Below, piece by piece: positions 1 to 64,000 of a DNA stretch of 64,000 bases. Origin of the DNA: Lampris incognitus (lineage: Eukaryota; Chordata; Actinopteri; Lampriformes; Lampridae); NCBI RefSeq assembly GCF_029633865.1, contig NC_079212.1, positions 150,272,099-150,336,098 of the forward strand. The letters are read 5' to 3'. Numbering within the stretch: the stretch's first letter is position 1; every line of letters begins with the position of its first letter. The position numbers and the translations under genes were made by a program. The notes beneath the pieces were generated by a model. That model did no database searches. It was not told the origin of the DNA and saw only the letters and a program-made list of their open reading frames with translations.

Positions 1-491
1 CACACCTCGCACACCTCACACAGCACACCTCGCACAACACACCTCACATAACACACCTCGCACAACACACCTTACACACCTCACACAACACACCTCACAA
101 CACACCTCGCACACCTCGCACAACACACCTCACATAACACACCTCACACAACACACCTCGCACACCTCGCACAACACACCTCACACACCTCACACAACAC
201 ACCTCACATAACACACCTCGCACAACACACCTCACACACCTCACACAACACACCTCACATAGCACACCTCGCACAACACACCTCACACACTTCACACAAC
301 ACACCTTGCACAATACACCTCGCACAATACACCTCGCACAGCACACCTCACATAACACACCTCGCACAACACACCTCGCACAACACACCTCACACACCTC
401 ACACAAGACACCTCGCACAATACACCTCGCACAACACACCTCACACCTCACACACCTTACACAAGACACCTTGCACAAGACACCTCACACA
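1..491. repeat. CA-rich minisatellite (CACCTCGCACAACA-type units)
   Basis: Irregular tandem repeat of short units such as cacctcgcacaaca and cacctcacataaca, with C/T and G/A substitutions between copies. It starts before the window. It gives open frames of 70-127 codons on both strands whose products are low-complexity (Cys/Val/Arg or His/Thr) and are not credible proteins. If the exon at 658 belongs to a + strand gene, this array lies in that gene's last intron. Confidence 0.9.
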
Positions 492-594
492 GGATCCAGT
501 CCAGCTTCTGTCAGATGAACTCAGTAGACACTGACAAGGGTCAAAATAGTAACACAAAGCAACTCCCAGTCATGTCATCAAGTCCTAGTCTCTG

Positions 595-598
<4 letters not shown>

Positions 599-644
<46 letters not shown>
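599..644. repeat. (GT)n microsatellite
   Basis: About 22 GT dinucleotides with one TT interruption. The array ends 13 bases before the AG of the splice acceptor at 656-657, so it occupies the place of the polypyrimidine tract of the next exon. Confidence 0.95.
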
Positions 645-657
645 AGTTTCTCAACAG

Positions 658-826
658 TGTGCGTCTTTGGGACTTCATTGAAGAGCGTGAGCAGCGGTCT
701 GTTGCGTCACCATTGTCGCTCGATGATGATGTGACGGAGTTGAGGGAGCTCTTCATGCAGATGTCAGGATCGAGCCAGGACAGCGCCGCTGGCCCCCTGC
801 CAGACCCAGCCAGACCAGACCAGTAG
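658..826 (+). CDS. terminal coding exon of an unidentified upstream gene (partial)
   Basis: A splice acceptor (tttctcaacag, AG at 656-657) is followed by an open frame starting at base 659, with 658 completing a codon from the previous exon. It runs 55 codons to TAG at 824-826. The peptide begins VRLWDFIEERE, continues through an acidic LDDDVTELRELF segment and ends in a Pro/Asp-rich tail. Its complex composition differs from the repeat-derived frames around it. I do not recognise the family. The rest of the gene lies upstream of the window. Gene identity could be settled by a protein search of the tail or by synteny with the gene 5' of cnbp in other fish. The exon call is inferred from the acceptor, the frame and the composition; no homology was available. 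Confidence 0.6.
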
Positions 827-2075
827 ATAGTAGAGCTACCGGACCCTCACATACGACACACACTGGAAATGGAGCAGACCTGATCAGTAGATTCCAGATG
901 CAGATCCACAGCCATCTTCATCTCCCTGCTTCTTTGTAAGATAAAAGAGCGCTTCATTTCTTTCTTCATGATAGCGATGCAGCCCACCAAAGACTCCGAG
1001 CAGGTCTGTCCTGCTCTGGAGGCTGTTACTCAACATCATGTGAGTTCTGTGTCCCAACAAACTAAATGTACAAAAAAATGTCAACAACACACCAAGAATC
1101 CTCAGCACCTGTCAGCTCTTCTGACACCACACGACATTACGCTGTGTCATCTGTTACACTGCCTGCCATTCAAAACATGAGCACCGGGTGGTGCCATCTG
1201 TGGACCACCTCTTGTTTCACCAACCAGGACTCACTCAACTTTCACCTCTAGAGGGTCACATCCTCTGGTTCAGCTGTCATTCAGATGGTCGGAGAAGGTG
1301 CCAGGATTCGCTTTGGAAGGAAACTCGTCCTCCTCAGACCCGACTCAGATTTCAGAGGTTGTCAAACCCAAAGTGGATCCTACCTGACAGGATTCCAGTA
1401 CCAGTGTGTTTTAATGAGCCCAGACCTCCAGTCAGACTGTGGCCTGCAGTTTGGTATTAACCTTCTCAGGTCTGTAAACATGATACGCATAGATACTGCT
1501 TACATCCACAGAGTCATCGGGGTCAGAGGTCACACACTTGCCTGTTCTGTGTGTGTGGCGGTGTGTTGGGGGGGTAGTTAGGATATGTATATTTACAGTG
1601 ACATTACATGTACATAATATGGATGATATAAGAGATCATTACCGTGAAGTCTGGATTCGTCTTTGTGTTTTAATTTTGGTGAACTTGTGTGCCAGTTGGA
1701 ATAAGGAGTAAAAAGATTCCTGGTGTAGGGTCCTCCCCCAGCTTCTCAACCTGAGGCTCTAGGACCCCACAAGGTCACATGGCTGTGTTGTGGTATTCAA
1801 TTAAAACATTTATAAAGGATAAAATTGGAAGCTGTGTTATTTCCTCTCGTAAGTAAGTGTGGTGATAACTTTTAGGCTGGTATCCCAGAGAAGAGGCCTG
1901 AGAAGGAAGTCCCGGGACTAAACTGATGGTCCCATAGAGGGGCCGTTAACTGAACCACTGTTGAGACCTGGCAGTTTAACCTTTCTCTTTTGTTACTGGT
2001 TGATTGTGTTATCAAGTTGAGTTGGTGTTTAATCTGACATCCCATCAGATCAAAATAAAGCACACTGACATTTGT
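827..2075 (+). other. probable 3'UTR of the upstream gene
   Basis: Non-repetitive sequence follows the TAG at 824-826 without a convincing further coding frame. A canonical AATAAA lies at 2054-2059 in the sense direction, which would give a 3'UTR of about 1.2 kb. The small frames inside (up to 98 codons) overlap one another in different phases and look like chance frames. The cleavage site is not determined. Confidence 0.45.
2054..2059 (+). terminator. candidate poly(A) signal AATAAA
   Basis: Exact AATAAA hexamer about 1.2 kb downstream of the stop at 824-826, and the only clean one I see between that stop and the repeats. It probably ends the upstream gene. Confidence 0.4.
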
Positions 2076-2325
2076 CAACCTTGAGAATTGAAGTCACCTT
2101 CGCTGGTTGTGTTTCTTTTAAGTAAACTGGTTCATAGAGCAGGAGGTGGAGAAACGGGATGAAAAAAACAGCAGCAGTCCCCTCCCACAGCCTTACAAAC
2201 ATGACAACCCGTCAAACACACTTGAACTTCTCTTAGAAAACCAGTTGGTCGTTCATGGAGTACTGCAGCCATGACGGTGCTGCCACGTCTTGGACAGGAT
2301 CTGACCTCACTAACTTCCTCATTGT

Positions 2326-2528
2326 TCATCCATCATCCAAGCCGCTTATCCTGCTCTCAGGGTCGCGGGGATGCTGGAGCCTATCCCAGCAGTCACTGGG
2401 CGGCAGGGGGGGGGAGACCCTGGACAGGCTGCCAGGCCATCACAGGACACACACACACACACACACACACATTCACACCTAGGTACAGTTTAGTATGGCT
2501 GATTCACCTGACCTACATGTGTGGACTC
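2326..2528 (+). mobile_element. fish dispersed repeat, partial copy
   Basis: Contains the blocks ccgcttatcctgctctcag, ggtcgcgggg, atgctggagcctatcccagc and aggccatcaca, then a CA run, then cacctaggtacagttta. I recognise this from many fish genomes as an abundant non-coding dispersed element. A second copy at 60428-60751 shares these blocks and extends further 3'. This copy stops after the 'acctacatgt' block and is 3' truncated. The element class is not assigned here. Confidence 0.75.
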
Positions 2529-2900
2529 CTTCCTTGTACATCAGAAAATGTTTGCTCATCCAGTATTGTATTTACTTTTTACCTTTTTACCTTCATTTGT
2601 GTCCATCACCCATGTGGTGTAACTGGCCAGGGGTAACGCAGCTCACAAACACCAAACGGTTAAATGTTCTGACCAGGAACGTTAGTGAGTCGTTTTACAT
2701 CATGTATTGATTGTTGTGACAGTGTCGTCGTTGTAGTGCTGTGCTTGTGTCAATTTAGCTGCTGGTGCTGACTTCTCTGTCTGGGTCATCTTCCTCACGA
2801 ATCTGATCCACTTTCAGAAAACAAGCCTGATTCATGTGTTGAAGTGGTTGGAGCGTAGACTGGAGAAACTAACAAACAGTCACAGTTACAAAGTTTGGAC
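2529..2900. other. unrecognised single-copy sequence
   Basis: About 370 bp between the truncated dispersed repeat and the first large minisatellite. No convincing exon, RNA gene or known repeat is seen. Confidence 0.5.
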
Positions 2901-5064
2901 ATGAAGATGATTTTATTATCAGAATGAGAAGATCCAGGAGTGGATGAAGATTGTTTTATTATCAGAATGAGAACATCCAGGAGTGGATGAAGATGTTATC
3001 AGAATGAAAAGATCCAGGAGTGGATCAAGATGGTTTTATTATCAGAATGAAAAGATCCAGGAGTGGATCAAGATGGTTTTATTATCAGAATGAAAAGATC
3101 CAGGAGTGGATCAAGATGGTTTTATTATCAGAATGAGAAGATCCAGGAGTGGATGAAGATGTAATCAGAATGAGAAGATCCAGGAGTGGATGAAGATGTA
3201 ATCAGAATGAGAAGATCCAGGAGTGGATGAAGATGTAATCAGAATGAGAAGATCCAGGAGTGGATGAAGATGTAATCAGAATGAGAAGATCCAGGAGTGG
3301 ATGAAGATGTTATCAGAATGAGAAGATCCAGGAGTGGATGAAGATGTTATCAGAATGAGAAGATCCAGTAGTGGATGAAGATGTAATCAGAATGAGAAGA
3401 TCCAGGAGTGGGTGAAGATGTTATCAGAATGAGAAGATCCAGGAGTGGATGAAAATGTTATCAGAATGAGAAGATCCAGGAGTTGATGAAGATGTTATCA
3501 GAATGAGAAGATCCAGGAGTGGATGAAGATGTTAAGAGAATGAGAAGATCCAGGAGTGGGCGAAGATGTTATCAGAATGAGAAGATCCAGGAGTGGATGA
3601 AAATGTTATCAGAATGGGAAGATCCAGGAGTGGATGAAGATGTAATCAGAATGAGAAGATCCAGGAGTGGGTGAAGATGTAATCAGAATGAGAAGATCCA
3701 GGAGTGGGTGAAAATGTTATCAGAATGAGAAGATCCAGGAGTGGATGAAGATGTTATCAGAATGAGAAGATCCAGGAGTGGATGAAGATGTTATGAGAAT
3801 GAGAAGATCCAGGAGTGGATGAAGATGGTTTTATTATCAGAATGAGAAGATCCAGGAGTGGATGAAGATGTTATGAGAATGAGAAGATCCAGAAGTGGAT
3901 GAAGATGTAATCAGAATGAGAAGATCCAGGAGAGGATGAAGATGTTATCAGAATGAAAAGATCCAGGAGTGGATGAAGATGTTATCAGAATGAGAAGATC
4001 CAGGAGTGGATGAAGATGTAATCAGAATGAGAAGATCCAGGAGTGGGCGAAGATGTTATCAGAATGAGAAGATCCAGGAGTGGATGAAAATGTTATCAGA
4101 ATGGGAAGATCCAGGAGTGGATGAAGATGTTATGAGAATGAGAAGATCCAGGAGTGGATGAAGATGGTTTTATTATCAGAATGAGAAGATCCAGGAGTGG
4201 ATGAAAATGTAATCAGAATGAGAAGATCCAGGAGTGGATGAGGATGTAATCAGAATGAGAAGATCCAGGAGTGGATGAAGGTGTAATCAGAATGAGAAGA
4301 TCCAGGAGTGGATGAGGATGTAATCAGAATGAGAAGATCCAGGAGTGGGCGAAGATGTTATCAGAATGAGAAGATCCAGGAGTGGGTGAAAATGTTATCA
4401 GAATGAGAAGATCCAGGAGTGGATGAAGATGTTATCAGAATGAGAAGATCCAGGAGTGGATGAAGATGTTATGAGAATGAGAAGATCCAGGAGTGGATGA
4501 AGATGGTTTTATTATCAGAATGAGAAGATCCAGGAGTGGATGAAGATGTTATGAGAATGAGAAGATCCAGAAGTGGATGAAGATGTAATCAGAATGAGAA
4601 GATCCAGGAGAGGATGAAGATGTTATCAGAATGAAAAGATCCAGGAGTGGATGAAGATGTTATCAGAATGAGAAGATCCAGGAGTGGATGAAGATGTAAT
4701 CAGAATGAGAAGATCCAGGAGTGGGCGAAGATGTTATCAGAATGAGAAGATCCAGGAGTGGATGAAAATGTTATCAGAATGGGAAGATCCAGGAGTGGAT
4801 GAAGATGTTATGAGAATGAGAAGATCCAGGAGTGGATGAAGATGGTTTTATTATCAGAATGAGAAGATCCAGGAGTGGATGAAAATGTAATCAGAATGAG
4901 AAGATCCAGGAGTGGATGAGGATGTAATCAGAATGAGAAGATCCAGGAGTGGATGAAGGTGTAATCAGAATGAGAAGATCCAGGAGTGGATGAGGATGTA
5001 ATCAGAATGAGAAGATCCAGGAGTGGATGAGGATGTAATCAGAATGAGAAGATCCAGGAGTGGA
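2901..5064. repeat. 37-bp minisatellite, about 57 copies
   Basis: Basic unit of about 37 bp built on agaatgagaagatccaggag plus tggatgaagatgttatc. An alternative longer unit carries 'atggttttattatc'. Copies differ by substitutions (gtaatc/gttatc, ggatga/gggcga/gggtga). A higher-order duplication with an offset of about 678 bp is visible: the rare variant block 'agaagtggatgaag' then 'ggagaggatgaag' occurs near 3891 and again near 4569. Intergenic by this annotation. Confidence 0.95.
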
Positions 5065-5148
5065 GGTGACGTCACTGTGGTGCGCTAGCCATGCAGATGG
5101 TCAATGTTACTGGGAGAGTCTCCACAGTTTTCCAAGATAAATAAATGT

Positions 5149-5784
5149 CAGAACCATGTTTACCAGAATCAAGTTTATCAGAACCATGTTTACCAGAACC
5201 AAGTTTATCAGAACCATGTTTACCAGAACCAAATTTATCAGAATCGTTTATCAGAACCATGTTACCAGAACCAAGTTTATCAGAACCATGTTTACCAGAA
5301 TCAAGTTTACCAGAACCAAGTTTATCAGAACCATGTTTACCAGAACCAAATTTATCAGAATCGTTTATCAGAACCATGTTACCAGAACCTAGTTTATCAG
5401 AACCATGTTTACCAGAATCAAGTTTACCAGAATCAAGTTTATCAGAACCAAGTTTATCAGAATCAAGTTTACCAGAACCAAGTTTATCAGAACCATGTTT
5501 ACCAGAACCAAATTTATCAGAATCGTTTATCAGAACCATGTTACCAGAACCAAGTTTATCAGAACCATGTTTACCAGAATCAAGTTTACCAGAATCAAGT
5601 TTATCAGAACCAAGTTTATCAGAATCAAGTTTACCAGAACCAAGTTTATCAGAACCATGTTTACCAGAACCAAATTTATCAGAATCGTTTATCAGAACCA
5701 TGTTACCAGAACCAAGTTTATCAAAATCAAGTTTACTAGAATCAAGTTTACCAGAATCAAGTTTATCAGAACCATGTTTATCGG
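5149..5784. repeat. 15-bp minisatellite
   Basis: Units of 15 bp alternating between tttatcagaaccaag, tttaccagaatcaag and similar. The variant block atttatcagaatcgtttatc recurs four times. The period is a multiple of three, so several frames on both strands stay open for 130-240 codons and give YQNQV-like or SGKLD-like repeats. These are by-products of the array; no start context, splice signal or non-repeat domain supports a gene. Confidence 0.95.
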
Positions 5785-5851
5785 CCATGTAGGTCTGCAC
5801 GAATATGGAAGGTGACTGTGGTTTGGTGGCTGTGTGTATTTACCATGGAAT

Positions 5852-6065
5852 AGCAACACTACAACACAACAGCCTTCACATGTGTACTACACAACAAGGC
5901 CTGAGTGAGTGAGGCAGGGGGAGTAAGAGGAGGGGTAGGGTGCAGGGAGGAGGTCAGACAGCAACACTACAACACAACAGCCTTCACATGTGTACTACAC
6001 AACAAGGCCTGAGTGAGGGAGGCAGGGGGAGTAAGAGAGGGGGGGTAAGGTGCAGCGGTGCAGGG
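5852..6065. repeat. 108-bp direct duplication leading into the G-rich array
   Basis: The segment beginning agcaacactacaacacaac, through the 'ggcctgagtgag' block, occurs at 5852 and again at 5960, 108 bp apart. The second copy merges into the G-rich minisatellite. The sequence 'ggaggtcaga' at the end of the first copy (about 5949) recurs at the far end of the array (about 7401), so the array looks like an expansion inside a duplicated segment. Confidence 0.85.
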
Positions 6066-7408
6066 GGGAGTAAGAGGGGGGGTAAGGTGCAGCGGTGCAG
6101 GGAGGAGTAAGAGGGGGGTAAGGTGCAGCGGTGCAGGGAGGAGTAAGAGGGGGGTAAGGTGCAGCGGTGCAGGGGGGAGTAAGAGGGGGGGTAAGGTGCA
6201 GCGGTGCAGGGGGGAGTAAGAGGGGGGTAAGGTGCAGCGGTGCAGGGGGGAGTAAGAGGGGGGGTAAGGTGCAGCGGTGCAGGGGGGAGTAAGGGGGGGT
6301 AAGGTGCAGCGGTGCAGGGGGGAGTAAGAGGGGGGTAAGGTGCAGCGGTGCAGGGGGGAGTAAGAGGGGGGGTAAGGTGCAGCGGTGCAGGGGGGAGTAA
6401 GGGGGGGTAAGGTGCAGCGGTGCAGGGAGGAGTAAGAGGGGGGGTAAGGTGCAGCGGTGCAGGGGGGAGTAAGAGGGGGGTAAGGTGCAGCGGTGCAGGG
6501 GGGAGTAAGAGGGGGGGTAAGGTGCAGCGGTGCAGGGGGGAGTAAGAGGGGGGGTAAGGTGCAGCGGTGCAGGGGGGAGTAAGAGGGGGGTAAGGTGCAG
6601 CGGTGCAGGGGGGAGTAAGAGGAGGGGGTAAGGTGCAGCGGTGCAGGGAGGAGTAAGAGGGGGGGTAAGGTGCAGGGGTGCAGGGGGGAGTAAGAGGGGG
6701 GGGTAAGGTGCAGGGGTGCAGGGGGGAGTAAGAGGAGGGGGTAAGGTGCAGCGGTGCAGGGGGGAGTAAGAGGGGGGGGTAAGGTGCAGGGGTGCAGGGG
6801 GGAGTAAGAGGGGGGGGTAAGGTGCAGGGGTGCAGGGGGGAGTAAGAGGGGGGGGTAAGGTGCAGCGGTGCAGGGGGGAGTAAGAGGAGGGGGTAAGGTG
6901 CAGGGGTGCAGGGGGGAGTAAGAGGGGGGTAAGGTGCAGCGGTGCAGGGGGGAGTAAGAGGGGGGGTAAGGTGCAGCGGTGCAGGGGGGAGTAAGGGGGG
7001 GGGTAAGGTGCAGCGGTGCAGGGGGGAGTAAGAGGAGGGGGTAAGGTGCAGCGGTGCAGGGGGGAGTAAGAGGGGGGGTAAGGTGCAGCGGTGCAGGGGG
7101 GAGTAAGAGGGGGGGTAAGGTGCAGGGGTGCAGGGGGGAGTAAGAGGGGGGGGTAAGGTGCAGCGGTGCAGGGGGGAGTAAGAGGAGGGGGTAAGGTGCA
7201 GCGGTGCAGGGGGGAGTAAGAGGAGGGGGTAAGGTGCAGGGGTGCAGGGGGGAGTAAGAGGGGGGTAAGGTGCAGCGGTGCAGGGGGGAGTAAGAGGGGG
7301 GGTAAGGTGCAGCGGTGCAGGGGGGAGTAAGAGGGGGGGTAAGGTGCAGGGGTGCAGGGGGGAGTAAGAGGGGGGGTAAGGTGCAGCGGTGCAGGGGGGA
7401 GGAGGTCA
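6020..7408. repeat. G-run minisatellite, unit about 36 bp
   Basis: About 40 copies of a unit made of ggtaaggtgcagcggtgcag followed by ggggggagtaagag and a G run of 5-8. C/G variation (gcggtg/ggggtg) and G-run length are the main differences between copies. Every unit has several runs of four or more G on the + strand, so the array is rich in potential G-quadruplexes. The complementary strand has a 477-codon open frame of Pro/Leu/Thr repeats, which is a reading artefact. Confidence 0.95.
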
Positions 7409-7883
7409 GACCTGCTGAAACACGTCATGTCAGCCCTCAGAGGAAGTTGGACCAGGTCATCCGGACACGACGTTTATTGAAGAAACGTGTCATCTAAGTG
7501 ACCTCTTCAGTGTCCTGCGCTTACCGGCGTTGTGCGCATGCGTAAAGACAGGCGTTAGCAGGTTACTACGTACATGCCGGAGGTACACGGACATCAAATA
7601 CGCGCATCGTATTTCAACAGTTGGTTCAAATCAATCGGAAGCGTTTAGTTTGATTCATTCTTCGCTCGGGTTCGAGTCGCTCTGGCTCCGTGTCGGTTAC
7701 CTCTGAAAACACAACAGCGACACCTCGTGGTTGAGGTGGCGTAGAGCCGCTGCAGTGTGTTTTCAACGATTCTTTTGGGGGGGGGGGGCAAAAAGCAAGA
7801 TTTGTGTGTTCAGGGCGCAGTTGGCTTTCCAGGAGCAACTCGTACAGGATTACAGTCTTGTTCCGTTCAACACGGGGCACTTG
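7409..7883. other. single-copy, locally CpG-containing segment
   Basis: Non-repetitive stretch. Bases of about 7450-7520 (gacgtttattgaagaaacg followed by 'tgacctcttcagtg') resemble a widespread vertebrate dispersed-repeat fragment. An NRF1-like site, tgcgcatgcgta, lies at 7533-7544 among other CpGs. It could be an old promoter fragment, but no transcript structure can be defined from the sequence. Confidence 0.35.
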
Positions 7884-8011
7884 GCTCCACGGGGGCTCCA
7901 TGGGGGCTCCATGATGGCTCCACCATGGGGGCTCCACCATGGGGGCTCCATGGGGGCTCCACCATGGGGGCTCCATGGTGGCTCCATGGGGGCTCCATGG
8001 TGGCTCCAGGG
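7884..8011. repeat. short CCATGG-containing minisatellite
   Basis: Tandem units of ggctccatggg and ggctccaccatggg, about ten copies. The internal CCATGG is palindromic, so units can pair on either strand. No coding role is evident. Confidence 0.85.
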
Positions 8012-8159
8012 CTTCCGCTGCTTCCTACCGGGATTTATGAGGCGAAGAAGAAAGTCGGCTTGTGGCCGTTCAGGGACGAGCAGACTGGTTTATTTCCCTG
8101 CTGCAGGATCACGCGTCCTGCAAGCTGCGGTGCTACTGAAGCTGGCTTTATGCAGATGA

Positions 8160-8291
8160 GAATAATAATAATAATAATAATAATAAATAATAAATCACTC
8201 TTATAGAGCGCTTTCCTAACACGCCAGGTGGCTTCACAATAAACGGGGTGAAACAAGACAACAGAAAAACACAACACAGACATACAGGGCT
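8160..8291 (+). mobile_element. (AAT)n plus 'agcgctttcc' fish dispersed repeat
   Basis: A run of AAT triplets (8160-8194) is followed by 'cttatagagcgctttcc' and 'ggcttcacaataaacggggtg'. A related copy is at 43965-44350, where the same order (AAT run, 'tatagtgcttttctag', 'agcgcttcacattgag') is seen. I recognise the block as a common fish interspersed repeat; its class is not assigned. Confidence 0.6.
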
Positions 8292-9162
8292 GAATGGGAA
8301 GATGGGTGGGAAGGAGGGTGGATGGGAAGATGGGTGGGAAGATGGGTGGGAAGGGGAATGGGAAGGGGGATGGGAAGGTGGATGGGAAGATGGGTGGGAA
8401 GATGGGTGGGAAAGGGGATGGGAAGATGTGTGGGGAGGCGAATGGGAAGGGGAATGGGAAGATGGGTGGGAAGGGGAATGGGAAGGGGGATGGGAAGATG
8501 GGTGGGAAGGGGAATGGGAAGATGTGTGGGGAGGGGAATGGGAAGGGGAATGGGAAGATGTGTGGGGAGGGGAATGGGAAGATGGGTGGGAAGGGGAATG
8601 GGAATGGGAAGATGTGTGGGAAGGGGAATGGGAAGGGGAATGGGAAGATGTGTGGGGAGGGGAATGGGAAGGGGGATGGGAAGGGGAATGGGAAGGTGGA
8701 TGGGAAGATGGGTGGGAAGATGGGTGGGAAAGGGGATGGGAAGATGTGTGGGGAGGCGAATGGGAAGGGGAATGGGAAGATGGGTGGGAAGGGGAATGGG
8801 AAGGGGGATGGGAAGATGGGTGGGAAGGGGAATGGGAAGATGGGAAGATGTGTGGGGAGGCGAATGGGAAGGGGAATGGGAAGATGGGTGGGAAGGGGAA
8901 TGGGAAGGGGGATGGGAAGATGTGTGGGGAGGGGAATGGGAAGGGGAATGGGAAGATGTGTGGGGAGGGGAATGGGAAGATGAGTGGGAAGGGGAATGGG
9001 AAGATGTGTGGGAAGGGGAATGGGAATGGGAATGGGAAGATGTGTGGGAAGGGGAATGGGAAGGGGAATGGGAAGATGGGTGGGAAGGGGAATGGGAAGA
9101 TGTGTGGGAAGGGGAATGGGAAGATGGGTGGGAAGGGGAATGGGAAGGGGAATGGGAAGGGA
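8292..9162. repeat. purine-rich hexamer-based minisatellite
   Basis: Built from GGGAAK hexamers (tgggaa, ggggaa) interspersed with gatgggtgggaa and gatgtgtgggga. The + strand is almost entirely purines plus T, giving an extreme strand asymmetry across 0.87 kb. All six frames are long and open (up to 393 codons), encoding GKGNGKM-like or PSHSPSH-like repeats; none is credible. It lies about 0.7 kb upstream of the CpG island. Confidence 0.95.
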
Positions 9163-9252
9163 GGCCACGAGTGGGAGAAGCGGCGGCCACACACGACGCC
9201 AGCAGTACTCTCCCACTTAAACACACGTGCATTTAAAACGTGTTCGGCTCAA

Positions 9253-9655
9253 TGCTCTGGGTCTGCTGCGGATCTGCTCTGGATCTGCTGCGGATCTGCT
9301 CTGGATCTGCTCTGGGTCTGCGGCGGATCTGCTCTGGATCTGCTGCGGATCTGCTGCGGATCTGCTCTGGGTCTGCTCTGGATCTGCTCTGGGTCTGCTC
9401 TGGATCTGCTCTGGGTCTGCTCTGGATCTGCTCTGGGTCTGCTGCGGATCTGCTCTGGATCTGCTCTCGGTCTGCTGCGGATCTGCTCTGGATCTGCTCT
9501 GGGTCTGCGGCGGATCTGCTCTGGGTCTGCTGCGGATCTGCTCTGGGTCTGCTGTGGATCTGCGGCGGATCTGCGGCGGATCTGCTCTAGGTCTGCTCTG
9601 GGTCTGGTGCGGATCTGCTCTGGGTCTGCTCTGGATCTGCTCTGGGTCTGCTGCG
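9253..9655. repeat. 12-bp minisatellite (tctgctctggat type)
   Basis: About 33 copies of 12-bp units tctgctctggat, tctgctctgggt and tctgctgcggat. It abuts the CpG-rich promoter-like region without a gap. The period is a multiple of three, so frames stay open on both strands (up to 203 codons of RADPEQI-like repeats); these are not genes. Confidence 0.93.
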
Positions 9656-9860
9656 GCCATGCCGGTGCTCTCTGGATAACTGGAATCTCTTTACGAGCGT
9701 CAGAAGGTCCAGTTATAAGAAAAGCTGGGTACTTCCCGGAGAGCCGGCATCCTGGTCCGCAGGCGGCTCGAGCAGGCCGGGTACGGCTCAGGACGTGTTC
9801 GGTAGGTTCCGCTGACTTCCAGCTGTGGTACGTGCGTGACGGACGGGCCAAGTCCAGCAT

Positions 9861-9870
9861 AATGGCGGCC
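9861..9870 (+). promoter_or_regulatory. YY1-like motif
   Basis: The core ATGGCGGC is intact (aatggcggcc). Such sites are common within a few tens of bases of the start of transcription in CpG-island promoters. The position would place the start near 9.86 kb, upstream of the donor at 10090. Confidence 0.35.
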
Positions 9871-10090
9871 CACCGCTCTCCGCGGCGGCCGCTTGCCGGT
9901 GCGCGTCTGCTGCGTAACCGCCGCCAGCCTCAGCAGCGGGGCCGTGTGCAGAGGGGGAAGGAGGCGGAGGAGGAGGCGGCGGCGGGAGGAGGAGGAGGAG
10001 GAGGAGGAGGAGGGGTGCCGTGTGCAGACCGCGTGTGGCGCAGAGGAGAGAGGAGGGATCGAAAACAAACAGGCAGAGTCCCGTCGCGAG
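9865..10090 (+). other. cnbp: candidate non-coding exon 1 of cnbp
   Basis: Proposed 5'UTR exon ending at 10090, where the junction is gcgag then gtgagt, a near-perfect donor. The 5' end is a guess based on the YY1-like motif and is uncertain by perhaps 100-200 bp. Long frames cross this region but are continuous with upstream repeat or have no good start. RNA evidence joining 10090 to 54374 (or to 54392) would confirm it. If false, the first exon lies elsewhere, for example near 12.5 kb, and the intron would be correspondingly shorter. Confidence 0.4.
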
Positions 10091-10141
10091 GTGAGTCTCC
10101 GACATTAAACTCTATTTCTCCCCCGTTTCACACCCGCGGCT

Positions 10142-10196
10142 CCCGGGGCTCGGCGGCTCCCGTGGCCGGGTGCCCCGGGAGCCGCCGAGCCCCGGG
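10142..10196. other. GC-rich inverted repeat (21-bp arms)
   Basis: Arms at 10142-10162 and 10176-10196 are perfectly complementary over 21 bp and separated by a 13-nt loop. The outer flanks continue to pair with one bulge. It begins 51 nt past the candidate exon 1 donor, so a nascent intron 1 RNA would carry a very stable stem there. Confidence 0.85.
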
Positions 10197-10540
10197 GTGC
10201 CGCGGCCGGGCCGGGAGGCGGAGAGGTCGGCTACGAAGCCAGCAGAGCCCGGACAGAGCCAGGCTAACGACTAGCGTGCTAGCTCCAGACCTGACAGCGC
10301 ACCTCGGCCTACCGCGCCAGGCGCGGGCCGGACTATGATGACACGTAAAGAGATGGCCGGGGAGCGCCGCGTACCCCCCCCCCAAACCCCACCCCCCCCG
10401 CCGTCCGCAGCCGCCTGTCTGCCCGCCCGGCCGCCCGCCCGGCACACGGCGGGGGCGGTGCTCAGGGTCACAGGGCGCAGCGCTGCTGGACGAGCCCAAC
10501 GTGTCTTTAAACGCCAGACTATTAGCGGCTTAAAACACGA

Positions 10541-11905
10541 ATAAATTACTATTACTTAATAAATTACTATTACTTTAACACATTAAATTACTATTACTTA
10601 ATAAATTACTATTACTTTAACACATTAAATTACTATTACTTAATAAATTACTATTACTTTAACACATTAAATTACCGTTACTTAATAAATTACAATTTAA
10701 CACATTAAATTACTATTACTTAATAAATTACTATTACTTTAACACATTAAATTACTATTACTTAATAAATTACTATTACTTTAACACATTAAATTACTAT
10801 TACTTAATAAATTACTATTACTTTAACACATTAAATGACCATTACTTAGTAAATTACTATTACTTTAACACATTAAATTACTATTACTTAATAAATTACT
10901 ATTACTTTAAAACATTACATTACTATTACTTTAAAACATCAAATTACTATTACTTTCACACATTAAATTACTATTACTTTAAAACATCAAATTACTATTA
11001 CTTTCACACATTAAATTACTATTAATTTAACACATTAAATTACTATTACTTTAACACATTAAATTAATATTACTTAATAAATTACTATTACTTTAAAAAC
11101 GTTTTACTAGGAGTTTAAAAACAATAAATTACTATTACTTTAGAAACGTTTTACTATGAGTTTAAAAACAACACATTACTATTAATTTAGAAACGTTTTA
11201 CTATGAGTTTAAAAACAATACATGACTATTACTTTAAAAACGTTTTACTATGAGTTTAAAAACAATAAATTACTATTACTTTAGAAACGTTTTACTGAGT
11301 TTAAAAACAATAAATTACTATTACTTTAGAAACGTTTTACTATTGGTTTAACAACACGAATAAATTACTATTACTTTAAAACATTAAATTACTATTACTT
11401 AAAAAATACTATTAGATTAAAACATTAATAAATTAGAATAAAACAAATTACTATTAGTTTAAAAATATTAATAAATTATTGGTTTAAAAAGCATTTATTA
11501 ATTACTATTAGTTTAAAAAAAATAAATTAATATTAGTTTAAAAAATTACTAGTAGATTAAAACATTAAATTACTTTTAGTTTAAAAATGTGATAAATTAC
11601 TATTAGTTTAAAAAAATTAATAAATTACTATCGGATTAAAACAAATTACTATTAGTTTAAAAACATTAATAAATTATTAGTTTAAAAAGCATAAATAAAG
11701 TGCTATTAGTTTAAAAAGCATGAATAAATTACTATTAGTTAAAAAAAATTAATAAATTATTAGATTGAAAATTAATGAATTTCTATTGGATAAACATTTA
11801 AAAAATTACTATTGGATTAAAAACATGTATAAATTACTATTAGTTTCAAAAATTAACAAATGACTGTTAGTGTAAAAACATGAATAAATTACTCTTAGTT
11901 TAAGA
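10541..11905. repeat. AT-rich minisatellite (about 42 bp, decaying to irregular units)
   Basis: The 5' part has regular units of about 42 bp built from ttaaattactattacttaat and aaattactattactttaacaca. After about 11.1 kb these give way to related but degenerate units (agtttaaaaacaataaatta and variants). The gradient from homogeneous to diverged suggests recent amplification at the 5' end. No genes are seen. Confidence 0.92.
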
Positions 11906-12445
11906 ACTCAGACTGCTTCTAGTTTGAATTGTGTTAACGTTTGACTGTTAAGGTTTTGAAAGTTACCATGAAACTCCACGGTGTTAAAAAGTACTACAGT
12001 ATACTGCCACATGCAGGAAGGGGTTGACAGTAGAGCAGCAGTACTACTGTCGTTAGTGTCACACTACTACAACTTCTGAACAGTGTTAACATGAATGAAG
12101 TAGCTGTAAGAAGTGGCAGCATTAGACTACATGTGAAAAGTGTTCACGTTCAGATACGAGTAGATCTGAGAAGAAGAATTAAACTTCTTCTTTCATTATT
12201 TTGTGATTTAATAAGAGCTCATTCTCGAGCTTCTTGTAAGCCTCCTGGTGTGTTTTGTTGGTATTTACTGTGTAAGCAGTCATGACCATGGAGTAGAGGC
12301 AAAACTGTCCTGCCCTGTCTGACTGCTGGGAGACCCCTGTGTTTTTACCCCCCCCCCGGTGTTTTTACCCCCCCCCCGGTGTGATTGCGACTCTCATTCT
12401 GGCCCCTGTGTAAGTGACAATACCTGCGCCTGGTTTCCCAGTAAG

Positions 12446-12463
12446 ATGAGCGCAGCAGCAGCA

Positions 12464-12504
<41 letters not shown>

Positions 12505-12538
12505 CGGTGTCGCAGTCAAGCCCGCAGCAGCCAGTTAG
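12446..12538 (+). other. poly-Ala-like small ORF / (GCA)4(GCG)n tract with donor-like end
   Basis: An ATG at 12446 opens a 30-codon frame: Met-Ser, about 18 alanines, then GVAVKPAAAS and TAG at 12536-12538. The TAG is immediately followed by gtaaga, a donor consensus. The GCG run (12466-12504) is a trinucleotide microsatellite in its own right. It may be part of a non-coding exon or simply a GC-rich repeat. Low confidence as a gene. Confidence 0.25.
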
Positions 12539-12623
12539 GTAAGACGTGTGTTGCTGTAGTAACGGGGGCAGTACCTGGTTACACTGTACAAGCAGCTTAA
12601 GGCCGCTCCCTGCGTGCTGACAG

Positions 12624-12684
12624 GTGCCTCCGCCGAAGCAGCGATCGTCAACGTGTTCTTCACTTTCCACCTTGAAGAAGTTCG
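12624..12684 (+). other. possible 61-bp exon (unassigned)
   Basis: Bounded by gtgctgacag (acceptor-like) and ttcg followed by gtaaga (donor-like). It is open in more than one frame and its peptide is not recognised. Together with the donor-like end at 12538 it would form a short two-exon structure. There is no homology or transcript support. Confidence 0.2.
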
Positions 12685-13285
12685 GTAAGAATCGGGAAGT
12701 GCCACTGCCGGCACCAGGGCTTCAGTCGTGTCCTGTACTGAAGCTAGACGTTGCTGGTCATGACAGAGGACCTGAGGGGACCCACGGGGATCCCGGCATG
12801 CGGTTCTGTAGTACGGAGGGAGTCCTGTTCCTCACGGTGTAGTTTGTGGTCACCGTCCACAAGTTCTTATGAAGTCCAGAGACAGCAGATGTGCTGGCAG
12901 CTGGACCAGACCGACTCGGGAACCAAACCAGGCTCACATCCAAACTGTAGGGAGCTTGTAGAAGACAGAACAGACGGCTGTGAGTGGTCAGACAGGTGTG
13001 GTGTCTGTGGCGTCTAGCAGCCCGTCTGCGTTGTGGACGCCAGTCATGTCGCTCGTTCTGTGGTACTTCCTCAAGTCCTGCTGGTCTGGCGCCTCGGGGT
13101 CTGCAGCTCAGTTGGGGACCAGCAAAGTCGCTCACTACACATGTGGAGAGCATACTAGAATTCAGGCAATGAATAAAAGATGAGAGACTGTTGATTCGTT
13201 ATTTAAGAACGAGCCTGTCTAACAGTCCTGGTCTCTGCTGTGGCCTGCACAACACACGGCACAGTGACGCAAAACCTCCACCCCC

Positions 13286-13336
13286 GTGAGACCCGCTGAC
13301 GCGGCTTGGTCACCAAGCCGCGTCAGCGGGTCTCAC
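13286..13336. other. perfect palindrome, 25-bp arms with 1-nt centre
   Basis: 13286-13310 is exactly the reverse complement of 13312-13336, leaving only C13311 unpaired. The arm starts gtgagacccgctgacgcggc. The sequence is CpG-rich and not part of any adjacent array. In DNA it could extrude as a cruciform; in RNA it would be a complete hairpin. Confidence 0.95.
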
Positions 13337-13471
13337 TCCAGACTGCAGAGGGCACTGACTTACATGGGTCCGGATCAACTGATCCGACCCGGTCAGATGG
13401 GGCGTGACTCTGGTGTGGAGGCTCTCTCGGTGTACTGAACACAGGATAACAACACTGCAACACAACAACCT

Positions 13472-13481
13472 CCACACACAC

Positions 13482-13533
<52 letters not shown>
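13472..13533. repeat. (CA)n microsatellite
   Basis: About 30 CA units with a single CG interruption near 13485, ending in ctatatatac. Confidence 0.95.
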
Positions 13534-13535
<2 letters not shown>

Positions 13536-13675
13536 TATATACACAAGGACGGACCACACACACAGTCAGTGGTGCAGAGACTACATCAGAGATGCTGAAG
13601 TACACCTTAGCAGCTCACTGACATAGTACACGCCTGAGGTAGATGGACATGACAGAGCGTACCAGTATACATACG

Positions 13676-14580
13676 ATGTACAGTACACAGTATATACAAC
13701 ATGTACTGTACAGTAGATATACACCTGTACAGTACAACATGTACAGTACAGTATATACACATATACAGTACAGTATATACACATGTACAGTACAGTATAT
13801 ACACATGTACAGTACAGTATATACACATGTACAGTACAGTATATACAACATGTACAGTACAGTATATACACATGTACAGTACAGTATATACAACATGTAC
13901 TGTACAGTAGATATACACCTGTACAGTACAACATGTACAGTACAGTATATACACATGTACAGTACAGTATATACACATGTACAGTACAGTATATACAACA
14001 TGTACTGTACAGAATATACAACATGTACAGTACAGTATATACACATGTACAGTACAGTATATACACATGTACAGTACAGTATATACACATGTACAGTACA
14101 GTATATACAACATGTACAGTACAGTATATACACATGTACAGTACAGTATATACAACATGTACTGTACAGTAGATATACACCTGTACAGTACAACATGTAC
14201 AGTACAGTATATACACATGTACAGTACAGTATATACACATGTACAGTACAGTATATACAACATGTACTGTACAGAATATACAACATGTACAGTACAGTAT
14301 ATACACATGTACAGTACAGTATATACACATGTACAGTACAGTATATACAACATGTACAGTACAGTATATACACATGTACAGTACAGTATATACAACATGT
14401 ACAGTACAGTATATACACATGTACAGTACAGTATATACAACATGTACAGTACAGTATATACACATGTACAGTACAGTATATACAACATGTACAGTACAGT
14501 ATATACACATGTACAGTACAGTATATACAACATGTACAGTACAGTATATACAACATGTACAGTACAGTATATACAACATG
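13676..14580. repeat. 22/23-bp minisatellite rich in TGTAC palindromes
   Basis: Units acatgtacagtacagtata plus tac (22 bp) and the same with an extra A (23 bp), about 40 copies. Composite blocks containing 'gtactgtacagtagatatac' recur three times (near 13700, 13893 and 14158). Because the unit contains gtac/tgtaca palindromes, both strands look alike and all frames on both strands are open for 200-330 codons (YTVQYIH/CTVHVVY repeats). These are not genes. Confidence 0.95.
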
Positions 14581-14648
14581 GTTGGATTTATTGACAGTGT
14601 TAAGTGTTCCTTTGAATGACAGCCTGTAGAAATAAACTTTTTATATCT
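14581..14648. other. short unique spacer between arrays
   Basis: About 68 bp of unrecognised sequence, including an AATAAA-like 'agaaataaac', between two unrelated tandem arrays. Confidence 0.5.
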
Positions 14649-17600
14649 GGTTGTTTTGGGGTACAGTGCTCTGTAGCGCCTGTCAGAGAGGAGGAGCTGG
14701 AACAGGTTGTTTCGGGGTACAGTGCTCTGTAGCGCCTGTCAGAGAGGAGGAGCTGGAACAGGTTGTTTCGGGGTACAGTGCGCTGTAGCGCCTACCAGAG
14801 GGGAGGAGTTGGAACAGGTTGTTTCGGGGTACAGTGCTCTGTAGCGCCTGTCAGAGAGGAGGAGCTGGACCAGGTTGTTTCGGGGTACAGTGGTCTGTAG
14901 CGCCTGTCAGAAGGGAGGAGCTGGAACAGGTTGTTTCGGGGTACAGTGCTCTGTAGCGCCTGTCAGAGAGGAGGAGCTGGAACAGGTTGCTTCGGGGTAC
15001 AGTGCTCTGTAGCGCCTGTCAGAGAGGAGGAGCTGGAACAGGTTGTTTCGGGGTACAGTGCGCTGTAGCGCCTACCAGAGGGGAGGAGTTGGAACAGGTT
15101 GTTTCGGGGTACAGTGTTCTGTAGCGCCTGTCAGAAGGGAGGAGTTAGAACAGGTTGTTTCGGGGTACAGTGCTCTGTAGCGCCTGTCAGAGAGGAGGAG
15201 CTGGAACAGGTTGTTTCGGGGTACAGTGTTCTGTAGCGCCTACCAGAGGGGAGGAGCTGGAACAGGTTGTTTCGGGGTACAGTGCTCTGTAGCGCCTGTC
15301 AGAGAGGAGGAGCTGGAACAGGTTGTTTCGGGGTACAGTGCTCTGTAGCGCCTGTCAGAGAGGAGGAGCTGGACCAGGTTGTTTCGGGGTACAGTGGTCT
15401 GTAGCGCCTGTCAGAGAGGAGGAGCTGGAACAGGTTGTTTCGGGGTACAGTGCTCTGTAGCGCCTGTCAGAGAGGAGGAGCTGGAACAGGTTGTTTCGGG
15501 GTACAGTGCTCTGTAGCGCCTGTCAGAGAGGAGGAGTTGGAACAGGTTTTTTTGGGGTACAGTGCTCTGTAGCGCCTGTCAGAGAGGAGGAGCTGGAACA
15601 GGTTGTTTCGGGGTACAGTGCTCTGTAGCGCCTGTCAGAGAGGAGGAGCTGGACCAGGTTGTTTCGGGGTGCAGTGGTCTGTAGCGCCTGTCAGAGAGGA
15701 GGAGCTGGAACAGGTTGTTTCGGGGTACAGTGCTCTGTAGCGCCTGTCAGAGAGGAGGAGCTGGAACAGGTTGTTTCGGGGTACAGTGCTCTGTAGCGCC
15801 TGTCAGAGAGGAGGAGTTGGAACAGGTTTTTTTGGGGTACAGTGCTCTGTAGCGCCTGTCAGAGAGGAGGAGCTGGAACAGGTTGTTTCGGGGTACAGTG
15901 CTCTGTAGCGCCTGTCAGAGAGGAGGAGCTGGAACAGGTTGTTTCGGGGTACAGTGTTCTGTAGCGCCTGTCAGAGAGGAGGAGCTGGAACAGGTTGTTT
16001 CGGGGTACAGTGCTCTGTAGCGCCTGTCAGAAGGGAGGCGTTGGAACAGGTTTTTTTGGGGTACAGTGCTCCGTAGCACCTGTCAGAGAGGAGGAGCTGG
16101 ACCAGGTTGTTTCGGGGTACAGTGCTCTGTAGCGCCTGTCAGAAGGGAGGAGTTGGAACAGGTTTTTTTGGGGTACAGTGTTCTGTAGCGCCTGTCAGAG
16201 AGGAGGAGTTGGAACAGGTTTTTTTGGGGTACAGTGTTCTGTAGCGCCTGTCAGAGAGGAGGAGCTGGAACAGGTTGTTTCGGGGTACAGTGTTCTGTAG
16301 CGCCTGTCAGAGAGGAGGAGCTGGAACAGGTTGTTTCGGGGTACAGTGCTCTGTAGCGCCTGTCAGAGAGGAGGAGCTGGAACAGGTTGTTTCGGGGTAC
16401 AGTGCTCTGTAGCGCCTGTCAGAGAGGAGGAGCTGGAACAGGTTGTTTCGGGGTACAGTGCTCTGTAGCGCCTGTCAGAGAGGAGGAGTTGGAACAGGTT
16501 GTTTCGGGGTACAGTGTTCTGTAGCGCCTGTCAGAAGGGAGGAGTTAGAACAGGTTGTTTCGGGGTACAGTGCTCTGTAGCGCCTGTCAGAGAGGAGGAG
16601 CTGGAACAGGTTGTTTCGGGGTACAGTGTTCTGTAGCGCCTGTCAGAGAGGAGGAGCTGGAACAGGTTGTTTCGGGGTACAGTGTTCTGTAGCGCCTGTC
16701 AGAAGGGAGGAGTTGGAACAGGTTTTTTTTGGGGTACAGTGCTCTGTAGCGCCTGTCAGAGAGGAGGAGCTGGACCAGGTTGTTTCGGGGTACAGTGCTC
16801 TGTAGCGCCTGTCAGAAGGGAGGAGTTGGAACAGGTTTTTTTTGGGGTACAGTGCTCTGTAGCGCCTGTCAGAGAGGAGGAGCTGGACCAGGTTGTTTCG
16901 GGGTACAGTGCTCTGTAGCGCCTGTCAGAGAGGAGGAGTTGGAACAGGTTTTTTTGGGGTACAGTGCTCTGTAGCGCCTGTCAGAGAGGAGGAGCTGGAC
17001 CAGGTTGTTTCGGGGTACAGTGGTCTGTAGCGCCTGTCAGAGAGGAGGAGCTGGAACAGGTTGTTTCGGGGTACAGTGCTCTGTAGCGCCTGTCAGAGAG
17101 GAGGAGCTGGAACAGGTTGTTTCGGGGTACAGTGCTCTGTAGCGCCTGTCAGAGAGGAGGAGTTGGAACAGGTTTTTTTGGGGTACAGTGCTCTGTAGCG
17201 CCTGTCAGAGAGGAGGAGCTGGAACAGGTTGTTTCGGGGTACAGTGCTCTGTAGCGCCTGTCAGAGAGGAGGAGCTGGAACAGGTTGTTTCGGGGTACAG
17301 TGTTCTGTAGCGCCTGTCAGAGAGGAGGAGCTGGAACAGGTTGTTTCGGGGTACAGTGCTCTGTAGCGCCTGTCAGAAGGGAGGCGTTGGAACAGGTTTT
17401 TTTGGGGTACAGTGCTCCGTAGCGCCTGTCAGAGAGGAGGAGCTGGACCAGGTTGTTTCGGGGTACAGTGCTCTGTAGCGCCTGTCAGAAGGGAGGAGTT
17501 GGAACAGGTTTTTTTGGGGTACAGTGTTCTGTAGCGCCTGTCAGAGAGGAGGAGTTAGAACAGGTTGTTTCGGGGTACAGTGCTCCGTAGCGCCTGTCAG

Positions 17601-20144
17601 AGAGGAGGAGCTGGACCAGGTTGTTTCGGGGTACAGTGCTCTGTAGCGCCTGTCAGAAGGGAGGAGTTGGAACAGGTTTTTTTGGGGTACAGTGTTCTGT
17701 AGCGCCTGTCAGAAGGGAGGAGTTGGAACAGGTTTTTTTTGGGGTACAGTGCTCTGTAGCGCCTGTCAGAGAGGAGGAGCTGGACCAGGTTGTTTCGGGG
17801 TACAGTGCTCTGTAGCGCCTGTCAGAGAGGAGGAGTTGGAACAGGTTTTTTTGGGGTACAGTGCTCTGTAGCGCCTGTCAGAGAGGAGGAGCTGGACCAG
17901 GTTGTTTCGGGGTACAGTGGTCTGTAGCGCCTGTCAGAGAGGAGGAGCTGGAACAGGTTGTTTCGGGGTACAGTGCTCTGTAGCGCCTGTCAGAGAGGAG
18001 GAGCTGGAACAGGTTGTTTCGGGGTACAGTGCTCTGTAGCGCCTGTCAGAGAGGAGGAGTTGGAACAGGTTTTTTTGGGGTACAGTGCTCTGTAGCGCCT
18101 GTCAGAGAGGAGGAGCTGGAACAGGTTGTTTCGGGGTACAGTGCTCTGTAGCGCCTGTCAGAGAGGAGGAGCTGGAACAGGTTGTTTCGGGGTACAGTGT
18201 TCTGTAGCGCCTGTCAGAGAGGAGGAGCTGGAACAGGTTGTTTCGGGGTACAGTGCTCTGTAGCGCCTGTCAGAAGGGAGGCGTTGGAACAGGTTTTTTT
18301 GGGGTACAGTGCTCCGTAGCGCCTGTCAGAGAGGAGGAGCTGGACCAGGTTGTTTCGGGGTACAGTGCTCTGTAGCGCCTGTCAGAAGGGAGGAGTTGGA
18401 ACAGGTTTTTTTGGGGTACAGTGTTCTGTAGCGCCTGTCAGAGAGGAGGAGTTGGAACAGGTTTTTTTGGGGTACAGTGTTCTGTAGCGCCTGTCAGAGA
18501 GGAGGAGTTAGAACAGGTTGTTTCGGGGTACAGTGCTCTGTAGCGCCTGTCAGAGAGGAGGAGCTGGACCAGGTTGTTTCGGGGTACAGTGGTCTGTAGC
18601 GCCTGTCAGAGAGGAGGAGCTGGAACAGGTTGTTTCGGGGTACAGTGCTCTGTAGCGCCTGTCAGAGAGGAGGAGCTGGAACAGGTTGTTTCGGGGTACA
18701 GTGCTCTGTAGCGCCTGTCAGAGAGGAGGAGCTGGAACAGGTTGTTTCGGGGTACAGTGCTCTGTAGCGCCTGTCAGAGAGGAGGAGCTGGAACAGGTTG
18801 TTTCGGGGTACAGTGGTCTGTAGCGCCTGTCAGAGAGGAGGAGCTGGAACAGGTTGTTTCGAGGTACAGTGCTCTGTAGCGCCTGTCAGAGAGGAGGAGC
18901 TGGAACAGGTTGTTTCGGGGTACAGTGCTCTGTAGCGCCTGTCAGAGAGGAGGAGCTGGAACAGGTTGTTTCGGGGTACAGTGGTCTGTAGCGCCTGTCA
19001 GAGAGGAGGAGCTGGAACAGGTTGTTTCGGGGTACAGTGCTCTGTAGCGCCTGTCAGAGAGGAGGAGCTGGAACAGGTTGTTTCGGGGTACAGTGCTCTG
19101 TAGCGCCTGTCAGAGAGGAGGAGCTGGAACAGGTTGTTTCGGGGTACAGTGTTCTGTAGCGCCTGTCAGAGAGGAGGAGCTGGAACAGGTTGTTTCGGGG
19201 TACAGTGCTCTGTAGCGCCTGTCAGAAGGGAGGAGTTGGAACAGGTTTTTTTGGGGTACAGTGTTCTGTAGCGCCTGTCAGAGAGGAGGAGCTGGACCAG
19301 GTTGTTTCGGGGTACAGTGGTCTGTAGCGCCTGTCAGAGAGGAGGAGCTGGAACAGGTTGTTTCGGGGTACAGTGCTCTGTAGCGCCTGTCAGAAGGGAG
19401 GAGTTGGAACAGGTTTTTTTGGGGTACAGTGCTCCGTAGCGCCTGTCAGAGAGGAGGAGCTGGACCAGGTTGTTTCGGGGTACAGTGCTCTGTAGCGCCT
19501 GTCAGAAGGGAGGAGTTGGAACAGGTTTTTTTGGGGTACAGTGCTCTGTAGCGCCTACCAGAGAGGAGGAGCTGGAACAGGTTGTTTCGGGGTACAGTGC
19601 TCTGTAGCGCCTGTCAGAGAGGAGGAGTTGGAACAGGTTTTTTTGGGGTACAGTGCTCTGTAGCGCCTGTCAGAGAGGAGGAGCTGGACCAGGTTGTTTC
19701 GGGGTACAGTGGTCTGTAGCGCCTGTCAGAGAGGAGGAGCTGGAACAGGTTGTTTCGGGGTACAGTGGTCTGTAGCGCCTGTCAGAGAGGAGGAGCTGGA
19801 ACAGGTTGTTTCGGGGTACAGTGCTCTTTAGCGCCTGTCAGAGAGGAGGAGCTGGAACAGGTTGTTTCGGGGTACAGTGCTCTGTAGCGCCTGTCAGAGA
19901 GGAGGAGTTGGAACAGGTTTTTTTGGGGTACAGTGCTCTGTAGCGCCTGTCAGAGAGGAGGAGCTGGAACAGGTTGTTTCGGGGTACAGTGCTCTGTAGC
20001 GCCTGTCAGAGAGGAGGAGCTGGACCAGGTTGTTTCGGGGTACAGTGCTCTGTAGCGCCTGTCAGAGAGGAGGAGCTGGAACAGGTTGTTTCGGGGTACA
20101 GTGCTCTGTAGCGCCTACCAGAGAGGAGGAGCTGGACCAGGTTG
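14649..20144. repeat. 56-bp minisatellite, about 98 copies
   Basis: Unit gtttcggggtacagtgctct, then gtagcgcctgtcagagagga, then ggagctggaacaggtt (56 bp). Recurrent variants are tttttttgggg for gtttcgggg, gaagggagg for gagaggagg, and gttctg or ggtctg for gctctg. Blocks of variants are themselves repeated, for example about 897 bp apart (16 units plus 1 bp) between 16931 and 17828. The many stops keep frames short. Array length is about 5.5 kb. Confidence 0.97.
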
Positions 20145-20525
20145 TGACCAGGGTGTGATGGGTCTGCAGTGATAAGTCGTGTCATCCTCGTGTCCTCACA
20201 CACCAGTATACACCTGGTCTTGTCCTACGCATGACAAGTGCGGTTACCTGGGTTTTGATTGGGCAGCACGGTATATTCTCAGTCTGCAGCATCAACAGTG
20301 TGTCAGTGTGAACACCAACACACACTTTTCTCTCGCCTGTTCTGCCATGAACACACTGTGTTGTTGCACACCTCTACAACTCAGTGTTCACATTCTCACT
20401 CTGATGACATGTAAAGAAAACAAAGCAGGTTGTTGTTACATTTGCCCTGCAAATGTGAAAGTGTTGTTATTTTATCCATCTGAAGCATGAGGGTCATCCC
20501 AGCATGCTTCAAAAGAAACCCCGAC
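20145..20525. other. unrecognised single-copy spacer
   Basis: About 380 bp with no recognised gene, RNA or known repeat. A 103-codon frame at 20179-20490 has no supporting signals and is probably chance. Confidence 0.5.
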
Positions 20526-20850
20526 TATGAAGACCTGTACACCTGGTCACATCATGAAGACCTGTAGACCTGATCACATTATGAAGACTTGTACACCTGA
20601 TCACATCATGAAGACCTGTAGACCTGATCACATTATGAAGACTTGTACACCTGATCACATTATGAAGACTTGTACACCTGATCACATTATGAAGACTTGT
20701 ACACCTGATCACATTATGAAGACTTGTACACCTGATCACATTATGAAGACTTGTACACCTGATCACATTATGAAGACTTGTACACCTGATCACATAATGA
20801 AGACTTGTACACCTGATCACATTATGAAGACTTGTACACCTGATCACATT
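20526..20850. repeat. 27-bp minisatellite, 12 copies
   Basis: Units attatgaagacttgtacacc followed by tgatcac (27 bp), with tagacc/acacc and catc/catt variants in the first copies. In frame it reads MKTCTPDHI repeats; not a gene. Confidence 0.95.
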
Positions 20851-20938
20851 AATCTTGGCATCAGCTGTAAACGTGATGTAAAACTCTACACGTCTTAGTT
20901 TGGACTCCGTTGAGCCTTTTCCACCTGAATCCAAGCTC

Positions 20939-23900
20939 AGCATTAGCAAGAGGGACCAGACAGAAGACAGCGTTAGCAGGAAGGACCAGAAAGAGACATG
21001 ACTGAACAGGGAGGACCAGACAGAAGACATGACTGAACAGGAAGGGCCAGATAGAAGACAGCATTAGAAGAAAGGACCAGACAGAAGACTTGACTGAACA
21101 GGAAGGACCAGACAGAAGACATGACTGAACAGGGAGGACCAGACAGAAGTCAGCGTTAGCAGGAAGGACCAGACAGAAGACATGACTGAACAGGGAGGAC
21201 CAGACAGAAGTCAGCGTTAGCAGGAAGGACCAGACAGAAGACATGACTGAACAGGAAGAACCAGACAGAAGACATGACTGAACAGGAAGGATCAGACAGA
21301 AGACATGACTGAACAGGAAGGACCAGACAGAAGACAGCGTTAGCAGGAAGGACCAGACAGAAGACATGACTGAACAGGAAGAACCAGACAGAAGACATGA
21401 CTGAACAGGGAGGACCAGACAGAAGACATGACTGAACAGGGAGGACCAGACAGAAGTCAGCGTTAGCAGGAAGGACCAGACAGAAGACTTGACTGAACAG
21501 GAAGGACCAGATAGAAGACAGCATTAGCAGGAAGGACCAGACAGAAGACTTGACTGAACAGGAAGGACCAGACAGAAAACATGACTGAACAGGAAGGACC
21601 AGACAGAAGTCAGCATTAGCAGGAAGGACCAGACAGAAGACAGCATTAGCAGGAAGGACCAGACAGAGGACATGACTGAACAGGGAGGACCAGACAGAAG
21701 ACAGCATTAGCAGGAAGGACCAGACAGAGGACATGACTGAACAGGGAGGACCAGACAGAAGACATGACTGAACAGGGAGGACCAGACAGAAGTCAGCGTT
21801 AGCAGGAAGGACCAGACAGAAGACTTGACTGAACAGGAAGGACCAGACAGAAGACATGACTGAACAGGGAGGACCAGACAGAAGTCAGCGTTAGCAGGAA
21901 GGACCAGACAGAGGACATGACTGAACAGGAAGGACCAGACAGAAGACATGACTGAACAGGGAGGACCAGACAGAAGTCAGCGTTAGCAGGAAGGACCAGA
22001 CAGAAGACTTGACTGAACAGGAAGGACCAGATAGAAGACAGCATTAGCAGGAAGGACCAGACAGAAGACTTGACTGAACAGGAAGGACCAGACAGAAGTC
22101 AGCATTAGCAGGAAGGACCAGACAGAAGACAGCATTAGCAGGAAGGACCAGACAGAAGACATGACTGAACAGGGAGGACCAGACAGAAGTCAGCGTTAGC
22201 AGGAAGGACCAGACAGAAGACAGCATTAGCAGGAAGGACCAGACAGAGGACATGACTGAACAGGGAGGACCAGACAGAAGACAGCATTAGCAGGAAGGAC
22301 CAGACAGAGGACATGACTGAACAGGGAGGACCAGACAGAAGACATGACTGAACAGGGAGGACCAGACAGAAGTCAGCGTTAGCAGGAAGGACCAGACAGA
22401 AGACTTGACTGAACAGGAAGGACCAGACAGAAGACATGACTGAACAGGGAGGACCAGACAGAAGTCAGCGTTAGCAGGAAGGACCAGACAGAGGACATGA
22501 CTGAACAGGAAGGACCAGACAGAAGACATGACTGAACAGGGAGGACCAGACAGAAGTCAGCGTTAGCAGGAAGGACCAGACAGAAGACTTGACTGAACAG
22601 GAAGGACCAGATAGAAGACAGCATTAGCAGGAAGGACCAGACAGAAGACTTGACTGAACAGGAAGGACCAGACAGAAGTCAGCATTAGCAGGAAGGACCA
22701 GACAGAAGACAGCATTAGCAGGAAGGACCAGACAGAGGACATGACTGAACAGGAAGGACCAGACAGAAGACATGACTGAACAGGGAGGACCAGACAGAAG
22801 TCAGCGTTAGCAGGAAGGACCAGACAGAAGACTTGACTGAACAGGAAGGACCAGACAGAAGACATGAATGAACAGGAAGGACCAGAGAGAAGACATGACT
22901 GAACAGGAAGGACCAGACAGAAGACAGCATTAGCAGGAAGGAACAGACAGAAGACTTGACTGAACAGGAAGGACCAGACAGAAGACATGACTGAACAGGG
23001 AGGACCAGACAGAAGTCAGCGTTAGCAGGAAGGACCAGACAGAAGACTTGACTGAACAGGAAGGACCAGACAGAAGACATGACTGAACAGGAAGGACCAG
23101 ACAGAAGTCAGCATTAGCAGGAAGGACCAGACAGAAGACAGCATTAGCAGGAAGGACCAGACAGAGGACATGACTGAACAGGAAGGACCAGACAGAAGAC
23201 ATGACTGAACAGGGAGGACCAGACAGAAGACATGACTGAACAGGGAGGACCAGACAGAAGACATGACTGAACAGGAAGGACCAGACAGAAGACATGACTG
23301 AACAGGAAGGACCAGACAGAAGTCAGTTTAGCAGGAAGGACCAGACAGAAGTCAGCATTAGCAGGGAGGACTAGACAGAAGACAGCCTTAGCAGGAAGGA
23401 CCAGACAGAAGACAGCGTTAGCAGGGAGGACCAGACAGAAGACATGACTGAACAGGAAGGACCAGACAGAAGACATGACTGAACAGGAAGGACCAAACAG
23501 AAGACATGCCTGAACAGGAAGGACCAGACAGAAGACAGCGTTAGCAGGGAGGACCAGACAAGACATGACTGAACAGGGAGGACCAGACAGAAGTCAGTTT
23601 AGCAGAAAGGACCAGACAGAAGTCAGCTTCAGCAGGAAGGACCAGACAGAAGACATGCCTGAACAGGAAGGACCAGACAGAAGACATGACTGAACAGGAA
23701 AGACCAGACAGAAGACATGACTGAACAGGGAGGACCAGACAGAAGACATGCCTGAATAGCAAGGACCAGACAGAAGACATGACTGAACAGGGAGGACCAG
23801 ACAGAAGGCATGCCTGAACAGGAAGGACCAGAGAGAAGACATGACTGAACAGGGAGGCCCAGAGAGAAGACATGCCTGAATAGCAAGGACCAGACAGAAG

Positions 23901-26900
23901 ACATGACTGAACAGGGAGGACCAGACAGAAGACATGACTGAACAGGGAGGACCAGACAGAAGACATGACTGACCAGGAAGGACCAGACAGAAGACATGAC
24001 TGACCAGGAAGGACCAGACAGAAGAAATGACTGAACAGGGAGGACCAGACAGAAGACATGACTGACCAGGAAGGACCAGACAGAAGACATGACTGAACAG
24101 GAAGGACCAGACAGAAGACCTGACTGAACAGGAAGAACCAGACAGAAGACATGACTGACCAGGAAGGACCAGACAGAAGAAATGACTGAACAGGAAGGAC
24201 CAGACAGAAGACAGCGTTAGAAGGACCAGACAGAAGTCAGTGTTATGAGGAAGGACCAGACAGAAGTCAGCGTTAGCAGGGAGGACAAGACAGAAGACAG
24301 CGTTGCAGGGAGGACCAGACAGAAGACATGACTGAACAGGAAGGACCAGACAGAAGACAGCATTAGCAGGAAGGACCAGACAGAAGACATGACTGAACAG
24401 GGAGGACCAGACAGAAGACATGACTGAACAGGAAGGACCAGACAGAAGACAGCATTAGCAGGAAGGACCAGACAGAAGACATGACTGAACAGGAAGGACC
24501 AGACAGAAGACATGACTGAACAGGAAGGACCAGACAGAAGACAGCGTTAGCAGGAAGGACCAGACAGAAGACATGCCTGAACAGGAAGGACCAGACAGAA
24601 GACATGACTGAACAGGAAGGACCAGACAGAAGACAGCGTTAGCAGGAAGGACCAGACAGAAGACATGCCTGAACAGGAAGGACCAGACAGAAGACATGAC
24701 TGAACAGGGAGGACCAGACAGAAGACATGACTGAACAGGAAGGACCAGACAGAAGACATGACTGAACAGGGAGGACCAGACAGAAGACATGACTGAACAG
24801 GGAGGACCAGACAGAAGACAGCGTTAGCAGGGAGGACCAGACAGAAGACATGACTGAACAGGGAGGATCAGACAGAAGACATGACTGAACAGGGAGGACC
24901 AGACAGAAGACATGCCTGAACAGGAAGGACCAGACAGAACACATGACTGAACAGGGAGGACCAGACAGAAGACATGACTGAACAGGGAGGACCAGACAGA
25001 AGACAGCGTTAGCAGGAAGGACCAGACAGAAGACATGACTGAACAGGGAGGACCAGACAGAAGACATGACTGAACAGGGAGGACCAGACAGAAGACATGA
25101 CTGACCAGGAAGGACCAGACAGAAGACATGACTGAACAGGAAGGACCAGACTGAAGACATGACTGAACAGGAAGGACCAGACAGAAGACAGCGTTAGCAG
25201 GAAGGACCAGACAGAAGACATGACTGACCAGGAAGGACCAGACAGAAGACATGACTGAACAGGAAGGACCAGACAGAAGTCAGCGTTAGAAGGACCAGAC
25301 AGAAGTCAGTTTTAGCAGGAAGGACCAGACAGAAGTCAGCGTTAGCAGGGAGGACAAGACAGAAGACAGCGTTAGCAGGGAGGACCAGACAGAAGACATG
25401 ACTGAACAGGAAGGACCAGACAGAAGTCAGTTTAGCAGGAAGGACCAGACAGAAGTCAGCATTAGCAGGGAGGACTAGACAGAAGACAGCCTTAGCAGGA
25501 AGGACCAGACAGAAGACAGCGTTAGCAGGGAGGACCAGACAGAAGACATGACTGAACAGGAAGGACCAGACAGAAGACATGACTGAACAGGAAGGACCAA
25601 ACAGAAGACATGCCTGAACAGGAAGGACCAGACAGAAGACAGCATTAGCAGGGAGGACCAGACAAGACATGACTGAACAGGGAGGACCAGACAGAAGTCA
25701 GTTTAGCAGAAAGGACCAGACAGAAGTCAGCTTTAGCAGGAAGGACCAGACAGAAGACATGCCTGAACAGGAAGGACCAGACAGAAGACATGACTGAACA
25801 GGAAAGACCAGACAGAAGACATGACTGAACAGGGAGGACCAGACAGAAGACATGCCTGAATAGCAAGGACCAGACAGAAGACATGACTGAACAGGGAGGA
25901 CCAGACAGAAGGCATGACTGAACAGGGAGGACCAGACAGAAGACATGCCTGAACAGGAAGGACCAGAGAGAAGACATGACTGAACAGGGAGGCCCAGAGA
26001 GAAGACATGCCTGAATAGCAAGGACCAGACAGAAGACATGACTGAACAGGGAGGACCAGACAGAAGACATGACTGAACAGGGAGGACCAGACAGAAGACA
26101 TGACTGACCAGGGAGGACCAGACAGAAGACATGTCTGAACAGGAAGAACCAGACAGAAGACATGACTGACCAGGAAGGACCAGACAGAAGACATGACTGA
26201 ACAGGAAGGACCAGACAGAAGTCAGCGTTAGAAGGACCAGACAGAAGTCAGTGTTAGCAGGAAGGACCAGACAGAAGTCAGCGTTAGCAGGGAGGACAAG
26301 ACAGAAGACAGCGTTAGCAGGGAGGACCAGACAGAAGACATGACTGAACAGGAAGGACCAGACAGAAGTCAGTTTAGCAGGAAGGACCAGACAGAAGTCA
26401 GCATTAGCAGGGAGGACTAGACAGAAGACAGCCTTAGCAGGAAGGACCAGACAGAAGACAGCGTTAGCAGGGAGGACCAGACAGAAGACATGACTGAACA
26501 GGAAGGACCAGACAGAAGACATGACTGAACAGGAAGGACCAAACAGAAGACATGCCTGAACAGGAAGGACCAGACAGAAGACAGCGTTAGCAGGGAGGAC
26601 CAGACAAGACATGACTGAACAGGGAGGACCAGACAGAAGTCAGTTTAGCAGAAAGGACCAGACAGAAGTCAGCTTTAGCAGGAAGGACCAGACAGAAGAC
26701 ATGCCTGAACAGGAAGGACCAGACAGAAGACATGACTGAACAGGAAAGACCAGACAGAAGACATGACTGAACAGGGAGGACCAGACAGAAGACATGCCTG
26801 AATAGCAAGGACCAGACAGAAGACATGACTGAACAGGGAGGACCAGACAGAAGGCATGCCTGAACAGGAAGGACCAGAGAGAAGACATGACTGAACAGGG

Positions 26901-29900
26901 AGGCCCAGAGAGAAGACATGCCTGAATAGCAAGGACCAGACAGAAGACATGACTGAACAGGGAGGACCAGACAGAAGACATGACTGAACAGGGAGGACCA
27001 GACAGAAGACATGACTGACCAGGGAGGACCAGACAGAAGACATGACTGAACAGGAAGGACCAGACAGAAGACATGACTGACCAGGAAGGACCAGACAGAA
27101 GAAATGACTGAACAGGGAGGACCAGACAGAAGACATGACTGACCAGGAAGGACCAGACAGAAGACATGACTGAACAGGAAGGACCAGACAGAAGACCTGA
27201 CTGAACAGGAAGAACCAGACAGAAGACATGACTGACCAGGAAGGACCAGACAGAAGACATGACTGAACAGGAAGGACCAGACAGAAGACAGCGTTAGAAG
27301 GACCAGACAGAAGTCAGTGTTATGAGGAAGGACCAGACAGCAGTCAGCGTTAGCAGGGAGGACAAGACAGAAGACAGCGTTAGCAGGGAGGACCAGACAG
27401 AAGACATGACTGAACAGGAAGGACCAGACAGAAGACAGCGTTAGCAGGAAGGACCAGACAGAAGACATGACTGAACAGGGAGGACCAGACAGAAGACATG
27501 ACTGAACAGGAAGGACCAGACAGAAGACAGCATTAGCAGGAAGGACCAGACAGAAGACATGACTGAACAGGAAGGACCAGACAGAAGACATGACTGAACA
27601 GGAAGGACCAGACAGAAGACAGCGTTAGCAGGAAGGACCAGACAGAAGACATGCCTGAACAGGAAGGACCAGACAGAAGACATGACTGAACAGGAAGGAC
27701 CAGACAGAAGACAGCGTTAGCAGGAAGGACCAGACAGAAGACATGACTGAACAGGGAGGACCAGACAGAAGACATGACTGAACAGGAAGGACCAGACAGA
27801 AGACAGCGTTAGCAGGAAGGACCAGACAGAAGACATGCCTGAACAGGAAGGACCAGACAGAAGACATGACTGAACAGGGAGGACCAGACAGAAGACATGA
27901 CTGAACAGGAAGGACCAGACAGAAGACATGACTGAACAGGGAGGACCAGACAGAAGACATGACTGAACAGGGAGGACCAGACAGAAGACAGCGTTAGCAG
28001 GGAGGACCAGACAGAAGACATGACTGAACAGGGAGGATCAGACAGAAGACATGACTGAACAGGGAGGACCAGACAGAAGACATGCCTGAACAGGAAGGAC
28101 CAGACAGAACACATGACTGAACAGGGAGGACCAGACAGAAGACATGACTGAACAGGGAGGACCAGACAGAAGACAGCGTTAGCAGGAAGGACCAGACAGA
28201 AGACATGACTGAACAGGGAGGACCAGACAGAAGACATGACTGAACAGGGAGGACCAGACAGAAGACATGACTGACCAGGAAGGACCAGACAGAAGACATG
28301 ACTGAACAGGAAGGACCAGACTGAAGACATGACTGACCAGGAAGGACCAGACAGAAGACATGACTGAACAGGAAGGACCAGACAGAAGTCAGCGTTAGAA
28401 GGACCAGACAGAAGTCAGTGTTAGCAGGAAGGACCAGACAGAAGTCAGCGTTAGCAGGGAGGACAAGACAGAAGACAGCGTTAGCAGGGAGGACCAGACA
28501 GAAGACATGACTGAACAGGAAGGACCAGACAGAAGACAGCGTTAGCAGGAAGGACCAGACAGAAGACATGACTGAACAGGGAGGACCAGACAGAAGACAT
28601 GACTGAACAGGAAGGACCAGACAGAAGACAGCATTAGCAGGAAGGACCAGACAGAAGACATGACTGAACAGGAAGGACCAGACAGAAGACATGACTGAAC
28701 AGGGAGGACCAGACAGAAGACAGCGTTAGCAGGGAGGACCAGACAGAAGACATGACGGAACAGGGAGGATCAGACAGAAGACATGACTGAACAGGGAGGA
28801 CCAGACAGAAGACATGCCTGAACAGGAAGGACCAGACAGAAGACATGACTGAACAGGGAGGACCAGACAGAAGACATGACTGAACAGGGAGGACCAGACA
28901 GAAGACAGCGTTAGCAGGAAGGACCAGACAGAAGACATGACTGAACAGGGAGGACCAGTCAGATGACATGACTGAACAGGGAGGACCAGACAGAAGACAT
29001 GATTGACCAGGAAGGACCAGACAGAAGACATGACTGAACAGGAAGGACCAAACAGAAGACAGTGTTAGCAGGGAAGACAGGACAGAAGACAGCGTTAGCA
29101 GGGAGGACCAGACAGAAGACATGACTGAACAGGAAGGACCAGACAGAAGACAGCGTTAGCAGGAAGGACCAGACAGAAGACATGACTGAACAGGGAGGAC
29201 CAGACAGAAGACATGACTGAAAAAGAAGGACCAGACAGAAGACAGCATTAGCAGGAAGGACCAGACAGAAGACATGACTGAACAGGAAGGACCAGACAGA
29301 AGACATGACTGAACAGGGAGGACCAGACAGAAGACAGCGTTAGCAGGGAGGACCAGACAGAAGACATGACTGAACAGGGAGGACCACACAGAAGACATTC
29401 CTGAACAGGAAGGACCAGACAGAAGACATGACTGAACAGGGAGGACCAGACAGAAGACATGACTGAACAGGGAGGACCAGACAGAAGACAGCGTTAGCAG
29501 GAAGGACCAGACAGAAGACATGACTGAACAGGGAGGACCAGACAGAAGACATGACTGAACAGGGAAAACCAGACAGAAGACAGCGTTAGCAGGAAGGACC
29601 AGACAGAAGACATGACTGACCAGGAAGGACCAGAGAGAAGACATGACTGAACAGGAAGGACCAGACAGAAGACATGACTGAACAGGAAGGACCAGACAGA
29701 AGACAGCGTTAGAAGGACCAGACAGAAGTCAGTGTTAGCAGGAAGGACCAGACAGAAGTCAGCGTTAGCAGGGAGGACAAGACAGAAGACAGCGTTAGCA
29801 GGGAGGACCAGACAGAAGACATGACTGAACAGGGAGGACCAGACAGAAGACAGCATTAGCAGGAAGGACCAGACAGAAGACATGACTGAAGAGGAAGGAC

Positions 29901-32900
29901 CAGACAGAAGACATGACTGAACAGGGAGGACCAGACAGAAGACATGACTGAACAGGAAGGACCAGACAGAAGACAGCGTTAGCAGGAAGGACCAGACAGA
30001 AGACATGACTGAACAGGGAGGACCAGACAGAAGACAGCATTAGCAGGAAGGACCAGACAGAAGACATGACTGAAGAGGAAGGACCAGACAGAAGACATGA
30101 CTGAACAGGGAGGACCAGACAGAAGACATGACTGAACAGGGAGGACCAGACAGAAGACATGATTGACCAGGAAGGACCAGACAGAAGACATGACTGAACA
30201 GGAAGGACCAGACAGAAGACAGTGTTAGCAGGGAAGACAAGACAGAAGACAGCGTTAGCAGGGAGGACCAGACAGAAGACATGACTGAACAGGAAGGACC
30301 AGACAGAAGACAGCGTTAGCAGGAAGGACCAGACAGAAGACATGACTGAACAGGGAGGACCAGACAGAAGACATGACTGAACAAGAAGGACCAGACAGAA
30401 GACAGCATTAGCAGGAAGGACCAGACAGAAGACATGACTGAACAGGAAGGACCAGACAGAAGACATGACTGAACAGGGAGGACCAGACAGAAGACAGCGT
30501 TAGCAGGGAGGACCAGACAGAAGACATGACTGAACAGGGAGGATCAGACAGAAGACATGACTGAACAGGGAGGACCACACAGAAGACATTCCTGAACAGG
30601 AAGGACCAGACAGAAGACATGACTGAACAGGGAGGACCAGACAGAAGACATGACTGAACAGGGAGGACCAGACAGAAGACAGCGTTAGCAGGAAGGACCA
30701 GACAGAAGACATGACTGAACAGGGAGGACCAGACAGAAGACATGACTGAACAGGGAAAACCAGACAGAAGACAGCGTTAGCAGGAAGGACCAGACAGAAG
30801 ACATGACTGACCAGGAAGGACCAGAGAGAAGACATGACTGAACAGGAAGGACCAGACAGAAGACAGCGTTAGAAGGACCAGACAGAAGTCAGTGTTAGCA
30901 GGAAGGACCAGACAGAAGTCAGCGTTAGCAGGGAGGACAAGACAGAAGACAGCGTTAGCAGGGAGGACCAGACAGAAGACATGACTGAACAGGGAGGACC
31001 AGACAGAAGACAGCATTAGCAGGAAGGACCAGACAGAAGACATGACTGAAGAGGAAGGACCAGACAGAAGACATGACTGAACAGGGAGGACCAGACAGAA
31101 GACATGACTGAACAGGAAGGACCAGACAGAAGACAGCGTTAGCAGGAAGGACCAGACAGAAGACATGACTGAACAGGAAGGACCAGACAGAAGACATGTC
31201 TGAACAGGAAGGACCAGACAGAAGACATGACTGAACAGGAAGGACCAGACAGAAGACAGCATTAGCAGGAAGGACCAGACAGAAGACATGACTGAACAGG
31301 AAGGACCAGACAGAAGACATGTCTGAACAGGAAGGACCAGACAGAAGACAGCATTAGCAGGAAGGACCAGACAGAAGACATGACTGAAGAGGAAGGACCA
31401 GACAGAAGACATGACTGAAGAGGAAGGACCAGACAGAAGACAGCATTAGCAGGAAGGACCAGACAGAAGACATGACTGAAGAGGAAGGACCAGACAGAAG
31501 ACATGACTGAACAGGGAGGACCAGACAGAAGACATGACTGAACAGGGAGTATCAGACAGAAGACAGCATTAGCAGGAAGGACCAGACAGAAGACATGACT
31601 GAACAGGAAGGACCAGACAGAAGACATGCCTGATCAGGAAGGACCAGACAGAAGACATGACTGAACAGGGAGGACCAGACAGAAGACATGACTGAACAGG
31701 AAGGACCAGACAGAAGACATGACTGAACAGGGAGGACCAGACAGAAGACAGCGTTAGCAGGAAGGACCAGACAGAAGACATGACTGAACAGGGAGGACCA
31801 GACAGAAGACAGTGTTAGCAGGAAGGACCAGACAGAAGACATGACTGAACAGGGAGGACCAGACAGAAGACAGCGTTAGCAGGGAGGACCAGACAGAAGA
31901 CATGACTGAACAGGGAGGACCAGACAGAAGACATGACTGAACAGGAAGAACCAGACAGAAGACATGACTGAACAGGGAGGACCAGACAGAAGACATGACT
32001 GAACAGGGAGGACCAGACAGAAGACATGACTGACCAGGAAGGACCAGACAGAAGACAGCGTTAGAAGGACCAGACAGAAGTCAGTGTTAGCAGGAAGGAC
32101 CAGACAGAAGTCAGCATTAGTAGGGAGGACCAGACAGAAGACAGCGTTAGCAGGGAGGACCAGACAGAAGACATGACTGAACAGGAAGGACCAGACAGAA
32201 GGTAGCATTAGCAGGAAGGACCAGGCAGAAGACTTGACTGAACAGGAAGGACCAGACAGAAGACATGACTGAACAGGGAGGACCAGACAGAAGACATGCC
32301 TGAACAGGAAGGACCAGCCAGAAGACATGACTGAACAGGGAGGACCAGACAGAAGACATGCCTGAACAGGAAGAACCAGACAGAAGACATGACTGAACAG
32401 GAAGGACCAGACAGAAGACATGACTGAACCGGGAGGACCAGACAGAAGACATGACTGACCAGGAAGGACCAGACAGAAGACATGACTGAACAGGAAGGAC
32501 CAGACAGAAGACAGCGTTAGAAGGACCAGACAGAAGTCAGTGTTAGCAGGAAGGACCAGACAGAAGTCAGCATTAGTAGGGAGGACCAGACAGAAGACAG
32601 CGTTAGCAGGGAGGACCAGACAGAAGACATGACTGAACAGGAAGGACCAGACAGAAGACAGCATTAGCGGGAAGGACCAGGCAGAAGACTTGACTGAACA
32701 GGGAGGACCAGACAGAAGACATGCCTGAACAGGAAGGACCAGCCAGAAGACATGACTGAACAGGGAGGACCAGACAGAAGACATGCCTGAACAGGAAGAA
32801 CCAGACAGAAGACATAACTGAACAGGGAGGACCAGACAGAAGACAGCATTAGCAGGAAAGACCAGACAGAAATCATGACTTAACAGGGAGGACCAGACAG

Positions 32901-35900
32901 AAGACAGCGTTAGCAGGAAGGACCAGACAGAAGACATGACTGAACAGGGAGGACCAGACAGAAGACAGCGTTAGCAGGAAGGACCAGACAGAAGACATGA
33001 CTGAACAGGAAGGACCAGACAGAAGACATGACTGAACAGGAAGGACCAGACAGAAGACAGCGTTAGCAGGAAGGACCAGACAGAAGACATGACTGAACAG
33101 GAAGAACCAGACAGAAGACATGACTGAACAGGGAGTACCAGACAGAAGACATGACTGAACAGGGAGGACCAGACAGAAGACAGCGTTAGCAGGAAGGACC
33201 AGACAGAAGACATGACGGAACAGGAAGGACCAGACAGAAGACATGACTGAACAGGGAAGACCAGACAGAAGACAGCATTAGCACAAAGGACCAGACAGAA
33301 GACATGATTGAACAGGCAGCACCAGACAGAAATCATGACTGAACAGGGAGGACCAGACAGAACACATGACTGAACAGGGAGGACCATACAGAAGACAGCG
33401 TTAGCAGGAAGGACCAGACAGAAGACATGACTGAACAGGGAGGACCAGACAGAAGACAGCATTAGCAGGAAGGACCAGACAGAAGACATGACTGAACAGG
33501 AAGAACCAGACAGAAGACATGACTGAACAGGGAGGACCAGACAGAAGACATGACTGAACAGGGAGGACCAGACAGAAGACAGCGTTAGCAGGAAGGACCA
33601 GACAGAAATCATGACTGAACAGGAAGAACCAGACAGAAGACATGACTGAACAGGAAGGACCAGACAGAAGACATGTCTGAACAGGGAGGACCAGACAGAA
33701 GACATGACTGAACAGGGAAAACCAGACAGAAGACAGCGTTAGCAGGAAGGACCAGACAGAAGACATGACTGAACAGGAAGGACCAGACAGAAGACATGAC
33801 TGAACAGGAAGAACCAGACAGAAGACATGATTGAACAGGGAGGACCAGACAGAAGACAGCGTTAGCAGGAAGGACCAGACAGAAGACATGACTGAACAGG
33901 AAGGACCAGACAGAAGACATGATTGAACAGGGAAGACCAGACAGAAGACAGCATTAGCAGGAAGGACCAGACAGAAGACATGATTGAACAGGAAGCACCA
34001 GACAGAAATCATGACTGAACAGGGAGGACCAGACGGAACACATGACTGAACAGGGAGGACCAGACAGAAGACAGCGTTAGCAGGAAGGACCAGACAGAAG
34101 ACATGACTGAACAGGGAGGACCAGACAGAAGACAGCGTTAGCAGGAAGGACCAGACAGAAGACATGACTGAACAGGAAGAACCAGACAGAAGACATGACT
34201 GAACAGGGAGGACCAGACAGAAGACATGACTGAACAGGGAGGACCAGACAGAAGACAGCGTTAGCAGGAAGGACCAGACAGAAATCATGACTGAACAGGA
34301 AGAACCAGACAGAAGACATGACTGAACAGGAAGGACCAGACAGAAGACATGTCTGAACAGGAAGAACCAGACAGAAGACATGACTGAACAGGGAGGACCA
34401 GACAGAAGACATGACTGAACAGGGAAAACCAGACAGAAGACAGCGTTAGCAGGAAGGACCAGACAGAAGACATGACTGAACAGGAAGGACCAGACAGAAG
34501 ACATGACTGAACAAGAAGAACCAGACAGAAGACATGACTGAACAGGAAGGACCAGACAGAAGACATGACTGAACAGGAAGGACCAGACAGAAGACAGCGT
34601 TAGCAGGAAGGACCAGACAGAAGACATGACTGAACAGGAAGGACCAAACAGAACACATGTCTGAACAGGAAGGACCAGACAGAAGACATGACTGAACAGG
34701 AAGGACCAGACAGAAGACATGACTGAACAGGAAGGACCAGACAGAAGACATGACTGAACAGGGAGGACCAGACAGAAGACATGACTGAACAGGAAGGACC
34801 AGACAGAAGACAGCGTTAGAAGGACCAGACAGAAGTCAGTGTTAGCAGGAAGGACCAGACAGAAGTCAGCATTAGTAGGGAGGACCAGACAGAAGACAGC
34901 GTTAGCAGGGAGGACCAGACAGAAGACATGACTGAACAGGAAGGACCAGACAGAAGACAGCATTAGCGGGAAGGACCAGGCAGAAGACTTGACTGAACAG
35001 GGAGGACCAGACAGAAGACATGACTGAACAGGAAGGACCAGCCAGAAGACATGACTGAACAGGGAGGACCAGACAGAAGACATGCCTGAACAGGAAGAAC
35101 CAGACAGAAGACATAACTGAACAGGGAGGACCAGACAGAAGACAGCATTAGCAGGAAAGACCAGACAGAAATCATGACTGAACAGGGAGGACCAGACAGA
35201 AGACAGCGTTAGCAGGAAGGACCAGACAGAAGACATGACTGAACAGGGAGGACCAGACAGAAGACAGCGTTAGCACAAAGGACCAGACAGAAGACATGAT
35301 TGAACAGGCAGCACCAGACAGAAATCATGACTGAACAGGGAGGACCAGACAGAACACATGACTGAACAGGGAGGACCATACAGAAGACAGCGTTAGCAGG
35401 AAGGACCAGACAGAAGACATGACTGAACAGGGAGGACCAGACAGAAGACAGCATTAGCAGGAAGGACCAGACAGAAGACATGACTGAACAGGAAGAACCA
35501 GACAGAAGACATGACTGAACAGGGAGGACCAGACAGAAGACATGACTGAACAGGGAGGACCAGACAGAAGACAGCGTTAGCAGGAAGGACCAGACAGAAA
35601 TCATGACTGAACAGGAAGAACCAGACTGAAGACATGACTGAACAGGAAGGACCAGACAGAAGACATGTCTGAACAGGAAGAACCAGACAGAAGACATGAC
35701 TGAACAGGGAGGACCAGACAGAAGACATGACTGAACAGGGAAAACCAGACAGAAGACAGCGTTAGCAGGAAGGACCAGACAGAAGACATGACTGAACAGG
35801 AAGGACCAGACAGAAGACATGACTGAACAGGAAGAACCAGACAGAAGACATGATTGAACAGGGAGGACCAGACAGAAGACAGCGTTAGCAGGAAGGACCA

Positions 35901-37316
35901 GACAGAAGACATGACTGAACAGGAAGGACCAGACAGAAGACATGATTGAACAGGGAAGACCAGACAGAAGACAGCATTAGCAGGAAGGACCAGACAGAAG
36001 ACATGATTGAACAGGAAGCACCAGACAGAAATCATGAATGAACAGGAAGCACCAGACAGAAATCATGATTGAACAGGGAAGACCAGACAGAAGACAGCGT
36101 TAGCAGGAAGGACCAGACAGAAGACATGACTGAACAGGGAGGACCAGACAGAAGACAGCGTTAGCAGGAAGGACCAGACAGAAGACATGACTGAACAGGA
36201 AGAACCAGACAGAAGACATGACTGAACAGGGAGGACCAGACAGAAGACATGACTGAACAGGGAGGACCAGACAGAAGACAGCGTTAGCAGGAAGGACCAG
36301 ACAGAAATCATGACTGAACAGGAAGAACCAGACAGAAGACATGACTGAACAGGAAGGACCAGACAGAAGACATGTCTGAACAGGAAGAACCAGACAGAAG
36401 ACATGATTAAACAGGGAGGACCAGACAGAAGACATGACTGAACAGGGAAAACCAGACAGAAGACAGCGTTAGCAGGAAGGACCAGACAGAAGACATGACT
36501 GAACAGGAAGGACCAGACAGAAGACATGACTGAACAAGAAGAACCAGACAGAAGACATGACTGAACAGGAAGGACCAGACAGAAGACATGACTGAACAGG
36601 AAGGACCAGACAGAAGACAGCGTTAGCAGGAAGGACCAGACAGAAGACATGACTGAACAGGAAGGACCAAACAGAAGACATGTCTGAACAGGAAGGACCA
36701 GACAGAAGACATGACTGAACAGGAAGGACCAGACAGAAGACATGACTGAACAGGAAGGACCAGACAGAAGACATGACTGAACAGGGAGGACCAGACAGAA
36801 GACATGACTGAACAGGAAGGACCAGACAGAAGACAGCGTTAGCAGAAAGGACCAGACAGAAGACATGACTGAACAGGAAGGACCAGACAGAAGACATGAC
36901 TGAACAGGAAGGACCAGACAGAAGACATGACTGAACAGGAAGGACCAGACAGAAGACATGTCTGAACAGGAAGGACCAGACAGAAGACATGACTGAACAG
37001 GAAGGACCAGACAGAAGACAGCATTAGCAGGAAGGACCAGACAGAAGACATGACTGAACAGGAAGGACCAGACAGAAGACATGTCTGAACAGGAAGGACC
37101 AGACAGAAGACAGGTCTGAACAGGAAGGACCAGACAGAAGACATGACTGAACAGGAAGGACCAGACAGAAGACATGACTGAACAGGAAGGACCAGACAGA
37201 AGACATGTCTGAACAGGAAGGACCAGACAGAAGACATGTCTTAACAGGAAGGACCAGACAGAAGACATGTCTGAACAGGAAGGACCAGACAGAAGACATG
37301 ACTGAACAGGAAGACA
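20939..37316. repeat. 30/31-bp minisatellite, 16.4 kb, over 500 copies, higher-order structure
   Basis: Two interleaved unit types share the core ggaaggaccagacagaagac: one begins 'atgactgaaca' (31 bp) and one 'agcgttagca' (30 bp). Point variants (ggaggacc, gaagaacc, atgcctg, atgtctg, gtcagcg) mark larger blocks. The segment around 24455-25160 recurs at 27625-28330 with an offset of 3170 bp. A block near 34077-34412 recurs at 35393 and 36100. A 335-bp block near 21.7-22.05 kb recurs at 22.04-22.6 kb. Reverse-strand frames of up to 611 codons (SSVWSFLFSHVFCLVLP repeats) are artefacts. Confidence 0.97.
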
Positions 37317-37781
37317 ACCAGAGGTCGGGTGCGAGTGTGTGCAGCAGCTGCTCGTCGGCGGTGACTCGGAGGAAGAGTGTTGGTTGTACAGAGCTTTGTG
37401 TCGGCAGCTGGTCCAGGTCAGCATATGGGTCACACTGTCGTTGAGACCAAACATGTGTCACAACTTCAGACATGAGCATCCAGCGGCGTCACATACTTTA
37501 TACATGACAGCATACAGTACAACAAAGTAACAACACGCCTATCGGTGTGATTATATTTACAGATGTGTCCTGCATCACGGCACACCACAACCTGGAGGCA
37601 GTTTGCCTCAATCCAGATGTTTCATGGCTATGCTGCCTGGGGAGTGCTGGCCCACTGAGTCAGGAACAGGTCACCACGAGGCAGGTCAGAACATCAGCCA
37701 CGTTCACTATGAAGGCCTCTGCATTTATCTTTCATATTTATTACATCATATAATGTTTTATATCGTGTACAATAAACTTTG
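37317..37781. other. unrecognised single-copy island
   Basis: About 465 bp of complex sequence between two arrays. Open frames on both strands run in from neighbouring arrays. An 'aataaac' lies near 37770. No exon or RNA gene can be supported. Confidence 0.5.
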
Positions 37782-40119
37782 CTCATACCTGAAGGTATCT
37801 TGTGTATGTAGTGGATCATGTACTAGGTTCAGTTTGTTCCTGGTTGTTCTCATACCTGAAGGTATCTTGTGTATGTAGTGGATCATGTACTAGGTTCAGT
37901 TTGTTCCTGGTTGTTCTCATACCTGAAGGTGTCTTGTGTAGGTAGTGGATCATGTACTAGGTTCAGTTTGTTCCTGGTTGTTCTCATACCTGAAGGTATC
38001 TTGGTTATGTAGTGGATCATGTACTAGGTTCAGTTTGTTCCTGGTTGTTCTCATAGCTGAAGGTATCTTGTGTATGTAGTAGATCATGTACTAGTTTCAG
38101 TTTGTTCCTGGTTGTTCTCATAGCTGAAGGTATCTTGTGTATGTAGTGGATCATGTACTAAGTTCAGCTTGTTCCTGGTTGTTCTCATACCTGAAGGTAT
38201 CTTGTGTATGTAGTGGATCATGTACTAGGTTCAGTTTGTTCCTGGTTGTTCTCATACCTGAAGGTATCTTGTGTAGGTAGTGGATCATGTACTAGGTTCA
38301 GCTTGTTCCTGGTTGTTCTCATACCTGAAGGTATCTTGTGTATGTAGTGGATCATGTACTAGGTTCAGTTTGTTCCTGGCTGTTCTCATACCTGAAGGTA
38401 TCTTGTGTAGGTAGTGGATCATGTACTAGGTTCAGTTTGTTCCTGGTTGTTCTCATAGCTGAAGGTATCTTGTGTAGGTAGTGGATCATGTACTAGGTTC
38501 AGCTTGTTCCTGGTTGTTCTCATACCTGAAGGTATCTTGGTTATGTAGTGGATCATGTACTAGGTTCAGTTTGTTCCTGGTTGTTCTCATAGCTGAAGGT
38601 GTCTTGTGTAGGTAGTGGATCATGTACTAGGTTCAGTTTGTTCCTGGTTGTTCTCATAGCTGAAGGTGTCTTGTGTATGTAGTGGATCATGTACTAGGTT
38701 CAGTTTGTTCCTGGTTGTTCTCATAGCTGAAGGTATCTTGTGTAGGTAGTGGATCATGTACTAGGTTCAGCTTGTTCCTGGTTGTTCTCATACCTGAAGG
38801 TATCTTGTGTAGGTAGTGGATCATGTACTAGGTTCAGTTTGTTCCTGGTTGTTCTCATAGCTGAAGGTGTCTTGTGTAGGTAGTGGATCATGTACTAGGT
38901 TCAGTTTGTTCCTGGTTGTTCTCATACCTGAAGGTATCTTGTGTAGGTAGTGGATCATGTACTAGGTTCAGTTTGTTCCTGGTTGTTCTCATAGCAGAAG
39001 GTGTCTTGTGTAGGTAGTGGATCATGTACTAGGTTCAGTTTGTTCCTGGTTGTTCTCATAGCTGAAGGTATCTTGTGTAGGTAGTGGATCATGTACTAGG
39101 TTCAGTTTGTTCCTGGTTGTTCTCATACCTGAAGGTATCTTGTGTAGGTAGTGGATCATGTACTAGGTTCAGTTTGTTCCTGGTTGTTCTCATACCTGAA
39201 GGTATCTTGTGTATGTAGTGGATCATGTACTAGGTTCAGTTTGTTCCTGGTTGTTCTCATAGCTGAAGGTGTCTTGTGTAGGTAGTGGATCATGTACTAG
39301 GTTCAGCTTGTTCCTGGTTGTTCTCATACCTGAAGGTATCTTGTGTATGTAGTGGATCATGTACTAGGTTCAGTTTGTTCCTGGTTGTTCTCATAGCTGA
39401 AGGTATCTTGTGTAGGTAGTGGATCATGTACTAGGTTCAGTTTGTTCCTGGTTGTTCTCATAGCTGAAGGTGTCTTGTGTAGGTAGTGGATCATGTACTA
39501 GGTTCAGTTTGTTCCTGGTTGTTCTCATAGCTGAAGGTGTCTTGTGTAGGTAGTGGATCATGTACTAGGTTCAGTTTGTTCCTGGTTGTTCTCATAGCTG
39601 AAGGTATCTTGTGTAGGTAGTGGATCATGTACTAGGTTCAGTTTGTTCCTGGTTGTTCTCATAGCAGAAGGTGTCTTGTGTAGGTAGTGGATCATGTACT
39701 AGGTTCAGTTTGTTCCTGGTTGTTCTCATAGCTGAAGGTATCTTGTGTAGGTAGTGGATCATGTACTAGGTTCAGTTTGTTCCTGGTTGTTCTCATAGCT
39801 GAAGGTATCTTGTGTATGTAGTGGATCATGTACTAGGTTCAGTTTGTTCCTGGTTGTTCTCATAGCTGAAGGTATCTTGTGTAGGTAGTGGACCATGTAC
39901 TAGGTTCAGTTTGTCCCGGTTCTCATAGCTGAAGGTGTCTTGTGTAGGTAGTGGATCATGTACTAGGTTCAGTTTGTTCCCGGTTCTCATAGCTGAAGGT
40001 GTCTTGTGTAGGTAGTGGATCATGTACTAGGTTCAGTTTGTTCCTGGTTGTTCTCATAGCTGAAGGTATCTTGTGTAGGTAGTGGATCATGTACTAGGTT
40101 CAGTACTTTCCTGGTTGTT
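37782..40119. repeat. 67-bp minisatellite, about 35 copies
   Basis: Unit ctcatacctgaaggtatctt, then gtgtatgtagtggatcatgt, then actaggttcagtttgttcct, then ggttgtt. Frequent variants are catagctg, ggtgtc and taggtag. Two units near 39913 and 39978 are shortened ('cccggtt'). Stops occur in every unit. Confidence 0.96.
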
Positions 40120-40370
40120 TGTATTCTTGTGTATCATAATGTTTTTTGACCAACAAGATTAAAATGTATGAAATGACACCATATCACCCTTGCATTATTC
40201 TGCACACACATTTGATACAACCCCTCATCACATCTGCTGGAGGATCAAGTAGTGTTTCTGTATTGGTAGCAGTTTGTATTTGCCTCAGTCAGTATCTGAA
40301 GTCCTTACATGAAAACCCACAGAAGTTAGTGTGAAGTACTCGTGTCAATTTTCACTTTTACTTGCCTGCT
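40120..40370. other. short unrecognised spacer
   Basis: About 250 bp without recognisable features between the 67-bp and 20-bp arrays. Confidence 0.5.
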
Positions 40371-42558
40371 TCAGATGGCATGTGTGTAGGTCAGATGGCA
40401 TGGGTGTAGGTCAGATGGCATGTGTGTAGGTCAGATGGCATGTGTGTAGGTCAGATGGCATGAGTGTAGGTCAGATGGCATGTGTGTAGGTCAGATGACG
40501 TGTGTGTAGGTCAGATGGCATGTGTGTAGGTCAGATGACGTGTGTGTAGGTCAGATGACATGTGTGCAGGACAGACGGCATGTGTGTAGGTCAGATGGCA
40601 TGTGTGTAGGTCAGATGACATGTGTGCAGGACAGACGGCATGTGTGTAGGTCAGATGGCATGTGTGTAGGTCAGATGGCATGTGTGTAGGTCAGATGGCA
40701 TGTGTGTAGGTCGGATGGCATGTGTGTAGGTCAGATGACGTGTGTGTAGGTCAGACGGCATGTGTGTAGGTCAGATGACGTGTGTGTAGGTCAGATGACA
40801 TGTGTGCAGGACAGACGGCATGTGTGTAGGTCAGATGGCATGTGTGTAGGTCAGATGACATGTGTGCAGGACAGACGGCATGTGTGTAGGTCAGATGGCA
40901 TGTGTGTAGGTCAGATGACGTGTGTGTAGGTCAGATGGCATGTGTGTAGGTCAGATGGCATGTGTGTAGGTCAGATGACATGTGTGTTGGTCGGATGGCA
41001 TGTGTGTAGGTCAGATGGCATGTGTGTAGGTCAGATGGCATGTGTGTAGGTCAGATGACATGTGTGTAGGTCGGATGGCATGTGTGTAGGTCAGATGGCA
41101 TGTGTGTAGGTCAGATGACGTGTGTGTTGGTCGGATGGCATGTGTGTAGGTCAGATGGCATGTGTGTAGGTCAGATGGCATGTGTGTAGGTCAGATGACA
41201 TGTGTGTAGGTCGGATGGCATGTGTGTAGGTCAGATGGCATGTGTGTAGGTCAGATGACGTGTGTGTAGGTCAGATGGCATGTGTGTAGGTCAGATGACG
41301 TGTGTGTAGGTCAGACGGCATGTGTGTAGGTCAGATGACGTGTGTGTAGGTCAGATGACATGTGTGCAGGACAGACGGCATGTGTGTAGGTCAGATGGCA
41401 TGTGTGTAGGTCAGATGACATGTGTGCAGGACAGACGGCATGTGTGTAGGTCAGATGGCATGTGTGTAGGTCAGATGGCATGTGTGTAGGTCAGATGGCA
41501 TGTGTGTAGGTCAGATGACGTGTGTGTAGGTCAGATGGCATGTGTGTAGGTCAGATGGCATGTGTGTAGGTCAGATGGCATGTGTGTAGGTCAGATGGCA
41601 TGTGTGTAGGTCGGATGGCATGTGTGTTGGTCGGATGGCATGTGTGTAGGTCAGATGGCGTGTGTGTAGGTCAGATGGCATGGGTGTAGGTCAGATGACA
41701 TGTGTGTAGGTCAGATGGCATGGGTGTAGGTCAGATGGCATGGGTGTAGGTCAGATGACGTGTGCAGGACAGACGCCATGTGTGTAGGTCGGACGGCATG
41801 TGTGTAGGTCAGATGACATGTGTGCAGGACAGACGGCATGTGTGTAGGTCAGATGGCATGTGTGTAGGTCAGATGGCATGTGTGTAGGTCAGATGACATG
41901 TGTGCAGGACAGACGGCATGTGTGTAGGTCAGATGACGTGTGTGTAGGTCGGATGACATGTGTGTAGGTCAGATGACATGTGTGCAGGACAGACGGCATG
42001 TGTGTAGGTCAGATGACGTGTGTGTAGGTCGGATGACATGTGTGTAGGTCAGATGACATGTGTGCAGGACAGACGGCATGTGTGTAGGTCAGATGGCATG
42101 TGTGTAGGTCAGATGACATGTGTGCAGGACAGACGGCATGTGTGTAGGTCGGACGGCATGTGTGTAGGTCAGATGGCATGTGTGTAGGTCAGATGACATG
42201 GGTGTAGGTCAGATGGCATGTGTGTAGGTCAGATGGCATGTGTGTAGGTCAGATGACATGTGTGTAGGTCAGATGACATGTGTGTAGGTCAGATGGCATG
42301 TGTGTAGGTCAGATGACATGTGTGTAGGTCAGATGGCATGTGTGTAGGTCAGATGACATGTGTGTAGGTCAGATGGCATGTGTGTAGGTCAGATGACATG
42401 TGTGTAGGTCAGATGACATGTGTGTAGGTCAGATGGCATGTGTGTAGGTCAGATGGCATGTGTGTAGGTCAGATGACATGTGTGTAGGTCAGATGGCATG
42501 TGTGTAGGTCAGATGGCATGTGTGTAGGTCAGATGGCATGTGTGTAGGTCGGATGGCA
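40371..42558. repeat. 20-bp minisatellite, about 109 copies
   Basis: Unit tcagatggcatgtgtgtagg, with variants atgaca, atgacg, gacggc, tcgga and 'tgtgcaggaca'. The order of variants is itself repeated in blocks (for example gacatgtgtgcaggacagac recurs many times). The period is extremely regular; one copy near 41761 is shorter ('tgtgcagg'). Confidence 0.96.
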
Positions 42559-42781
42559 GTTCAGACAGAGCAGGACTGAGGGTTGTGTTGTGGTTTCACT
42601 GCAACACTTGACCTGGTACTGCACCAGTGATGACAACATGTGTAACTGGACTGTGCCCTTCGTGTGACGACTTCAGTTGTTTTACAGGTTGAGGTAAACA
42701 ACTTGTGTAATTCTTTCATAATTTACAGTACCTTGATTCAAAAATGCTGGTTTTAGGTCTTACAGATAAGCCTCATATCAG
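42559..42781. other. short unrecognised spacer
   Basis: About 220 bp of single-copy sequence without recognised features. Confidence 0.5.
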
Positions 42782-43882
42782 CGGTCTACATGGTCTACAC
42801 GGTCTACATGGTCTACATGTTTTACATGGCGTACATAGTTTACATGGTCTACGTGGTTTACATGATGTACACGGTTTACATGGTCTACACGGTCTACATG
42901 GTGTACATAGATTACATGGTGTACATACGTAGTTTACATGGTCTACGTGGTTTACATGGTGTACACAGTTTACATGGTCTACAAGTTTTACATGGTGTAC
43001 ATAGTTTACATGGTGTACATAGTTTACATGGTCTACGTGGTTTACATGGTGTACACAGTTTACATGATGTGCACAGTTTACATGGTCTACGTTGTTTACA
43101 TGGTGTACACGGTTTACATGATGTACACAGTTTACATGGTCTACATGTTTTAAATGGTGTACATAGTTTACATAGTTTACATGGTCTACGTGGTTTACAT
43201 GGTGTACACGGTTTACATGATGTACACAGTTTACATGGTCTACGTTGTTTACATGGTGTACACGGTTTACATGATGTACACAGTTTACATGGTCTACATG
43301 TTTTACATGGTGTACATAGTTTACATAGTTTACATGGTCTACGTGGTTTACATGGTGTACACGGTTTACATGATGTACACAGTTTACATGGTCTACATGT
43401 TTTACATGGTGTACATAGTTTACATGGTTTACATAGTTTACATGGTCTACGTGGTTTACATGGTGTATACAGTTTACATGGTGTACACGGTTTACATGGT
43501 CTACGTGGTTTACATGGTGTACACGGTTTACATGGTGTACATAGTTTACATGGTCTACGTGGTTTACATGATGTACACGGTTTACATGGTCTACATGTTT
43601 TACATGGTGTACATAGTTTACATGGTCTACGTGGTTTACATGGTGTACACAGTTTACATGATGTACACGGTTTACATGGTCTACGTGGTTTACATGGTGT
43701 ACACAGTTTACATGATGTACATGGTTTACATGGTCTGCATGGTCTACATGTTTTACATGGTCTCCACGGGTTACATGGCTTACATGGTTTACATGGTTTA
43801 TATGTTTTACATGATATACATGGTGCACATGGTCCACATGGTTTACATGGTGCACATGGTCCACATGGTTTACATGGTGCAT
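42782..43882. repeat. 9/12-bp minisatellite (tttacatggtctacgtgg type)
   Basis: Built from short units tttacatgg, tctacatgg and tgtacacag, all multiples of three, so frames on both strands are open for 280-520 codons ([26 protein letters not shown]). The repetitive products and lack of any domain argue against coding. The 3' end degenerates into tgcacatggtccacatgg units. Confidence 0.95.
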
Positions 43883-43964
43883 GCATGGCAGGCTGGAGAA
43901 TACAGTCATTCCATCATGTGCAGTTGGTTCTCTGAACCAAGTGGGATCTACACAGGGTTTGAAG

Positions 43965-44350
43965 ATAATAAAATAACAACAACAACAATAATAATATAAT
44001 AACAGTAACAACAACAACAACAACAACAACAATAATAACAATAATACAACAACAATAATAATAATAATATAATAACAACAACAATAATATAACAATAACA
44101 ACAGCAATAATATAATAATAACAACAATAATAATAAAATAATAAAATAATAATAATATAACAACAACAACAACAATAATATAATAATAATATAATAATAA
44201 CAAAAACAACAATAATATAATAATAATCATAATAATAATATAATAACAACAACAACAACAACAATAATAACAACATGTATATAGTGCTTTTCTAGACCCC
44301 CAAAGCGCTTCACATTGAGGGGGGTAACTCAGGTCAACCATCATGTGGGG
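43965..44350 (+). mobile_element. (AAT/AAC)n tract plus 'agcgcttcaca' fish dispersed repeat
   Basis: About 300 bp of AAT/AAC triplet repeat (43965-44271) leads into tatagtgcttttctagaccc and ccaaagcgcttcacattgag. It ends near 'ggtcaaccatcatgtgggg'. It is organised like the fragment at 8160-8291. The triplet tract makes a pseudo-frame on the reverse strand (poly Tyr/Leu/Val). Confidence 0.65.
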
Positions 44351-44825
44351 CAGCCTGGCCTGAGTTTCTAAAATGCAGACTCAACGCCATTTCCATCCAA
44401 TCAAAGGGTTTATTTACAGGGTCCAAGTACATATGAACTGAACAAACTACTCCCAGTAATTGAGCCTGAACTCACAAAGAAATTAACAAAACTCAACTCA
44501 CAACAATCGGAACATCTCTTGCACACATCTACACCCTGACGTCCTACAACCCCCTCACAACTCCAAAGCTACTGCTTACATACCCCCCTTGAGTTGCTCA
44601 GCAGCACCTGAGTTCCGGAGGCACCACTGTGGCAAGGGACGCCACCACCTCGTACCAGCTGACATGATGGTGAGACAAATGGTTGTGTTTTCACCCACTT
44701 TGTCACACACCACCAATGTACCATACATTAAATTACTGCTACGCATGGCCGCTTGTTTGTGGTGACTGCAGACGTAGCTGAAGCGTGGGGGGTTTAATGA
44801 CCTCAGCTCTGCAGTACACATCTGA
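44351..44825 (-). other. unassigned segment with a retroelement-like end
   Basis: Complex sequence in which the reverse strand reads gtaaataaaccctttgattg (44396-44415), containing AATAAA. Together with a nearby poly-C segment near 44583 this resembles part of an LTR or a retroposed 3' end in reverse orientation. No terminal repeats or primer-binding site were identified, so this is a low-confidence suggestion. Confidence 0.25.
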
Positions 44826-47800
44826 TTTTCTCTCTTGTGGAGCCATGATGTGTGATGTGGATGTTCTCCCTTGTGGAGACATGATGTGTGATGTGGATGT
44901 TCTCTCTCGTGGACCCAGGATGTGTGATGTGGATGTTCTCTCTCGTGGAGTCATGATATGTGATGTGGATGTTCTCTCTTGTGGAGCCAGGATATGTGAT
45001 GTGGATGTTCTCTCTCGTGGAGTCATGATATGTGATGTGGATGTTCTCTCTTGTGGAGTCATGATATGTGATGTGGATGTTCTCTCTCGTGGACCCAGGA
45101 TATGTGATGTGGATGTTCTCTCTCGTGGAGTCATGATATGTGATGTGGATGTTCTCTCTTGTGGAGCCAGGATGTGTGATGTGGTTCTCTCTCGTGGACC
45201 CATGATGTGTGATGTGGATGTTCTCTCTTGTGGAGCCAGGATGTGTGATGTGGTTCTCTCTCGTGGACCCATGATGTGTGATGTGGATGTTCTCTCTTGT
45301 GGAGCCAGGATGTGTGATGTGGATGTTCTCTCTTGTGGAGCCAGGATGTGTGATGTGGATGTTCTCTCTTGTGGAGTCATGACGTGTGATGTGGATGTTC
45401 TCTCTTGTGGAGCCAGGATGTGTGATGTGGATGTTCTCTCTCGTGGAGTCATGATATGTGATGTGGATGTTCTCTCTTGTGGAGCCAGGATGTGTGATGT
45501 GGTTCTCTCTCGTGGACCCATGATGTGTGATGTGGATGTTCTCTCTTGTGGAGCCAGGATGTGTGATGTGGATGTTCTCTCTCGTGGAGCCATGATGTGT
45601 GATGTGGATGTTCTCTCTCGTGGACCCAGGATGTGTGATGTGGATGTTCTCTCTTGTGGAGCCATGATGTGTGATGTGGATGTTCTCTCTTGTGGAGTCA
45701 TGACGTGTGATGTGGATGTTCTCTCTTGTGGAGCCAGGATGTGTGATGTGGATGTTCTCTCTCGTGGAGCCATGATGTGTGATGTGGATGTTCTCTCTCG
45801 TAGACCCAGGATATGTGATGTGGATGTTCTCTCTCGTGGAGTCATGATGTGTGATGTGGATGTTCTCTTGTGGAGCCATGATGTGTGATGTGGATGTTCT
45901 CTCTTGTGGAGCCAGGATGTGTGATGTGGATTTTCTCTCTTGTGGAGCCATGATGTGTGATGTGGATGTTCTCTCTTGTGGAGCCTTGATGTGTGATGTG
46001 GATGTTCTCTCTTGTGGAGTCATGATGTGTGATGTGGATGTTCTCTCTTGGGGAGACATGATGTGTGATGCGGATGTTCTCTTGTGGAGCCATGATGTGT
46101 GATGTGGATGTTCTCTTGTGGAGCCAGGAGTTGTGATGTGGATGTTCTCTCTTGTGGAGTCATGATGTTTGATGTGGATGTTCTCTCTTGTGGAGACATG
46201 ATGTGTGATGTGGATGTCCTCTTGGAGACATGATGTGTGATGTGGATGTTCTCTCTTGTGGAGCCATGATGTGTGATGTGGATGTTCTCTCTTGTGGAGT
46301 CATGATGTGTGATGTGGATGTTCTCTCTTGGGGAGACATGATGTGTGATGTGGATGTTCTCTTGTGGAGCCATGATGTGTGATGTGGATGTTCTCTCTTG
46401 TGGAGCCAGGATTTGTGATGTGGATGTTCTCTCTTGTTGAGTCATGATGTTTGATGTGGATGTTCTCTCTTGTGGAGCCATGATGTGTGATGTGGATGTT
46501 CTCTTGTGGAGTCATGATGTTTGATGTGGATGTTCTCTTGGAGCCATGATGTGTGATGTGGATGTTCTCTCTTGTGGAGCCATGATGTGTGATGCGGATG
46601 TTCTCTCTTGTGGAGCCATGATGTGTGATGTGGATGTTCTCTCTTGTGGAGCAATGATGTGTGATGTGGATGTCCTCTTGGAGCCAGGATGTGTGATGTG
46701 GATGTCCTCTTGGAGCCAGGATGTGTGATGTGGATGTCCTCTTGGAGTCATGATGTGTGATGTGGATGTTCTCTCTTTTGGAGCCATGATGTGTGATGTG
46801 GATGTTCTCTCTTGTTGAGCCAGGATGTGTGATGTGGATGTTCTCTCTTGTGGAGCAATGATGTGTGATGTGGATGTCCTCTTGGAGCCAGGATGTGTGA
46901 TGTGGATGTCCTCTTGGAGCCAGGATGTGTGATGTGGATGTCCTCTTGGAGTCATGATGTGTGATGTGGATGTTCTCTCTTTTGGAGCCATGATGTGTGA
47001 TGTGGATGTTCTCTCTTGTTGAGCCAGGATGTGTGATGTGGATGTTCTCTCTTGTGGAGACATGATGTGTGATGTGGATGTCCTCTTGGAGCCAGGATGT
47101 GTGATGTGGATGTTCTCTCTTGTGGAGACATGATGTGTGATGTGGATGTTCTCTCTTGTGGAGCAATGATGTGTGATGTGGATGTCCTCTTGGAGCCAGG
47201 ATGTGTGATGTGGATGTTCTCTCTCGTGGAGTCATGACGTGTGATGTGGATGTTCTCTCTTGTGGAGCCATGATGTGTGATGTGGATGTTCTCTCTTGTG
47301 GAGCCATGATGTGTGATGTGGATGTTCTCTCTCGTGGAGCCATGATGTGTGATGTGGATGTTCTCTCTTGTGGAGCCATGATGTGTGATGTGGATGTTCT
47401 CTCTTGTGGAGCCATGATGTGTGATGCGGATGTTCTCTCTCGTGGAGCCATGATGTGTGATGTGGATGTTCTCTCTTGTGGAGCCATGATGTGTGATGTG
47501 GATGTTCTCTCTTGTGGAGCCAGGATGTGTGATGCGGATGTTCTCTCTCGTGGAGCCATGATGTGTGATGTGGATGTTCTCTCTTGTGGAGCCAGGATGT
47601 GTGATGTGGTTCTCTCTCGTGGAGTCATGATGTGTGATGTGGATGTTCTCTCTTGTGGAGCCAGGATGTGTGATGTGGATGTTCTCTCTCGTGGAGCCAG
47701 GATGTGTGATGTGGTTCTCTCTCGTGGACCCATGATGTGTGATGTGGATGTTCTCTCTTGTGGAGCCAGGATGTGTGATGTGGATGTTCTCTCTTGTGGA

Positions 47801-50800
47801 GTCATGACGTGTGATGTGGATGTTCTCTCTTGTGGAGCCAGGATGTGTGATGCGGATGTTCTCTCTCGTGGAGCCATGATGTGTGATGTGGATGTTCTCT
47901 CTTGTGGAGCCATGATGTCTGATGTGGATGTCCTCTCTTGTGGAGCCAGGATGTGTGATGCGGATGTTCTCTCTCGTGGAGCCATGATGTGTGATGTGGA
48001 TGTTCTCTCTTGTGGAGCCAGGATGTGTGATGTGGATGTTCTCTCTTGTGGACCCAGGATATGTGATGTGGATGTTCTCTCTTGTGGAGCCAGGATGTGT
48101 GATGTGGATATTCTCTCTTGTGGAGTCTTGATGTGTGATGTGGATGTTCTCTCTTGTGGAGCCAGGATGTGTGATGTGGATGTTCTCTCTTGTGGAGTCA
48201 TGATGTGTGATGTGGATGTTCTCACTTGTGGACCCAGGATGTGTGATGTGGATGTTCTCTCTTGTGGAGCCATGATGTGTGATGTGGATGTTCTCTCTTG
48301 TGGAGCAATGATGTGTGATGTGGATGTCCTCTTGGAGCCAGGATGTGTGATGTGGATGTCCTCTTGGAGCCAAGATGTGTGATGTGGATGTCCTCTTGGA
48401 ATCATGATGTGTGATGTGGATGTTCTCTCTTGTGGAGCCATGATGTGTGATGTGGATGTTCTCTCTTGTTGAGCCAGGATGTGTGATGTGGATGTTCTCT
48501 CTTGTGGACCCAGGATATGTGATGTGGATGTTCTCTCTTTTGGAGCCAGGATGTGTGATGCGGATGTTCTCTCTTGTGGAGCCAGGATGTGTGATGTGGA
48601 TGTTCTCTCTTGTTGAGCCAGGATGTGTGATGTGGATGTTCTCTCTTGTGGAGACAGGATGTGTGATGTGGATGTTCTCTCTTGTTGAGTCATGATGTGT
48701 GATTTGGATGTTCTCTCTTGTGGAGCCATGATGTGTGATGTGGATGTTCTCTCTTGTGGAGCCAGGATGTGTGATGTGGATGTTCTCTTGTGGAGCCATG
48801 ATGTGTGATGTGGATGTTCTCTCTTGTGGAGCCAGGATGTGTGATGTGGATGTTCTCTCTTGTGGAGCCATGATGTGTGATGTGGATGTTCTCTCTTGTG
48901 GAGTCATGATGTTTGATGTGGATGTTCTCTCTTGTGGAGACATGATGTGTGATGTGGATGTCCTCTTGGAGACATGATGTGTGATGTGGATGTTCTCTCT
49001 TGTGGAGCCATGATGTGTGATGTGGATGTTCTCTCTTGTGGAGTCATGATGTGTGATGTGGATGTTCTCTCTTGTGGAGACATGATGTGTGATGTGGATG
49101 TTCTCTTGTGGAGTCATGATGTTTGATGTGGATGTTCTCTTGGAGACATAATGTGTGATGTGGATGTCCTCTTGGAGACATGATGTGTGATGTGGATGTT
49201 CTCTCTTGTGGAGCCATGATGTGTCATGTGGATGTTCTCTCTTGTGGAGCCATGATGTGTGATGCGGATGTTCTCTCTTGTGGAGCCATGATGTGTGATG
49301 TGGATGTTCTCTCTTGTGGAGCAATGATGTGTGATGTGGATGTCCTCTTGGAGCCAGGATGTGTGATGTGGATGTCCTCTTGGAGCCAGGATGTGTGATG
49401 TGGATGTCCTCTTGGAGTCATGATGTGTGATGTGGATGTTCTCTCTTGTGGAGCCATGATGTGTGATGTGGATGCTCTCTCTTGTTGAGCCATGATGTGT
49501 GATGTGGATGTTCTCTCTTGTGGAGACACGATGTGTGATGCGGATGTTCTCTCTTTTGGAGCCAGGATGTGTGATGCGGATGTTCTCTCTTGTGGAGTCA
49601 TGACGTGTGATGTGGATGTTCTCTCTTGTGGAGCCAGGATGTGTGATGTGGATGTTCTCTCTTGTGGAGCCATGATGTTTGATGTGGATGTTCTCTCTTG
49701 TGGAGTCATGACGTGTGATGTGGATGTTCTCTCTTTTGGAGCCAGGATGTGTGATGCGGATGTTCTCTCTTGTGGAGTCATGACGTGTGATGTGGATGTT
49801 CTCTCTTTTGGAGCCAGGATGTGTGATGCGGATGTTCTCTCTTGTGGAGCCAGGATGTGTGATGCGGATGTTCTCTCTTGTGGAGTCATGACGTGTGATG
49901 TGGATGTTCTCTCTTGTGGAGCCAGGATGTGTGATGTGGATGTTCTCTCTTGTTGAGCCATGATGTGTGATGTGGATGTTTTCTCTTGTGGAGACATGAT
50001 GTGTGATGTGGATGTTTTCTCTTGTGGAGACATGATGTGTGATGTGGATGTTCTCTCTTGTGGAGCCATGATGTGTGATGCGGATGTTCTCTTGGAGACA
50101 TGATGTGTGATGTGGATGTCCTCTTGGAGACATGATGTGTGATGTGGATGTTCTCTCTTGTGGAGCCATGATGTGTGATGTGGATGTTCTCTCTTGTGGA
50201 CCCAGGATATGTGATGTGGATGTTCTCTCTTGTGGACCCAGGATATGTGATGTGGATGTTCTCTCTTGTGGAGCCATGATGTGTGATGTGGATGTTCTCT
50301 CTTGTGGAGCAATGATGTGTGATGTGGATGTCCTCTTGGAGCCAGGATGTGTGATGTGGATGTCCTTTTGGAGCCAGGATGTGTGATGTGGATGTCCTCT
50401 TGGAATCATGATATGTGATGTGGATGTTCTCTCTTGTGGAGCCATGATGTGTGATGTGGATGTTCTCTCTTGTTGAGCCAGGATGTGTGATGTGGATGTT
50501 CTCTCTTGTGGAGACATGATGTGTGATGTGGATGTTCTCTCTTGTGGAGCCAGGATGTGTGATGCGGATGTTCTCTTGGAGACATGATGTGTGATGTGGA
50601 TGTCTTCTTGGAGACATGATGTGTGATGTGGATGTTCTCTCTTGTGGAGCCATGATGTGTGATGTGGATGTTCTCTCTTGTGGAGCCACGATGTGTGATG
50701 CGGATGTTCTCTCTTGTGGAGCCATGATGTGTGATGTGGATGTTCTCTCTTGTGGAGCAATGATGTGTGATGTGGATGTCCTCTTGGAGCCAGGATGTGT

Positions 50801-53342
50801 GATGTGGATGTCCTCTTGGAGCCAGGATGTGTGATGTGGATGTCCTCTTGGAATCATGATGTGTGATGTGGATGTTCTCTCTTGTGGAGCCATGATGTGT
50901 GATGTGGATGTTCTCTCTTGTTGAGCCAGGATGTGTGATGTGGATGTTCTCTCTTGTGGACCCAGGATATGTGATGTGGATGTTCTCTCTTTTGGAGCCA
51001 GGATGTGTGATGCGGATGTTCTCTCTTGTGGAGCCAGGATGTGTGATGTGGATGTTCTCTCTTGTTGAGCCAGGATGTGTGATGTGGATGTTCTCTCTTG
51101 TGGAGACAGGATGTGTGATGCGGATGTTCTCTCTTGTGGAGCCATGATGTGTGATGTGGATGTTCTCTCTTGTGGAGCCATGATGTGTGATGTGGATGTT
51201 CTCTCTTGTGGAGCCAGGATGTGTGATGTGGATGTTCTCTCTTGTGGAGCCGTGATGTGTGATGTGGATGTTCTCTCTTGTGGGGCCATGATGTGTGATG
51301 TGGATGTTCTCTCTTGTGGAGCCGTGATGTATGATATGGATGTCCTCTTGAAGCCATGATGTGTGATGTGGATGTTCTCTCTTGTGGAGCCATGATGTGT
51401 GATGTGGATGTTCTCTCTTGTGGAGCCATGATGTGTGATGTGGATGTTCTCTTGGAGTCATGATGTGTGATGTGGATGTTCTCTCTTGTGGAGCCGTGAT
51501 GTGTGATGTGGATGTTCTCTCTTGTGGAGCCATGATGTGTGATGTGGATGTCCTCTTGGAGTCATGATGTGTGATGTGGATGTTCTCTCTTGTGGAGCCA
51601 TGATGTGTGATGTGGATGTTCTCTCTTGTTGAGCCAGGATGTGTGATGTGGATGTTCTCTCTTGTGGAGCCATGATGTGTGATGTGGATGTCCTCTCTTG
51701 TGGAGCCAGGATGTGTGATGCGGATGTTCTCTCTCGTGGAGCCATGATGTGTGATGTGGATGTTCTCTCTTGTGGAGCCAGGATGTGTGATGCGGATGTT
51801 CTCTTGGAGACATGATGTGTGATGTGGATGTCCTCTTGGAGACATGATGTGTGATGTGGATGTTCTCTCTTGTGGAGCCATGATGTGTGATGTGGATGTT
51901 CTCTCTTGTGGAGCCATGATGTGTGATGCGGATGTTCTCTCTTGTGGAGCCATGATGTGTGATGTGGATGTTTTTCTCTTGTGGGGCAATGATGTGTGAT
52001 GTGGATGTCCTCTTGGAGCCAGGATGTGTGATGTGGATGTCCCCTTGGAATCATGATGTGTGATGTGGATGTTCTCTCTTGTGGAGCCATGATGTGTGAT
52101 GTGGATGTTCTCTCTTGTGGAGCCATGATGTGTGATGTGGATGTTCTCTCTTTTGGAGCCAGGATGTGTGATGCGGATGTTCTCTCTTGTGGAGCCAGGG
52201 TGTGTGATGCGGATGTTCTCTCTTGTGGAGTCATGACGTGTGATGTGGATGTTCTCTCTTCTGGAGCCAGGATGTGTGATGTGGATGTTCTCTCTTGTTG
52301 AGCCAGGATGTGTGATGTGGATATTCTCTCTTGTGGAGACAGGATGTGTGATGCGGATGTTCTCTCTTGTGGACCCATGATGTGTGATGTGGATGTTCTC
52401 TCTTGTGGAGCCATGATTTGTGATGTGGATGTTCTCTCTTGTGGAGCCATGATGTGTGATGTGGATGTTCTCTTGGAGTCATGATGTGTGATGTGGATGT
52501 TCTCTCTTGTGGAGCCGTGATGTGTGATGTGGATGTTCTCTCTTGTGGAGCCATGATGTGTGATGTGGATGTCCTCTTGGAGTCATGATGTGTGATGTGG
52601 ATGTTCTCTCTTGTGGAGCCATGATGTATGATGTGGATGTCCTCTTGGACCCAGGATGTGTGATGTGGATGTCCTCTTGGAGCCAGGATGTGTGATGCGG
52701 ATGTCCTCTTGGAGTCATGATGTGTGATGTGGATGTTCTCTCTTGTGGAGCCAGGATGTGTGATGTGGATGTTCTCTCTTGTGGAGCCATGATATGTGAT
52801 GTGGATGTCCTGTTGGAGCCAGGATGTGTGATGTGGATGTCCTCTTGGAGCCAGGATGTGTGATGTGGATGTCCTCTTGGAGCCAGGATGTGTGATGTGG
52901 ATGTCCTCTTGGAGTCATGATGTGTGATGTGGATGTCCTCTTTTGTGGAGCCATGATGTGTGATGTGGATTTTCTCTCTTGTGGAGCCAGGATGTGTGAT
53001 GTGGATGAGGATGTGTGATGTGGATGTTTTTTCTTGTGGAGCCATGATGTGTGATGTGGATGTTCTCTCTTGTGGAGCCAGGATGTGTGATGTGGATGTT
53101 CTCTCTTGTGGAGCCATGATGTGTGATGTGGATGTTTTTTCTTGTGGAGCCATGATGTGTGATGTGGATGTTCTCTCTTGAGGAGCCAGGATGTGTGATG
53201 TGGATGTTCTCTCTTGTGGAGCCATGATGTGTGATGTGGATGTTCTCTCTTGAGGAGCCAGGATGTGTGATGTGGATGTTCTCTCTTGTGGAGCCATGAT
53301 GTGTGATGTGGATGTTTTTTCTTGTGGAGCCATGATGTGTGC
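44826..53342. repeat. 36-bp minisatellite, 8.5 kb, over 230 copies
   Basis: Unit gatgtgtgatgtggatgttc followed by tctcttgtggagccat (36 bp, 12 codons), with variants tctcgtgg, cccagg, gtcatg, gacatg, and a shortened 'gtcctcttggagc' unit of about 29-30 bp that interrupts the frame. The dominant period is a multiple of three, so forward (MCDVDVLSCGA) and reverse (APQERTSTSHI) frames stay open for up to 809 codons. Longer blocks are duplicated: the triple short-unit block recurs at about 46.68, 46.88, 48.33, 49.34, 50.33 and 50.78 kb. Not protein coding. Confidence 0.96.
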
Positions 53343-53483
53343 TTGGTTCACTCTGGTGTCCATGCTCCGGTCCGAAGCTGCCTCAGAGGAGAGAACATCT
53401 GCCTCCATAACATCATGTAGACATAGTCCTTCTCAACAGCCACTGGTCTTGTGGACTTTGCTCCATGAGATGTTAAACTTAAA

Positions 53484-54141
53484 CTACCGTTCAAAAGTTT
53501 GGGATCACCCAAACAATTTTGTGTTTTCCATGAAAAGTCACACTTATTCACCACCATATGTTGTGAAATGAATAGAAAATAGAGTCAAGACATTGACAAG
53601 GTTAGAAATAATGATTTGTATTTGAAATAAGATTTTTTTTACATCAAACTTTGCTTTCGTCAAAGAATCCTCCATTTGCAGCAATTACAGCATTGCAGAC
53701 CTTTGGCATTCTAGCTGTTAATTTGTTGAGGTAATCTGGAGAAATTGCACCCCACGCTTCCAGAAGCAGCTCCCACAAGTTGGATTGGTTGGATGGGCAC
53801 TTCTTTGAGCAGATTGAGTTTCTGGAGCATCACATTTGTGGGGTCAATTAAACGCTCAAAATGGCCAGAAAAAGAGAACTTTCATCTGAAACTCGACAGT
53901 CTATTCTTGTTCTTAGAAATGAAGGCTATTCCATGCGAGAAATTGCTAAGAAATTGAAGATTTCCTACACCGGTGTGTACTACTCCCTTCAGAGGACAGC
54001 ACAAACGGGCTCTAACCAGAGTAGAAAAAGAAGTGGGAGGCCGCGTTGCACAACTGAGCAAGAAGATAAGTACATTAGAGTCTCTAGTTTGAGAAACAGA
54101 CGCCTCACAGGTCCCCAACTGGCATCTTCATTAAATAGTAC
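53484..54141 (+). mobile_element. Tc1-like DNA transposon, 5' remnant
   Basis: Begins with a terminal-type sequence ctaccgttcaaaagtttggg, followed by about 375 bp of leader. The N-terminal part of a Tc1-family transposase frame then starts at 53861. The element is truncated at about 54141. No right terminal repeat is present. It sits about 0.25 kb upstream of the first cnbp coding exon, within the candidate first intron. Confidence 0.8.
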
Positions 54142-54148
54142 CTGTTAG
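53861..54148 (+). pseudogene. Tc1-like transposase, N-terminal fragment
   Basis: A 95-codon frame begins MARKRELSSETRQSILVLRN. It contains the paired-type helix-turn-helix segment typical of Tc1 transposases (residues about 5-45, including YSMREIAKKLKISYTGVYY) and the linker motif KRSGRPR (residues about 56-62) before a second HTH. It stops at a TAG created where foreign sequence joins. The catalytic DDE domain, roughly the C-terminal two thirds of the usual ~340 residues, is absent, so it cannot be active. Confidence 0.85.
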
Positions 54149-54189
54149 AGCCTGTTTGTGCTGTCCTCTGAAGGGAGTAGTACAAACCG
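54142..54189 (-). repeat. inverted copy of a Tc1 transposase segment
   Basis: This 48-bp stretch is the reverse complement, with a few mismatches, of 53971-54018 (the part coding GVYYSLQRTAQTGSNQ). The two arms are about 125 bp apart. It may mark the junction of a rearrangement that truncated the element, or a second inverted Tc1 fragment. Confidence 0.8.
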
Positions 54190-54373
54190 TCGTACACGCG
54201 GGCAAAAACTGTTTACGGAGAAAAGTTGGCAGATTTCAGCTTTAAACTACAATAACCAACCCCTCCGGTCAGCTCTTCTGGCCCCGTGTTTCACCTGGCT
54301 GTCTGTGATAACTAGTGTGTCTGTTCTACATGCCGGAGTGACAAGAGCTGCTGCCTAACTTGTGTGTGTCCAG

Positions 54374-54405
54374 GTGTAGTAGGGTGTCCAGTCGTCATTG
54401 TGGTG
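54374..54405 (+). other. cnbp: cnbp exon 2, 5'UTR part
   Basis: Short leader between the proposed acceptor AG (54372-54373, preceded by a branch-point-like ctaac at 54354-54358 and a T/G-rich tract) and the ATG at 54406. A second possible acceptor AG at 54390-54391 would shorten it by 18 bp. The ATG is preceded by 'tggtg', an adequate vertebrate start context with G at -1 but no purine at -3. Confidence 0.6.
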
Positions 54406-61459
<7,054 letters not shown>

Positions 61460-62002
61460 ACCATACCCCCACCCCACCCCCACCCGCTCTCATTCATGCT
61501 GTTCTTTCTTTTTTTTCTTCAATTTTCTCTTTTCCTCCTTTTTCATTGGTCCAGAGGCCTGCCTGTCAGCCTTGGACCAGCCAGTCAGAGCAGATGGAAG
61601 GAGGCAAGGGGGTGGACACTTAAAAACAAAACAATGTTCTTTGTTCTGCATTTATAAAATGAAACCGGAGTTTGTGTTTTTAGTTTGGTCTTGTCGTCAT
61701 GATGTATAAAGCTTTGTTTAAGAGCCCCCTCTGCCCAGCCGTTTGGCTGGGAGAGTACAGTGAATTGTTAAGCCCCTCCCACTGACTATAAAGGGGCGGG
61801 ATCACAAGAGGAGGGGCACAAAAGTAAGTGATGGAAGTTTTTATCTTCCAATAAGCTGATTAACTTTATTTTTTGCCTTTTTTTCGGGACAAAATGGAGT
61901 TTGTCTGAGAGAGATCTGGTCGGCCTGCCTCCTGGCTGGCTGGCAGCAGCCAGTCACTTTGAAGGATGACCAGTCTGTCGTCACACTAAGAACAAGCCAG
62001 CC

Positions 62003-62008
62003 AATAAA
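62003..62008 (+). terminator. cnbp: candidate cnbp poly(A) signal
   Basis: First exact AATAAA after the stop codon, about 545 nt downstream. Alternatives are at 62271 and 62413. Confidence 0.4.
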
Positions 62009-62270
62009 AGCAGGTCACAGTAGATGGTTTGACAAACTTAAAGGTTGATATTAATTCATATCTTAAAGGTGCATTTTGTTTTTGTACAGTTCAGCCGATG
62101 GTGTCTCAGTGCAGCTCATGGTAAAACTCAAAGTTTGGAGAGTTTATAGCTGTCCAGTGCTGTGGAGTCTGGACGCAGAGCAGGGCAGACTGGCAGACCA
62201 GAAAAGACAAAAAAGTTAATACAAAAACAATTTTAAGTTTGGATAAAGAAGAATGTTTTGACAAAAAAAA

Positions 62271-62276
62271 AATAAA
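62271..62276 (+). terminator. cnbp: alternative cnbp poly(A) signal
   Basis: Exact AATAAA in an A-rich run about 810 nt downstream of the stop. It could be the distal signal of two alternative 3' ends. Confidence 0.3.
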
Positions 62277-62529
62277 ATAAAAAAAAATCAAAGTGTTATT
62301 TTTGTACAATATATCACTTAGAACTACTGTAAAAATCTCCTTTTGCTTGTACTGGGTCTTAACGGTAGGGGCAAGCTGCAGACTAGAGGGTAGAGCTGAA
62401 TTTAAACCTGACAATAAACGTGGAGGCGACGGGGACTGGACTGGAGCTGCTTCCTCTGCTGTCTTTATTCCTGCAAACACAAGAGTCTCCCAAATGATGT
62501 TTTCCAGCCCATAGAACGGCCGAGCAGGT

Positions 62530-63089
62530 AAATAATGATAATAATTACAATAATGATGATAATAATAATGATAATAATAATGCTAACGATAATGATAATA
62601 ATAATAATGATAATAATATAACAATAATAATGATAATAATGCTAATGATAATAATAATGATGATGATAAAGCTAATGACAATTATAATAATAATATAATG
62701 CTAATGGTAATATAATATAATATGATAATAATGCTAATGATAACAATAATGATGATGACAATAATGCTAATGACAATAATAATAATAATATGATAATGGT
62801 AATGATAATAATAACAATGCTAATGGTAATAATATAATAATAATATAATATTAATGATAATGCTAATATAATAATGATAACGGTAATGATAATATAATAG
62901 TAATGATAATGATAATGATATTGCTACTAATAATAACGATAATGATAATATAACGATAATGACAACAATGATAATAATGATAATAATAATGAGAATACTA
63001 TAATGAGAATAATAATAGTAATGATAATAATGCTAATGATAATAATGATAAAAATGGTAATAAAAATAATGATAATAATGATAATCATC
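62530..63089. repeat. (AAT/GAT/GCT)-rich simple repeat
   Basis: About 560 bp of irregular ATA/ATG triplets with 'gctaatgataat' modules. No long homogeneous run remains, so it looks like an old, degenerated trinucleotide array. Reverse-strand frames are Ile/Tyr-rich artefacts. Confidence 0.9.
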
Positions 63090-63507
63090 GACAGGTGGTA
63101 ACTGATGAGACCAGCTACGGATAAATGAACACACATTTGTGGGGTGCATCGTGTCTGCTTGACCGCTGTGTTCACTGTAATTCTGTAAAAATTGGAGATC
63201 TGGTGGAGTCAAATAAGAGATTGTATACATAATTTTGCTGATCTCTGATTCACCACCTTGCTGAGTCTGGGTCGGACCGGATGTCTACTACTCAAGTTTA
63301 CTGAGTAATTTAGTCTTGGACACTCCACATAAAAATATTTTAAGGAAAAATATCTGAAAATAGGAACATCCTGTATTAAGTAGTATTAAGTAGTAAGTAT
63401 TGAGTAAAGGCCTTCATTGATATGTTACAGTGAAGCTACAGGTACCGTGGAGAGCTCAACAGTCATAAAGCCACAGCTACATGTCAAGTGTTACTAGTTA
63501 CCTGCAC
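63090..63507. other. unrecognised flank
   Basis: About 420 bp with no gene or recognisable repeat. Confidence 0.5.
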
Positions 63508-63683
63508 ACCAGTAGTACCACAATAACAACACCAGTAGTACCACAGCAACACCATTATTACCACAATAACAACACCAGTAGTACCACAACAACACCATTA
63601 TTACCACAATAACAACACCAGTAGTACCACAACAACACCATTATTACCACAATAACAACACCAGTAGTACCACAACAACACCA
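63508..63683. repeat. 43-bp minisatellite, about 4 copies
   Basis: Unit accagtagtaccacaacaac followed by accattattaccacaataac and aac (43 bp), starting near 63508, 63574 and 63617. The first copies are irregular. Confidence 0.9.
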
Positions 63684-64000
63684 GTGTTTGAGCTAGTGGT
63701 GAGTAAAAACGAGGCATACTCCAAGTTAACAGTTAATGGGCTTTAGTGTTGAACTGCAAGTATCAACAATACAGAGATAAACTGACGCACGCAGGGGACT
63801 GCGTGCCTTACGTGACATTGACTACAGCTAACATCCACTGGGTGCTGCTATAATACCACCTGTAACAGCTCCCTTTCCTTTAAGTAAACAAACCACTTCT
63901 TGAAATAAAACTTGTGAACTTCACCCAAGACATGGTCATGTCTAGATCTCAAAAACAATTAAACAACCCGTCTATCTTTCCCCTCCCCCCTTCCCTTCAG
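63684..64000. other. unrecognised 3' end of window
   Basis: About 320 bp ending in a C/T-rich stretch (tctttcccctccccccttcc then cttcag). The final CAG could be a splice acceptor of a downstream + strand exon, but the exon would lie outside the window. Confidence 0.35.

Follow-up and report, generated by a model that had tools for sequence, protein, structure and literature searches.

The first intron of cnbp in this fish (10091..54373, plus strand) is 44,283 bp long and consists to approximately 88% of tandem arrays (38,923 bp, 87.9%), and we consider it, with a probability of about three in four, to belong to a zone at the chromosome end where minisatellites are born, some of them seeded by mobile elements, and enlarged by unequal exchange. 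All positions refer to the window, i.e. the whole stretch of 64,000 nucleotides that was analysed (C2:150272099-150336098, from an assembly of 1.48 Gb in 537 contigs), which contains no N. Array coverage was calculated as the union of TRF calls with a period of at least 7 and a score of at least 150; the same calculation gave 0% in 20 first-order Markov controls of intron 1.

The amount of array sequence agrees with the preliminary description, which had summed about 39 of 44 kb. Its view that the arrays are unrelated was also borne out, as no pair among 18 window units matched with E<=0.01 in an all-against-all comparison. The units in intron 1 measure 42, 22 (also 45), 56, 27, 31 (with 30-bp variants), 67, 20, 18 and 36 bp, with a further AAT/AAC-rich array; the earlier list was correct apart from an array given there as 9/12 bp, which is better called 18 bp with a 9-bp half period. 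In 1-kb bins the long arrays of the intron have a GC content of 0.38-0.56 and the AT-rich array 0.18, and one bin upstream of cnbp (37-bp array) reaches 0.67. Rfam at gathering thresholds gave no match, nor did Pfam for a LINE-like stretch of intron 3. A hidden gene inside the arrays was considered and rejected: the long open reading frames there follow array units that lack a stop and do not count as evidence of genes. The features of the window are collected in Table 1.

Table 1. Features of the window, in order of position.
Feature	Position	Strand	Basis or remark
Array-bearing span upstream of promoter, units 37, 15, 37, 24, 22 bp	2916..9656
CpG island	about 9500-10500		CpG o/e 0.84-0.94, GC 0.66-0.72
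Promoter island of cnbp	9657..10533	+	between flanking arrays, itself without arrays of period >=7
AGG tract within promoter island	9959-10013		TRF
cnbp exon 1, non-coding	3' end at 10090	+	donor rank, retrocopy junction
AT-rich array, units 42/47/24 bp	10534..11907		TRF
22/45-bp array, 262-bp higher-order period	13663..14580		TRF
Left remnant of putative dispersed seeding element	14594..14646	+	87-88% identity over 49-53 bases to L071, L072, L073
56-bp array, about 98 copies, apparently inside one dispersed-element copy	14649..20145	+
Right remnant of putative seeding element	20146..20173	+	28 bases identical to L071, L072, L073 and a stretch of L036
27-bp array, 12 copies	20526..20851
30/31-bp array, about 535 copies, 16.4 kb	20953..37313
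67-bp array, 35 copies	37782..40119
20-bp array, about 110 copies	40371..42558
18-bp array, 9-bp half period	42783..43879		lag 9 scores too
AAT/AAC-rich array	43965..44270
36-bp array, about 240 copies, 8.5 kb	44824..53341
cnbp exon 2, first coding exon	54374..54508	+	ATG at 54406
cnbp exon 3	54821..54886	+
cnbp exon 4	59049..59247	+
29-bp array in cnbp intron 4	59446..60023
cnbp exon 5, coding part to stop	61342..61459	+

Within the window, dense arrays occur in two introns of cnbp, 1 and 4, and on the upstream side of the gene. The 9.2 kb between the last exon of the upstream gene and exon 1 are covered to 59%, intron 2 (312 bp) to 0%, intron 3 to 7% and intron 4 to 53%. The window lies 2.13 Mb from the end of C2, a contig of 152.5 Mb, and twelve 10-kb neighbours picked around it within 150.19-150.42 Mb contain 83, 28, 51, 59, 69, 100, 0, 0, 14, 74, 65 and 56% array, a mean of 50% of the non-N bases, where the 100% (L014) covers only 2,500 non-N bases. 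The two neighbours with 0% form a transposon nest with open reading frames named by eye as LTR-retroelement-like, hAT-like and Tc1-like. Intron 1 is denser than this neighbourhood and belongs to the upper range of its zone, mainly because of the one 16.4-kb array.

The same tendency was observed near the ends of other contigs. Near-end points lie at round coordinates, either 2 Mb in from the start of a contig or about 2 Mb before its end; four further positions fell on contigs of less than 2 Mb. Of the 26 points read 25 were counted, and one was dropped as 1,965 of its 2,000 bases were N; the interior points comprise ten on other chromosomes and six on C2, and sample lengths ranged from 0.4 to 10 kb. 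A cover of at least 20% was reached at 16 of the 25 near-end points (mean 45%) compared to three of the 16 interior points (p=0.0009 by Mann-Whitney and p=0.005 by Fisher, the latter again 0.005 if the C2 interior points are left aside), in what is a sample and not a whole-genome profile, without gene annotation and with introns and intergenic DNA pooled. Nine near-end points stayed below 20%, five of them with no array at all. Thirteen interior points were free of arrays, and two of the three dense ones, both on C2 (at 50 and 75 Mb), are single-family satellites. The preliminary description had named such a density in most introns of the species as an observation that would speak against it; the interior points, which were drawn irrespective of introns and are mostly free of arrays, do not point to so general a density, and in this respect its reading was left standing.

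Further points were read outside the near-end test. On C2, 32% array (67% of the non-N bases) was found 1 Mb from the start and 14% at 3.5 Mb from the end; at a distance of 4 Mb from an end, one of five points of 400 bases was dense (on C15), and a single point 6 Mb from an end had no arrays. From these few points the dense zone seems to reach, very roughly, a few Mb inwards. Chromosome position is a better predictor of arrays than being intron 1 of cnbp.

A hint at how the arrays were enlarged comes from their internal structure. When five arrays were cut into units, the identity of same-length units did not drop with distance. The 31-bp array contains 106 distinct variants among 536 pieces. 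Exact non-overlapping blocks recur at a distance in three arrays: 580 bp recurring 3,170 bp apart in the 31-bp array, 758 bp recurring 897 bp apart in the 56-bp array and 295 bp recurring 2,452 bp apart in the 36-bp array. These block duplications rest on an exact-match search; a megablast self-comparison yielded no long duplicates (at most 43 bp in the 31-bp array and none in three others) and was judged uninformative. The flat identity together with the distant exact blocks suggests that unequal exchange or conversion has moved blocks, beyond what single-unit slippage alone would produce.

This structure bears on the rather unlikely alternative that permissive selection or chromatin near chromosome ends let arrays accumulate without a birth rate raised by recombination. 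The mobile-element nest in the same zone fits such a general permissiveness, but shuffled variant units and long blocks duplicated at a distance need exchange, and in the frogs discussed below satellite density correlates with recombination according to the part of PMC10794172 drawn on here.

It is very improbable that intron 1 itself, being near the promoter and highly transcribed, promotes expansion in parallel to myotonic dystrophy type 2 (DM2). While no other part of the window is as dense (88% vs 59% upstream and 53% in intron 4), and CNBP intron 1 is also the site of the human disease repeat (PMC3378579, in the section used), near-equal or denser stretches exist outside cnbp (L009 with 83%, L014, for which only the 2,500 non-N bases count, and L018 with 74%) and dense stretches also occur near other chromosome ends. 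The human CCTG repeat is, in the same section, Alu-derived and confined to simian primates, and TRF found no CCTG array in intron 1 of the fish, the only period-4 calls being TATC arrays in intron 3. The suggestion in the preliminary description that this intron in particular may promote expansion in more than one vertebrate lineage did not hold up against the array-rich neighbours and chromosome ends and the Alu origin of the human repeat.

That assembly errors produced the arrays or their lengths is scarcely credible, even though runs of N occur close to the window and in further distal loci (L014, L028, L030, L044, L045), because the window is free of N, the units of the 31-bp array vary as described and one assembly error would be unlikely to yield ten unrelated arrays.

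The extent of the intron depends on the gene model. The joined coding exons give a complete 161-aa CNBP with seven CCHC knuckles recognized by eye, in line with the seven knuckles and RG-rich stretch expected of the conserved CNBP sequence; Pfam zf-CCHC matches it with E 8e-43, six stretches passing individually. The protein is 96% identical over the full query to one Alosa alosa and one Coilia grayii protein, and named CNBP proteins from other fish and from mammals rank below these. Judged by these matches the identity of the gene as cnbp, already proposed in the preliminary description, is secure, and the host can be taken for a bony fish. Splice sites were ranked with a simple position matrix based on textbook frequencies. 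The donor after 10090 holds rank 2 among 4,735 GT sites of the window, topped only by the cnbp donor after 54508, and the acceptor before 54374 holds rank 122 among 6,694 AG sites and is the sole site scoring above 2 within 54250-54420.

Searching the assembly with the CNBP protein revealed a compact paralog, with coding matches within C2:16.417-16.419 Mb, and an intronless copy with two in-frame TGA codons on contig C1. This retrocopy (L075) contains the last 32 bases of exon 1 (10059-10090), differing there by one inserted base and two changed ones, and continues with exon 2 at 54374; a joined query of exon 1 and exon 2 matches it in one piece over the junction at 92%. Since retrocopies derive from spliced RNA, the splice from 10090 to 54374 took place in an ancestral germ line. 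The retrocopy supports this splice, which the preliminary description had proposed, and says nothing of the length of the intron at that time. An exon 1 close to 54.3 kb had been named there as contrary evidence; checked against the retrocopy, the end of exon 1 joins 54374. A true first exon nearer 54.3 kb is very unlikely given that direct junction, and so is a split of the intron by an additional exon (12442-12538), despite the donor (rank 5 of 4,735) and acceptor (rank 131 of 6,694) of the latter, which come near those of real cnbp exons, and the short polyalanine reading frame it holds. We rejected this exon since it is missing from the retrocopy; a minor isoform containing it is possible.

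For one array the birth can be followed. A 224-base query from the 56-bp array gave, among the 40 of 1,449 candidates that were scored, tandem matches in the window itself as well as on C97, C14 and C25, and at least 36 single matches of about 60-80 bases. A 20-base core of the 56-bp segment has 840 copies, counting exact copies only, 62 of them in the array of the window. In the dispersed single copies L071 and L072 the segment is present once and is followed by a second GGTTGT. Left of the array about 50 of 68 bases match the left side of the element at 87-88%, and the presence of element sequence on both flanks argues that the array grew inside one element copy. From the sequences compared it was apparently born by duplication between 6-bp direct repeats. 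The dispersed sequence itself may be taken for a mobile element in view of its hundreds of copies.

The related arrays on C97, C14 and C25 have spacings that are multiples of 55, 50 and 45 bp. The different spacings suggest different end points and, with them, independent births from the same segment. Two of the four same-seed arrays are near contig ends (C2, C14); the C25 array (31.5 Mb) is probably not near an end, judged by the sizes of C24 and C26. Among the first 100 core copies listed (all on C1 and on C2 up to 31.5 Mb) none belongs to an array of this kind, the smallest distance between two copies is 178 bp and nine of the 100 are single copies within 3 Mb of an end, to which the 224-base query adds two more. 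As element copies near ends are often still single, expansion is rare even there.

The seed was traced for one of the ten intron arrays. In a comparison of 265 kb of sampled loci with fifteen units, only the 20-bp unit matched besides the 56-bp unit (75% over 80 bases, L045). The 31-bp array has weak matches (70-76%) at four places elsewhere, two on C18 and one each on C2 and C11, in a search that skips very common words and for that reason did not return the array of the window itself.

Taken together, the zone of minisatellite birth and exchange could work in four steps, which differ in what they rest on. In the first, read for one array, a segment between short direct repeats in mobile-element-like sequence would be duplicated. 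In the second, which the array structure supports, the array would grow and be reshuffled by unequal exchange or gene conversion, with whole blocks of variant units duplicated. The third is a correlation in our samples, where dense arrays are much commoner approximately 2 Mb from contig ends than in interiors. In the fourth, frequent meiotic breaks and crossovers near chromosome ends may act as the driver, and cnbp may tolerate the arrays since the intron is spliced out and the exons and the promoter island are free of arrays. Both a driving role of meiotic recombination and a neutral effect of the arrays on cnbp are inferences.

Chromosome-end minisatellites are already known, and the birth of minisatellites from transposons is treated in a review (PMC9659126, in part). 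The window adds an example from a fish that sits in the intron of a gene and whose birth can be read. It is a clean case, with seed, birth junction and grown array all legible, and it shows that a conserved gene can hold a 44-kb intron made almost wholly of arrays. In the part of the literature covered, no match was found for fish cnbp introns or fish chromosome-end minisatellites, which is no proof of absence.

The comparisons that follow rely on parts of the cited papers. The CCTG tract of DM2 goes back to an AluSx insertion of early primates and is present in simian primates and absent from other mammals, as far as the part of PMC3378579 used here covers them. It shares with the fish arrays the gene and the intron, and with one of them a mobile-element seed. 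It differs in sequence, in unit size and in its primate-only origin, and its long alleles are pathogenic in humans whereas the fish arrays are the reference structure. A repeat derived from a primate Alu can have no ancestry in common with the fish arrays, and a shared cause beyond the general seeding of repeats by mobile elements is unlikely. The case warns against reading a common intron location as a common cause.

Human VNTRs are enriched within 5 Mb of chromosome ends, introns included (PMC7608644, in the part drawn on), and the fish window at 2.13 Mb from the end falls within that distance. In humans the enrichment is strongest for GC-rich units (>60%), and with 38-56% GC the long fish arrays do not share this property. 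Since the human VNTR data and ours measure different things, no densities are compared. Satellites derived from SINEs in reptiles (PMC10702118, in part) represent another near system.

A close parallel is found in frogs. In Xenopus tropicalis and others, the satellites at chromosome ends show a correlation with recombination, and a segment of 52 bp within SINE/tRNA-V was expanded only in subtelomeric copies (PMC10794172, sections used here). As in the extended subtelomeres of the frogs, arrays are abundant at chromosome ends in the fish, and some stem from a short internal segment of an apparent mobile element of which intact copies exist genome-wide. Different lineages show different expansions. 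In contrast to the frogs, the host is a fish, the dense zone seems to extend over a few Mb and not 20-30 Mb, arrays fill the intron of a conserved gene and the same-seed arrays lie near ends in two of four cases. One could go further and speculate that the inner segment of one old element family seeds minisatellites both in fish and in frogs, where it would be the 52-bp V-SINE tail, that position near an end decides its expansion and that introns of near-end genes vary by tens of kilobases between individuals with an effect on expression; we regard this as quite improbable. The observation made in frogs, that chromosome ends breed minisatellites and that some of these are seeded by mobile elements, is hereby extended to a fish.

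On the forward strand, which is the sense in which cnbp is transcribed, G is more frequent than C in the five largest arrays of the long first cnbp intron (within window 14649-53341), and the same excess is found upstream in the 37- and 24-bp arrays (window 2916-5064 and 6025-9161). This G excess could possibly represent an R-loop or strand-bias signal. A further array (window 1-491) falls in the would-be intron preceding the candidate exon of the upstream gene, an exon recognized by eye.

The polyalanine ORF of the exon-like segment in intron 1 stops at the donor, and the surrounding stretch is CpG-enriched. The segment is missing from the cnbp retrocopy on contig C1, a processed copy which contains two in-frame TGA codons and acts as a natural cDNA for the splice in the cnbp 5' UTR.

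Features in and outside the window (C2, contig of the window; C1, another contig of the same assembly, G000)
Feature	Position	Strand	Remarks
Candidate last coding exon, upstream gene	window about 647-826	+	by eye
Exon-like segment	window 12442-12538		good splice sites, short polyalanine ORF
LINE-like fragment	window about 54940-56405		cnbp intron 3; named by eye
Tc1-like transposase ORF	window 57179-57970		cnbp intron 3; named by eye
Second cnbp paralog, compact	G000:C2:16417721-16418903		chromosome interior
Processed cnbp retrocopy	G000:C1:20588251-20588796		5' part within locus L075

For the LINE-like fragment no Pfam match was obtained. The 20 kb to the right of the window (C2:150336099-150356098) contain no arrays of period at least 7; they form a nest whose ORFs, judged by eye, resemble those of LTR retroelements, hAT elements and Tc1 elements.

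Further inside C2, two 10-kb stretches each consist entirely of a single satellite, of 602 bp at 75 Mb and of 35/176 bp at 50 Mb. On a contig as long as C2, these might be centromeric or fusion-point satellites. At G000:C2:96045429-96045487 cnbp exon 1 alone was matched (90%), with no adjoining exon 2 match among the matches listed. The best internal control for cnbp intron 1 would be intron 1 of the interior paralog on C2.
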